From Amylostereum areolatum (lineage: Eukaryota; Basidiomycota; Agaricomycetes; Russulales; Stereaceae), in NCBI GenBank assembly GCA_012932865.1, contig SAXG01000025.1:434001-498000 (forward strand): DNA of 64,000 nt, given 5' to 3'. The notes beneath the pieces were generated by a model, which worked only from the letters and a program-made list of their open reading frames with translations, was not told the origin of the DNA and searched no databases. The translations under genes and the position numbers were made by a program. Below, in pieces: positions 1 to 64,000 of this stretch. Within the stretch, counting starts at the first letter, position 1, and the number at the start of each line of letters is the position of its first letter.

Positions 1-154
1 TGCTTTGGCAATGGCTGTGTATCAAGAGGAACCCTGCGCGCAGAAATACATCTCAAAGAGACCAAGGTTGTCTGTAGTCCTATCGACTCTACCTCTCTTG
101 CATTGACTGCAATGAATGTTTGTCTCTTTGTCGTCTATTTTGCTCATCACCGTC

Positions 155-161
155 TATATAA
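155..161 (+). promoter_or_regulatory. possible TATA box of the first gene
   Basis: The sequence TATATAA lies about 260 bases before the preferred start codon at 423 and just before an upstream in-frame ATG at 177. Position and sequence suit a core promoter; nothing else supports it. Confidence 0.3.
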
Positions 162-422
162 CGAGATGAGATAGTATTGACTCTTCCACAAACCATTACT
201 CGCGCAACTCTCTACACACCTCAACAACACCATACATATAACATGCTGCTCTCCTACATGATTTGGAACATCACCCGATCACTGCTCTCAATGGCCGTTC
301 TTCTACACTTCGCTCTTTTTTCACTCGGGCACCTGGGACTTTATTTCGAGACGGCACTTAAACCCGTTTGCCGGGTCCAAGTCTTTCATCGCTTCTTTCC
401 CTGCTCCCCCCCTCCTTTCTAC

Positions 423-1292
423 ATGGATCCCCTTTCCTCCACATCATCCGGACGGTTGCTCCACCCTCAAGAAATCCCTCCCTCTAACGACACCCTTCTC
501 AGCATGTCTATTCACCTGGACACCCTCCTGGCCTCCCTGATGACAACCGCCCTCCCCGAAGCCAAGTTGACCAGCCCGCTGACCAACACTCTGCAAGAAG
601 TACGCACTGTCGGTGTCAATCTTCACAGCCTTCTCGCCGAAGGTGAAAATACTATACTAGCGTGAGTTGCAAAGAGTCGATGATGGGCATCTCCTGACAT
701 TGTCTACAGAATACATGCAGCTCACAAGCATGCAGCCCACGCTGCTACTGCATTTACCATGATGCTACTCAACCTTCTATGCCCTTCCTTTGCCCCCCAC
801 ACTGTGTGCTTAGTTCAAGAGCACCGCGATCAAGTCACGGCCCATCTCCTCGCCAGCACAGTCGATGCAAGCCTGCACGATTTCAGCAAAACTGTTTCGG
901 ACCTTATTGCGCACAATCGTGATCACATGGACCTCGCATTAGCCACGCTCCAACGTCAAATTTCTGACGAGGTCGGATGTCTTGAATCCAAGAAAGATGC
1001 CATGGATTCTAATGGACGGGGGACGTGGAGCATTACGCGTCCTCCGATGGCTGCCGTTGTTGAGGCGGAGACACTGCTAACGGCTGTAAGTGATGGGCGG
1101 TCGAGAGCATTGGCTCTTCGTTGGGCGATCGAAGAGCGACTCGTAGAGCTTGATGCTGTCGTAGTCGGTTCCTCGTCTGCCCTTCATGGACGTGGTTGGT
1201 CCGGCCTCACCACGCCCGAAAAAGTCCAATACGTGGTACATGTTGTCGATGTGATTCTTGGGCATTTGGAGGCTGTTCGCAGACTGGTTTGA
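423..1292 (+). CDS. hypothetical protein, two exons
   Basis: I do not recognise this protein. Exons are 423–661 and 710–1292, separated by a 48-nt intron with GTGAGT donor and CTACAG acceptor; splicing joins the two open frames and gives about 273 aa. The ATG at 423 (protein start MDPLSS) was preferred because the upstream in-frame extension from 177 is hydrophobic and Pro-rich and looks like leader sequence. An ATG at 177 or 243 cannot be excluded, and would add a hydrophobic segment resembling a membrane anchor. The C-terminal half is predicted mainly helical by composition, with regularly spaced Leu and charged residues. No catalytic motif is visible. Confidence 0.55.
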
Positions 1293-2377
1293 TCTGAGTG
1301 CGTACATCCATTCTATCGTTTCTACCCGTGGTATTCATTCCTATTCTAGCAACTAGCAATGATGTAGCGTGAGGGGGGCAAATTGAAAGCCGTGTAGTTG
1401 ACATGGGTCGACTCAGATTATATATTCTGACTCGGTTGTTTGTTCACCCTTTTCACAATCCGTCTGGTAGTATTTGAAGGGTGGGCTTCCGTTATTGTAT
1501 TTTTTGTGTCTAAGGTCTAAGCCTTCGTCAACATACATGTTCATATACACAAAAGGTAATCTGCCTGGGGCCCTCGTCAGCGCACGACAAATATAGAGGG
1601 AATGGCGCTAGAAGATCGAGAACAGTGAGAGACCTTCATCTTCAAAATCCCGTGGGATGCATGGCATCTATCTTCTTAGTAACGATCTGGGCAAAATGAG
1701 ATCGGAGGCAGCCGGCGGCGCGCACTGGGGAAGTACAGGCTTGCGAGTCCGACCGTTCGCAACGACCGGTTCCTCAGCCGCCTTGCTTTGTTCCCGGCAG
1801 CCTTGTTTTCTTTCCGGATTTCAAAGCTGTGAGTTCTCATTCGCTGTCTCAGTTCATAGTCTAGCCTTCATGCATGTTCTGGACATCTTTGACCTTTGCA
1901 TCTCGTGGAAGGTCACTTATCCCTTCCAGTTCGCTGACGGAACTCGCCATAAGTAGGTTACAATAGCAAGACCCTGGGAACTCCGCTGTATATATAGTAC
2001 TCCTAGCCCAAGCCCTTTGCCCCAAGGTCGCCGTGCACAGGTTCTTCCAACCATCCATCATCGCAAAGTACGCGACAATGTCTATGGGCATTGACTTCAG
2101 TTTTCCACCGTTCCCCTCCGCTGGGGTATGTATATTGCCTTATCAAGGATCAGTCGCACTCATATCCCGCTCAGGTCATATATGTAATTGTTGATCAAAA
2201 TCATCCTTACCATGGTAGGCGTGGTATCTGGAGCCGACGTGGAAATTCGTTATTGACGGTACCCATCCTTGAATGTCATAATCATAGCCTGTTGATCATC
2301 TTTTAGAAAGGACATATCACATTCAAACTCGACTTCATAGACTTTGACGGGTCTACCTTGGTTTCTATGCCTCAAGT

Positions 2378-2475
2378 TCGCCGGGAGGGGGTGGTGGAGG
2401 AGGAGGAGGAGGAGGAGGAGGAGGAGGAGGAGCAGCAGCAGCAGCAGCAGCAGGGGGGGGAGGTGGGGACGGAGG
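2378..2475 (+). repeat. GGA/GCA trinucleotide microsatellite
   Basis: A purine-rich run of GGA/GAG triplets passes into GCA triplets and then a G tract. It could encode Glu/Gln runs, but there is no open gene around it, so it is listed as a simple repeat. Confidence 0.85.
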
Positions 2476-3185
2476 CGGAGACGGTGGAGGAATAGAATAC
2501 TAGCAGAGGTGTTCTATCTTTGACACTAGGTAGCCCAAGGATCGACTTGCTTGCAGGCCATTGTAGCTGTCAGCTACAATTGTATCTTATCCGAGCATTC
2601 TACTCACTCGACAAGCGCCGCGCGGGGGCGGCCTTCACCTTGCTCGGCGCGCAACATCCCGCGCTATCTCATTTCCAACCATGCCATTTCATCTGCATCA
2701 ATATGAACGAAGTGTGAATTCCTTGAAGCTATATTCCGTGCGATAAGTACATATATATATACGAAGGATGGTCCGTAGGGTGACCAAAGACAACCTTCTG
2801 CACGTACCAGACCGTTCTTTACGGCTCTGCGCACGCGTATGTACAGTATTGATACATCAACGAAGCGTGCGCATGAGCACTGAGCAGGACTCAGGGAGAG
2901 GGAACGATGACACACGATGATGAAGTAATACAAAAGAGGGCGAAGCACCTCTTATAATTTTGCTGCAACGAATTACGGGCTGGAGAAACCTAGCTCGTTC
3001 CTCGCAAGGTAACTTGGCCACTTCGGCCTGACGACCCGACGCCACACGGCTCTGAAGTCGCCCAGCGGAAGCTCAGCGCTCAGCGCTCAATGCCAAGTCC
3101 AGCGCAAACAAACCCCCTATGAAGAATTGATGCACCATGCACGCGAAAGAAGCCCGCCCTTGCATGCTTTCTTTGTCGCAAGTGC

Positions 3186-3217
3186 AAGGTTGCATAGGGT
3201 TGCATAGGGTTGCATGT
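3186..3217 (+). repeat. 10-bp tandem repeat, three copies
   Basis: The unit GGTTGCATAG is repeated directly three times, the last copy incomplete. No function is visible. Confidence 0.8.
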
Positions 3218-3263
3218 GGACCGCCGGACCCCGAAGACGAGGACCAGACATGCCCGTGGGGGT

Positions 3264-3524
3264 CTAACTTCCAACATACAGTCTTTGTTCACATTGCAAA
3301 CATTTATTGACAGTACCAACATTTGCAAAGGAATACATGACCTGCTCGGCGATTGAGATCATCCTGATGAGCTCCACCATGCGTTTGCTAACGCCGCACC
3401 CGGAACACAACCACAGCTCATCATCCCGTCGTTGTCTACGTTCTTCGCGGGATAACAACAGGGAGCGATGCGTTTCGTCCTCGTTGTTGGGTGGCTCGGT
3501 TGTTGGGTGGCTCGAGAAATTCAA
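3264..3524 (-). CDS. possible small zinc-ribbon-like protein
   Basis: An 86-aa open frame with two Cys pairs, CSGC near residue 42 and CLQC near residue 77, spaced as in small zinc-binding proteins. It begins with a Ser/Pro/Glu-rich segment and a basic stretch. No intron or promoter signal confirms it. It could be one exon of a longer gene or a chance frame; listed because the paired CxxC pattern is unusual for random sequence. Confidence 0.25.
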   Translation of the reverse strand: MNFSSHPTTEPPNNEDETHRSLLLSREERRQRRDDELWLCSGCGVSKRMVELIRMISIAEQVMYSFANVGTVNKCLQCEQRLYVGS

Positions 3525-4170
3525 AAGGTAAATCCGACGTGTCGAGCAGCTGGAGACACTAAGTTAGTGCAGTGAGAGAGGTGGGTATCGTACACAAGCC
3601 CACGGTGTACATGAGAGGTTGGAGATAGGCGGTTCTCGAAAAGACGCACAACTGGACGGCTCTTGATATTCAAGTTCCTGCCTTTATACCTTTCGCGGTT
3701 TCCGCGCTATACATTACAACCGGAGCAAAGGCGAGCTATGGGGCGACACCAGCATAAAGACTCCCTACAAAGCGACATAAGTAGGCGCAAAAGACGAACC
3801 GTTGTTGTTCTTTGTTTCCCACCCTGTGGTCGGCGCGTTCCGGCACGAATGTTGAAGGAGCGTCAGAAGAGAAAGAAGATCATCACCGTGATTTTCGATG
3901 GACTAGGCAGATGTCCGTGGCATTTTGGTCACACTGCAACTGGAATGAAGGGTCATATGCACATTACGCCCGCGATCCACCCCGTTGTCTGTCTGCAAGA
4001 CACGACTTCTCCAGGTTTCCCGCCATTAAATTTGACCTACGTTCTGGTATGCGTTGACAAGCGAGGTTGGGATTGCGACTCCTGGATCACGAGGACGACG
4101 GAAGGTGGTTGTCTGCAGATTTGAAGGGTGACTGACATATACCGAAGCCCGAGATATTCAAAACAATAGC

Positions 4171-6187
4171 CTAACGTACAAATTGATGGGTATGGCAAAG
4201 CATGGTAGGAAAGGTTGGAGTCGTTAGGAGAGGTGCCGGGAGATATCCGTAGGTGGCCAGGAACGTTTCGACGTAAAACACCAACACCCTCCTCTCGATA
4301 TAGATGTACGTGTACTCATTCAGCTCATCAAGGGAAACGCAAGCCTCCTGCGGGAACTGGGGCCAGTCTGAGAGAATGGCCCGTAAATCTGCGAGCCAAG
4401 CCTTCCGGACCTGAAAATTCTCGTCTTCATAAGGCTTCCGGCCTTTCAACATGGCTTCATCGTCCTCCAAAGTGGGCGTCGCGCTTCCGTCTCCTCCCCA
4501 CACCAAGGCACGCATCCTCTCCCTACGCGCACGCGCGTCAGCGTTCATCTCGACTACACGCATGACATGGTCGTCATGTCGCGCGAACTCATACCGGCAA
4601 AGAAGCAGGTTGAGGCGGAACAGGACGGGCGAGCGAAGCTCGACGTCATCAAAAGCGTTGATGGGCAAATTGCAACTACAGTGAGAGAATACACCTGACC
4701 GAAGCTCCTCCGTTGGAGGATTGTCGTGTCCGAAGATCCGCGATCCGCCGTGAGCGTAAAAACGAGCGGGGTCGAATGCTGCTAATTGCCCAGCGGACTC
4801 CCACTGTTTCCTCCAATAGAAATTGTTCAGCACCTCACGCCAGTGCTGGGACACCAAGCCGCCCTCTGATGGGTTGTCGATGCGCCAACGCGCGAGCCAG
4901 GGAGCGGAGATGCAACGCCAGACGTAGTACATCGCACTTTGCTTCTCTGAACCTGCGCCCCAAAAGAGATGAATCGGGGGAGCAATAAACTTCTTGGAGC
5001 CTTTATCGACGCCGTAGCACTTGCGAATATCCATGTGAAGAAGCGCAAACTCCCATATCCTGGCCTGAGGCGGAACGTACGACAGGGGGGCGTTTCATGT
5101 TGAAGATTCGGCGTAGCTCCGTGGTCACTCGTGTCCCTTCGATTGTATTTCGCTTCCGGATAGGCTTTGGATCTACATAGGGTTGTTAGACGAGAAGGGG
5201 AACAGGTGCATCTCGAGACATACTTTTCAAAGAGGCCTGTCTATCCGCGAAGTCATCGGGGCGTTGGGAAAATCCACGTGCAGCATCGTCGAAGTGTGCA
5301 CCAGGGAGTAGTTTCGTTGGAGGGAAAAACCAACACTCATGATGCCTTAGGTCGGAGGAAGAGGGTGCGCTCCCTCCCCACGGGTTGACATTGCAGAGGG
5401 TGTCAACGTGAACCAGCCTGTCCGTCCCGAAGAAAACGTCGGACCATTCATCAGGTCGAATGATCAGATAGGTTGGGACTTTTTGCCCAAAAATGGCGTA
5501 GTCATCCCTGTTGAGGACAAATACGCCCCGAGCGTCTGGATAGGCTGCGAGAGTCCCTACAACAACGGCGTCGTACCAGCGCGAGAACCCTTGGAGTTCG
5601 GCGATACACCTTTGTAAAGCACGGATAACTAGGACTGTATCAAGCCAGGTCATCGACGGCGCCTGGAGACGTTGAAGACAAATCCGAGCGCGGCCGTAAC
5701 ACAAGCCTGGGTCCTGGATTGTTTTGAGCGTATTGCTGGCGAGAAGCGTCATCCTCGCGGGATTTATTACGGAGAAGAGCCGCTCGATCTCGTCCTTGTA
5801 CGTGGTTATGAGCGTGGCGGGAAGTTTATAGAGATGCGCGGTTGTGGGATGGGGAAGTAGGTCCCCCTTATTCGGCAAGGCGAAAAAAGGAGAGGATTTG
5901 GATTGAGGAGTGGGAACTGGCATGAATGCTAAGAAAGGCGCCGCACGGTGCAGAACACGGGGCAGTCGGGTGTATTCGTCGATCCCCCATAAGCCATCCT
6001 GATTTATGTGCGGAGGCGGAAGCTCCGACCGTGTCTTCGGCGTAACCAAATCATCGTCTTGACAGACGAAAGCGGGTTGAATGGGGGCATCCGGCGGGAC
6101 GAACATTATTGACTCATGACTGCAAATAAGCGCATGTTGACCGTCGTAAAAGGGTGCATAACGCTTGATTTGAACATTGGAATCCAT
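4171..6187 (-). pseudogene. lineage-specific conserved protein with a one-base frameshift
   Basis: I recall related proteins only as hypothetical proteins of agaricomycetes; function unknown. Exon 1 is 6187–5224 (protein start MDSNVQIKRY), followed by a 51-nt intron (5223–5173, GTATGT…TCTAAC…GTAG). Exon 2 begins NPKPIRKRNTIEGTRVTTEL, continues to NMKRP, and must change frame to go on as LSYVPPQARIWEFALLHMDI. The shift falls in a run of six G (5085–5090 on the + strand); five would restore one protein of about 660 aa. The only splice solution would be a 19-nt intron, which is too short. So this is either a recent single-base lesion or a homopolymer sequencing error. Codon use and sequence on both sides look intact. 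Confidence 0.6.
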
Positions 6188-6403
6188 GAAATGGGGTAAA
6201 GGTTGAGGTGGTCGGGTGTTCGCCTAGATATATGTCAGTTGTGTATGAGATCTCTAAAACCTAGAATGTACCATTGTGTCAGGAAAAAGACTGCAGTCCA
6301 AACTAAGCAGGACGCGAGATGATGAGCAAGGCGACACGACAGTACGTGTCAACGTCTTCTACACTTCTTTGAGAAAGGACGGGCAGGAGAAAGAAGATCC
6401 TCG

Positions 6404-6429
6404 GTCGACGCACGAGAAGTGAGATCGAC
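6404..6429 (-). promoter_or_regulatory. CTCACTT/GTGCG hairpin motif, copy 1
   Basis: On the minus strand the stem GTCGA pairs with TCGAC around the conserved loop TCTCACTT-CTC-GTGCG. It lies 217 bases upstream of the minus-strand start codon at 6187 and reads in the same direction as that gene. Confidence 0.75.
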
Positions 6430-6457
6430 AACAAAAGGTAAGGCGTAACAAGTAAGT

Positions 6458-6547
6458 AGACTGGAGGCCGAGTCTTTAACGGACACTGACGAGGCGAGCA
6501 GGTAGTGTCTAGTTAAAGACTGGTAGAATTCGTCGGGCGTTGATAGG
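6458..6547 (-). repeat. dispersed ~90-bp promoter-like repeat, copy A
   Basis: Nearly identical to 33670–33758. It contains an internal inverted repeat (AGTCTTTAAC … GTTAAAGACT with inner ACACT … AGTGT). Both copies are followed, on the minus strand, by the CTCACTT/GTGCG hairpin. It is open in one frame (…STPDEFYQSL…), so a coding origin in an older transposon is possible. Confidence 0.7.
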
Positions 6548-6550
6548 GAT
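6523..6550 (+). repeat. left arm of a 28-bp perfect inverted repeat
   Basis: Pairs exactly with 7193–7220. Similarity continues imperfectly about 30 bases inward, so part of the 90-bp repeat exists in inverted orientation on the other side of a 640-bp segment. Confidence 0.8.
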
Positions 6551-6723
6551 CTGCGACACCTCGGCCGCGTCATCGACCCCGTCCCGATTTGGGCACGTCC
6601 TGCACGTGATAGCCAGCGGAAACGCGTCTCGGGCTTCGACGCGTCCCACTCCTTTACCCTACTTCGTCATATTGCTACCATCCCTTCTCCCCACATGGAA
6701 CCCAATGAAGATGGAGGAGATGA

Positions 6724-7020
6724 TCACACACACGATGACCCACTATCCGAAAGTCTTGTCTCACACCTGGATGAGATCTCGTCGACTGCCTCAGAAAACG
6801 CGCGGGCGGCAAGCGCAAAAGAAGTCGGAGCACAAGGGATAGCCGGGAACTTTTGATTCATAGAAATAAAACTGTCGGCGACGATGATGGGTGGAGGCCT
6901 CGACGGTCTGACGGACTCCGGGGTGAACGTGTCAGCACGTAGAAATACGGGAGGGCCAGGCTTGTATGAAGAGCGAGGGGTTGGAGTGTTCGATGGTTCT
7001 CGTGAGGGCGAAGATTCCAT
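6724..7020 (-). CDS. doubtful exon-like open frame
   Basis: A 98-aa Pro/Ser-rich frame between the inverted repeat arms. A possible donor (GTGTGA) lies near its 3' end, which would make it a first exon, but no continuation was found. Not recognised. Confidence 0.2.
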   Translation of the reverse strand: MESSPSREPSNTPTPRSSYKPGPPVFLRADTFTPESVRPSRPPPIIVADSFISMNQKFPAIPCAPTSFALAARAFSEAVDEISSRCETRLSDSGSSCV

Positions 7021-7192
7021 TGTGATTGTAGGAAGAGAAAGTATCTATACATGGTTTGAGACGCGTCGTCGCACTGGAGTCGCGAGTCGCGAGTCGCACG
7101 TCGCACCGTCCGACATCGCGTCGGGAGCGGCATCACGTGCAGGGCGTACCCATATTCGGACGGACCTGATGACGCAATCGGTCGTTTCGCAA

Positions 7193-7220
7193 ATCCCTAT
7201 CAACGCCCGACGAATTCTAC
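7193..7220 (-). repeat. right arm of the 28-bp inverted repeat
   Basis: Reverse complement of 6523–6550. The LINE fragment begins immediately after it, so the insertion may have cut this copy of the promoter-like repeat. Confidence 0.8.
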
Positions 7221-8095
7221 TAGACTAGACACAGCCGACCATCCCGCACAATCCGCTCCATTCTGTTCCGCCGACACGTCGACACCCTCCTCAATGCCTC
7301 GGAGACGCTGGTGGTTGAAGTGGCATGGGTCCCGGGACACAGGAGCATCATTGGGAATGAGCGAGCGGACACGATCGCGAAGGAGGGCGTCTATGGTGTG
7401 CCCCTCATCCACTCCACCATTTCCTGGGCGCACGCAAAGGCAAAAGCTCGAGCTCTCAAAGCCTGGAGAGCCGCATGGGCAGCCCGCCCTCACAACAACC
7501 TATCGGTTGCGCTCCGTCATCCCCCATCCACCAACCTATCCCCTTTTCACCAAAATTTCGACGGCCCACGCGACGTCCACACTCGCATCATTCAAACCAT
7601 CCTTGGGCACGGATTCCGTGGCGACTATTACGCCCGATTCGTTCCCACCGAACCCACTGCCTGCCCGTGCGGCTACGCCCCCATCCAAACCCGAGACCAC
7701 ATCCTTGCCGACTGCCCACTCTTCGAAGATCATCGACACCACCTCCGCACCGCCTCGCGCACCCTCTCCACCCCCTTCATCCTAGGCACCCAAACCGGTC
7801 TGTCGGCCCTCGCCAAGTTCGTCGGCGCAACGCGCGCTTTCGCCAAGGTAGCCCCGATTGAGCCTCCCCCTCCCCCTCCGATCCAGACGACGTGGACCCA
7901 GGATGGTTTCCCTTAGACTACACTATACATGACTACATCTCACCCCTCCTACAATACAACAGCCCTCATATGACTTGTCCTACTCGTACAACCCACCTCC
8001 CTTCCGCACTACCATACTGCCGCATTTAGTCTTAGGTACTTGACGCGGGATATAAATGTATTTAATAAAATAAAATAAAATAAAATAAAATAAAA
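7221..8095 (+). mobile_element. 5'-truncated LINE (non-LTR retrotransposon) 3' end
   Basis: The open frame running to 7918 encodes the C-terminal RNase H and zinc-finger-like end of a LINE polyprotein. It shows VEVAWVPGHRSIIGNERAD (RNase H signature), then the CPCG … H … C segment (TACPCGYAPIQTRDHILADC) and the typical ending ILGTQTGLSALAKF. No reverse transcriptase is present, so the copy is a dead 5' truncation. It ends in an (AAAAT)n tail at 8063–8095, as expected for target-primed insertion. The left edge is placed where similarity to the inverted repeat stops; target-site duplications could not be identified. Confidence 0.85.
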
Positions 8096-8187
8096 GGCGC
8101 GGTCACGTGAAATAATATCGACACCCATGTTACCGTGGGCATCAGATGCTGCATGTCTCAGGATTTACTTATGGGCATGGCCGGATG

Positions 8188-8384
8188 TAGTCTCGGCTCC
8201 AGACGTTTTCCCACTCGAACCGGCGCCCAAGGACTGTTAGGGAGGGAGTTGTTTGGGAGTTGTGCAGGGGATTTTTCAGGGGTATTGTGCGCGGTGTCAT
8301 ACAGTTTCTCGTCATCCCATATAACCTCCTCCTCTGCGATCATCCCCTGCACAACTCCCTCCCTCACGTCTGGGAACGAGACTA
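8188..8384. mobile_element. 197-bp MITE with 9-bp target-site duplication (family A)
   Basis: Flanked by the direct repeat GGCCGGATG at 8179–8187 and 8385–8393. The element starts TAGTCTCGGCTCCAGACGT and ends with the inverse of TAGTCTCGTTCCCAGACGT, with a second inverted block (GGGAGGGAGTTG … CAACTCCCTCCC) inside. It has no coding capacity. A 9-bp duplication fits Mutator-like (MULE) transposases. Same family as 47111–47172. Confidence 0.85.
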
Positions 8385-8608
8385 GGCCGGATGCAGTACT
8401 GAATTATGGGCGAAATACAGGGTTTTCGTTGGAAATCGCCATGCTCTGAACGCGCTTTTGTTTGGCCTTGTTTCTTTGTGAGGTGCCGATAGATTACATA
8501 AGTTTATGTACTATAGGGCTCCCCTCGCCTGAATCTCTCGCATCCTGGGCCTGATTCCTCGTCGACATTCCGACCTAGCAGCCTACCCATTCGTATCCTT
8601 AGGCTCAC

Positions 8609-8634
8609 TTCGATCTCACTTTCAGTGCGTCGAA
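8609..8634 (+). promoter_or_regulatory. CTCACTT/GTGCG hairpin motif, copy 2
   Basis: Stem TTCGA/TCGAA around TCTCACTT-TCA-GTGCG. It ends 46 bases before the start codon at 8681, so it probably lies in the 5' UTR. Confidence 0.75.
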
Positions 8635-8680
8635 CGCTCACCCTGCTCTCTCTTTCGGACCCTCCGACTCAGCAGACAAA

Positions 8681-10895
8681 ATGTCATTCGTACTCAAACA
8701 ACGCCGCGAAGAGTTGGTGAATGTGAGCGACGCTTTGTAGCAAATGCGAGCCTCTGACGTGGCATCTTTCATATAGGAGCGTTCGAAAATCGAGCTTTTT
8801 AGGGATATGTGCCGCGTCAAACTGGCGAGGGACAAATCCGTGGTCGAATTCAACATCTGCGAGGACGAATTGTCAAAGATTACTGGTATCCCCATGGGTC
8901 AGCTAGTTCGCGGATCCCTCTTACACAAATGCGAGGCGGTTCAAAAATTGAAGGATCAAGTTGATGAGCGTTATCAGCTAGCTAGCGACATGCTCCAGTG
9001 CTGTCACTGCCTGGATGTTTCCAGCGTTCCGCTTCCTGATGCCATTTTTGGTCCTGTAGGCGTCGAGAATTACGGCTCATCTGTAATTCTTCCTTGTTTT
9101 GTGCAGGATCGCCCCACCTTCCTTGACGAGCTGGAAGCGTCCGTTTTGCAAGGGATCGCTGAGGTTGCTCGTCTGCGCGAGTTGTTGGTGCTCGCACGCG
9201 TGAGTGCCATTCAGCTATGACAGGCCCTCCCGCCGCTGAATTCCATCACTAGCCTGATCTTCTTCCCGAGAATACTCTGTACAAGTTGCCTTCTGTCTTG
9301 ATGTTACAGAAGGAGCTTTTTACCATAGAAACTCGTGTCAAGACCCTGACAGAAGAAACGAGACTTCTTGGACAGCTGGTCACCTCCTTGTACCACAAGC
9401 ATCCCAAAGACATCTCAGAGTTTCTTGTAAAGCACATTTCTTTTCGTCTGTAAGCCAAGAGACTGATTTACCTTGCCAGGAAAAGCAGACTGAGCTGCGA
9501 GTTCAGCGTAGTCAATTAGTGGATCTTCTGGATCGTGTTCTCAGCGACCGTGAAGTTTTGCAAAGACAAGTGTACAGCCTGGAACGGGATTCGGCGCAAG
9601 TACGCCCCGTGAAGGCTGCCCTGGTGCCATTGCTTGGGACGTTTGAAGTGAGCCTGATAACTTTTTTCTCATTCGCGTATTAAGCGGCCTCTTCCCAACA
9701 GATGAGACATGACGTATTCAAGTCGATGATCCCAGCACTTCAGACTTTCACCGCAAGCGTTCAAAAGCAGGGCCAGAAAGACATGGCTGATGCCGCAGAG
9801 CTTCTTCTCGCCTATCGGCGTTGTTGTGGTGTAGTTACCGCACTTCCGCTGGCTCAAGGCAATGGCCACAACATATCGGGAGAAGACCGAACGGCAGGGG
9901 AATCGTTGACTGCTGACAAGATATTGGGAGAAATACAGGACTTTGATGTCCGATTGCATCGAGCCCAGAATGAGCTCCGCGCAATGTCTGAACAGGTGGC
10001 GACACAAGCGATGGAGGTGAGCGCTGAGCCATCCCATACAATCTGAGGTTTCACCATCGTCTGTTCAGAAACGACAATGTGAAGCACAGTATTACGATGC
10101 AGCACTTACAAGATCCATCCTCGAAAGGAAGATCGCTGTTTTGGAGCGGGTTGTCAAAGAAGATAGGGGCTGGAATGATTCTTTGGAGGCTGTCCTTCCA
10201 TCCTTAAGCGATCGGGTGCGTCCTTGGCCCTGAGGAGTTCTGGCAGCTCATCATTACTAGTCATAGCAGAGTAAATCCGCTATGCCGGACCCTCAAAGTT
10301 TAGCATTCCGACTTTCGAATCAGTGCAAGCAGATGGAAGAAAAAATACAGCAGACTACTGCATTAGGCTCCGACATGCGTCGGCGGGCCCAGGAGGTAAA
10401 GCTACAAGTATCATCCATTCAATCTTGCTCACCCTCGTGGCTATCTACAGGCTGTATACTCCCGACTTCTGGCAGAGGAAGCATGGAAGCAAGACACGCT
10501 GTCCGAGATTCAACTTCGTCAGGATGTCCTCTCTTCACAAACCGAGCTCAAGCATCTGCAGGATAAGCCGTCCCCAGCCGAGCACGCACCCTCATCAGCC
10601 TCCGGATTGGAACTATACATTGTACGTGCGGAAAAGCAAACGCGAAAACGTATATTGATAGTTTAAATAGAGACGCATGAACTGTTTGAACTGCAAAAGG
10701 CAACCTTGCAACAAAGTATTCGTTTGTGGACACTGTACGTGGCGTGAATTCGGAATCCACTTGTTCTCGTTGCTGATCGTGCCAGGCTTTTGCGAGGCCT
10801 GTGCCGAAGAGGTTTTCAGTGGTCGACGACGACGTTGTCCTGCATGCAATAGAAGAGTTGCCAAGAACGACCTTTACCCGTTTCACTTGGCTTAA
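8681..10895 (+). CDS. coiled-coil RING-finger protein, BRE1-like (paralogue 1)
   Basis: Likely a RING-type E3 ubiquitin ligase. Eleven exons: 8681–8722, 8777–9055, 9107–9199, 9253–9426, 9480–9647, 9702–10016, 10069–10215, 10270–10395, 10451–10621, 10671–10734, 10786–10895. All introns are 49–55 nt and the result is 562 aa. Most of the protein is charged and helical, consistent with long coiled coils. The last ~52 residues form a C3HC4 RING: C-x2-C-x10-C-x-H-x2-C-x2-C-x11-C-x2-C, ending KNDLYPFHLA. Coiled coil followed by a C-terminal RING is the layout of BRE1 (histone H2B ubiquitin ligase), but this protein is shorter than usual BRE1, so the substrate is unknown. An intron splits the RING after CGH at exactly the same place as in the paralogue at 15770. 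Confidence 0.85.
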
Positions 10896-10904
10896 TAGAC
10901 CGAC

Positions 10905-12060
10905 AAGCTCCCGGCCACATATATACGTTTATTGCTCGTAGTGGTTGACGCGTTGACACATTGTATAAGAAGGAGAAGCGGTCGCGCGAATGAAAATGTG
11001 CATGACAAAAGGTCGTCAGTGAGTATTGTCGTGTCGATGTATGTACCCGTCCGATGTTAACAAGGTAGACGCATCTCTTGCATCTCGTGAAATTGAGGTG
11101 GCTGCAAGATTGAGCTTAGCCACGCAGAGTATATGTGTGTTTCATAATGGGAAAGGCGCACGAAAATGTGTTACGTCTGAGTTCGGACCCCGTCCGTCAT
11201 TGGAATGGGGGCCAGCTCGTATGTTGCCAAGCCTTACAGCTAATACCGGTCTGTGCGGAGCAATTATACCCCAGACGTCCCGAGCACGGTGGTTTGGGGC
11301 GTCGAGGGCCACGGTGTGTACGTATTCCGCGAGTTTGAGGTGGGTGGAATGCCAGTAGTACGGTAAGGAGAGACGCCTGCCCCAATGAAAACTCGAAACA
11401 TGTCCACCACCTAGGGGACAGTCCGATCAGCGAGCCCCGTGTTCATCATGTTTGGGGGTTTACCTTTAGATGTCTTGCGATCGACTTCCGCTAGCATCCT
11501 GATGAATGAACACGTCGAGGTGGTCTCGCGGTCAATATATAGGCTGTGATTTCAAAGGTTCTTTATTATAAAGACGAGATGTGCGGCGCAACAAAGAATC
11601 GAAGACACTGTGACCGCAGTACTGCAAGCCAAAGGCCTAAGATATATAAACACAAAACTATATGGAACCGGAAAATGACGGGTGGTAACCGGTACCAGTA
11701 AGCACTGGCACGTCTGGCATTACATAACACAAACTTCTACAAAGCCAAACATGCCGCGCCGCGCCTTGCCGAGTCAGGCTTCCGCTCTGCCACGAAATGA
11801 GTCGTTGACCTCACGTACTGTGCGTCAAAGATTCACGCTTTGCTCACAAGCTCACACGGATAATGGCCTTTGCCAACCATCCCTTTACTCTTTTATTTCC
11901 TGGTTTCTCTTTGTTCGATAGCATGTCCTACGCATATGTCCCAGCTCAAAGCAACCGCTCACTGTATGGTGCCTACTTAAGGTATACAACTCCTTGGTAT
12001 CACACGCAAATACGGCGTCCCTCCCCCTAGGAATACTCTTATCACTTGCGGCAGCCCCGT
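10905..12060. other. intergenic stretch without a supported gene
   Basis: Short frames only; no family resemblance, repeat or intron chain seen. Confidence 0.45.
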
Positions 12061-12906
12061 ATGGACAAACGCCATCCACAGAATTCGCCTTCATGTCTCT
12101 CCAACAAGCGTCCGCACTCGCCTAGTCCAAATTACATCGGGCAATCCGACCAACCACCATACAAGACAGACAAAGTCGTGACCAATGCAGAACACCTACA
12201 GTATCAAGCACCAATAGAGGCTCAGCGTGCCCTTAAGGTATGGGAGGGGATGTGCGCTTCATCTTATATTTAACTGATGAATCCCACCATGAATGAATAG
12301 ATCCGCCGCATCCATGGAACATCACTGCCGCGGTACATCCCGTCTCATAGCCAGCGACCGTATCACTCCAATAACTTACGCCTTCGGGGGGATGTTACCA
12401 CTACACAACTCTCGAAACCCGAGGCCGAGTCTTCAGATGGGTCTGTCATGCAAAGTCTACGCGACGTCTGCATGATGGAAGTAGGAAGTATGCACGACGA
12501 TCAGAACCCCGAAGCCTGCGGTTCGTCCTTGCCAGGAAAGGTATGTTCGTAGTGTCTCCCGCGCATATATATATGTCTCACATATGCCGGCCAGCGCATC
12601 GACGAGGTTCAAGGGCGCGAAACATTTGGCAATGACCTTGACCTCGATATGAATTCCGATATCCGGGTAACTCAGCCAGGTCTCCCCCTTTCTCCGTCCG
12701 TCAGCCTCAGCGCAGTAGGTATGCCTTTTCTACGTGACTTGCAACAGCAACAGGGCGCGCTTGAAAGCTCGCCGTGCTTGCGTATGGACCTCACAAGCGA
12801 GAATACCCCGCTCAACGAGTTGGAATGGGATTTGTTGTCTGAAGGAGTTCTGGGCGAAACGGGCTCAGACAGCGGAGATGAGGGATGGGAAGTGCTCGAA
12901 AATTAA
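12061..12906 (+). CDS. hypothetical acidic protein, three exons
   Basis: Exons 12061–12237, 12301–12540 and 12595–12906 join in frame to give 242 aa. I do not recognise it. The N-terminal part is Pro/Ser/His-rich and basic; the last ~40 residues are acidic (NELEWDLLSEGVLGETGSDS followed by GDEGWEVLEN). Low-complexity chains of this kind occur in regulatory or adaptor proteins, but no domain is visible. It lies between the two RING paralogues. Confidence 0.7.
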
Positions 12907-13339
12907 AGCCTTCGGATATAAAAGGCTTGAGGTTGGCTAGGAGCATTGAATAATTGCACACTCATCTTTGATCTTGTACTGCAAATGATTCGTGCAGCGC
13001 TTGTATCGTCAAGGTTACTATAAGCTCAATATTGTATCCAGTACTACTTTGTGGCTAATAACGTGCTCCTGTCGTTATAGAAGACAACTACAACCTGTAC
13101 GTTCGGACGTCGGGTCCAGAATCGAGAGCAAAGGACGAGTGCCGGGTTCGCGTTTCCTACCCTTCTCATATCGTCTCAACGAGTCATCTGACGTCGGGGC
13201 ACGAGACCAAGTTATTTGCATGCCCAATCATAATACTTAGGACTATCCGTGATACGTGTAGGCATATAGATATACATGATATACCGGATAATCCACCTAA
13301 ACCCTATCTGCCGTTAATCTGCCGTTGCAACGAAGATGT

Positions 13340-14452
13340 TCAGTTCCTTCGTAAGTTGACCTTTTCGAGCCGACGAAGTAAAGGCTGCGAAGGCTGTACG
13401 CCCACCATCCGCATCATATCCGCGAGCTCTCGAGCGAGCCTTTGACGTTCCTCCGCCTTCGACCCCAGCAGCGTATGCACCGCCTGCGCCAGCCTCCCTT
13501 TGGGTCCCGCGGAACAGTCCTTGGTCTCGACAGTCGAGCCTGCGCCATTGTTCGAAGGTCCTGCATCATTCCGCGTCGAGGACCCTGCGCCAGACTTCGT
13601 GCTTTGCGAGCCATTCTGCGCTTTCCCTTTCGGCTTCGGCTTCGGCTTCGGCTTCGCTTTGGCCGCCACCTTGCTCTTTAATCCCACCTTTGCCACCACC
13701 AGCAGCGGCTCGATGACCTCCAGCCGGAATCTCCTCAGCGCCATTGACGCCAGCGGCACGACGCGATCCTGCGAACTCGCCGCTTCAGCACACGCCTCGG
13801 CTCTCTTCAAAGCTTCTTCATCCGCGCCGGGAACCGCCCCCCACTTGCTCAACTCGGCAGTCCTCCTCTCCTGGATCTTCCCTGCCACCTTCAGCCCGCT
13901 CTCCCGCGAAAGCACTGCCGCTGCCACGTCGTCCAGCACGTCTTTGACCTGAAACCATCCACGGTCCTCGCTGGTCGACCTTTGAACATACTGTCGGTTT
14001 ATATAGTTCAAAAGGCGATCTACAGCGCCCGCGCCCGCGCGGTATCGAACGAAGGCATCCAGGAGGTGATGCACAAGCGCATCGTCATCGTCTGGCAGAC
14101 CGAGAAAAACGTCCGTCGCCGCGGCTGCGAAGTACCGATCGAGTCGGTCATAAAAATCTTGCGCAGTCTGCGCCTCCCGCGCGCACATCGGGGGACTGTC
14201 TTGTACGCCCACAGCCGACGGTACCTGGGGCTGAGAGGCGGTGAAGTAGTTGTAGACGGCGGTGTGGATGCCCATGTGGTACGACACTTCAATTGCGGGA
14301 GCTTTGGACAGCGTGTCGGTCGGCGCGTAGATGATGTGATCCAGCGCGGGCTGGATATAGCCCCAGAGTGCAGTGTACGACGTAGACGGGCTAGCGCTCC
14401 CGGTAGGAGGACATCGTAGTGGTAGCGGTGGAGGCTCAGGCGTTTCCAGCAT
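13340..14452 (-). CDS. cullin N-terminal-domain-only protein
   Basis: Single exon, 370 aa. Residues ~25–175 resemble the first cullin repeat of CUL1/CDC53: the segments HMGIHTAVYNYFTAS, AQDFYDRLDRYF and VDRLLNYINRQYVQR match helices of the CUL1 N-domain that contact Skp1. After about residue 240 the chain changes to a Lys/Pro repeat (KPKPKPKGK, from a GGCTTC-type microsatellite at 13629–13655) and a Ser/Gly linker. No cullin homology domain, Rbx1-binding region or neddylation site is present, and a full cullin has about 750 residues. It could bind Skp1–F-box modules without recruiting an E2, acting as decoy or alternative scaffold; that role is inference. A TE-derived or decaying copy is possible, but the frame is intact. 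Confidence 0.75.
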   Translation of the reverse strand: MLETPEPPPLPLRCPPTGSASPSTSYTALWGYIQPALDHIIYAPTDTLSKAPAIEVSYHMGIHTAVYNYFTASQPQVPSAVGVQDSPPMCAREAQTAQDFYDRLDRYFAAAATDVFLGLPDDDDALVHHLLDAFVRYRAGAGAVDRLLNYINRQYVQRSTSEDRGWFQVKDVLDDVAAAVLSRESGLKVAGKIQERRTAELSKWGAVPGADEEALKRAEACAEAASSQDRVVPLASMALRRFRLEVIEPLLVVAKVGLKSKVAAKAKPKPKPKPKGKAQNGSQSTKSGAGSSTRNDAGPSNNGAGSTVETKDCSAGPKGRLAQAVHTLLGSKAEERQRLARELADMMRMVGVQPSQPLLRRLEKVNLRRN

Positions 14453-14770
14453 CTTCTTGTGTGAAAAGAAGTGGAGTATGATGAGGTGGAAGTGAGGACG
14501 TAAACGTGAATGCTGTCGTCGAGACTCGATACTCGAGAGCCTTTAAACTTAAGTCACTCACTGAACCCGTTCTTCGGTTCAGTCCGACCGCGACGCGCTT
14601 CAAGGTAGTTACATAATAACCCTCAACTTGCCTCGGGACCCTCTCTTCAGGATGGCACTGTCAAGGCTCTGTCAAATATCAATGCCGATGCGAATTAAAA
14701 TAAAAACGCGTGATCTCGTACTTGCGCGCACTGCATAACATTCCGAAATCTGGTTCTGAAGGTGGATTGT

Positions 14771-14836
14771 CACGCGCGTTGACGCGTTGACGCGTCAGCC
14801 AATCCAAATGTCCGATCAAATGTGACGCGTCACATT
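14771..14836. promoter_or_regulatory. cluster of ACGCGT boxes upstream of the cullin-like gene
   Basis: Overlapping GACGCGT/ACGCGTC copies, an inverted CCAAT-like box and the palindrome TGTGACGCGTCACA lie ~320–380 bases upstream of the minus-strand start at 14452. ACGCGT is the classical MBF-type cell-cycle box in fungi; use here is inferred. Confidence 0.45.
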
Positions 14837-14864
14837 ATCAAACTCCTTTATGTCAGTGTAAAGG

Positions 14865-14974
14865 CAGACTCCTTCCCTTAGTCGACTCGTACTCGCGGGG
14901 AGCTGTTGAGGTGGGTTGTTCGGGTAGGGGGGGCCGAAACCCGCGAGTACGAGTCGACTAAGGGAAGGAGTCTG
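14865..14974. mobile_element. 110-bp MITE with 35-bp perfect inverted repeats (family B)
   Basis: Arms 14865–14899 and 14940–14974 are perfectly complementary and begin CAGACTCCTTCCC. The 40-nt centre is unpaired. The direct repeat GTGTAAAGG abuts both ends (14856–14864 and 14975–14983), a 9-bp target-site duplication. Noncoding. The 9-bp duplication and the similarity of AGACTCCTTCCC to AGTCTCGTTCCC suggest the same type of transposase as family A. Confidence 0.85.
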
Positions 14975-15361
14975 GTGTAAAGGGGGAGTACCGGAGATAA
15001 AGCTTAAAGGATCCCGAGGTAGGGTTTACGCATATCCACTCTGCTACTGGAGACTAAGTATCGGGGGAGCGGGTGCTTCCAGGGCTGCCAGGGTGGGTCC
15101 TGATGCAGATGGGTCCAGTTTCATAGTAGGTTGAGTCAAAACCTGTCAAAACTTACCGGTGCTTACTCTTCCCTCCGCCCGACAACCGCTACTCTGCTCT
15201 CTCCGGCGCTACCCGGTCGGAGCCTGAATCCCAGGTAGGCTTGAGACTTGGGTCCAACCCACGACTACGACGCCTCTTTCTACCGAGTTCACCCACGATT
15301 AGCCTCGATCTCTTCTTACCCACGACTCTCTTCTCGCGTCGTCACATACTCACAATCCATT

Positions 15362-15385
15362 TCAACCTCACTTCCTGTGCGTTGA
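15362..15385 (+). promoter_or_regulatory. CTCACTT/GTGCG hairpin motif, copy 3
   Basis: Stem TCAA/TTGA around CCTCACTT-CCT-GTGCG. The second stem pair is A–T here instead of G–C, a compensated change. 385 bases upstream of the start at 15770. Confidence 0.7.
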
Positions 15386-15701
15386 TTTGGAACCAATCCG
15401 TTCAGGGTTATACTAGTACCTCTCAGGGTACGGACGCTCGCGATGTTCGGTGCGAGCTGCGCGTCTCACCCTTCACCTTCCTGACAACTTTCTTAGTATA
15501 CACTCTTCGTGATTGAATATCGACCTCTCAAGTGTAGTGTTTTGCGGCAGTCTAAGGTGCGCCGAGTTTGACATAATCATGTTGACTGACGTCTAATCTA
15601 TCGAATATTTAGAATCACTGGCAGTCCTTCAAGCTTCCTAGCGATTGGACGCTTATTGGGTGCTTTCTTCATCGCCCCATCCCTTTTCGTACACTTATTT
15701 A

Positions 15702-15724
15702 ACGACCTCACTTCTCGTGCGTCG
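15702..15724 (+). promoter_or_regulatory. CTCACTT/GTGCG hairpin motif, copy 4
   Basis: Stem CGA/TCG around CCTCACTT-CTC-GTGCG, 45 bases before the start codon at 15770; same distance as copy 2 has to the paralogous gene. Confidence 0.75.
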
Positions 15725-15769
15725 CAATATTCTACACAAATCGATCATATCGTTTACAATGTCGATAGC

Positions 15770-17924
15770 ATGGAGTTATCTACCGCGTCTTACGATGAAC
15801 AACAAGCCACGATGATTGAGGTAAACCCTATGTTCCGACCTAGTCATAACCGTCTCTGAATGGCGCCTTGCATAGCGATTTCGAAGGAACGCAATTGTGA
15901 ACTACGCGCAGGGATATCAAAGAGAGATACAGCTCAATAAACTGCTCGTGGATCTGACTCGCAATCAGCTCACGCTGTTGAAGCATTATCCTGATTCCCA
16001 CGACTTGTGCTGCCTCGCAGCTCCCGCATATACGGCTCAAGTGGCCATCTGTGATGATTTACGGTCTCGCCTCGAAACTCTTCAAGCTCTGACAACCGAA
16101 GGCACTACTAATGACGGTGATCTAGCGTTAGCCCGCAAAGCCAGCCTAGAGATGCTTCACGCACGCCTGAACTATTATGCAAAAGAACTGCAGACTTCTG
16201 CCGTGGGTGTTTCCTTCCTGGAGACGGAGGCTGCACCTCACTTTCCTGATAGCAGCGTAATGTTGAAGCTCAAGGGAGTAGCCTGCAAGAGCATCCTACT
16301 ATTGGAAACATTAAAGGCAAGATCAAGCTCCTAGCGGAGCGAGAGGCTCATCTACGGGCGGAGCTCAGTAGCCTGCGGAAGTCACAGCAGGCTCTCGAGC
16401 AAGAACACCGAATGTGCTTGCCTACCCTTTCTGTAAGGTCGTTTATTCGAATTTCAGACTCATAGCTCTCATATAGCGATTCTAGTCAGGTCAGGGGAAA
16501 GCCGTCTATCCTGACGCCTCCGTCCGTGGGTGGCTAGAAAGTCGCATTAAGCGCATAGAAGAGGAAACAAAGTCACTTACAATCCAGATACCCTCAAGGC
16601 TGGAGAACCGGAACGCCGATTTGACGACCGCGTCCTCACTTCAAAAGCTTGTTGATGCCTATCCAGTGGGAGAAACCTTCTTATATTGCGCATACTGTTA
16701 TGACTCACCCGGTTGGTTCAGGACGTTTTTCCCGTGTCGTCCTTTCTTGATCAGCGCCGTGTCCTGCGCTCAGTTCAAACAGAAATCAAGCAAGCGCTGA
16801 CCGAAATGAGCGACCTCTTGACGACGTACTTATCTTTCTACGATTCGGGTGTCGGTATAGATAACCCAACCCGCCTGCGTGAAGTACAAGACCTTCACAC
16901 CAGGACGTCTGCGCTTCTGCTTGGTATCAACAAATCTTCAAATCGGGCGGATGAACTGGAGCCATGGCTTCTTCAAGTTCAACACGCGACGATGGTCGCT
17001 GAAGGTTCTGTTGAGAAAACGCGCGGGATCATCTCATCGGTATCCAAGGAAGTAAGCAACCTGCATGTTTCATTCTTTACTGGTCGTGTTGATCCGCGTG
17101 TGCCCAGATATGCGAAGTCAAGTCAAAGCGTGATGCTTCCGTAGATGCAATCTCCTCACTGAAGCGTAGACTGGAGATCCTAGAGCAGGATCATCTAGTG
17201 GAACGTACGCGGCACGTGTCTCTAGTGGACAGTCTCAAAGCACTGGTATGTTTCTTTGCCACTGAAGGCTTTAGCCACTGACATCGATGTAATGTTTTAG
17301 GAGACTCGGCATGATCCCATGGGTACGTGGGAGACGACTGCGCGTACACGACAGAAGACGTTGTGTGCTCTCTCATTGAGCCATCACGATATTCAAGGCC
17401 AACTCGAGACCTTGTCTACCAAGGCAAAGGCGGTGAGGTACCCAGGGCCGCTGTTTACTCGTAGGTTAACCAGGCATCTCATTCCTTCAGATGAACACAA
17501 TGCAATGCCTCGCTGTGGAGGACCGAAAGAAGGAAGAGGTCATTCTGTCCCAATTGCGTGCAGAGCTTGTGCGTGTCAAGGGAAACATTAAATCAACTCG
17601 GGATGAGCTAGCACAACGACCCTTGACCGTGGAGCAGGCAGAAGACGAAAAATTATTGAACGGTGCCAAAGTACGGCCTCTTGCATCGTCATGTACACTC
17701 ATTATCTCAACACGAATACACAGACGCTTTTCTTGTGCAAGCGGTGCGGTGTTAGGGATAGGAACAGGTTTATCCCTTGTGGTCACAGTACGTGTTGCAT
17801 TCATGACTGATGTATCCGCTCATCTCCTATAGACTTTTGCGAAGTCTGCATAACGCAATTTGAGAAGTGTCCTCAGTGCCAGCGGTCGTTCTCATCTAAA
17901 GAGGTTCTACCTTTGTACATATAG
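15770..17924 (+). CDS. coiled-coil RING-finger protein, BRE1-like (paralogue 2)
   Basis: Ten exons: 15770–15820, 15876–16202, 16253–16432, 16486–16665, 16722–17051, 17108–17245, 17301–17432, 17491–17670, 17724–17787, 17833–17924, giving 557 aa. An acceptor at 16494 instead of 16485 also keeps frame. The chain is helical with many Glu/Gln/Leu heptads, then a C-terminal C3HC4 RING: C-x2-C-x10-C-x-H-x2-C-x2-C-x6-C-x2-C ending EVLPLYI. Exon lengths track paralogue 1 closely (about 60, 60, 110, 46, 44, 60 codons against 58, 56, 105, 49, 42, 57), and both have a 64-nt exon ending inside the RING. The sequences have diverged strongly although the architecture is fixed. Probable E3 ubiquitin ligase; substrate unknown. 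Confidence 0.85.
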
Positions 17925-18303
17925 GTTGCTTGGCATCTCTGTCACCTTATCTCTTGTCGTAGCGTGGTTTTCTGAGTCGTTCTCGCTTTCTATATTCTCA
18001 AGATCTGTCAGATATATCTCTTCACCTGCTTTATATATTCCCGGTGCAATGCTACTTCTGGTGCACGCTGTCCAGGTTGATGCAAGAGAAATCCTACTGA
18101 ACTCGTTTTACCTCCCACACAGTGACTACGGAACTACACTCAAAGTACATTGGCCGTGGCGAACAAACCCCCAACTATCTAGGGAGACAGTCCTGCATAA
18201 TCCAGAAACAAGCATGCACACCGTGTATATTCACAGCTTGTCAGTTTTGCTAGATGAGGATGTGTTTGAAAGCACATACCCCTTGTGAAATAACAAAAGA
18301 AAC

Positions 18304-20356
18304 CTACTGTGCATGAATTGAACTTGTCACAAGGGTGTGAGTGATGGTGTTGGCTCGTGACCACTGTCCTAGAAGGGGATGTTTCTTGCAATATGTCTTC
18401 CAACTCTTTGGCTTTTCTGCACACAGGCATCCAAGGGTTGTGCCATGGGTGTCCTGTGCTGCATCCCAAACCCAGTGGGTGTTCTCCGCGAGCTGGAGAA
18501 TCATCTTGAAGTCTGGACTCATCGTCTTTGATCTGAGAATCCATGAGCACAACTGGTAATGCATACAGAAGAGAAATCTTACAAGATGAGAGCGTGACGA
18601 GATCCAACCCATACTAGCGGCGTCATCGCGATCATTGTGGCCAGGTGCCCCATAGGCGAACGAGGCAAATGCTGCTGTGTCGGGCGTCCCATAACGATTG
18701 ATCAGGCCAGCTGCGCGCGCGACACTCTGTATAGTGTCAGTAATGCTAGGAGAGCACTAGCAAAATGGACATACCATCTGTTTCCGGGCGATGTGGGGGA
18801 GCAAGCCTTCCAATAAATAGTAGTTACGAGCCTGAATCACTGGATCCAGATCAGTGACGTGAGATGATCAGAATACACCACTTACACGGTCGGTTTTTGT
18901 TGACCGCCGCACGCATGCATATGGATGTTTGGGCGGCAATCTTGGCCTTCTTTGCAGCAGTAGGCCGAACACCCCAGTCGCAGTATATCCGGGCTCTCCA
19001 CAATGAACTTACCCTTCAGCTGCTGAGCTTCTTCTGGTGTGGCCCTTTTGCATGAAAAAAATGAGTGAAGAGCGGTACAGAAGCCAGAAGAGAGCGTACC
19101 GCTGGCTACCGCTGGCCCTCCACCCACATACTATCATTGTAGCAGATCTGCCCCATTATGCGCCACAGTTGGAGTTGATTAGCTTGATGTTTTGCATAGA
19201 CCGCGGCCTCAGATAAGGACGGGGGAATGCCTGTGATTCCATGGTAGTTGCGAGACTGGCCGTCCTTGTGGATGACGACAGCTAGAAATGTGTCTAGCAG
19301 TTGGCGCTTCAAAGCCTCTGCTTCGTCCGAGTCTGATTCCAGCTATGACCCCTCTAATTCAGTCACCCGAAACCGTTCGTTGTGATGAGATCATACCTTT
19401 TGCCACAATTTATCCATCTCATAAGCCTAGAGAAAATGGTCAGTGTGTTCCTGATGGTCTTATGGAACTGCGAACCTTTGCCTTCCCCGTATTGGTGTGT
19501 GCATCGCCCTGACCAGCACGAACAAGTTTATCAGCATTGAAGCGAGGTTCCTTCTCAACCCTGTTATACTGCCGCTCAGGCTGGCAAAGCGTTTTCAGCG
19601 CAGGGCGAAACTGTTCGTTATAGAATGATGTTGGCGTAATCAGGCTGCCAGCGGCGCGATCAATTTCGGCGGGGGTGCTGAATGGCGGGCATGCCCAGCC
19701 AGAGATGATCTGTTGATTTATATAACGAATACCTGCAATGGAATCACCGTGCAATTTGTCGAGGTCGATGATGGGAATAGACCGGAAGTCGGTACGCTCA
19801 AACTCGGGTTTCGATCCGGGTATTTCACCACGGTCGGTCAGCGCGTACAGATTCTCGAGCGTACGTTCAGTCACACCTATTATGGATGAGGGTCGTGAAT
19901 ACAGACAATCAATGTCAGATCACTCACCCGATGAATGAACGCTGTCCCCATCGTCAGACGCAGAGAGTGTGGACATTGGTGAAAGTGCACGGGTAGCCCA
20001 CGCGGCACGAGTATCTGATGACGGTTGAGGCCTGAGGGCGCATGACATCAAGCACATTGAGACGACGCACCATTCATAAGGACTCCATTGGTAACTGGCA
20101 TCGCGGCGTACGCACGGAGAACAGCATCCGTAGAGAGATCTTGCTCTTGCCACGCCGGCCAGTCAGCATCCGTCCCAGACGAGAGTGGCTGTTCATCGTC
20201 ATCAAGCCCGCCCACTTCCTCCAGTCCCGGAACATCGCCATTGGGATTCATACCCATATTTTGAGTACGTTGAGTGATTTCATGCACGAGAGACTCCATG
20301 GCGCGTTCCTTATCCGCCTCCGATAGCGAGGTTGCACGAGGTCTTTTGAGGGACAT
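18304..20356 (-). CDS. conserved hypothetical protein, multi-exon
   Basis: I recall similar proteins in other agaricomycetes but no function. Start MSLKRPRATSLSEADKERAM; the first exon (20356 to ~20069) has an acidic segment. Exons follow down the minus strand with good splice sites (for example GTGAGT … TAATAG near 19,925–19,875). A well-preserved part reads TLENLYALTDRGEIPGSK … IDLDKLHGDSIAGIRYINQQ, and a later one ARNYYLLEGLLPHIARKQ then GLINRYGTPDTAAFASFAYG. The last part (18304 to ~18530) is rich in His/Trp/Cys. Length roughly 450–500 aa. Exon borders between 19,100 and 18,600 are uncertain. Confidence 0.55.
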
Positions 20357-20625
20357 GGCGCAGATAGAGACTTGAATATAGAAGTGTAAGTGCAGACCGA
20401 CAGGAGAGTCGGGATAGAACAGCAGCAGTAGGAGACTATCGAGATGAAGATGCGAGAGCAACTTCAAAAGTCTTCAATTATGACGACAGTTAGAACTGTA
20501 GCGTAAGACCATGTAAGTAAAAGATATGGTTAAATATTTACCTTACGCCTATGCCACGCTGCTGCCCTGCACTTTAAATAATCTCATTTTTCAACCGGTA
20601 CGCCCGCGCTAGAGCGCGCATTCGT

Positions 20626-20837
20626 ATGGTCGCTCCTCGGCGCCAACGATGGCACGGATTGGCATGCAGAGAGCGCGAGGAGGTAAGAGCAAGAAGAGTT
20701 AGAACCCGACCGCAGGACAACAGACTAACCCGGATGATTTTCAGGACCAAGGGAGACGCGCGTCGGGTTGGACGACGACGACGACAAGCCGCGGCGGTAT
20801 GGACGAGACAGTTGCGCAGGCAGAGATTGACGAATAA
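20626..20837 (+). CDS. possible very small two-exon gene
   Basis: ATG at 20626, then an intron (20683–20744) with textbook signals GTAAGA, CTAAC and TTTCAG, then a second exon ending at 20837; 49 aa, Arg-rich then Thr-rich. The quality of the intron is the main reason to list it. It may instead be the end of a gene whose first exon I did not find. Confidence 0.3.
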
Positions 20838-21104
20838 GTAGTATTGAATCATATGTTTTTTAACTCGGACATCTCGTCTTCACGAATACAGGTGACATTG
20901 GCGCTGAACTAACACTGTGGCGATGACTGAGACAGCGTATCGAGCACTGGAAGTGAAGTCGGCCACGGAGGACGACACAAGGCAAAGGGTAACCGGTAAT
21001 CAGTGACTGGTGAGACCATGAGGCGACGAGAAGGGCGACTACTCACGAGAAAACAGCGTTCATCAGGTGACATGCATATGCTGACACTCTTCCTTGAAGT
21101 TCCT

Positions 21105-22479
21105 TCATGCAGCCTGAAGCATGGGAACAATCTTTTGAAATATGACTGCCCACACTGACATATAGACAGGCAACATAAGGAATGTTTTAGAACGTTGATG
21201 AGTGAAAGGCTCACTTCTGTCTGAAATCCACGGCTTGCTCACATTTATGTCTCGATGGAGTAAAACTCCGCTCCTATTGATCTTGTCTTTTGAGTATCCC
21301 ATCTTCAGGAGCCGGATCAACGCCCTAGATGAAACGTTGCGTCAACAAAGATGACCATTTATGTGAGGGGGGGGTGGGGGGGTTGCAAAGTACCCATCGA
21401 TCCGAAAACGGCGAAGGTCATCCTTTCGACTTTGGTTGTGGAATTCCAAGTCTTCCAACCACTCTTCGCATACAGCCAGATGCTTGATTGAGTCAACCAA
21501 CATTGAAATGGAAGATAATGTAACGGCGCTCACCTTTTTTCGAGGTTCACTGAGGAGCACCTCGCGCTTGTTTTCTATGAGCTTATTGTAAGCTCCTGTA
21601 AGGCCTTGATGGTCACAGTCGTCAATATCCTTGCACATGTCATCCATCTCGGACCAAAAGCGGATAACATCTGCCTTGTTCCATCGTGGATCACACTCTT
21701 TGCCTACATACTCCCCTGAGAAAGCTGTTTCAGGACACGCTGTTGCACACCGGCCGAAGTACGCACTGCGGGTAACGGGAAAGGCTTCAAGAATATTGTC
21801 CAACTTAATGGTTGGACATGAGAGGTAACGTTGAGGTACCAACAGGCGAAGTTCAGGCAATGTCAAAAGCCTGCCTCGAATTGTTGAGAGAGAGAAGCTT
21901 GCGATTAGCAGGAGGGCATACCAATTCTTGGTGCATTTAGCACATAGTCGCTTGCGGTACACAAAGAAGATGCGCTTGGTCGACGTATAACACCCACAGC
22001 TCTATGGCACGGAAAAGTTGTATCAGAGTGCTTACGTGAAGAGAGTGAAGGACGAACGGTACACCTATCACGAAATATCAAGTGCGCCCAAGCGATGAGG
22101 GAAGTGTCTTCAGGACAAACTGGAATGTCAGAAGTACGTTCCAGCGCTCTTTTCCAAAGAAGGAACGACTCCTTGCGCGAGAAGAGCTGAGTATGAAAGG
22201 CCTTGTTTGTGGTCGCCAATCGAACAAGGTCTTCAGGAGAGAGGTGATCGAGAATCTGGAACATGGTGGTCAAGAGGAGATCTAGAAGTACAGGAGTAAC
22301 CGGCGGGCAATCACCGAATACAGAACATCCAGAGGTACGGAAGGAAGACGGCTCAGTTTCCCTATCTTACGACGCTTGGGTGACCTCGTCGCCGGGGCCT
22401 TCTCTTGCTGGCTGGAGGTCGAGTGGGGATGCACAATATGGCTTTCTTTGTCGATGATAAATCCCGGAGCCCATACCAC
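21105..22479 (-). CDS. F-box protein
   Basis: Substrate-receptor type protein of SCF ubiquitin ligases. Start at 22479 (MVWAPGFII). Residues 42–75 form the F-box: LPSVPLDVLYS joined through a 59-nt intron to ILDHLSPEDLVRLATTNKAF. A cysteine-rich part follows (RLCAKCTKNW), then a long helical region (SGEYVGKECDPRWNKADVIR). This layout, F-box then CxxC segment then variable C-terminus, is an expanded agaricomycete family. Introns run through 22,020–21,960 and 21,905–21,860. The C-terminus is placed at the first stop after KIVPMLQAA; an extension to about 20,909 is possible. Confidence 0.75.
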
Positions 22480-22856
22480 AGATTTTTAGTCAGACGCATG
22501 GGGAAGGGGTTGAGCATACGTACCACAAGTCATGATGGCTCGTTTCGACATCTCTGATCCCCCAGGTAGAATGAAAGGGTAAAACGGTAGAGGCTTGGGG
22601 GATGCCTTGCACTACCCCAGTGCTTAGGCGACGAAGCGACTTATATATAACAACTAGGAGGACAATACTCGCCGGAAAGGGTGCACATGGAAGATGCCGG
22701 ACGCCAAGAGTCGCACAAAAGATCGGATATAAAGCAAAAGGAGGATGTGACGCGTAAAGAGCCGAACCGTACAGGAGCATGACCAATTTGATTGTCTGCA
22801 TAACACCATGCCCTGCATCGGCCAGGGCACAACATCGATAAAGAAAGCAAAATCAT

Positions 22857-24417
22857 TCAAGTCCCCAAGCCTGGAAGTGGCCACTGCTGAGCCCTGATAT
22901 ACGCCACTCCCAGCGCGGCAGCCACTATGAAAATTGACAACTCGAGAATGCTTCGGAGACCCTGGCGAGAAGAGGAATCAGCTCAAGCTTTGTCGTAACA
23001 GGGTACGACCCACAACGAAAGTAAATGTAAGCCACGGCTGGCGAGAAGTTACAACGTGTTGTGCTGGGAAAAAAATGAACTGCATGCGATGAGTGTATTG
23101 AAAAAACACAAACTTATATCACGCGCAGGCCAGACTTTTACGCCGTACTCCCCTGCTGCACTGATGAATATAACGTCACCAGTGTCTGAGCAGTGGGCCT
23201 ATCGATATAAATGTAATGAATTATACGCTACAAGGGAATGAATGCACCGTTGCTCACCGCTAGCTGAAGAATAGTGCCATTCACTGAGACGTGATTGGCG
23301 GTCCTTGAGTATGATACTCGATGAATTACACAGGATACTTTACTTACTACGATGCGGGACGATCTGCAATACGTGACCATTGTCGGCATCGTACAGAGCA
23401 AAGGCGTCGAGGCGATGAGGTGCACAGATCGTTTCACCCACATACACTACTGGTTGGGCGGATGCAGCTAATGTGTGTTCGCAGGTGGCTTGTACAACAC
23501 CAGTGTCGATCTTATACACATCATAAACTGACCTCTTCGCGACGACAGCACAGACGCCTGTCATTGAAAGCCTAAGCCCGTATCTGGATGTCTTTAGTGC
23601 CGTGGATTATGAGCGTAGAAGTGCACCCACATCGCCGCGGTAGGTATCATATGAGTTACACTGCTCGAAACAGGATCCCACACCCTAGTAAAAAAGGAGG
23701 AGTTGTCAAAACGACATAACTGCGGGGTCTGAAAGACACATACTGAATTCCGTGGTGCATATAGCTTGCAACAACATGTCCACATTTGGTGCTGAGGGTG
23801 GAGGCATCACGCCATTGCAGACCGGTCAGCACCACGTCTGCATAGCGATTTTCACCAGACAACTTGGGTGGGCCAAGTGTGCACAGCTCCTCCCATTCAT
23901 CTGCAAGGTGAGGGCTACATTAGTAGAGGAGCGCTTATGGAGCACAACGAGAGGAACTGACGATCCGCCTGTCCACGCCATATACGTATATCCGATCCTG
24001 TACCCGTGGCAAGGTAGGTCCCACACGAGCTAACCGTGGCGTGCTGAATGGAGTGTGTAAACACTCGAAAGTAGACGAATTGAACCCGCGTCTGGAAGCC
24101 AAACTCGATCAGCAAAAGTCAATCGATGAGTACCATGAACAGTACCGGCGTTATAGTCACGTTGATGACCAGACCGTTGCTGGTCGTACACACGAACTTG
24201 TTCTGGACATCCGGAAGCCATGCCAGAGCCGTGACAGGGTGCGGCGTTCGTATCGAGCAGTGAAGAGATGCCTTTGTAAAGGATATGCACGCGACGTCTA
24301 TGGTGCAGGCCAAACTCCCGACTGCCAGATATTCTGCGAGTGGGCTAAATGCCATGCATGTAACTTCGCGACGGCCGACTGCAGGTAGTTCAAACCCCTC
24401 CCGAAAAGTGAAAGGCA
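22857..24417 (-). CDS. WD40-repeat protein with C-terminal membrane segment
   Basis: Start MPFTFREGFELPAVGRREVT. Successive blades are visible: EYLAVGSLACTIDVACI, ATVSSCGTYLATGTGSDIRI followed by WRGQ, VVASYMHHGIQVWDP, and GDVIFISAAGEYGVKVWPAR. Introns of about 47–65 nt restore frame between them (for example the 47-nt intron giving TAAIYGLRLSMTGVCAVV). The last exon (SRQGLRSILELSIFIVAAAL, then GVAYI) is a single hydrophobic helix followed by a short tail ending at 22857. A WD40 propeller anchored at the C-terminus recurs in agaricomycetes; the role is unknown. Start codons of this gene and of the + strand gene at 24626 are only 208 bases apart, so they probably share a promoter. Confidence 0.75.
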
Positions 24418-24625
24418 TCTCGGCGGGTTTGAAGCGGTTGAGGTGAGGGGGTAAGGGATGGATGATGCTGGCGCCTCTGGGGTTCTTTAAAAGTACCGAA
24501 CAAAGGAAGAAGCTGAAAGGGACAAAAACAACGAGACATGTCACGTGAATCCACCAACAGGACCGGTTTTCCTTGAACTTACGGCCTCCAACAGCCTCCA
24601 ACCTCCTCCATCTCCCCAGATCACA

Positions 24626-25638
24626 ATGCCTACACAACGTTACTCGTCCAAGACCTATTTCAACGCGGCTCTTGAGCCATACTTATCCCCCGCTAAAATA
24701 ACTCTCCCCGACCTGCCGGAACTCACCTCTAGAACGGGATCGCCACTGAAACCGGAGGGAAGTTACATGCTGTTGGAAGCAAACACGAAAGAAAACCCCG
24801 ATCGGAGCAACAGTCATCAGATACTGGTAGACATCGTGCATCTCGTTTTCCGTTCTCCGCGCTGACATGGGCCTGCAGTCTCAAAGTAACTCTACGATGC
24901 AAGCGGTACCCATCAGCACCCGCCACATATCAATTAGAGAACTTGACGATATAGTTCCGTGAGTAACTTCACGTGCGTTATATCATCCATGGACTGACGT
25001 TTAACTCCAGCTCATCGTCTGAAAGCTCATCGTCCGCCATTGATCGCCTCCCGTCAAACAGTAGCGCAGCGGTAAATAACATGTCAAGTGAGCGCATCAG
25101 GATGTTCACAAGTCGAAATTGATAGATCGAAACCCCCGCCATGGTCGAAGTGGAACGCTTTTCGCGTACTACCAAGAATACGAAAGTTCCGTATCAGTGC
25201 TTCAAAATTACAGACGGTCCCAACGCACCTTTAGTCATACCTCCTCTCCTTGAAGGCACTCAACCGTTCGATATATTCATGCACCCCGTCTACGAGTCAT
25301 CCATATCGTCCATCCCCGTCAGCGTTCGTTCCCGCGGGCGTGTTCTTCCCTATGCCACGAATAGGAAGCCAAAGAATTCTTCGGGCGCTCCAGTTGCTAT
25401 TCAATTGTGGGTTTGGTCCGAGGGAGACGACGTCGCGGCAAACGTTGAAGACCCGCCGGTATACAGTTGGATTCCGGTCAAGATGGGATACATCTGTCCT
25501 CGTGGAGCGTTGCAAGATCGGGTACTGACGGTTACCGAGAGAGACGGACGTTCGCATCAGCCGGCTTGGGTAAAGGGAAAAACTGTTGAGCGTCGTACTT
25601 ACACTAACACACGTAGAGATAGCCCTTCTGCATTTTAA
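24626..25638 (+). CDS. conserved hypothetical protein, four exons
   Basis: Exons 24626–24826, 24879–24958, 25011–25071, 25126–25638; 284 aa after splicing, all junctions in frame. N-terminal part is Ser-rich (SSESSSSAIDRLPS), the C-terminal 170 residues look folded: VPYQCFKITDGPNAPLVIPP, then PVAIQLWVWSEGDD, then YSWIPVKMGYICPRG. Not recognised. It is divergent from the WD40 gene. Confidence 0.75.
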
Positions 25639-25708
25639 ACAGGGGCTCCAGTGATATAAGCTGTTGAAATAGACGCGAGTGTTTCGGAGATGAAAGAAGG
25701 AATCCGCG

Positions 25709-25733
25709 TTCGATGCACGAAAGTGAGATCGAC
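25709..25733 (-). promoter_or_regulatory. CTCACTT/GTGCG hairpin motif, copy 5
   Basis: Minus-strand stem TCGA/TCGA around TCTCACTT-TC-GTGCA. No minus-strand gene follows it directly; it faces the 3' end of the gene at 24626–25638, an exception to the orientation rule. Confidence 0.65.
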
Positions 25734-25871
25734 CGAGGGTGGAAGCGGGAGGTGGACGTAGAGTACCGTTAAGTTGAGGTGTATAGAGTACACGTAACTT
25801 ACTTGACAGCAAGTGACTGTGACGAGCCGGGCGATGTGACAAATCGCGCTACACCCGCGTGACATCAGCAG

Positions 25872-25895
25872 ACGCGTGATCACGCGTCACGCGTT
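25872..25895. promoter_or_regulatory. ACGCGT/GATCACGCGT cluster between two hairpins
   Basis: Three ACGCGT boxes, two of them around a TGATCA core, lie between the outward-facing hairpins at 25709 and 26038. Confidence 0.4.
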
Positions 25896-26037
25896 AGGCC
25901 GCCGACCTCAGTAAGCAACTATTAACGTTAACCTTTAGCTTCGCTGCTTCGGGGGTCGAACTCCATCCAACTCCACCGTTTTCCCTCTGGATTACTCCAC
26001 AGATCTCTCGACGGTCCAATCTCGTGCGCTCTTCGCC

Positions 26038-26063
26038 TTTCGATCTCACTTTCGTGCGTCGGA
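26038..26063 (+). promoter_or_regulatory. CTCACTT/GTGCG hairpin motif, copy 6
   Basis: Stem TTTCGA/TCGGAG (two G–T wobbles) around TCTCACTT-TC-GTGCG. It is about 810 bases upstream of the Tnp2 transposase start. Confidence 0.7.
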
Positions 26064-26875
26064 GGCGTTGTTTTCCTCAGTAAGTACGAGTCGACCGACC
26101 CAGTGAGTCTCTTGTCTGGTCGTAGAGGTGTGCTCATCATTCTTCTTATGAAGCAACCTCACTTCGTCGGGAGGAACATGCTGTCGCACTCCAAACTTCA
26201 TCCCATCACCCTTGCCCAAATCACCCACCCCGCGCTAGCACTGGCTAACGAGTCTCCTTATAATTGTGGCCCGTCAGTTCCCTTTTCGTTTCAACATACC
26301 CCTGATATATCTCTTACTCTCCCTCCCTAGAGCCTCAAAACGCGCCTGGGCACCCCCCTTCCCTCTGCCCAAATGCGTCCACACTACTAGTCGATCATAC
26401 CGCCTTTATCATCACTGGGAGACGCCACCTATAATTCAACTTTTTCTTTGTTATGCGTTTCACACCTGTCAAACACCTATGCGAAGGTTTTTATTGTCAT
26501 TCCAGCCGCCCATATGTCATATCCATCTCGTTTCCCCTGACCCGTGCGTATGTTTGACCAATAGTACTACATAACTACAAGGAAGATGTTCGTTATTGCG
26601 CGGTGCGCTCCTGACAAAGCGCATAAAGTAATACTTTCATCTCCTGCTCCTTTCGCCACACCCTTTCATCTTTTCGCTTTATCGAGTCCAACGTCTCGGT
26701 GCCTCTGGCCTTTGACACCCTTGCTTAGTCTAAGGCTCTTTAATACGGGCCATCCTTATAAGAGACATCCAACCACATATGGCACGTATCCTTTTCCCTC
26801 ACACCTCTAGGGTTCATCATATCGAGCTGCTCGCCCAGGACTGCACTATACTCGCACATTCCTTATTTTATCAGG

Positions 26876-29800
26876 ATGGCGGGAGCCACGGCGATCTGCA
26901 CATGCTCAATCTGCATGCAGGATAACCCCCAGGGGAAGCTAGTTGGCGAGAAGGAGCGCCTTTCCCATCGTCGCGCCGACGAAATTCGCATTTCTCGTAT
27001 CACTCGTCAACGCATAACGTCTTCCATCGATGCCGGCCCCTCGAACTCGCACGCGCAGCCGCCTTGTGGGCAATATTCCCTTTCACCGATTTGTATTTAT
27101 TGCTTATCGCCGCTTCACGTTCCAGCTCATCCGGATCCTCGCAATCCCCTACACGATGGACAGGAGCCTCCGACTCCTCGTCCTCAAGCTCCACAACACC
27201 CGCATCCACGTGGTCAACACTGTGTGTTCCTCTATCAAGTAAAGCACTTGCAGCATTGTTTTGATTTTTCGTTCCAGCACCCTCCTCTACCAATCTACCC
27301 AGCCGCGAAGAGCTAGAGTCACGCCAAATAAAGTTTTTCAACTTCTCATTCCATGACCTGGTTTTCCGTTATCCCGACTGCTCTCATCGTGCCGGTGTGG
27401 AGCCCATGGTTTTATCCGCTTCCGATCCTCTTTTTTCCATTCTCGAGAAGTCCAAGGAAAATCACACATTTACAGAGTTTTTCGAATGGCTGAATAGTGC
27501 GTCCCGTGCCTCTTGGGACGAGCAGCTTGTCCAAGCTTTGAAGAAGGAGATTCGTAGGTTGGATGAGCTCAAAAAGGAGGAATGGATTCGGCGTCAACCT
27601 ACAGCTCGTGAGCCTATAGCATCGTGCCAGGTTCCCGGCTCTCCTGTTATCGATGGTGGTTAGTGTTCCAAGCTCTGACTCGCCGTTCCTTTGATTGGCT
27701 GATCCACTTACGTAGGACGGTATCTCCGCCAGCGGAAGGCATTGAACAACGCCTTGGTTGCTTGCTGTTATTTGCTGGTCGTCGTCCTCCACGTAGTAGC
27801 CAACGTTTCCGTGGACCGTACCCGGTTTGTTCTCGTGGCTTTACAGACGTTCACCTCGTTATGCTTTGAACCGTTCGACAAGGTTCTCATCAAAGCCGGT
27901 CAAGCCGTTGCCAGCATTCCCACCGACATTCGAACGATCCTCAAAGATCTCTGCCTGGGGCCCAAAACAGTCACCTTTGTTTGCTGTCCCAAGTGCTACT
28001 GTCTTTATGATCCTTCTCGCGCACCGGAGCGTTGCGTGTTTCGATCCACAAAAAAATCTAGACCATGCGGTGCGGAATTATTCAAGACCAAAAAGCCCAA
28101 TATTCGTGGTGGCAAAAAAGTACCGTACCGCACCTATGTCTACCATGACCTGAAGGCATGGGTAGCGGACTTGGTTTCCCGTCCCGGTATGGAGGCCCTG
28201 CTAGACCGTGACGTTTATTCCGAATTCGAGGGAGGCCCTGTGGGCGGCGTGCATGATATTTGGAACGCGGGTGTCCTACAAGGATTCCTGGGACCGGACG
28301 GCAAACCTTTTGTGCAGCGCGGAGGTCCTGGAGGCCGTTACGTCTTTAGCTTGTGCATGGACGGTTTCAATCCATTCATCATGAAGGAAGCCGGAAAGAA
28401 GGTCAGCGTATGTGCCATATATATGGTCTGCTTAAACATTCCCATCGAGCACCGATACGAGCACGAGAACATGTTCCTCGTTGGCATTGTGCCCGGACCC
28501 GCGGAGCCCTCCCTCGACCAGATCAACCATCTTCTCCGCCCTCTCGTTGACGATCTCCTGGTTCTATGGGAGCCTGGCGTGGTGATCAAACAGACGCAGT
28601 GTCATCCTAGAGGTCGCCATATTCAATGCGCCCTTGTCCCTCTGGTTTGCGACTTACCAGCTTCCCGACAAATGGCAGGTTTTGCCTCCCACAGCTCCAC
28701 CCATTTCTGCTCCTTTTGCCTTTTGCCATTGCATGAAATCGACAATATCGAGGATCAGACATGGACTCTCCGAACTCGAGAAGATCACATGGCAGCCGCA
28801 ACAGCTTGGCGAGATGCCGACACCCACCTCGCTCGTTTGAAACTTTTTCGAGAGCATGGTGTACGCTGGAGTGAATTGTTACGATTGCCATATTGGGACC
28901 CCACCCGGTTCACCGTTCTGGACACCATGCACTCTCTCCTCCTTGGAGATCTGAAACGTCACTGTCGGGAAGTATGGGGCATGGATTTTCGTTTAGAAGA
29001 TGACGACTATCATATCCCTGCCACGGGTTCGACGCCGTTGAGCACAGACGAAATCCAACGGGCGCACGATGTTTTCAAGCATGGTTCTAATGAGGACCTG
29101 GCGGCTCTTTCAGCAAGACAGATCAGGAAGATCTGCATTGATAACAATGATATACGTGTCGATAAGAAGAGGAAGGCCCAGCTGGTGGAGGTCCTCCTCA
29201 TCCGTGTATGTCTCCAGCGATCTGCTTGTCTCGATATCATCAGTAATTGGTTCTCCTTTCTAGCGCGTCCAACTCGGTTATGCCAAGTCTGCAGAGCTTC
29301 CTGGGCGAACACAGAGACCCACCAAAACTAAAAAAGCTGCGGGGACGGGGAAGCGGGCTCAGCCCATCACTGATCAAGAGCGTCTGCACGGTCTGCAGAC
29401 TTACGCACAAGGCTCCAATTCCGCTGTTGGGAGACTCAAGAAGGGTGTTCTAATACACATTCTACTGATGTGCGACGGCTCCATTGCACAAGACGACTTA
29501 AAAGCCCTTACAAAGCAAGACCTGGCTAAGCGCTTATTGGATCTGGTACGTCTTTCTAGCCTAGGTAACCGATGCGATCGTCACTGAGTATGATAATAGC
29601 GCATGCAAGGAGTGAAGCCCGTAGCCGAAGATCCAGAGCCTACCCCTATTTTGGATGCTTTACACAGGCCCGATTCTGTCGAGGATCGTGAGTCCGATTA
29701 CGGGGGATCAGAGTTCGATGATCTTGAAACCGGCGACAATTACTACGACGAAGATCTCGACGGATTTCCCATACCGTTCGACATCGATGCGGAGGATGTC

Positions 29801-31624
29801 AATTCAGAAGAGAGAGAGCACCACGACGAGGGCGGTAACGACGATGCCGAGGTTTCTGACAGCGAAGACTTTGCTGATGATACTAGCTTCGATGAGCCCG
29901 AGCCCGAGCCCGATGCTAATGAGCTAGCCACTGTTCTACAGATCCTTTTGTCTGACGTGGTTGATGAGGAGAACCGCGAAGCAACACGGGACAGACTTAT
30001 GGGCTTTCGGCGTGTAATACTCGTACACGCCGCTGTGGCGAAATTTCGGGCGCTCAGAGATCGCCCTCAGGAGCAGCTAGAAGATATGGACGACGAGGCG
30101 CTAGTTGACTACATGATGAGGGTGAGAAGTATTGCTACCCATCCACGAACGCCTACTGATGAACAAGTCCTCAGTCCGAAAATGAGGACTGGGAGAATCA
30201 ATCGGCATCAGAACTCCTGGCAGGTTCAGGGCAAGAATCCGACGCCGAAGATAGGGCCATGGATGAAGACATAGAGCAGAAGAAGAGACCACGCTCGAGG
30301 AAGAAAGCGTCATCCAAGGAAAAGGCTGTATTGGGCCGCAGAATACTCGGTCAAGTATGGCTCGATATGAAGAAAACGAGCTTACCCTCGTGGATAGGTC
30401 GGGCACCTCCTGAACTTGGCAACGGAAGACACGGCAAGCTGAGTGCGGACCAATGGCGCACGGCATGCACGGTTCATCTGGTTATCACGCTGGTACGTCT
30501 CTGGGGGCCGCTTCCTGGTGATACACGGAAGCATCAGATGTTGGTCAACTTCATGCACTTGGTGACGGCATGCAAGATCGCAATGATGCGGGTCATGACA
30601 CCCGAACGCATCGACATCTTTCGGACGAACATGAGGACCTACCTGACCACCTTGAAAACCCTGTACGTTTACAGCGGGCTTACCCCAAACCAACATCTAT
30701 CGCTTCATCTTCCTCGATTGCTGGAGGACTTCGGCCCTACACATGCATGGGTGTGCTTTATTTTCGAACGGTGTCTCCGTTGGTTGAAGTTTATCAAAAC
30801 AAACAATCGTTTTGGTGGGTTTTGTGTCTACAAATCACATCGATATATCAAACTGAATAACAATGTGTCGTATCCAGGCGAGCTGGAAACTACACTACTT
30901 GAGCGTTTCTGTATGTCGCAAGAGATCCGTATCCTGATTCGCGATCGGCGTCTCCCCGACTCTCTGAAACGCATGCAATCGGCCTTCACCATGGCCTTCG
31001 ATTCAGAGGTCCGCGGTACTCTTTGGAACGATCTCTGGGCGTTCGGTTCGGAAGAGTCCTGTCATGTTCCTGGACCCATTCAAGCAGTGCCACCAAACAT
31101 CGTCAAATCGCTCGAAACCTGCATAAATTCCCTCCCAAGCGACCAAAGGCCGACGCTGGTGTCTCGGACCATCATCCAGTCAGCCTACTCAACGCGTGGA
31201 ATGTCATTCGCAACGCAGGCGTCATCCCCCGGTAACAGTTATGTGGTCTTCAACGACCCTTCAGGAAACGCCGGAGAACCGTGGTGTGCGGGGGCAATCC
31301 AGCAAGTGTTCTTTTTACCACAACAGCGTGGAGCAGTTGGGCCCTTCTTCGTTATCAAGAAATATTGCCCGCTGTCAGAAAAAGACGCGGCGTCCGATCC
31401 CTACCGTCAGTTCCCTCTGGCCGGAGGTCGACTTGTGTACGAGACGTGGGGTGCCAACGTAGTAATAACAATGGCTGATATTGTCTGCCACTTTGCACAC
31501 ATGCCGTACAAGACTCCTCGTATCACGAGGTCTTGTGTTGTTGTTCTTCCACTAGATAGGGTGAGTGCTACCTATCCTCTCATCTTGCAAATCCTTTCTT
31601 GACCTCCGCTTTCCCTAGCAATGA
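26876..31624 (+). mobile_element. CACTA/Tnp2-type transposase gene, apparently intact
   Basis: Encodes the Tnp2 family transposase of CACTA-like elements. The start MAGATAICTCSICMQDNPQG is the usual Cys-rich N-terminus. The core follows: CPKCYCLYDP zinc-ribbon, SLCMDGFNPF, FLVGIVPGP and FTVLDTMHSLLLGDLKRHCR. A Lys-rich linker and very acidic segment (29,680–29,930) come next, then the second Tnp2 part: KLSADQWRTACTVHLVITLV, NQHLSLHLPRLLEDFG and FGELETTLLERF. Introns such as 27655–27716, 29216–29274 and 31561–31618 splice in frame, and the last codes only Gln-stop. Only the second-exon junction (~27,220–27,320) is unclear. No stop or frameshift was found, so it may be functional. Terminal CACTA repeats were not identified, so element borders are open. 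Confidence 0.8.
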
Positions 31625-32011
31625 TCGCGCTCTACTTGGGAGGAGTTCGAACGGGTCAATGCATAGATTGCAGGCGTGCTCGCACCGGAGATAATGATTG
31701 GCCTTCTTTCAACGAAGGGTCAATTGCTGGAAGCGACGGGCAGGATGAAGAAGCGTAAGGAGAGATGAAGCGAACGGCGGGCGACCTGTGTATAGAGAAG
31801 ACGAGTGTATGCAGAGGAGGCGTTCTATAGCAATTCGTGATCAGAACAGGAGGACGATGAGCACGAGAATGTACAAATGTTATCCAAATAGTATTGGAGA
31901 GCACAATTCTGAACTATAATGAGACGGAACCGGCCTTGCACAAGACCGTACTCCGTTCTATGATTATGGCTGTCGGATATGGCGTACATGACACCCGACC
32001 CATATATGCCT

Positions 32012-32848
32012 TCAGACAGACCCAAAGAATTTTTCCCATACATCGCCAGCTAAGCCCGTTCCCTCCGCTTCCCCAGGAACGGACACCAGACTCAAGAGTG
32101 CTTTGACGGCGAAGCATTCGACGGGGCGCGTCTTGACGCTCTTGCGACATGTGGGGCAAGTGTACGCGGGGTGGAGCGTCTTCCTCATCCACGCAAGGAG
32201 ATATTCTTGCTCATGAACCGGGAGCTGCAAGAGTGGGGCAGGTAAAGCAAGGGGTTGGGACTGAAGGGCCATGAGGTCGGGGTATGTCTTGGTGTGCGAT
32301 TCCAGGATGGCTGAGAACCAATCCAAAATGCAAGCACCGCAGAAGAGGTGCCCGCAATCCAGCCTGCCGGAGACGTATTAAAGGTAGTCGATGTGCGAAA
32401 GGGGTGACGTACACGAAGGGCGTGTGCATTTTGTCAAGACAGACGGCGCAGGTAATTATGCTGTGAATCGCGCTTGCGGATAAACTGAGCTGTTCACACG
32501 AGGCGTAAGCAATAACATGCAGGACAAACCATAATGACGCACGAATGCATTGCGATACAGAGGGTCGGCATCGCGGTGGCCCTTTAACTTGAGCGAGTTC
32601 ACTAGCCTCGTATCACTACACTTGCTTTTCTCTACCTCCTGAGGGGACAGACGCGCTTAACATGGAGCCGCTAGCGATGTACGATGACTCACCTGCTTGG
32701 GTGGCTCAGTCCGGGTCTTGCGGATGGCTTTGCAGATCGGCACATCACTGTCCTCTTCATCCGATCGTGGATGTGGATTGTGTCGTTTGATACTAGAGCG
32801 TTTGGGTGGATTACCTCTGCGAGTGGCGGAAAATCGAGAAGACGACAT
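32012..32848 (-). CDS. RING-finger protein
   Basis: Probable E3 ubiquitin ligase. Start MSSSRFSATRRGNPPKRSSI at 32848; four exons. The RING is assembled across an intron: CAVCLDKMHTPFVLDCGHLF joined to CGACILDWF, then a long insertion of ~45 residues, then CPTCRKSVKTRPVECFAVK. Zinc ligands C-x2-C … C-x-H-x2-C-x2-C … C-x2-C are all present. The acceptor ending CGGCAG supplies the first base of the Leu codon before DCGH. The second intron uses a weak donor (GTTATT). The long insertion before the last CxxC is typical of a basidiomycete RING family. N-terminal 90 residues are basic and disordered. Confidence 0.8.
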
Positions 32849-32971
32849 GATGGGCTGGAACAAAGGAGAGACGAAGTAGTAAGTTAGTGTGTATTGTAGT
32901 AGACAGACGGAACCCGTCACGTGACTGTGGTAACATCTCAAAGCCTTCGAATTCCAAAGTCATCCCGGAAC

Positions 32972-33060
32972 GTGTACCATGAGCAGCCTGTGTACCATGA
33001 GCAGCCTGTGTACCATGAGCCTGTGTACCATGAGCAGCCTGTGTACCATGAGCAGCCTCT
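32972..33060 (+). repeat. 18-bp minisatellite, about five copies
   Basis: Direct repeats of TGTACCATGAGCAGCC-TG, one copy shortened by six bases. Located upstream of the RING gene on its promoter side. Confidence 0.9.
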
Positions 33061-33298
33061 AAGTATATACGTATTATTTATGTTCATTATATTATTATCC
33101 TCAGGTGCATGCTGGTGCAAGCGTCTTGAACTTTATCCCAAGCTGACCTTCACGAATTACCTTCGGGATGATATACCGCGATTTTATGACCTTGAAAATG
33201 GCGAAGTCAGGCCGATTCTAAGTGCATACAGAGCACAAACGAACCTGCATATCGGAAGCGGCAATTTTCGTACGCTCGCAGAGTATCAGACAGAGACA

Positions 33299-33775
33299 TT
33301 ATGCCTTATGCGACATTGCGTTGGCGTCTAAGTAGCGGTGGCCGATGTCTTCCAGTGCGCTGACAAATTTTTCGGCTCGAAGCGACGTAGATACGGCGCA
33401 TCGTAGAAACATCAGCTCCACCCCTTCTCCGCTGTGAGGAAACCAAACTTCATAGGATAACAGTCTTGAATGGATGTGGTCGGAGTGATAGAGCAAGGAA
33501 TAATGGAAGACTCGTCGAAGACGAACGTCACGGACTTCCCGGGGGACCAACCTTGCAACATTGTTGGTATACCATGGCCAATAATGACGCACAGAGAGTA
33601 GGGGAATGCGAGACACGAGTGAAGCATGCCTCCGACGCACGAAAGTGAGGTCGGAAGGCGAGGAGACTGGACTGGAGGCCGAGTCTTTAACGAACACTGA
33701 CGAGACGAGCAGGTAGTGTTCTGTCAAAGACTGATAGAATTCGTCGGGCGTTGATAGGCGTTTGCGCAAACGCAT
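33299..33775 (-). CDS. doubtful 158-aa open frame over promoter-like repeat B
   Basis: Open through copy B of the 90-bp repeat and the hairpin. The last ~55 residues (VELMFLRCAVSTSLRAEKFV, then ALEDIGHRYLDANA) look coding-like, so part may be an exon or an old transposon remnant. Not recognised. Confidence 0.2.
   Translation of the reverse strand: MRLRKRLSTPDEFYQSLTEHYLLVSSVFVKDSASSPVSSPSDLTFVRRRHASLVSRIPLLSVRHYWPWYTNNVARLVPREVRDVRLRRVFHYSLLYHSDHIHSRLLSYEVWFPHSGEGVELMFLRCAVSTSLRAEKFVSALEDIGHRYLDANAMSHKA
33631..33655 (-). promoter_or_regulatory. CTCACTT/GTGCG hairpin motif, copy 7
   Basis: Minus-strand stem TCCGA/TCGGA, perfect, around CCTCACTT-TC-GTGCG. The next minus-strand gene is the RING gene starting at 32848. 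Confidence 0.75.
33670..33758 (-). repeat. dispersed ~90-bp promoter-like repeat, copy B
   Basis: About 90% identical by eye to 6458–6547, with the same internal inverted repeat and the same following hairpin, though at a different spacing. Confidence 0.7.
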
Positions 33776-33813
33776 TAATTTGACCCGATATGGACAGGAA
33801 AAACCTGCACGTG
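33758..33813. promoter_or_regulatory. palindrome GCGTTTGCGCAAACGC and CACGTG box
   Basis: A perfect 16-bp palindrome at 33758–33773 and CACGTG at 33808–33813, followed by ACGCGT-like sequence. The half-site GCGCAAACGC recurs at 39583 and 50396. Confidence 0.45.
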
Positions 33814-34646
33814 ATGAGCCGGTCCAGGACGCGACGACGCGTCGCGCGCAACGCGCCTTTCCGAAGTACTGCTGCAGCCATGAACTCGTCTTCCACGCTA
33901 CCTTATAAACCGGAAAACACCTCTTTCCTCACACGCACGCAAGACACTTTTTTTCCACTGCCGAGGCCAACCCACCAAGATGAAGAAAGCCCCAAGAAGC
34001 CGCCTTCTGCCGCTCACTGTCTGATAGTTTTGTTTTCTTGAACTCTGGATTTTCAACAGCTCCTCTTTGCTGCCTCCCGAGAATCTGTGACAGCCTCCAT
34101 AGTATTTCTCCGTGAAAATCCTGGCCCTGGACTCTAGGTCGTCTTCTATCCCGAGCACTTTGGCTCTCTCATACAGTCATGACACGTCCAGACTAGTGGT
34201 CTAGTCCATAAGCGAGTTGCATACTCTCCGCCTCAAGAAAAGCAGTCGAAAGAGCAGTTATCGCGTGGTAGAGAAAAGAGTCACCTGGGCCCTCAGTAGC
34301 CATATCTAAAGAAAAAGTGTGTGGTAGTATGTCGTAGAGTGTAGGAAAGGGAGGAGGCGATCGGCGCCATCAGCAAACTCGGCTGATCCCGGTTTTGTTC
34401 GTAGCGCACTGGTCAAACGGACCTACCAATGTGAAACCTGGTGAAGCCTCGGAATGACCGAGGTGCAGGCGGCTGGCAGGCCAGCTCGAGATCACGTACA
34501 TAGTCACAGTCGTTCATACGTATAATATATATATGTTGTTTTTCTCGTAGGCGGGAACCGAATACGAAGGTAGAAACAGCACCTCAACATGGCGCAAAGC
34601 CCGCTTCGTCGAAAACACGTTCGTCCGTCTCCTCATCGATGTCCTC

Positions 34647-37318
34647 CTAATCATCGTCCTCGTCGCCACCGTCCTCGTCGTCACTGTCCTCGTCGTCCTC
34701 TTGAACATCGTCCTCGTCCTCCTCATCACCTTCTTCTTCACCCTGCTCGTCATCCTCTGCGGTTGGCTCGACCGGCGTGTCCTCGCGAATGGCATGCTCA
34801 TTGGGACTGAGAGCCGGTTCTTCGTCGCTGTCCGAGTCGAGGGGTTCATCTAAAGCGCTCCTCTCGTATGAACAAGCCGGATCCGGGCGTCGATGATGTT
34901 CCGCTTCGAGCTCGGGGTTGAGGTGGCGTGTACCGAGATAGCCTACGCCGCCACCGCGAAAGCGCATAAACATGTCACGGTCGACGAACCTGATACAATG
35001 GGTATGGGCGAGCACGAAATAGAAACGGGTACGCGAGTAGGACGTACATGTTCACATAAAACATCTCCCAGTCCATATCATTCTCCCCATCCTTGCGTGC
35101 TATTGATGGACCCAAACGCTGCCCGGTCTTGCCATACTTGAATGCGGGTACGAGATGTGCTGCCCGGACAACCTGGTCGGGGTTGATAAAGCTGAAAGGA
35201 TTGTCCTCATCGTGCGGTATAAAATGGACCGCGTGCAGTCGCTTCTTTGCCCACCCACCCTCCATCGCAGACTCCGTGTTAAGGCCAAACCACCGCACCC
35301 ATAAGATGTCCAAGCGCTGTGCCTTCTTGCTCGTCGAGGATGGCCCGCCATGGATAACGTTGACGTGTAGTACGTTGAGAACACGCGCGAACCAGTAGGG
35401 CACCTTCGTGCCGTCGTCGTCGGGGGAGAGAACCATTATGTCGGCATGTCTCTTCGGGGTGACAGTGTCCTGTTGACGACGAAGATCGTATGTCGTGTAA
35501 TTGACACGCAGAACTTGATGTTCGTGAAGTTCATCCTGGACAATAATGACGGATTCCCTTTCTTCATTGGTAAAGGTACGCGTGTCATCGAACTCCAGCC
35601 CTAGCAGCCGCGCAAGGATGTGGTCATGGAGGGCATCGTAGAAATTCTACGCCGCGAGGACAACATGTTAGATTCTAGACACTTTATAGTTGTATAAGGA
35701 CGTACCGTAAGCGCGGGATCACCCTCATGCGCAGATAACCATGCACCGGGATTGAATCGAGAGGTGGCGTTGTCCGAGATGTGCATGGGTGGCAGCCGCT
35801 CGGACGCTTTTGTAGCGCTATGCTTCTTGCGCCGGTTGCGAGCCCGTTGGATATCCCGCTTCTTGACATGGGTGACCAGCCGTTTGCCAACGACGAGAAG
35901 GAGGCGTTCGCGAGCGTCTTGCTTGTCAATTTGTGCGATGTAATTGTGCTTGTTGGTCCGAAGGAAGTGCTGCTTGGATCTTCGGTGCTGAAGCTCACTC
36001 TAGAGCCGTAGTAGGTCAGGATTGCATCAACGAATGACGGGCAGATACATACCGTCTGGGTGGAACCGTTATCCGTGGTGCCGCTCCAAGGGACGGAGTC
36101 TGGGTAATCTCCTGCTGAGTGCCATTTATAGGTCTCGAGGTTGAAGGGCTTGTGCGCTGGAGAGAGGTTGACTGGAGCTCCGGTTGTCGACTGTTTTTTG
36201 ACGAGTGCGGCCTGACGGCGTCCACGAGCCGCGGTCTCGTAGGGCAGTTCCCGGGTGTCGTAGATAGAGCATGTGTCCTTGTTGAATCTGCGAAGGACAT
36301 CTCCAAGGTTTGTTGTGGCTTCGCGGAAGAACGAGAGAGTCTTGTCTGTATGTAGCCGGAGTTTTGCGTATACGTGCCAAGTTGCTAGATCAAACAACGC
36401 GTCCATGATGATCTTGTAAGGGGGATGGTGCACTGAATGGGTGGGATGAACATTGAACATCATTGGTACTGAAGAACCGGCTTGCGGCGTACCTGAAGAA
36501 TGTCTTCAAAATCCCTTCCTGCGAGTTTTTTCAAACCAGAGACATTTCTATGGAAGCGGTGGATGGTGTCGCGTTGGAAGGTGGGAACGTCGCGGAACCT
36601 TGAACAAGTGTTAGTACACAATGGTCACACAGTAAGAAAACCAGCGAGACATACCTCGCATGGAAATCCTGGATCCGGTTCCCACCTGCAGCGTAGAGAA
36701 GCCGGATCAGGTGGGTGAGGGTCGACTGCCGTATCCCAAGCTCGAATTCGTGAAGTAGATCCACCACGAATATCTTGTTGTGGTCAAAGCCATGCGGACC
36801 AAGCTTCTGGGAAAACGCATTCTGCGGAGAGAATAGTACGTCAGTTATGAGATGCTTCAGTGGAAAAATATGCTTACACGGGTGGGTACAAGGGAGTTGG
36901 GACCCATCCAGTCTCGCACGCGAGCCGATCCTACCTCGCGCGATGTCCACCGCTGTCTTGCGAGATGCGTTGTCGACGCGAACTTTGTCCCGACGGATCC
37001 GCATGTCTGACTTCATGCCCATACGGACAAGCTGATGCTTCTCGACGAGGCACCGAGGATACGGCCGATTTGCGAGTGCTTTGATACTTGCCAGAAGGAC
37101 CCTGTGGAAGTAAGTCAGACAACAGATGAGGACAATGACATAGCGGACGACGTACTTCTCAGGATAATCAGCCGAGGAGATCAGCAAGCGGGGGTATACT
37201 CTCCGAGTGATTCCGTCACCACAACGCACAACAACACCGTGTTGATATGCGTGTATAAAACGCTCGTCAAGGAGCAGCTCCCAGACAGCATGCACCATCT
37301 CCCGCTTGCATCGCCGCC
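34647..37318 (-). pseudogene. Plavaka-type transposase, 5'-truncated and frameshifted
   Basis: Conserved blocks in order: CKREMVHAVWELLLDERFIH, VLLASIKALANRPYPRCLVE, FVVDLLHEFELGIRQSTLTH, DALFDLATWHVYAKLRLHTD, GTTDNGSTQT, SELQHRRSK, VPYWFARVLNVLHVNVIHGG, FVDRDMFMRFRGGGVGY, and a long acidic tail. These match the C-terminal two thirds of Plavaka transposases of agaricomycetes. The N-terminal part is missing because the FHA–kinase gene ends at 37477. Near 36,430 the block around LQCTIP is joined to YKIIMDALFD only through a deletion or frameshift. Introns still splice correctly elsewhere, so decay is recent or selection partial. Confidence 0.8.
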
Positions 37319-37476
37319 GTCGCCGGTTTTTCGAAATGCTCGATAAAGATTTCCTGGATGTTATCGGGAAGCTGGCGCGATCAAAGCGGTCACTCTTCAA
37401 GTACAAGGTAAACGCGTGGTGCTACATACAACGAAGGCTGCTATATGTAATCCTCCCTCGATGCAAACACGAAGAG

Positions 37477-39284
37477 TTAGATGGGGTCTGGTTTGTTTGG
37501 CCGTACCAGGCCCACCGCATTGTCGGGTATCAAGCCACGGTCGAGCACCACCTCCAACAGCCAAGGATGACAGGTCGCTTCCCTAGGGGTGAGTCGCAAG
37601 TAAGGGTCGACCTGCAGGAGACCTTTCAAAAAATCGCGTGCTGTTATAAACTAGGTGAGTCGACTACAAAGTGCGCGAGCAAGTGGCCTACCTCGAGCAG
37701 TCAGTTCTGGAGATAAGCGGCCCCAGTCAATCAAGCCTTGTTTGATATCATCCTTGGGAACGCGCCCAGTCAACCTGAAAAACGGAATGAGTGAAGTCAA
37801 GGGCTCGACTTTTCCACTCACATAGCAAAAAGTGTTGCACCAAGGCTCCAACTGTCCACTTGAGCGTCGTACACTCGACGTTTTCCGGTAGGAAAAGCAA
37901 TCTCCGGCGCCAGATATGGAAGGGTCCCGCAGAAGGTCTAGGCAATACGATATGAGTTGTGGTAGGTAGGAATAAGTAACCGTACTTGAAGATCCCAGTC
38001 GTGGCGCGCTAACTTGGCCAGTCCAAAATCTGCCAGTTTCGTGTGCAAAGGTTGAAGGCTTTGCACGAGCACATTCTGGGGCCGGAGTGTCAGCATTCAG
38101 CCGAATCGAAAACCCGCGACCGGTCCATCTTGCCTCTGGCTTGACATCCCGGTGAACAACTTGATGATGATGAAGATACTGTGCATGCCGTTACAGCCCC
38201 CACATAGGTGTAGAAAAGGACGACGCACGGCCAGGGCATTATTGAGTTGGAAAGTGATAACTCGAGCGCTCGGTTCATCTTGCCCTGCGTCAATGATGTA
38301 TCCTATGGGAGGAAGCGGCATGTTTACCGATTGTCCCGCGTTTCTGAATCATCGCAGCCAAGCTGCCTTGTGGCGCTAGCTCCAGGATGATATCTAGGGG
38401 ACAAATGTTATAAGGCACAACGTATCTCGGGGTGCTTGCTGCTCACAGCAGTTTGTTCTCGTGAATACATGCGTCAAAAAGAGCTAAGATATGGGGCTGG
38501 ATACAATAATGTGTGAGATAAATAGATCGGACAAATGCAATGACTGACGTGTTCAAGGCCGCGCATGATCTGGACTTCTTTCATGGCTTGTTCGAGGTTG
38601 CTGTCGGATAACTTCAACTCGCTACTGCGAACTATCTTCACAGCAACTTTCTTCATCGAGCGTAGGTCCAGAGCTTCATAAACAGACGAAAAGGCGCCGC
38701 TTCCAAGTCTGGAAATTTTGTGAGAAACCATGACTGAGCCACACAAAATTAAGGACATTTTCCCCAACGAGTACAACATCTCAAACTAACTCCTATCAGT
38801 GAGGATGGTCATGACCGCAAAAGTCGAAATAGGGACGAACTGTGATCATTTTGAACCTAAAGCAAGCCGCCGTACCGCTCGGCGAACCGAGGGCAACGAC
38901 GTCACAATCAATGAGCTCACTGCATCCGACGGCGCTCCCGTTGACCTACCCGACGCATCAATATATATCCTGTGCGACCCATTATGCAAAGGAAACAATC
39001 GCTCACAAAGGTACCAAGACGACTTCGAAGGTCAGTGATACGGACATGGAAGCCACCATCGGTTTGCTTGCGCCGACTGACACGACAATGATTCGCATCT
39101 AACATGGCGGACGTCAGTGGATATCCAAAAATTGATATATATACTCACCTACGATAGAGCTTTGGATGGTGATATCGCTGTCATTGCTACTGCCTATCTC
39201 GATTTCGTCCCGGAACAACAAGAAGGGCGAGCCTCCAAGAGGTCGAATAAGAGGGCATAGAGCTGCCCAAGGAGTAGAAGACAT
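37477..39284 (-). CDS. FHA-domain serine/threonine protein kinase (CHK2/RAD53-like)
   Basis: About 450 aa. N-terminal FHA domain: FLFRDEIEIGSSNDSDITIQ, NHCRVSRRKQTDGGFHVRIT and LGTFVNGSAVGCSELIDCDV, a phosphothreonine-binding fold. The kinase domain has the Gly loop LGSGAFSSVYEALD, the ATP lysine in KVAVKIV, catalytic VVHRDVKPENVLV, LADFGLAKLA and LAPEIAFPTG, and the C-lobe ARDFLKGLLQVDPYLRLTPR. FHA plus kinase is the layout of DNA-damage checkpoint kinases; this one is short and lacks the second FHA of RAD53. The intron between the Glu and Asn codons of the catalytic loop begins with GC (GCAAGA), a GC–AG intron. The linker between FHA and kinase (~38,860–38,720) has uncertain borders. Confidence 0.8.
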
Positions 39285-39500
39285 GATGGTAAGGAACTTA
39301 AGATGCACCGTATTTGCTCTCTTACTGGTGGCTATATAGGAAACGCTGTGCTCAAAGGGTCTTTGTAGGTTCAATCACGGTGGCGAGAGGGCTTCCGAGT
39401 CTTGTCCATGATCAAAGTCTGAAGGATCCTATTGGCAATGGTATATAACCTCTTCCTGTTCAAAGAATATCGGCATAAGATAGAAGGGATAAAGGCGCCT

Positions 39501-39525
39501 TCCGACGCACAAAAGTGAGATCGGA
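39501..39525 (-). promoter_or_regulatory. CTCACTT/GTGCG hairpin motif, copy 8
   Basis: Minus-strand stem TCCGA/TCGGA around TCTCACTT-TT-GTGCG, 217 bases upstream of the kinase start at 39284 and in the same direction. Confidence 0.75.
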
Positions 39526-39582
39526 GGACGAAGCGACAGGAGGAAACACGCTTTGGGCAAGTTTGGCATTGTGCGCAAACTG

Positions 39583-39622
39583 GCGCAAACGCGTGCGACT
39601 GGGCGCGTCACGTGGTCACGTG
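39583..39622. promoter_or_regulatory. GCGCAAACGCGT box plus two CACGTG boxes
   Basis: GCGCAAACGCGT at 39583–39594, CACGTG at 39609–39614 and 39617–39622, between the outward-facing hairpins at 39501 and 39671. A TTTAAAT sequence follows at ~39,635, 36 bases before the + strand hairpin. Confidence 0.5.
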
Positions 39623-39670
39623 CGAACATCCGTTTTAAATCTTTCTTCCCGATCGCGCTTGAGCTTGAGC

Positions 39671-39695
39671 GTTGATCTCACTTTCGTGCATCAAC
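39671..39695 (+). promoter_or_regulatory. CTCACTT/GTGCG hairpin motif, copy 9
   Basis: Stem GTTGA/TCAAC around TCTCACTT-TC-GTGCA. The third pair is T–A instead of C–G, changed on both sides: the clearest covariation. No + strand gene was recognised downstream. Confidence 0.75.
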
Positions 39696-40427
39696 AACGC
39701 TCTTGTTCTTCTCTCCCTGTGTAGTTCAGCATTCCAAACACTTCTTATTTCACACAAAGTGGTCGATGTGCACACCGACGCCCTGTAACCCTTCCGCACG
39801 ATATCTCCCTACGAGGCGGCGGCACTCTCGGTTCGCACAACCTGGAGACGGAGTGGAATGTTGGAATTATAATGGCGTCAACCGGGGGACGAGGGGTGCG
39901 TGTACTATCTTATGCGCGTGCTAAGAATAATGCAACCTTACAGTCGGTCTTAGATAACTAAATTCGCCTTCACACCCTCGGACACAAACGTATTAACATC
40001 TCTTCATCACAGGCCACGCAGGATTCCTTTCACGTACGAGCACGTACATCACCGTTTTCAATCCCCTTCCAGAGAAGCTAACCTCGCCCACACAGCATGC
40101 GTAGTGTGCCCCAAAATAGAACTAAGACAGGCATCAATCTTTCGCGGTCGAGAGTTTACTCTTTAAGGAGCTTTAAGGGGTGAGCAGGACATATAGCGCA
40201 ACGCAGCAACGGGGCCCTGTCCGTACGGTGGTAGTTGTTTTCTTCTCAGCTTTCAGAGGCTCATACACACCGGGACTCCGGTGGGTGATCGATGCAATAA
40301 CATACGCATTCATATCGACTATGAATAATAAATACAATGTGGTATAATCTACTCTACAGATGGGTGCGTGAAAGGCCTCGCAGGCGACTCACAAATGCCA
40401 GAAAGCTGTAGGTACATTTGAGTTAGG
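39696..40427. other. intergenic stretch without a supported gene
   Basis: Starts at the + strand hairpin at 39671. It may contain a transcript, but no convincing coding region was seen. Confidence 0.4.
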
Positions 40428-41906
40428 TCAAAGGCACAAGACCGCGGAAACCATCACGTACCGTATCTTGGAGGATAAAAAAATGAATTGGACAGCGACC
40501 AGCGGTCCACGGGACATGAAGACCTCGCGTAGCATGCGGAAGAAGGGCCTCTCGACCCAAGGCCACTCCAGGCCTGGCTCCAATCCGTCCACGAACTCAG
40601 TGAGATGATCTACCGGGACCTCCGTACGCAAGCGACGGAGTCGCTCTAATGCTAACGCAGCTGGAGGACGGTCTGGAGGGTAGAACGACGTCATGTCCTG
40701 CAAAAGCCCGATAAACCCCGGTATCTTTGGCGCAACATGCTATTGATCACTGAGCCAACGACCTCCTCTTAGAGTGAAAAAGGACATACGTGAAACCAAC
40801 TATTGAATAACCTTCCTGTTTGATACACGTCTGCGGCGAAGGGATTGAAGCGTGCGTATGTCACCTCTGGCGCCCGGTGCATGCGACCGTGGCCGTCGTC
40901 CACGGGGTCTACCCAACAGTCCCCCAAAGGAAGGCAAGGAGAGAAACGTCTGGAGTGCCCAAAGTCGGTGATGAGATAGCGTACAGGGAAAGTTGAGCGA
41001 AATTTGGGCGGCGGACGCAGTTTTTTACGTCGACCAGAAGGTCGCCAGAAGTACGTTTGAGGGACCTTTCCATGGTGATTGATGAGGATATTCTCATAAG
41101 ATATATCCTAGTTTGACTCGTGAGTTACATGGTTCGAAGGGAAAAGAAGACGCATCATACATACCAAGTGTGCGATTCGGTGTTCGTGCAGAAACGTGAG
41201 ACCCTGTAGTCGTAGCGGTCAATAAACTTCATCCTTTCTGGTTGGAGCGAGGCAAACGTACGGCCAGAAGCTGCTCCGCAAAATTAAGGCCCTCCTCAGC
41301 ATTCATCATGGGAGGTTCAAAGGATTCATCGCAGAAAGGCATCACAGCAAAGTTCCAATCCTGGAATTGGAGAAATTCCACTACAGGAACCGTCGCGTTT
41401 GACGTGTTAGATTTAAGAGGTTCTGTGTTGAGCAGCTGTAGGATTTCCAGTTCGTGGGCGTTCTCCTCGCCTTTCGAGACCACCTTTATGACAACGTCTC
41501 GATTCAATCTGTTGCGGTTGGTAAGCCCATGCCTGCCCATGTATATCAACTCGATCACTGTGCGAGGCTTACCTGTCCCGCGCACCAAACACGACCGTGA
41601 CCTAGAACGTATCAGTATCGCAGGGTAAGAAGAGCGAAATCCTGCACTTACGATAATCATGGAAGACTTGAAGCCTTCTCCACGATCGCCGAATAGACCA
41701 AACGAATCAGGTGCAGGCGGTTCTGCTCTGCCTGAGGTTGGCTCGGCCGAGCTTCTCTCGTCATAGTGATAGAGGTCATATCCTCTACTCGCGAAGAAAG
41801 GGCGCAAAGTCTTCCATGGCTGGTACCACTGCTCACTAATCCTGTCGAGGTCTTTCCAGTCTTGCCACGACTTCGGAAGGTTTACCTTCACAACCGATAT
41901 CGACAT
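40428..41906 (-). CDS. protein-kinase-like protein
   Basis: About 400 aa in six or more exons. Start MSISVVKVNLPKSWQDWKDL. Kinase features: LNRDVVIKVV (ATP lysine), FLQFQDWNFAVMPF (hinge), GLTFLHEHRIAHL joined by an intron to DISYENILI, and YLITDFGHSRRF (DFG), then HRAPEVTYARFNPFAADVYQ. The catalytic Asp and DFG are kept, but HRD is HLD and no Gly-rich loop is seen. This divergent kinase-like family is common in agaricomycetes; activity is uncertain. The C-terminus is placed at 40428, but a small extra intron could move it to ~40,360. Confidence 0.65.
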
Positions 41907-42215
41907 CAGTCGAAGACTCGAAATTGCAATCGCGTGACTCAGCGCACCTCTAAGCTGTCGTGATCTGAATTGGGGTTGAGACTCATACCGGGTATGTAGT
42001 GTTTCCTTGGTGGCTAGGATGAGAAGGATGTGGGATGAGTCAGTCTAACAGGCATCTGGCCAAAGTACTATTCATCGATTTCAAGGTTCTACTAGTTGGG
42101 CGGAGTCCGTTTTGGGACATGATATATGATATCCTGCCACGTCACGTCGTCATGCACAGCCCATACTTAATTTAAGTAAACGTTCCATCATCCAGATCTC
42201 GTCCGGATCCCTCCT

Positions 42216-42242
42216 TCTCGATCTCGCTTTCGTGCGTCGGGA
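42216..42242 (+). promoter_or_regulatory. CTCACTT/GTGCG hairpin motif, copy 10
   Basis: Stem TCTCGA/TCGGGA (one G–T wobble, six pairs) around TCTCGCTT-TC-GTGCG; A of CAC is G here, keeping a wobble pair in the inner stem. Confidence 0.7.
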
Positions 42243-42832
42243 ATGCTTTTGTCGTTCTTTGGTCGTTCTATCCATCCATCCATCCCTCCCTCCCTCCCTT
42301 CATCCATCTTAGCCTTTTAACACCATTCAACCTTTTTTGCAAACCGCGTCATCCGGGGACATTCATTGGTTAGTATCTAAAGCATCAGTCATCAGTAATA
42401 GCAAGCTTAAATAAGGCAAGTTGTAGGATTTGTCGCGCAGACCAGATCAAGGTTCTTTCTTAAGTGCTCCAGCGTACGGGGCAACCTCGACCACAAATAA
42501 TACATGCAGTCCTTGGAAGACCTCGCGTATCGAGTGCGTTAGCTCGCTGACAACCCTTGTCTCTACATCATCGAGTATGTTTTTGTCAGTCTGGCATCTG
42601 TATAGGTTCTCTCAACTGACGCTCTCGAGAGAATCGACCCCACGATATGCCAGTCACATCATTGACGCCGACCTTTACAACCGGCTCAACGTTGTCTCGA
42701 CTCTCGAGGTCTAGCTGTTCCGAGCCGCTCTCTGACCGAGTATCTCCAACCTTTGACGCTTGGTGGTCTCCATTAATGTCCCCACGGACTTCGTCCCTAC
42801 AACGCCAGTCTACACCGCCCCCCTGACCGTCC

Positions 42833-42857
42833 GTCGATCTCACTTATGTGCGTCGAG
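42833..42857 (+). promoter_or_regulatory. CTCACTT/GTGCG hairpin motif, copy 11
   Basis: Stem TCGA/TCGA around TCTCACTT-AT-GTGCG, 322 bases upstream of the start codon at 43179. Confidence 0.75.
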
Positions 42858-43178
42858 CGTGCTACACCAGTCCCCGGGGTATCTGTCGCTCCCCATGCGC
42901 TGTCCAGCGCGACAACGTTGACCCTTTGTACCTTGTTTCGCTGAAGAGTTTTTTTTCCTCATTGACCCTTGCATTGTTACACAGAGTGAGCCGTATCAAT
43001 GTTTGCTACGGGGCACGGAGCGAGCCGCATCAGTAGCCCGGGTTCTGGCAAACACGTAATAAGGCCCGCTTTGTGTAACAAAGCAATGTATATACATACA
43101 TATATATGTCCCAATGGTCATTCCAGCCTCAAGGCAGCAGCGCCCTACAGCTTCTCCTCTCGACCAGGCTCACGATCG

Positions 43179-44993
43179 ATGTCCACTCGCTCTACAAACA
43201 TGTTACGCGGGAAATTGCATTGCGCAGGTGAGCCATCTCTGTCAACGAACCCCTATTGATTCCTGCCATCCAGCTGATATGACGCGCTGCACAGCTAACG
43301 AAGTGGCACATGTAGAGGTGGTCGTCGGCCCCGACGCTATATACAATGGTCAGTCGTACCCTTTCCTTCCCCATCTCAACGATGCGCTTATTGATATTCC
43401 TTTGGTTTAGCTGCCGTCTGCCGTGTCCCAAATGAGCTGTTGATCGAGATCTTCAAGTATTGTGCGATGGATGCTCCGACGAGCGACCGTCCCCGATACC
43501 GGAATTCGCAACATCCTGTCTATCTTGAGCCTCCCCAGTGGATTGCACTCACTCATGTCTGCCAGCGATGGCGTGACACTGCGGTGCACGCTCCAGCTCT
43601 CTGGAACAAGGCGCACCTTCCACTGTTGAGCCCATACTGGACCAACATCGTTCTACATCGCTCTCTATCGATGCCTATCCACATCATGGCACTTTCCAAT
43701 AAGCCCCTGATCGGCGAGGCGTTATTGGCTGCCTTCAACCATCTTTCCCGCGTGGAGACGTTGTCCATCATCCTGGATCTTAGACGTTCCACCGAAACGG
43801 AGCGTGTGCAGTGGGCTAAGGTTCCTAAGGCCCTAGAGGCTCATCCCGCGCCTCTCTTGCAGTCCTTATCCCTCTATGGAATGAACCTGGATTATCAGAT
43901 GTCCGCCCCAAAGCTGCCCTACGTGATGCCTTTCGTCAGTGATTCCATTTTCCGAGGCTCAACTCCCAAGTTATCCACCTTGAAACTTTGCTCGGTGGCC
44001 ATCTCCCCATCCTCGCCCCTTTTCCACGATTCTATCACCCATCTTGACATCATGTCTCACTCAGTGTGGCACACCTATCATGAGATGACAGATACCTTGC
44101 GTCGCGTACCCCGCCTCCAGGTTCTGCGAACGCGAGTCCCTCGAAAGCTCCAAGGCACCTTTACGGACCAAGATGTGTCGCTTTCTCATCTTCAAGAACT
44201 TCAATTCATCGGGCAGATGTCGTCTTTTGTCCCCATCCGAGAGGCCATCTCATACCCGCCACAATGTAGACTTGAAATGGATGTCGTCGAAGGAGCTCGT
44301 GACGTCGATGTGGATTTTTTCAGGCCGCTTTCTCGCGTCCTGGCGTACGAAAGTCGGTTCCTTCGCGAACACGGCTGGGTATGCACCCATGTAGAGACCA
44401 ACGTCAAGCCACATGCAGGCTCCCCTCCATCCGCGACATTTCATAATTTTCAGATATGGATCTACTTCAAGCCCTCCACCAGCGGGCCCTCGCGATACAT
44501 AGCATTCTCAATCCTCCACGTTCGCCATATGCTCAGCGAGGCTCAGATGATTCAGACAATCGACACTGTCCACCCATTCATTCTCGATGCTACATCTATA
44601 TCCTCCTCAACGGCCCCATTCCAACGCACACTCTTCTGGAATGCCTTTCTTGGACTTCATTCCGTGAACCGCGTGCAACTGCCACTAAGTGCCTGCATGG
44701 ACCTAGTGGGGGCGCTCCGCTCCAATGACGGTCTTTTTCCTTCCCTGCACATGATAACGATCTGGACGAGCGCTGCCGAGCTCAGGTCCAAGGAGGCCAT
44801 GGATCTCAGCAAAGCCCTCGTTGAAATTGCTAAACATCGAGCGTCATCTCAGAGTCAAATGCTTATTCGCACATGGACACAGTCTTCTGAAGACGTGCCC
44901 TCCGAGTGGCTAGACGCGTTTGCAGCAGTGCAAGAGCTCTACGCCGTTACTCCTCCTATAAACCAGGATGTCGTAAATAAGGATCCAGTATGA
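43179..44993 (+). CDS. F-box protein
   Basis: Three exons, 43179–43227, 43274–43348 and 43411–44993, give 568 aa. Start MSTRSTNMLRGKLHC. The F-box follows at residue ~42: VCRVPNELLIEIFKYCAMD, then WIALTHVCQRWRDTAVHAPA and LWNKAHL. The rest looks like irregular leucine-rich repeats (LLQSLSLYGMNLD, KLSTLKLCSVAIS, LQVLRTRVPRKL), as in the large family of agaricomycete F-box proteins that recruit substrates to SCF complexes through Skp1. The introns are 46 and 62 nt. Nothing is broken. Confidence 0.85.
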
Positions 44994-45439
44994 CTCCACG
45001 TTGTTTGTGTTTGTATTACTCAGAGTGCTACTCCATGCGATGTCACGTAACTTTTTTACTCGGAAGTGCCGCCTGCGTCGACATGAACCTTGCGTGGCGA
45101 GGGCAGCATGTGACAAATTCATGGGCTGATGATATCATTGTGATTGCATTGTCTGCGACTCTGCGTACTATGCTGCAGACACTAAACGAAGTACTACCCC
45201 ACGAGGCGCTATATGTGCCGTCGAATATGGGCCATGGCCAAAGACACTGATGACATGCGGATCGGTCGTAGACTCTACGCGAAATCTCAGCACGTTGTAG
45301 TTCTGCGTGAGCAGATGCGTGTGACAGACCTAGTATGGTGGGACTTCCTTCGCTGTTTACGATATGTGCCACCTTTTCCCAACCTGACGCCTCTTCGATG
45401 CACGCCCTCGACGCTCCTTCCCCCCATATTTCGCCCGCG

Positions 45440-46010
45440 AGGCAGCTCGAAAGCGCCGATTTTTCGGGGGCGAGGCCCGCGCGGCGAGCGCCAACCCACG
45501 CTTCCCTAGAACAAGATGTCGTTGGTGTGGGCCGCGCGGCCCACACCTCTGTCCAGCGCGGGGCGTCAGCCCCGCCGCCCTCACACCTCCAGCTCCCCCG
45601 ACGTGCACCTCCCGCCTATCTTTGTCACCCACCCAAGGCCCGATTTTCTGGAGTCGAGGCCTGCGCGGCGAGCGCCAGCCCTTCGTTTTCTGTGCACAAG
45701 CTCTCGTGGAGCTCGCCACCGCTCTTGCGCGGTGCGTTCATCCCGACGCGCGGGCCCGCACTGGCGACGCTTCGCGTCGCCCCTACCGCTACGCCTACCG
45801 CCCTCCCGACGACGGTTTGAAGCCGGTTTTTTTGGGGACGGAGGCCCGCGCGGCTGGCGCGATCGCAGGGCGTTCGTCCCCGCGCGTGTTCGACACGAAA
45901 CGTCGCCCGGGACATCCGCCTCCCGCCCTCCCAACGCGACTGGAAGCCGCCCTTTCCGGGTCACAGACCTGCGCGGCAAGCGTCGGTGCTCTTCCTGCGA
46001 GCACAGGTGC
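45440..46010 (-). repeat. GC-rich block with diverged ~185-bp tandem units
   Basis: A recurring segment (GGCCCGCGCGGCGAGCGCC and variants) occurs near 45,472, 45,658, 45,840 and 45,965, each preceded by a similar A/T-poor lead-in. On the minus strand it reads LALAARASPPKNRRF, LALAAQASTPENRA, IAPAARASVPKKTGF. Frames in all six directions are open because the block lacks AT, so single open frames here mean little. Confidence 0.55.
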
Positions 46011-46229
46011 GCGTTGCGGTTCATGCCGCGGGAGATACGGGGAGCATCGCCAAATGCACGCGCACCCGCGTTGCTGGGGGGAAGGGAGGGGCGCGGGGGG
46101 CGTGATGCGTTGTCGAGGACGTTGCCTAGAAAAAGGTCAGCTCGCCCGCGCCTGCACGATTTCCTCCACTGACCTTTTTTCGTGCAGTGATTACCGTCGC
46201 GGACGTGCCGTTCGGAACTGACCGCTACC

Positions 46230-46950
46230 GCCAAGATTGAACGTGCTGGGAACGAAGGTGAGTGGGATGGAGGAGGGAAAGGCTCTGGCGTGCTCACCGC
46301 GGACGTTGCAGACCCTGACGCGTTCCGTTTGCGAGGGAGAGGGCCAGACGCGTTCGCGGCGGCGTGATGCGTCGGGAGCGTGCCAGCGTGTCAGCGTCTG
46401 CTTCGTTCGTTTGAGCGATGTTGCGCTGACGAGATTGGTGAGCTTCCGACATGTACGCGTTTGCCTGTGACGCGCTCACCTTGTTCTAGGGCCATATTTG
46501 CACGGACGGCGCGCCAAATGCGAAACGTGCGAGAGCGAGGCGCGGGCGTGGTCTGGGGCGCACACGCGTGAGTGAATCTGGTCCGATCCGAACGAACGCG
46601 GTACTCACCTTGCGAGACGATTTCAGCGGGGTCGTCGACTGCGGCAGAGTGCGTGCGCGTCGAAGCACGATGGGCGGGCAGACGCACGTTGAAGAACACG
46701 CGAGTGCGTTTTGCGATCCGGCACTCGTCTCCGCCGCAACGAGCGGCGACGGCTGCGAGACACACGGTAAGCGGCTTCTCTGGACGAAAAACGCGCGCAC
46801 TCACGTTGATTGTGGGTGGGTGGCGAGGATTTCCGACACTGAGGGGTGTTCGTGGCTGCCTTTATGGCCCTGAAGTAATGTCACGAAAGCGTTCACATAG
46901 GCGGCAATTGCCTGCGGGCCTTTGAAAGTCTTGTTGCTTGCTCGTGTGGA
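46230..46950 (-). CDS. probable minus-strand gene in the GC-rich block, exons unresolved
   Basis: Several strong minus-strand donors (GTGAGT at ~46,811, ~46,614; GTGAGC at ~46,487, ~46,296) with pyrimidine-rich acceptors define exons. The clearest reads TFKGPQAIAAYVNAFVTLLQ then GHKGSHEHPSVSEILATHPQ, spliced into VAARCGGDECRIAKRTRVFF then NVRLPAHRASTRTHSAAVDD. Not recognised; the later exons and the start are unclear. It may continue into the 185-bp repeat units, which also show splice-like borders. Confidence 0.4.
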
Positions 46951-47110
46951 CCGTGGTCGAACGCGCCTCGTTCCCGGAGGCGGTGGGGGTTATTAGGAGG
47001 TTCTCGGACACTTCGACTAGAAACGGAGGATGCTATGTGATGAGAGAAAGAAATCTGAGGAGCCCGCGCGACGCGCGAAATTTCGCCAAGTCGAAACTGA
47101 TCTTGGCCCC

Positions 47111-47172
47111 TAGTCTGTTCCCCGCTGAAAAACCCCTGCACAACTCGCTATCTAACGGCGGGAACGAGACTA
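47111..47172. mobile_element. 62-bp MITE with 9-bp target-site duplication (family A)
   Basis: Flanked by CTTGGCCCC at 47102–47110 and 47173–47181. Begins TAGTCTGTTCCCCGC and ends with the inverse of TAGTCTCGTTCCCGCC. Shares CCCCTGCACAACTC and GGGAACGAGACTA with the element at 8188–8384, so both are the same family; this one is internally deleted. Confidence 0.85.
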
Positions 47173-47181
47173 CTTGGCCCC

Positions 47182-48573
47182 CTGCCAAAAGGCCGACCAG
47201 TGTGCCTTGAGTGTGCCCAGCCGTTTCTGAACCGAGGTTGCGGAGTTCGAAAAGAAGCCGCTGGGTCCGAGCCTACCATGATGGCTGTATCTAAAACAAT
47301 CTTAAACAGAACGATTGTCTTCTGTTTTATGTAAGTCTGGCTACGAGAGACTATCCGGGCTCGACGACGCGCGACGCAGCGCGACACGCGTCATCGTCAC
47401 TCGTCAGCGTGTCGCGGCCTGCGACGCAGCAGGTTTCGGGCCAACTTGTTATAGAATTACATATATCGCGAGGTAATGTGTTGAAGAAGGTTTGAATCTC
47501 GTACATATAAGTCTGGGTGGTCATGGTATAAAAACTAAAAAGGGCCAAACTTGTCGTGTGGCAGGGGTACTTAACTACAGAGGGGCGACAAAGGTTGGAT
47601 CTGGCACAACGTCTGTTCGCGTTTGCTTTCTTCGCACAGCCACGCTTGACGCGAAACGTGAGGTTCGACAAGTACTGTACTCTATGTATACGATACAGGT
47701 GTCCTGGGACCCGCAGATGGCGGAGAGCCCCTAGTCCTGAGGGGATATTTCCCCTAGTTTCCAAATTGAAAAGGAGGGCGTGACACGCGGGAAAAAAATC
47801 GGATATCTCAACATACTTATTCTGGAAGCGCTGTAAATAAATACGTCACGGAAATAGAACTGCCGCTGACCTTTATTTGACGGAGTCCGCGGAGGGTTTC
47901 GATACTGCGAAAGCTGGCCTGCTGGTGGAGAAGAAGGCGTGCTGAGCTCAGCCTCAGCCTGAGCTCGGGAAAAGACGCAGTTCACGCGTCGAAGTAGACG
48001 CCGATCGCGAGGGCCGCACATCGCTTGGGGAAGCGCGTCGTTGACTCGTCGGTGCAGAGCTTCTTGGGGTTTCATAGTGAATGTGGGAAAAAATGGAACT
48101 ATATATTATGTTGGCTATAACTTATAAGAGTGCGGGCGTACAGTCCGGGTTTCGATGGTCCCCCATTTCCCTGCCAAGCTCAGCAAGCTTTGCGGAACAT
48201 GGTGCTCTCCCTTCCCAACTCTGACCTGTGAGGGTCCGGTTGATGACGGACACGTTGTTACCACTGCAAATCGTTCGCCTTCGGGTAGACGACGTTTGAG
48301 CTCGCCTCATGCCCCGGAGCCACGGCGATGGGCTGGTGTTGCCCAAACAGGCAGTTGGTCAGAGTGTGGACGTTAGACGCCGGTGCGCTCCAGGGACTTC
48401 CCAGGGGTGGGTTGGATCCATGAGGCACCATGTGATGCGGCTTGCTTTGAGTGCGGGGCGTTCGGGACTCCCACCTCCCACCTCCCATCGCTCGCCATGT
48501 GGCGCCCCCGTCCATGGGCAACACGCCCACCCGTGTCGCATGATGTTCCCGCCTTAGAGAGGCATCCGTTCAT
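47182..48573. other. stretch without a supported gene
   Basis: Only unconvincing frames. A short inverted repeat (GCGACACGC … GCGTGTCGC) lies near 47,380–47,415. Confidence 0.4.
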
Positions 48574-49583
48574 TCACGCCAACTGCCATAGCAGTTGATA
48601 CTTCTCCGCTGCTGGCGGATCGCGTTCAAGAAAGGCTTCCAGGTAAACGGGTCGCATCTGGTGCATGGTTAGAACGTCACAACACGGACGTAAAGTGTAT
48701 CAAGAGAAACTGACCTCCAGCAATTCGTCAGCGGGGCCAAGTGCAATCAGCCATTCGTACGTGAATGTGACATTTCGTCAATACTGGCAAAGGCCAGTCA
48801 GTAGGCGTGGGCACGCGCATGTTCCGCATCGTCGCTTGGCTGCGTGACTTTTTTTCGAACGTCTCCAGCGAGTCGTGGACGAGATCGTAACATTTTGGCC
48901 GCCTTTCCCAAAATTCCTGGCGCGAGTGGACACTGCGTTCAGAAGGGTCTGGACCCAAGTGCCAGTATCCTTGGCGCTGATGGTCTGTGTCGGCGGCCTC
49001 ACAGTGCAGAGACAGGTCCACGGCACCCTTCGCAAAATTGAGCTACTGGTAGTTCTCAATGGGTAGTTCTCAATGACTACCTGGAGCTTATCGAAGTCTA
49101 GTATACGAGCGTACACGGATATCAGAACAAGACTCGCGAAGTGGGTCAAGGTGCATACCGAAGAGATTCGCTCAGATAGTTTTGGTGTTCAGTCGGATTA
49201 CGACACTCTACGGCCCTTCGGATATCTTCCTTCGCCTGACGGAATCATCAAAGCACGAAACAACGTGCTGGAATAGAGTCAAACCTTGTACAACATGACA
49301 TCGTCCGTGCTGCAGAAGGAGTCACATCGAGGACGTCGCTTATGGTATCGATCCTGGAGAATACGATTGAGAACTCAATACAGAACGGTGTGAACATGGT
49401 GCTAACCCCGATTTGCTGCCCAATTTGCTGGTCGAGGACAACGTTGACGAGTGCGCGAGAGACAATCGCCCCGTTTTCTGCCGTCGCAAGTTCTTCGACG
49501 TCAAAGAACTGAATAATTTCTGCAATGTCGAGATCGGTTCTAAGGACGCCTATCAGCCATAGATGATAGCAACAAGGCTTCAA
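48574..49583 (-). pseudogene. Nup155/Nup170-type nucleoporin fragment
   Basis: C-terminal pieces of the Nup155 family in the right order: TDLDIAEIIQFFDVEELATA, IVSRALVNVVLDQQIGQQIG, SFCSTDDVMLYK, ILDFDKLQ, FAKGAVDLSLHCEAAD, KCYDLVHDSLETFEKK, FTYEWLIALGPADELLE, and MRPVYLEAFLERDPPAAEKY ending QLLWQLA. Frame changes occur before SFCSTDD, before FAKG (next to a duplicated 14-bp GGTAGTTCTCAATG at ~49,050–49,078) and before FTYEW. So it is a broken copy of part of an essential scaffold nucleoporin; an intact gene must lie elsewhere. Weaker traces may extend to ~49,870. Confidence 0.8.
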
Positions 49584-50119
49584 TAGACGTACGTACTATG
49601 CGACCAACTCCCCAAGACTATGGTCGACCAGCAAGAGGTGGAACGAGGCGCGTTCGACCAGCAAGCAAAGCCTGAAGCTGGGTTACGGAGTTCTGTTCCC
49701 CCTGTAGCAAAAAATGAGATACAGTGATAGTTAACCCAGGACAAAACCCGACCTTCCATGCCTCCTGGTCACTCGCTGGCGTCGCCCGTGCGCCAGTATA
49801 ATCCCCGGTGGCCGAGTGAAACAGGTGCGGGTCATTGCCCAGGTCTTGCTATGCGAACAGATTATTTTGTATCATAAACAGCAGATCTTCGGGCATATTT
49901 GATACATATAGTCCGTGAGGTCTGTCGGGCTCCGTCAATGTTGACCAGTCGTTGAAAGATGCCCTACATTCAAAGTGTTGTCAACTTGCTCTTCCAGATC
50001 GGCCGTATGAGGCGGGCAAGGTACCATGCAAGGCCTTCTCTTCGACCAGGGAGAGCGTGACGAAGCGTTTCGGTGCCACGGTCAGGAGACATGAAAAGCG
50101 TATCAAAGCGTAAACCCGC

Positions 50120-50146
50120 GCTCGACGCACAAAAGTGAGATCGAGC
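50120..50146 (-). promoter_or_regulatory. CTCACTT/GTGCG hairpin motif, copy 12
   Basis: Minus-strand stem GCTCGA/TCGAGC, six perfect pairs, around TCTCACTT-TT-GTGCG. It points to the Nup155 fragment. Confidence 0.75.
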
Positions 50147-50301
50147 ACAGGTAAGAAGACGGAAAGACGGAGCGTGCACGGGAGGAGCCTGGAGAAGCGT
50201 TGAAGCGCGAAGAGGAGGTGCGTGAGTGGATGGTGTGAAGTGTAGGGGCGGGTGAGCAGGCGGAGGGTAGTAGTACTGCCATTGGGGACGGACGGAAGGT
50301 T

Positions 50302-50326
50302 ACCGACGTACGAAAGTGAGATCGGA
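50302..50326 (-). promoter_or_regulatory. CTCACTT/GTGCG hairpin motif, copy 13
   Basis: Minus-strand stem CCGA/TCGG around TCTCACTT-TC-GTACG; one inner-stem base is changed. Confidence 0.65.
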
Positions 50327-50373
50327 AACGCTGATGAGGGGGCGAACGAAAGTTCGCGGCGTTTAGCGCCATG

Positions 50374-50407
50374 CACGTGATCACGCGGCTCACCAACGCG
50401 TTTGCGC
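50374..50407. promoter_or_regulatory. CACGTG plus ACGCGTTTGCGC box
   Basis: CACGTG at 50374–50379 and ACGCGTTTGCGC at 50396–50407; the latter is the exact reverse complement of the box at 39583. Lies between outward-facing hairpins 50302 and 50456. Confidence 0.5.
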
Positions 50408-50455
50408 GGCTAAGCTTCTTTTTTCCTGCGCCCATCCTTGGTATGCCTGCAGTTG

Positions 50456-50478
50456 TCGATCTCACTTTTGTGCGTCGA
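50456..50478 (+). promoter_or_regulatory. CTCACTT/GTGCG hairpin motif, copy 14
   Basis: Stem TCGA/TCGA around TCTCACTT-TT-GTGCG, 469 bases upstream of the start at 50947. Confidence 0.75.
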
Positions 50479-50681
50479 ACATCTGCTCCGTCCCTCTTAT
50501 CTGCTCATGTCATCGTTCTCCGCTCCATTATTACCGCCTTTCTTCGCAACATCTCGCGCCTTTGTGTGTACTTCTCCAGACGAAATCAGCGCACCCCTGA
50601 CAGGCCTGACCCCCCGATGAATCCAGCGTTCTTTATACAGCTTGTCCTTTGGAGTCTGCATACACGTGGCGCTTTGTTTCC

Positions 50682-50704
50682 GCGACCTCACTTTATGTGC
50701 GTCG
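50682..50704 (+). promoter_or_regulatory. CTCACTT/GTGCG hairpin motif, copy 15
   Basis: Stem CGA/TCG around CCTCACTT-TAT-GTGCG, 243 bases upstream of the start at 50947; CTTTATACA lies about 50 bases before it. Confidence 0.75.
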
Positions 50705-50946
50705 ACGAGCGTTCCATACCCAGATTGTTATCCTCAGGACTTCAATATGTAAAATCCTTCCTTAAGCTTGCTTGTTACACACAAAGCAGTCAGGGAGTCA
50801 AGGTATTTGATTGATTTCTTTGGCGTAAAGGCAACTGTCGTCCTCATACCCGTCACTCCGCCCGTCCCCTTCAGCCTTTATGAACCGATGCATACGCTCC
50901 CCGGGCCCACACAGAATCCCTCCTCGATTGCCCACATCGCTCTACC

Positions 50947-52133
50947 ATGATGCGTCTGACCCCAGAATCCCTGACAAGAACACAAGTCACCTCCACCGAA
51001 GGCTCGAAGATCAGCATCGTCAACCTCCCCTATGAACTTGTGTATCAAGTCTCCTTCATCGTCATAGCAGATCATTTTTCTGCCCTCGTCAAAACTCCTT
51101 CGACTGTCCATAGTCGGAACGTGGTTTCAACTATGTTATCCATTTCACGCGAGTTCCGTCGTTGCACCCTGCGACTGTTGTGTCCTGTATGGGGGTTGCC
51201 AATTTCGGCACAAACGATCCCGCAAGTCGCTATTTTCTACGCCAAAGGGACCACCTATTGACCTCTGCTCGTACAACAGAGACTGTAGGATGATCATGGA
51301 GCTCCTAGAGCGGCTTTCAGAGGCAGCAATGTACTCCCCTGAACAAGTAACCCATGACCGCTTGTGTATCTCTTCCATATTCCGACACAGAGCCCTGCGC
51401 ACCCCTCGTCTACCTCTCGTGAAGATTCTCAAGCTCATGCTAGTCAACTTTGCTCGCTCCTCTCGATTCCCGGAAAACCTCGCTCATACAGATCCCCGAC
51501 GTATGTTAGATGAACTGGACGATGCAGTGGAGGTTTGGAATTGCCTGCACCGAGCCTCGAAGGAATTGTTATCACTGCGTTTGGAAGACTTCATCAAGAG
51601 ATACGTGTTGGATCTGACACGAGGTACTTCTTTCTGCTCACCCTCTTCATATGGACCGCCATCTGATCGTCCAAAACCCCTATAGCCGTTGTAATCAAGC
51701 ACATCCTATGCATGTTTGCACAATACCTCAGTAGCGACTACGCGTCTCGGGTAAGTATTCTTTCTACCTTCCGGGCTGTATTGTATCTGACATCCGTACC
51801 TGCAAGAAAAACGAAACGGTTATCAAGCGTGGCGTAAAGTCGCCCTCTAGCAAAGCTCTTCAACTTGCCCAGGCTTGCATCAGTACTGTGTCTCGTGCGA
51901 CTTCCGCATTTGCACTATCCTCAAATGCACACCAAGACGATCTTCCATTGCTTCGATGGGCGATTGCAAGACCGCTACAAAGCACACGAAGGCGTATCAA
52001 AGAGATCAGAATGTTTGCGCACTGCAATCCGCATCGAGCCATTGTCGTACCGTCCACGCAGTGGTCTCGGGCGTTGGCGACATTACTGTCTCCCCGCCAG
52101 CGCCAGAGACTCTTTCCCGAACTTTCATTTTGA
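50947..52133 (+). CDS. hypothetical protein, four exons, possibly F-box-related
   Basis: Exons 50947–51186, 51248–51623, 51686–51750, 51807–52133; 335 aa. The N-terminus contains KISIVNLPYELVYQVSFIVI, which resembles the start of an F-box, but the remainder (LLERLSEAAMYSPEQVTHDR, LVKILKLMLVNFARSSRF) is not recognised. An alternative 3' exon with many Cys (CKVVFRVHACQCACNFRRH, to 52427) could be used instead of the ending SPRQRQRLFPELSF. Confidence 0.6.
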
Positions 52134-52630
52134 TATGTACACTTTGTTCCACTCTATTCAGCTGCACGAATTACGATTCCTAAAGAATTGTGCAAAGTGG
52201 TATTCCGTGTCCATGCTTGTCAATGTGCCTGTAATTTCAGGCGCCATACCACCCGCAACACTCCTGCTGTCTACAACGCATGCCCCTGCTGCAACTCTCA
52301 CCATTCATCATCCACCCGCCCTCGCTCCAATGCTCTCCTCGCGCACAACATCTCTGTCATCTACAATGTTCTTCGCTTTCGCCATCCACAATATGATGCG
52401 ACCAGCACAACGGGAGTAGGGGAGTAAAGAGCGCGTTGGAGTGAGCACATCATCACCCGGATCCCTATCAGAAAGGTCAAAAACCCCTAGCAGAGGCCCG
52501 TCCTGTTTTAGGCTTTTTCCGGAATGGGGATCCCTTTCCTGACGGGCACGGCCAAGGCGATTCAGAATGAGTGGAGCTGGACAAACTTGTCGAGTGTACC
52601 ATTCGTCGAGCAGCCGGTCGGCACCGGGGG

Positions 52631-52682
52631 TTTTTTTTTTTGTTTTTTTTTTGTTTTTTTTTTGTTTTTTTTTGTTTTTTTT
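52631..52682 (+). repeat. T-rich microsatellite (T8–11 G)n
   Basis: Five T runs separated by single G. Could be the copied A-tail of a minus-strand retroposon, but no element is visible next to it. Confidence 0.9.
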
Positions 52683-52974
52683 GATTCCAGTTTATCGTAT
52701 TTGAGGGTAGCAGAACCCTATGTAACACCTCGTACAGTACGTATATAATTGTAGCGGTTGTCCCTCGGCACCGGGTTCTCGCAGGGCACGCCCACCGCGC
52801 GGGTGCATTCATTTTTCTCGCGTCCTTTGGTTTGTACGCTGACGCGGGATGGACAGAACTGGCTGACGCTTTGGTTGAAAGTCCGCGGGGATGTGTGTGC
52901 CCTGTGAGTGTTCTCCTTCCCTGGGCGGGTTGGCAGCGTGCTGATGTCCGCGGCAGACATCACCAAATTACATC

Positions 52975-54021
52975 TACAAGCAATCTCGGCGCGCTTGACC
53001 TCCACTTACAAGGGATCTGGATCAGCGACTGTATTTTCCCTTCTCTGGGAGGCGGGCACTGCTGATGGTCCACCGCGTCGACAGCGGTGATTGGATGGGA
53101 CGTCGTACAGTCGCAGATCCCGGCGGTGCCGTTCATGCACAAGTACGAGAATGTGTTCGCGTTCAAGTGCGTTTTCACCCTCTCTGTTCTGATGCGCTTT
53201 CCCTCGGCTGACGCGCGCGGACAGCCAAATATTCCTGGTGCAGCTGGACGCGCTCTCGGACCAGTGCAACTACACGGGCTACCTGGACACGTTCGTGATG
53301 TAACCGCCCAAGGGCCTGCTCCCGCTGCCGAACGGGCTGACGGAGGCCTCTGACGCGTGCGACGTGTGGGACCTCATCTTCGATGCGGCGCTGACGACGA
53401 ACCCGGCGTTCAACATCTACCGCATCTTCGACACCGTGCGCGCCTCCCTCCCCCTCCTTTCTCTCGCACGCACGCTGACGGGTTCGTTTGTTGGAATCAG
53501 TGGCCGATCCTGTGGGACGTGCTCGGCTTCCCGGGCTCGTTCGACGACGCGCAGACGCTGCTGCTCCACTTTGACCGCACGGATGTGAAGACGGTCATCC
53601 ACGCCCCGCAGGACGTCGACTGAGCGGAGTGCGGGGACGTGAATGTCTTCCCGCGCGGCGACGCCAGCCTCCCGCCTGCGTTCGCCATGCTCCCGAACGT
53701 GATCGAGAAGAGCAATCGGACCGTCATCGTGCACGGCCTGGGCGATTTCATCCTGATCGCGGAGGGCACGCGGGTGGTGTTGCAGCAGTGCGTTCGTCTC
53801 CCTTCGTTTATCCATTTCTTTCTATCTTGTGGATTTGCTCGCGATCGACGCTGACCTGGGCTGCTGTTGTGTTTTTTTTTTCAGTGTGACCTGGGGAGGC
53901 GTGCAAGGGTTCCAGAGCCCGCTTGAGCCCGACCCGTTCCTCGTGGTCGGGATGGACGCGCTCAAAAACATGTAGTCTGAGCGCGGGCTGACGTACTTCG
54001 ACGTCGCTTTGAGTGGACACC
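52975..54021 (+). pseudogene. serine carboxypeptidase (S10) C-terminal half, with three stops
   Basis: Reads like the second half of a secreted S10 carboxypeptidase: GALDLHLQGIWISD, VVQSQIPAVPFMHKYENVFA, CDVWDLIFDAALTTNPAFNI, DRTDVKTVIHAPQDVD, VNVFPRGDASLPPAFAMLPN, TVIVHGLGDFILIAEGTRVV (catalytic Asp) and YFDVALSGH (catalytic His). The half with the catalytic Ser motif GESYAG is missing. In-frame stops are TAA at ~53,301 (after TFVM), TGA at ~53,621 (after QDVD) and TAG at ~53,972 (after LKNM). Otherwise the frame is open across introns at ~53,440–53,500 and ~53,790–53,884. So it is a recently killed fragment. Confidence 0.85.
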
Positions 54022-54651
54022 TGTGGGTTTTCCTCGCACTGTTTCTAATATTGTTTCTGGTTGAATGCTGGCGCGCTGCTGACTCTGCGAATCGGCCATG
54101 CCTTACTAGTGCATTTCACTCGAAGCAATGCTTATGCTGGGTGCGCGCGGCAAACCTGTAGTGAGATCAGGGAAGAGACTGCAGAGCAAGTAAGTCTTAT
54201 CATGTCATGCGAGGTCCATGGCTCAACGAACATCCGCATTTCAGCTACCTATGACGTCCATCACAGTCAAGTTGGGCCAACGCGACCCCGAACGACGTCA
54301 TCGCAGCAACAGGTCCAGGCTCTCATGTGACCCACCTCAGGTACCAGTCTGACTTCTGGAAAGCATATCGTGCGCCTTCATGCGCCCACTGTTCATTTGT
54401 GGGCGTCCTTCCTTTCCAATCTACATTTGAGATGCCATCATACCCCCAATGTTGCTGTTTTTCTGCCCGCTGAACTCTAAGTATGCCTATGGGGAATCTG
54501 TGCTGACAAGCCAGATGTTATATCTGAGACAATCCCATCTGAGACATACTGATGTGCCTCTAAAGACGGTCTGAAATTCTCAAACATATCTCCAGGCATA
54601 AGTATTTTCTGACTGGTCCCCCGAGTTTCTCCCTGTTTCTCCCCCCCATCC

Positions 54652-57600
54652 ATGCCTACCATGCGCGTGGAACCTGTCTCCCTTCCCGCTCGGGAGAGCT
54701 ACCTTCCTGTCCTATTTCGCTGTCTTGACGCTCATCCCGGTCGGCCTGCCGGCCTGCCTGTTGGGCAGACATACGTCTACGAACAGGATGTGTCCAAGGC
54801 CGCTTTGAAAGAGCTCGACGACGGCGCGGCGAAGCAGGAGGTGCCGAAGACCACGTCCGCCGAAACTCTGCGCAACTCCCTTGGTGCGTATATATATCCT
54901 TCTCCCCAAGTCGACGCCTTGCTCATCCCCGTCCAGGCTTCTTAGAATTGAACGCGGGCGACGCCATCTTTGCTCGGAAGAAGGGCGACCCCAAAAATGG
55001 TTCGCTGGATATACTGCAGGCTCTTGTTCTCGACCGGTACGTCTCTATCCCCTTTGCTGCCAACAAGCTAATACATATACGCTTCCACAGCCACTATTTT
55101 ACCAAACCGGTCACAGATGGGATCGACGGGGACGGCAGCGTACCTGACCTCGAGCTCGCGGACGGGCTCGACAGCAACGACGCCGCCGACAATCTCCCCT
55201 CCTTCAAGGTCGTGGAAAACCTGACAAGGGTTCGCAACGACATGCTCGGCGAGGAAAATGAGCGCGGCCCCTCCATCCCTCTCGAATATTACATCGCTGA
55301 ACCCGGCATCAAAGGCAAGGTTAGGAGGGGAGGGACGGCATTCGAACGTTCTGGTCATGCGCACCCAGTCGCGGAGGGCACGCGCGCGTATGGGATTGCC
55401 ATGTCCTACGAGAGAACGACCAAGCTCATTTCTCCGGCCAAGGGGAACAAGGTTTCCGCCGCCAACGAAGATCTCCGTGGCCTACGCATGCGCCGCGACG
55501 TCCTGCAGGTAAGGCATCGCTCTGGTCTGCAGGGGACATGCACTTACCTCCTGTTGTAGCACGGCGTGTCCGTTGGTGTGGCAGCATCAAGATACCTTCC
55601 TGAGGAATTCCGCACTCACATGCGTCTTCAAGCGGAACTCGTCAACGCCCCCTCGATTGGCACTAGCGGCAACGTTTTCTGGAGCAACGCTCAAGTTAAT
55701 CTCTCCCATGCTGACCATGGCTATACCGGTACGTCTGGCGGGCGCTCCACATTTCTTTTCCGGCCTGTCGATGACCTCTGCGCGTTTGCTGTGCAGATGT
55801 TGTCCTCGGGACATTCTGACTCTAGTTCCAGGTATCAACGACCTCAGTCGGGAGCTTGGTATCTTTGGCGATGGGCACAAGGACGGAGAGGATGCGTTGG
55901 CTGGACTGACCTGCATGATATCCCACCCCGATATGCCCAACAATTACTTCCCAGGTATGTCATTCCGTGTCGCACGCGCACACTTGTAATATACCTCAGG
56001 TGCTCAAAACAGGATTCTTCTTTTTGTTCGAGTTGGGCGTTTTTGTCTCCCTTTCCAACTTCAAGATGATGTTCTTCAGCGGCCTCAGAAAGCACGGCGG
56101 TTCAGCACCTCAAGCACCACCGGGCATGAAGGCTGTTGACTGGGCGTACCGATTCGTCCTTATCCTGTACCCGCCGTCTTCAATAATGTCTAACACGGGC
56201 ATAACGGCGATCGCAACCTTGCAGTCCAAGCATCTAATTCGTACAGAGGCGAAGCAGCTCAAGTGGAAACCCCTGACAGAAGAGGAGGAGAAGGAGAAGA
56301 AGGAGAGTCAAGGTTTACTGGGGATTTCTCCAGAGATGAAGAATAAGTACAAAGCGCCTTCACATCTTGACGTCACCATATACTTATTCTATCAGTCCGC
56401 AGGACATAAACTCGCGCCCATGGTCGGTTCACACTACCTGGGCCTCGGACGGTCACATCATCATGCCAGGAGATGCCCTCTTAAACTTCATCACCCGCAT
56501 GCTGTTGCTCCTATGCACATTTGTTCTGGCTCAAGTCCATCACAAGTTCCAGGTGCGTGACCCAGACCAACCGGTGGTAGCGCTATGTCTTAACCTAAAA
56601 CAGATTCGCATTGATACCGATGTGTTTCTTTCCGCTTTCTCCATGGGCAACCCGGAATTCAAGGGCGATGCAACCACTGAAGATGCCCCGTCGAGAAGCA
56701 GCGCAGTCGCGCCAAGGATCACCGCAAGAACGTGGCTATATGCCCCGCATCTGAATGGTATGAATCTGTTGTGTCTGACTTGCATCCCTGAGCTGACCCA
56801 TGTATAGATCCTAGTAAGGATGTACACCGCGAACGCGCGGCACGCCATTTCAAGGAGTTTGAAAGGCGCTCTGGCCAGTTGATCCCTCAATCGGTCCTCG
56901 CAAAAGGCAAGACGTTCGCTATGCAAACCTCGACGCCTATCATCCATTGGGCTAAAGGCGGAAGGCCGGCATTGGAGGCACAGCGAAAAAGTAAGCCATT
57001 TTCGTCATGCAATCGATGCGGCCATTACTGATGTCACATATGAAGAGCCCGACCTAGATAATGAGGATTCTCTGCGGGTGGATCCAAAGCCAGTCCCCAT
57101 TAGTACGTGTGATCACGTTGACGTGGATGAATATACTCACTATGCCAGTAGAACCCAAAAAAAATGACAAGGAGAAGAGGACGAAATCGTCCGGTGGCCG
57201 CTTGTCGCACATATTAAAGATGAAGTCCAGAGTGACGGAACCACGGAAGAGGATGATTGTTGAAATTCGGTCAACACGACCCCCATTGGTTACATCTCAA
57301 ATTCTTCGTCGAGCTCACCATAAGGAGGGAGAGGAGGAGGAGGAGGAGGAGGAGGAGGAGGTTCTGACTTCGCCTGTGCTAAGGAGGTCTGCGCGTAGGC
57401 CAACCAGCGGACATGGTGCGTCTAGTTGATCCAAATGAGAATGTAACATGATAGACAATGGCAATATAGGAGCCCTCCACAGCGAGGACGAGGATGTTGA
57501 CATGGATGCGCATCACACCGATTCTGACGAACTCAGTGAATTGACCGCGAAACTCAATTACACGCCTGTCGATAAACAGCCTGTCTCCATCGCCTATGAG

Positions 57601-59977
57601 GCGACCTTCGACTCAGACGACTCCCCTGAACTTAACTCCCCAGGCGACAAAACAGCTGCACTTGACTCTCCCCCAGTTGAACAAACTCCTAGACCTGATT
57701 CTCTAGAATCTGAGAATCTGGAGGTTCCGGCGCGAACTCGTGTTCAAGGCGATGCGTTCTTTACAACCCAGCCTGAAAGCCTGGCTCTGCTGAGCCTCAT
57801 CATACAACGACAACCTCGTAACATCAATGCTCCATTCCACCTCCCACCTGGCACTATGCGTTTGAATCCTTGGAGCAACCCGCTCAATATATATGGACGA
57901 TCTGTGGACAAGCAGAAAGTACTTCAAGATACATCTGTAATCTTAAGCAAAAGTGCGGATTTCTACATACCATCTGCTGCTCATTGTGTTGACCTTATTT
58001 TCTCCAGAGGCGATTGCATATGACGCCAAGTCTATAGTCAAAGAAGTAGCAGACTTCATCTCTTCCTGCGATGATTCGGAGGGAGTTTCGTTTGAGGATA
58101 ACGCGATCTCGGAGGAGAGGGCAGTATCGGCAGCCGTCACCCCCCTGACGGGTGTGGCAGAGGATGATAGTTTGGCTGGACTATGTCAAGCATGGCACTC
58201 CCTTGGATCTCTCAAGGCACAGAAAAACAAGAACAATATTCTGACTATCTATCACCGCTTTCATATGATGAAGAATCATGCGGATCTGTGGGCGTGGCTG
58301 GAGCTCATTGCGGCTAGACACTCCAACCCGGAGTGCACGGACAGGGACACCCATCCAGGCATCCAAAAGCTGGCTGCTCGGCTTCTTGGCTGTCTCCAGG
58401 CCCAGATCAAAGAGACATCAATACTTTCATCCGCCTACCTTCCTACTATTCCAAAGCAGAAGCACGCTGTTCAAATCTATCGGCGTGGTGTATGCGGAGA
58501 CGGATCTCCCTTTGCCACACAGGTTGCAGTATACGAGCTCCTGATTACCGTTCTTGGGCAATGGCTCGGCTTTCCTCAAGATAATGGGAGATCTCGTGCC
58601 CAAGCCTGGGTTATACAAGGCCTGCGTGAGATTTCCGGCGACAACATCCTGCTTTTGCGAGACACGGAGGAAGTTTTTCGTCATGTTACGACACGTGCAA
58701 CGACTGGTCGTATACGGGCCCACAGATCTGACAAAATGGTGGAGTACCTGCCCTTCCTCAACATATGCTACAGCCTGGACATCGGGCCTGAAGGCAGGAT
58801 CTCCACCGCAATGGCTAGTATGCGTTCTATGTTTGATACCTTTCAGACTCTTCTGGCCCCCTTGCCTCCCACTACCCCATCTTGTTCGACATCTCTTGTC
58901 TCTATTTATTCTGGGACAATACGGTCTTCTGCCAACATTCCACGCCAATCCACACCAGAGGCTGGCCCGTCGTCCCACCTCGCTAGTGAGTCTCCACATG
59001 CCACAACGCCAGCCCTTGCAGCGGGAAAATGGTCTCCACCGGCTTCTATACCAACCCCCAAGATGATAGCATGGGTCAAATGTATGAAGGTCTTGCTCTA
59101 CTTTATCGACAAACCTTCACCCCGGGACCGAAAAGTCCTCCCAAATCCTCCCCCTCCATCCGATCTGCACATCAGAGAAAAGGCCGTCATTACATTCACG
59201 GCTTCCTACATAGACAGGTATCTTCCTTTCCGCCAGCATGCACCAACAATGCGCAAGGTTACAGCCCACCTGGAATCATTGGGAGCAAATGCGGACGTAT
59301 GGCTGAAAAGCCCAGTAGGACTTTGGAACATGGTAGTCGTGCGAACCATCACCATCGGTACTGGGTTCCTATTCGACTATGGCTGCGGCTTTAGGAATTC
59401 CGATCATCTGTTTCAAGTCAAACGTGAGGCAGAAGATGCAGGTCACACCGAAAAAAGCTACTTTTGCAATACAACAATTTACGGCAACTCAGCTGGTCAC
59501 AATATCAATCTTGCAAAAGACCTGTGGGACGCTGTCTCCGACAGCTCCCTCTCTCTACCCTGGTATGGACTTCTCCCTGGAGCCAAGCCAAGCTTCAAAG
59601 CCATGTTCGACTTCTTTTCTGCCCATTGGCAAGATGGAAAGCGGGTATTCTCACAGTGTGGAGAATTGGCATCCCTCCTGTTAGCTGGAGATTACGCACA
59701 CGCAGGTATCTGCGAGTTCGCTACTGTTCAAGAAATGGGCATCATCATCCGAAAGGTCAATGCAGGCGCTGTTTCTGGCTTGAGGGTTTTAGGGTTGCTC
59801 CCTCCTATGCCAAATCATGCCAAGAAACCTCCAGCCCCTCCAGAAGGAGAATTGCAGATGGCTTGGAGCTCTTGGTACACATGGACCGGAACTCAGTTTT
59901 CTGAGCAAGAGAAGGAGGCAATGGGCTGGAACACCACTATGGGGGGAAAACAGTCTTTGCAAGGCATTGCGTCTTAA
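54652..59977 (+). CDS. large conserved hypothetical protein, 13 exons, ~1,553 aa
   Basis: Exons 54652–54883, 54937–55036, 55091–55508, 55560–55728, 55832–55954, 56013–56346, 56396–56552, 56604–56757, 56808–56990, 57046–57102, 57149–57415, 57455–57952, 58008–59977; total 4,662 nt, all in frame. The first ~500 residues belong to a family I recall only as hypothetical proteins of agaricomycetes. They contain LSRELGIFGDGHKDGEDALA, then FSGLRKHGGSAPQAPPG and WAYRFVLILYPPSS: an H-x-D … H … R order like Fe(II)/2-oxoglutarate dioxygenases (inference only). Then come a basic linker, a Glu run from a GAG repeat (57330–57363), an acidic Ser-rich segment, and a ~650-residue unknown C-terminal domain (HTEKSYFCNTTIYGNSAGHN). 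The intron at 55729–55831 may hide a small exon. Fusion of two genes is possible, but the 57953–58007 junction is clean. Confidence 0.7.
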
Positions 59978-60049
59978 AAAATACTTTTAACCATTGTAGA
60001 ATATTTGGTAGTACAGTAGTCACTCTTGTTGATTCAACAATCCTGCATC

Positions 60050-60991
60050 GCCGCCCCCGTCCCCACCCGCTCGCACCTTCTGATGCTCCCGCATGAACGT
60101 CTCGAACGTCCCGAACCCAAACGTGCCCCCCGTTCCCGCGCATGGCTTCTTGTACAGCTAATCGAGCTCTAGCCGCGTCTTCAGCGCTTCAGCAGCTTCA
60201 TGAACCACTGGAAATCTGCAAAGTCCAAAAAGCCGCGGCTGCGCGCGTCCGCCTGCTAGAACCAGCGCAGGAGGTCCTCCCGGGACGAGTTGATGTTCAG
60301 ACGCTTGCAGAGCTTCTCGTCGTCGAAGTACAGCCGCTGGTCGCCCTCTGCGCCCTTCCAGTACTGCTTCTCCCACATGGCCTCACGCATCTCGACGTGG
60401 CCGAGCCCGCTCATGAGCGCCTGGCGGACGGTGTACAGCCAGCGGAGGGTGACATCCCACATTTGGAACATGTCCGCGGAGGGCGCGACGACGTGCAGGG
60501 TCTTGTACTGGCCCTCGAGCATATAGATGATCGTGAGCCACCACGCCTCGTACTCGCGCGCGAGCTGGAACTGCTCGAGGTAGTAGCGCGTGTCCGCGCC
60601 CGAGCGAAGCTCCTTGATGTTATCGATCGGGACTGCGACGCGGCGGGAGGTCAGATGCAGGACGACGCAGGAGGGAGGGAGGAGAGGGACGAAAGGGAGC
60701 GAGAACCGCACTGATGCGGTGCTCGCTCAAGTCCCAGAGGATCTGGCCTTGGTCCGGGTCGAGAAGAAAGATGACGCGCCTCCGTTTCTTGCTGGACACT
60801 TTGATCATCGGCGTGCCCTGCTGCAGTAGTTGCAGCACCGCGATGTCGTTTGTGGTGGCTTTCTGCGCGACGGGCTCGCCGCGGATGGCATTGGCAGCGT
60901 TGACGGTGGCGGGGGAGATGGCAATGGTGGTAGAGGTAGGCGGGGGCGTCGGGGTCGAGTGGATGGTATTCGCGACGTCGACAGAGGTCAC
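60050..60991 (-). pseudogene. phosphoinositide-specific phospholipase C, N-terminal fragment
   Basis: PH-domain and EF-hand part of a PLC-delta type enzyme: QQGTPMIKVSSKKRRRVIFL, LDPDQGQILWDLSEHRI joined by an intron to IPIDNIKELRSGADTRYYLE, YEAWWLTIIYMLEGQYKTLH, MSGLGHVEMREAMWEKQYWK and EKLCKRLNINSSREDLLRWF. A stop follows directly, then QADARSRGFLDFADFQWFMK and LLKR with more stops, and finally TFGFGTFE-like traces in another frame. Catalytic X and Y boxes are absent. A broken fragment of a normal single-copy gene. Confidence 0.8.
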
Positions 60992-61802
60992 CGGTCACTG
61001 CCCTGGTTCCAACCGCGCGGCAAAGGTGGTAATGCTTGCCAACGGCAGGGTCGGGATAAGAGCCGGCAGATCGCAGTTCATCTACAGAGCGTTGGTCTAT
61101 GCAAACGAGAGATGGGGAGGAAAAACGTACCCGCAACCACCATGCACCCATCTCTGATCAACAATCAACGACACTGGCGGGTCGAGTTGACGAGTCGGTG
61201 CGTCTGTTAGAGATGGGGCAGTCCTGGGCGATCAGGATCTGGCGTCGCCGGGAACGGGACTGGTGATAGAGAGTATAGCACGTACCAATCCGAAGTGATG
61301 TCGATAACTGCCCAGCCATCGACCAATCTCCTTCATCCGCCCCGCGCACATTCTAATCCGTCTGGTCTTATCGAGAGCAGTCACAAGACGAGACGGCGGT
61401 GTTGTTTGTAGTCAGTAAATTGCGCGATGAAGGCCGACGTTGATAGAGATGAATAGCGACGAAGGGCCTGGGTCCTAAAAGAAGAGAGAGAGGAGGAACC
61501 TGGTGGTAGTGGTGGTACAGAAGTGATGGAACACAAACTTCAGCGCTACTTTGGTCCGTGTTTCTTCAGGAAGGTTTCTTCTTTCCTTCCTCCTTCCTCT
61601 TCCATTTCTCGACCACACCTCACTGCGAGAGAATAAGGCAAAAAACAAAAACAACGACGGATATGTACGAGACCCAAAAAGATGATGAGCCGTGTATCAC
61701 GTATATATGCAAAGACATTAATACGCCCGGTATCGTACTGTACCGCAAACAACGTGTGATACAGGATTGTTTTCTGCTATAAATCTAAAATGCATTTCAT
61801 GT
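60992..61802. other. intergenic stretch without a supported gene
   Basis: Nothing recognised. Confidence 0.4.
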
Positions 61803-63284
61803 CTAAGATCCCGTGCTGCATGGCCAAATCCACATCCATCCACCGGAAAGACTGGACGAAACAGGGTTGGAGACCACAACATCAACCCAGCGTACTTCAC
61901 CCCATCTCCCAACCATTCCCCAGGGAGTGAAAATGCCATTGAAAACGACCGCCATGTCGTCGTCCCTAAGCTGAACCAACAGCACCGAACCGTCCTTAAC
62001 ATCACAATTTCCAACCCAAGGATGCTCGAATGGGACCCTAGTTCCGACCAACCTTACCCGGATGGTGGTGGGGTTGACCGGTGACACTATCACGTCATAC
62101 ACAGCTTTCTGAAGGAAGGACGCCCCATATGTTTGGCTGCAACCATGCCAGCGAGCGGATGACGCCGGGCCTCCTTCCAATAGACGATGTAATGGCGTGC
62201 CTGCAATGCCTCGGGTCCACCGAAGATCTGCTTGTTGGAAAGGCGGGAGCTGTAAGTCATCCAAGGCATGAACGCGATCAAACCATGGGTTCGAGGATTG
62301 TTCGAAGGCCCATGTTGTTTGGGCGCGGAGCTTGAGTAGAAGAAGTGTTTGAACGTTGAAGCAGAATGCAAAGCATCTCGATATGGCGGGTATGGTTAAG
62401 GGCGTCGAGGCAATTAGGGGCAGAGCGAGGTCGAGGATAGGAAGGGAGAGTGCGGCCATTTGATTGCTGAAAAAGATATCGGCTGCCAATCTGCCGTTAG
62501 TCACCAAAGCGTAGCTGATGCCGGTACCCATGCTACCTGTTCCGCATACATTTTAGCATCCAAAAATCGAAACGATATGAGAGACAAACCTCCCACAAAC
62601 AGAGTCACCATGGAAAATGCACACCGATGTAGTCGGAGCGCATCCAGCAGCTCGGAGATAGGTGTAAAGTTCGCAGGGATTTGAGACGTGAATACAGGGT
62701 ATAGGGTGATGTAGGGAATGATGTCGCGCCAGACTTCACAATATGGCTCGCTGAGAAGATTTGACATATTGTGGGGACCTATCAGTGGGTGAGCAGTTAT
62801 TGAGTGTAACAGAGAGTATCTGTCATAGAAGCGTACTGTCACAGATCCGCGGAGACCGAAGCTCATCGGTAAGGGTGCAGATGCATTCAAAGACTTCGGG
62901 GCAATGGACGGCGCATAACTGAGAGTACACTTTCAGAGAAAGGTCGCCGTGGCATGAGCGTGTGGTCATGGTGCGTTGATTGTGAGTGGCCAACGATGTC
63001 CTGATAGCGGCGAAGCACTCCATTTTAGCGGCCTCTACAAGCTGCTCGATGCGGTTGAAGGCGAGATCGACGAACTTCCAGTAAGGGGTCGACGATGCTA
63101 GCCGGGTGTCGTAGCCGATTCGGGTGTCCCAACCTGCATTGATGAGGCGCTGCTTGTAAATGAGACTGAGGTTCAGGATGCCTTGAACACGCCTGTTGGC
63201 CAGGGACAACGCAGTGACATCCCTATGCGACTGTAAGTAGCACGCGATCTCCTGGATCAGCTCAGCAACGAGAGAGACAGGCAT
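61803..63284 (-). CDS. F-box-type protein
   Basis: Three exons, 63284–62843, 62778–62590 and 62536–61803, give 454 aa. The first 50 residues form an F-box-like helix set: MPVSLVAELIQEIACYLQSH, RDVTALSLANRRVQGILNLS. The middle has a long charged part and the end is Trp/Val/Gly-rich (FNGIFTPWGMVGRWGEVRWV). Both introns (64 and 53 nt) have phase-1 borders and good signals. It belongs to an expanded agaricomycete group of predicted F-box proteins; target unknown. Two copies of the hairpin motif precede it. Confidence 0.75.
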
Positions 63285-63604
63285 CTAGACAAGACGGAAG
63301 ATCAGCACGAGAAGAAGAACTTCAGGCTAAGAGCACATACATGCACTTGATGGACAGCAGGAAGAGATTAAAAGGTAGCGATGGTGAAGCTTGATGTGTG
63401 TGTCGTAGACGGAAAGCAGTAGCAGAGTTGGTGCAGGTTTAAAAGCGAGGCGCACAACAAAGACCTTAGACTCACAGGGACACTTACAGAGATCAATCCA
63501 TGGCCCGTTGAGAAAGAGATAGGCCAACCAAGCAGCAGAAAGATTTCTGGTCAGAATGAATTTCAAGCATGGTATAGAAGAATGATACAAAGAGATACCC
63601 CATG

Positions 63605-63628
63605 TCGACGCACTAGAAGTGAAATCGG
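63605..63628 (-). promoter_or_regulatory. CTCACTT/GTGCG hairpin motif, copy 16
   Basis: Minus-strand stem CGA/TCG around TTTCACTT-CTA-GTGCG; 321 bases upstream of the start at 63284, same direction. Confidence 0.7.
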
Positions 63629-63695
63629 CGCAGCGGTAGAAACAAATAACCAGGAAAAAGCAACGGAGCTGAATGATACAAAGAGATACTCCCTG

Positions 63696-63719
63696 TCGAC
63701 GCACTAGAAGTGAAATCGG
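63696..63719 (-). promoter_or_regulatory. CTCACTT/GTGCG hairpin motif, copy 17
   Basis: Tandem duplicate of copy 16, about 50 bases downstream (minus strand) of a TATTTAG sequence at ~63,767. Confidence 0.7.
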
Positions 63720-63872
63720 TACAGCAGTAAGTAGAAACAAACAACCAGGACAAAGCAATGGTGCCTAAATATGGTGCCGGGCCACATGGTGATGCAAATC
63801 ACGTGACACTTTGCCACTGCTGGCAGTGCATGGCGCGCACCGATTCCTGCTCAGCTGCACATGTACAGTGCA

Positions 63873-63898
63873 ATCGATCTCACTTTCGTGCGTCGAAA
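63873..63898 (+). promoter_or_regulatory. CTCACTT/GTGCG hairpin motif, copy 18
   Basis: Stem TCGA/TCGA around TCTCACTT-TC-GTGCG, pointing out of the window. A CACGTG at 63800–63805 lies between it and copy 17. Confidence 0.75.
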
Positions 63899-64000
63899 GC
63901 CGGTTTGACTTGCATTGTTTATCAAAAGCCTCTTTCAGCGTCGGCTTGCTTTATACCAGCACCAGACGGCGCTCCCAACCGCTTTGATGAACAGACCACA

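Follow-up and report, generated by a model that had tools for sequence, protein, structure and literature searches.

The question raised by this locus is what a short hairpin motif, repeated throughout the window (the whole stretch of 64 kb that was analysed), does in front of so many of its genes. We recovered 19 copies of the consensus CGA-YCTCACTT-N2/3-GTGCG-TCG in the window (Table 1): the 18 copies of the original prediction were all found, a few bases from where it had placed them, and a nineteenth was added. Its claim that chance occurrence is negligible also held in the 57.1 Mb assembly, where the pattern YCTCACTTN{2,3}GTGCG had 84 exact matches versus 6 for the reversed pattern. Allowing up to two mismatches with CGA/TCG flanks, we obtained 108 places (83 with N2 and 25 with N3), a number that includes many duplicated or allelic copies; 106 of them were located in blocks of element sequence that together account for no more than about 0.8% of the genome, and the other two were on contigs C136 and C118. 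Scattered places turned up at three mismatches, where chance matches matter because the reversed controls, at up to three mismatches, gave 14 and 16 places. A chance origin of the copies was rejected on the two counts of 84 versus 6 and 106 out of 108: the motif is private to one family of giant transposon. A known RNA family and a tRNA were rejected as well, the window having no match to Rfam covariance models at gathering score and no tRNA.

These blocks represent a giant DNA transposon of the CACTA (EnSpm) type that carries many eukaryotic cargo genes in an agaricomycete fungus of the wood-decay type; 64 kb alone were too short to reveal it. The available text of PMC12730594 describes CAC..GTG termini and a 3-bp target duplication for CACTA elements. 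Such inverted termini (CACTGGG...) were found here, with both ends present for the C13 element and for the C101 block, and all eight exact copies of the terminus CACTGGGTGCAAATCCCCC were at block edges and pointed inward, with differing flanks. The C13 copy is 160,428 bp long, with the 3-bp target duplication TCC and an empty allele on contig C113. Two other candidate target duplications are GGG (C101 left end with C15), which is backed by undisrupted repeat copies, and CTA (C101 right end with C6), for which the evidence is a match of three letters. The two C101 flanks showed no direct duplication between them. Two nearly identical elements seem to be joined in contig C101. Subterminal repeat arrays are typical of plant En/Spm without being defining; no 8-10-mer occurred three times in 700 bp here, and only two-copy repeats were found in 1000 bp (C13 left end).

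The Tnp2 transposase (Pfam PF02992, 1.4e-14) is common to two divergent forms of the element, with a dN/dS of 0.09 over 501 codons, and its residues D220, D317, C336, C339, H410, and H420 (D, D, CxxC) were invariant in 20 aligned rows. That Tnp2 is an unrelated nested insertion is unlikely because its only long genomic homologue sits in the other, divergent giant element and because the window has no inverted ends around it that are long or near-perfect (the best spanning pair being 17 nt long with 82% identity). A 680-aa ORF matched a protein of Amylostereum chailletii (85% over 66% of its length), and a search for protein relatives of the F-box-like gene gave one weak match. The ORF 63284-62823 (-) looked F-box-like by eye only and had no Pfam match.

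Table 1. Features of the 64-kb window, in window coordinates unless a contig is named.
Feature	Position	Strand	Remark
Element material throughout	1..64000		C101:434001-498000, between inward termini C101:399047 and C101:521891
Hairpin copy	6406..6427	-	5' of ORF 6187-5186 (-)
Hairpin copy	8611..8632	+	5' of ORF 8807-9220 (+)
Hairpin copy, one core change	11806..11827	+	Absent from the original prediction
Hairpin copy	15363..15384	+	
Hairpin copy	15703..15724	+	
Hairpin copy	25711..25731	-	5' of WD40-type gene (-); kept before orthologue in C13 element
Hairpin copy	26041..26061	+	5' of Tnp2 transposase gene, 1.6 kb ahead of its first long ORF
Tnp2 (CACTA-type) transposase ORFs	27703..31599	+	78% DNA identity to C13:714230-718211
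Hairpin copy	33633..33653	-	
Hairpin copy	39503..39523	-	5' of kinase ORF 38785-38477 (-)
Hairpin copy	39673..39693	+	Faces outward relative to the 39503 copy; two CACGTG E-boxes between
Hairpin copy, one core change	42219..42239	+	
Hairpin copy	42835..42855	+	5' of F-box-like gene
F-box-like gene	43467..44993	+	Sole other genomic DNA match in C13 element
NUP155-like captured host gene piece, 5'-truncated	48581..50048	-	Host copy C23:461409-462898
Hairpin leader segment	50058..50206	-	95% identical to leader before PEX3, C101:404911-405059
Hairpin copy	50123..50143	-	Within leader segment 50058..50206
Hairpin copy	50304..50324	-	
Hairpin copy	50457..50477	+	
Hairpin copy	50683..50704	+	
Hairpin copy	63606..63627	-	5' of ORF 63284-62823 (-)
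Hairpin copy	63697..63718	-	91-bp neighbour of the 63606 copy
Hairpin copy	63875..63895	+	Outward-facing partner

The hairpins are not the ends of this transposon, because its termini have a different sequence and the hairpins are at least 2 kb away from them, toward the interior: the distance inward from the element end to the nearest copy was about 2.0-2.1 kb in C6, C15, and C108, 4.1 kb in C13, and 5.9 kb in C101. The alternative first offered, that the motif is the end or a fixed target of some mobile element, was thus wrong as stated. A consistent location at the ends of one transposon family had also been named as evidence that would count against a gene-related role; the copies are indeed restricted to a single giant-transposon family, but not to its ends.

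We then turned to the stem. The 109 matches were reduced to 60 flank families, to 55 after removal of five with more than two edits, and to 51 non-redundant sites after removal of four without YCACTT; 50 entered the alignment, after omission of a site located where the retrieved sequence stopped. The hairpin consists of an outer CGA/UCG stem with a variable complementary extension, a two-against-one internal loop, a CAC/GUG stem that is invariant or nearly so, and a loop of 4-5 nt. Over the eight pairs running outward from the A-T of CGA/TCG, the 51 sites gave 255 Watson-Crick cells versus 211.8 after shuffling, and 255 was reached neither in any of 5000 shuffles nor in any of 5000 rounds of a control dealing out whole right arms. 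The covariation score of the 50-site alignment was 0.272 versus 0.183 ± 0.014 when shuffled (0 of 500 as high) and at most 0.130 with partners slid, the shuffle and slide controls removing the relatedness of the sites only in part. Of twelve pairs tested singly, pairs 2, 3, 4, 5, and 7 had P < 0.05, and pairs 1, 6, and 8-12 did not. The covarying outer stem of the original prediction was supported. Between the divergent elements, the hairpin of the WD40-type gene showed a U-A to C-G change in one pair and disruption of another stem pair.

The hairpins are mostly directed toward genes, on whose 5' side they lie. At 41 of 52 sites, the sense strand carried the longest downstream ORF (P = 3.6e-5, with a reading length of 1000 nt for C13 sites and 2000 nt elsewhere), and neighboring hairpins within 500 bp faced outward in 26 cases, the same way in 13, and inward in none (duplicates included). 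The idea that the copies are intergenic and read with the genes is mostly right on this evidence, but not always, since at least two conserved genes of the window, one at 14542-13343 (-) and one at about 41917-40423 (-), are not preceded by a hairpin on their own strand. In the divergent elements, the hairpin has been retained 5' of both the WD40-type gene and Tnp2. Thirteen unique CACGTG E-boxes were found within 200 bp upstream of the hairpins versus 2.5 expected (P 2e-6), with a single occurrence within 200 bp downstream; 16 of the 51 sites had this E-box within 200 bp upstream and 35 did not. No TATA or CCAAT box was present at a fixed distance from the hairpin.

We lean slightly toward reading the motif as a promoter/5'-leader module private to the giant CACTA (EnSpm)-type transposon, with its Tnp2 and captured host pieces. 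Many cargo genes would begin behind this module, with promoter-like DNA (including an E-box in about a third), then the hairpin, then the gene, and close divergent genes would have one hairpin directed each way. Transcription would start at or just before the hairpin, which may act in the RNA 5' leader and tag the transcripts of the transposon itself for joint control; more speculatively, the transposon could spread this leader to captured genes through recombination. The earlier view, in which unrelated genes share a structured 5'-UTR element or one proximal to the promoter, is partly supported: the gene-directed orientation, outward pairs, upstream E-boxes, replaced 5' ends, and covariation all agree with it, while the transcription of the hairpin is what we infer. 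A tentative extension is that the CACTA element runs a post-transcriptional regulon of its own, in which a dedicated factor would recognize the 5' RNA hairpin on most of its mRNAs and captured genes would be enrolled by the leader replacing their 5' ends.

The same module could also be a DNA-level core promoter, whose dyad, either as double-stranded DNA (bound by a dimeric factor or serving as a start-site element) or extruded as a cruciform, would work without any role in RNA; we consider this rather unlikely. The equal folding of both strands speaks for such a promoter (no difference between sense and antisense; mean z -1.84 on both strands, mean energy -9.79 vs. -9.78, P 0.39), as do the invariant CTCACTT-like core and the E-box spacing. 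So does the lack of the ATG depletion downstream of the hairpin that a typical 5' UTR would show: only 21 of 53 sites had their first ATG 20-60 nt past the hairpin, and many of these ATGs opened short frames. The flanks of the hairpin are pyrimidine-rich, like the sequence that surrounds fungal start sites. However, a fixed protein site should keep its arms conserved, not covarying. U-G, the commonest Y-R pair among the 50 sites (UG 29, CG 14, UA 6, other 1), would be a mismatch in DNA, and G-U was retained over A-C in pairs 1-8 (0.67 vs. 0.57 expected, P 0.0001), with an excess that was not significant in pairs 1-5 alone (P 0.12). We modestly favor an action of the hairpin as RNA rather than as DNA.

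PEX3 and the NUP155-like gene, both taken from the host, carry one and the same hairpin leader in place of their 5' part, and PEX3 in the C13 element has retained its own 5' half. The captured gene begins 68 bp (PEX3) or 75 bp (NUP155-like) past the hairpin, the shared leader ends at the same base in both cases, and leader segments are duplicated within the element. These features would also suit a recombination or gene-capture signal, in which the hairpins were joining sites for captured pieces or binding sites for transposition proteins and their orientation toward genes was secondary. This is improbable: an exchange at the hairpin center would part the two arms and abolish their covariation, the sites are not subterminal, and the outward pairs with E-boxes between them resemble promoters.

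It is more improbable still that no transposon exists and that an ordinary accessory region gave rise to the blocks through segmental duplication or in the course of assembly. The apparent join of two elements in C101 and the eukaryotic genes within the blocks would be compatible with this, but not the exact inward termini at all eight places with their differing flanks, the empty allele with its 3-bp duplication, or the conservation of Tnp2 in both element forms. Least probable of all is an integrated large DNA virus with a promoter motif common to its genes, which the size, the long inverted ends, and the shared motif would fit, and which we rejected: the Pfam scan of 196 of 258 selected C101-block ORFs returned 13 family names, none viral, with no capsid or viral DNA polymerase gene, the 15-base core pattern had five single matches in a viral collection that may omit records near this genome, and the CACTA ends and Tnp2 account for the mobility.

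Several known systems share parts of this picture. Spliced-leader and other structured 5'-leader systems likewise equip many genes with the same structured 5' segment, but the hairpin is here DNA-encoded before each gene, what most leaders have in common is limited to about 21-22 nt and the arms, and no Rfam match was found in the window. As in Helitrons and Pack-type elements, a transposon carries host gene pieces (here PEX3 and NUP155-like), but these are attached to a single leader that recurs in the element; the Helitron hairpin is a replication terminator near the 3' end, according to the available part of PMC6431247, whereas the present one is internal. The same 2019 giant-transposon review, in its accessible portion, presents Teratorn as a piggyBac-herpesvirus fusion element of 41-182 kb, similar in that a DDE-type transposase moves more than 100 kb, but equipped with viral replication and capsid genes where the scanned C101-block ORFs had cellular domains only. 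Starships resemble the present element in size and gene cargo (PMC12134995; Tremella in PMC13066641, both in the text available) but use a tyrosine recombinase captain, for which the scanned C101-block ORFs had no Pfam match, and the available passages of both papers do not mention a shared hairpin leader. The closest relatives are CACTA/EnSpm elements, with the same CAC..GTG termini, 3-bp target duplication, and Tnp2 with invariant D, D, CxxC; the differences are the size, 160 kb versus 16-20 kb for the enlarged CACTA families in the available text of PMC6431247, the many cargo genes behind a common covarying hairpin, and the subterminal repeat array that was not found here.

We found no giant CACTA element with a common hairpin leader in the open-licence literature. 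CACTA is a classic family, but the printed sizes that we found fall far short of a member of 160 kb with many cargo genes; such a member would add a DDE-transposase route to giant fungal cargo elements, beside the tyrosine-recombinase Starships. An element-specific signature marks gene starts, the states before and after leader replacement are visible on PEX3, and an empty site is available; co-regulation and gene recruitment are therefore directly testable. The hairpin signature also provides a handle for finding such elements in other mushrooms.

All 18 hairpin copies of the original prediction ([stem]-YCTCACTT-N2/3-GTGCG-[stem], with an outer stem that is mostly CGA/TCG) were recovered in the window, together with a 19th. 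The core pattern had 84 exact matches in the 57.1-Mb genome against 6 for a reversed control, distributed over contigs C6 (13), C13 (25), C15 (9), C101, which carries the window (23), C108 (13) and C146 (1). When the CGA/TCG flanks were added and up to two mismatches allowed, we obtained 108 places genome-wide; 106 lay within hairpin-rich blocks on C6, C13, C15, C101 and C108 or in an element fragment on C102, and the other two on C136 and C118. The blocks total at most about 0.47 Mb, or 0.8% of the genome. Duplicates were frequent: the 109 matches in the fetched DNA formed 60 flank families, and statistics were computed on the 51 that survived filtering.

The hairpin-rich blocks proved to belong to a giant transposon. 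In block-to-block BLAST comparisons, homology began at the identical base in differing surroundings. From that base on, the element terminus reads CACTGGGTGCAAATCCCCC, with exactly eight perfect copies genome-wide, all at block edges and pointing inward. The AT-rich ends were similar over several hundred bases in all eight, save for a deletion in C108. The C13 element is flanked by ...TTTTCC on the left and TCCTTAGC... on the right, and the same flanks are uninterrupted on C113, with TTTTCC running directly into TTAGCG (99.5% identity on the left, 97.5% on the right). One allele thus has 160,428 bp that the other lacks, and a 3-bp duplication accompanies the insertion. The flanks of the C101 block had no target duplication in common; the left one and the C15 flank together make up an undisrupted repeat (GGG), and the right one may be partnered by the C6 flank (CTA). 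It is therefore probable that two near-identical elements meet in this contig. No second terminus was found for the element end on C102. Within the window, a Plavaka-type transposon sequence has probably inserted into the element; ordinary repeats, recognised by their many genome matches, are inserted there too.

Features of the hairpin-bearing elements in the window and on other contigs
Feature	Position	Strand	Remark
19th hairpin copy	window 11806-11827		
Hairpin pair	window 63606-63718		same strand, 91 bp apart, flanks alike: local duplication
C13 element	C13:706831-867258		both termini
C101 block	C101:399047-521891		both termini; encloses the window; 122.8 kb, not a measured element length
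Blocks on C6, C15, C108			one terminus each
Element end on C102	C102:71795-109574		one terminus; lone 6.75 kb end, four inserts interrupting, one hairpin copy
Plavaka-type sequence	window ~34359-37244		85% copy on C85
Repeats	window ~6456-8110		genome matches at 75-98%
Gene conserved in C13 element	window 13343-14542	-	relative on C139
Gene conserved in C13 element	window ~40423-41917	-	relative on C130
680-aa ORF behind hairpin	C101:409146-411185 (L010:1146-3185)	-	
Leader	C101:411797	+	opens MFLDRAETLRR
Leader	C101:404996	-	opens MSLDRGTETLRH

A gene for a Tnp2 transposase (PF02992) lies in the window; its sole long homologue in the genome is the C13 element copy (78%). Their first ORFs differ by a dS of 0.85 with a dN/dS of 0.09, over 501 codons free of stops. 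D220, D317, C336, C339, H410 and H420 were invariant in an alignment of 20 rows (two from this genome, 18 from a list of 120 proteins). An excerpt of PMC12730594 gives CAC..GTG ends and 3-bp duplications as hallmarks of EnSpm. Since Tnp2, such ends and such a duplication occur here together, we concluded, with reservations, that the giant element is a CACTA-type transposon. CACTA sizes in part of a 2019 review of giant eukaryotic transposons are 16-20 kb only, and searches of the open-licence literature gave no giant CACTA transposon bearing a common hairpin leader. The terminal sequences of the C13 and C101 elements are 92-96% alike although their Tnp2 genes differ by this dS of 0.85; ends exchanged recently, or transfer between lineages, would be possible causes.

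At 41 of 52 hairpin sites, the sense strand carried the longest downstream ORF. Of neighbouring hairpins at most 500 bp apart, 26 pairs pointed outward, 13 pointed the same way and none inward (fetched DNA, duplicates included). Unique E-boxes (CACGTG) numbered 13 within 200 bp upstream of hairpins, with 2.5 expected, and one within 200 bp downstream; E-boxes accompanied 16 of 51 sites, so that the majority lack one. The hairpin in front of a WD40-type gene was retained between the two divergent elements within a barely alignable promoter, with a U-A pair turned into C-G and a second pair broken; the hairpin before Tnp2 gave a weak 26-nt match between them (E 0.025). Both tabulated genes conserved in the C13 element lack a same-strand hairpin upstream in the window. 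The 680-aa ORF matched a protein of Amylostereum chailletii at 85% and no Pfam family. The similar short frames opened by two C101 leaders hint at a common first coding segment.

PEX3 and a NUP155-like gene, unrelated host genes carried without their 5' parts in the C101-type element, pointed most strongly to a promoter/leader unit that can be transferred. Host ORFs for the NUP155-like gene match Nucleoporin_C; the element's own piece does not. Upstream of both pieces lies a common hairpin leader (149 bp at 95%) ending at the identical base (...CTTCGTCA). Host homology starts 2-3 bp beyond this end in PEX3 (68 bp past the hairpin) and about 10 bp beyond it in the NUP155-like piece (75 bp past the hairpin), and PEX3 of the C13 element retains its native 5' half. 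These junctions indicate that native 5' sequence has given way to a hairpin leader on at least two occasions.

The observations would be explained most simply by a promoter module whose hairpin lies at the transcript start or just within it. On this reading, the hairpin rather likely acts as RNA. The covarying stem of the original prediction was borne out: pairs 1-8 held 255 Watson-Crick cells against 211.8 when shuffled (none of 5000 shuffles as high), pairs 2-5 and 7 each covaried when tested singly, and the pair counter was consistent with its own controls. In the sense-strand consensus, the outer stem begins CGA/UCG and continues with variable complementary bases; inside it follow a Y-R pair, a two-against-one internal loop, CAC/GUG and a loop of UUNN or UUNNN. 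Besides covariation, RNA action is favoured by a frequent U-G pair. Over pairs 1-8, depletion was stronger for A-C mismatches than for G-U (P 0.0001); over pairs 1-5 the difference was not significant (P 0.12). RNA action is not favoured by the folding, which is equal for both strands, nor by downstream ATGs, which are not depleted. At 20-50 nt from the hairpin, ATGs show a slight, weak excess (25 against 16.6 with permuted triplets, 51 sites).

Of 258 ORFs selected from the C101 block, 196 were run through family scans, which gave 13 family names, including F-box, kinase, WD40-type, cullin, SUN, Nucleoporin_C, peroxin-3 and a weak nuclease match, and no viral or Starship-captain domains among these 196. 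Genome-wide, DNA of the F-box gene matched in two places only, one per divergent element, with a dN/dS of 0.27 between them over 500 codons; the C13 side of the alignment contained one stop. Part of the cargo thus seems to have been long retained. Other cargo is, by its similarity, recent: PEX3 of the C101 inverted end has 92-94% identity to a host copy on C126.
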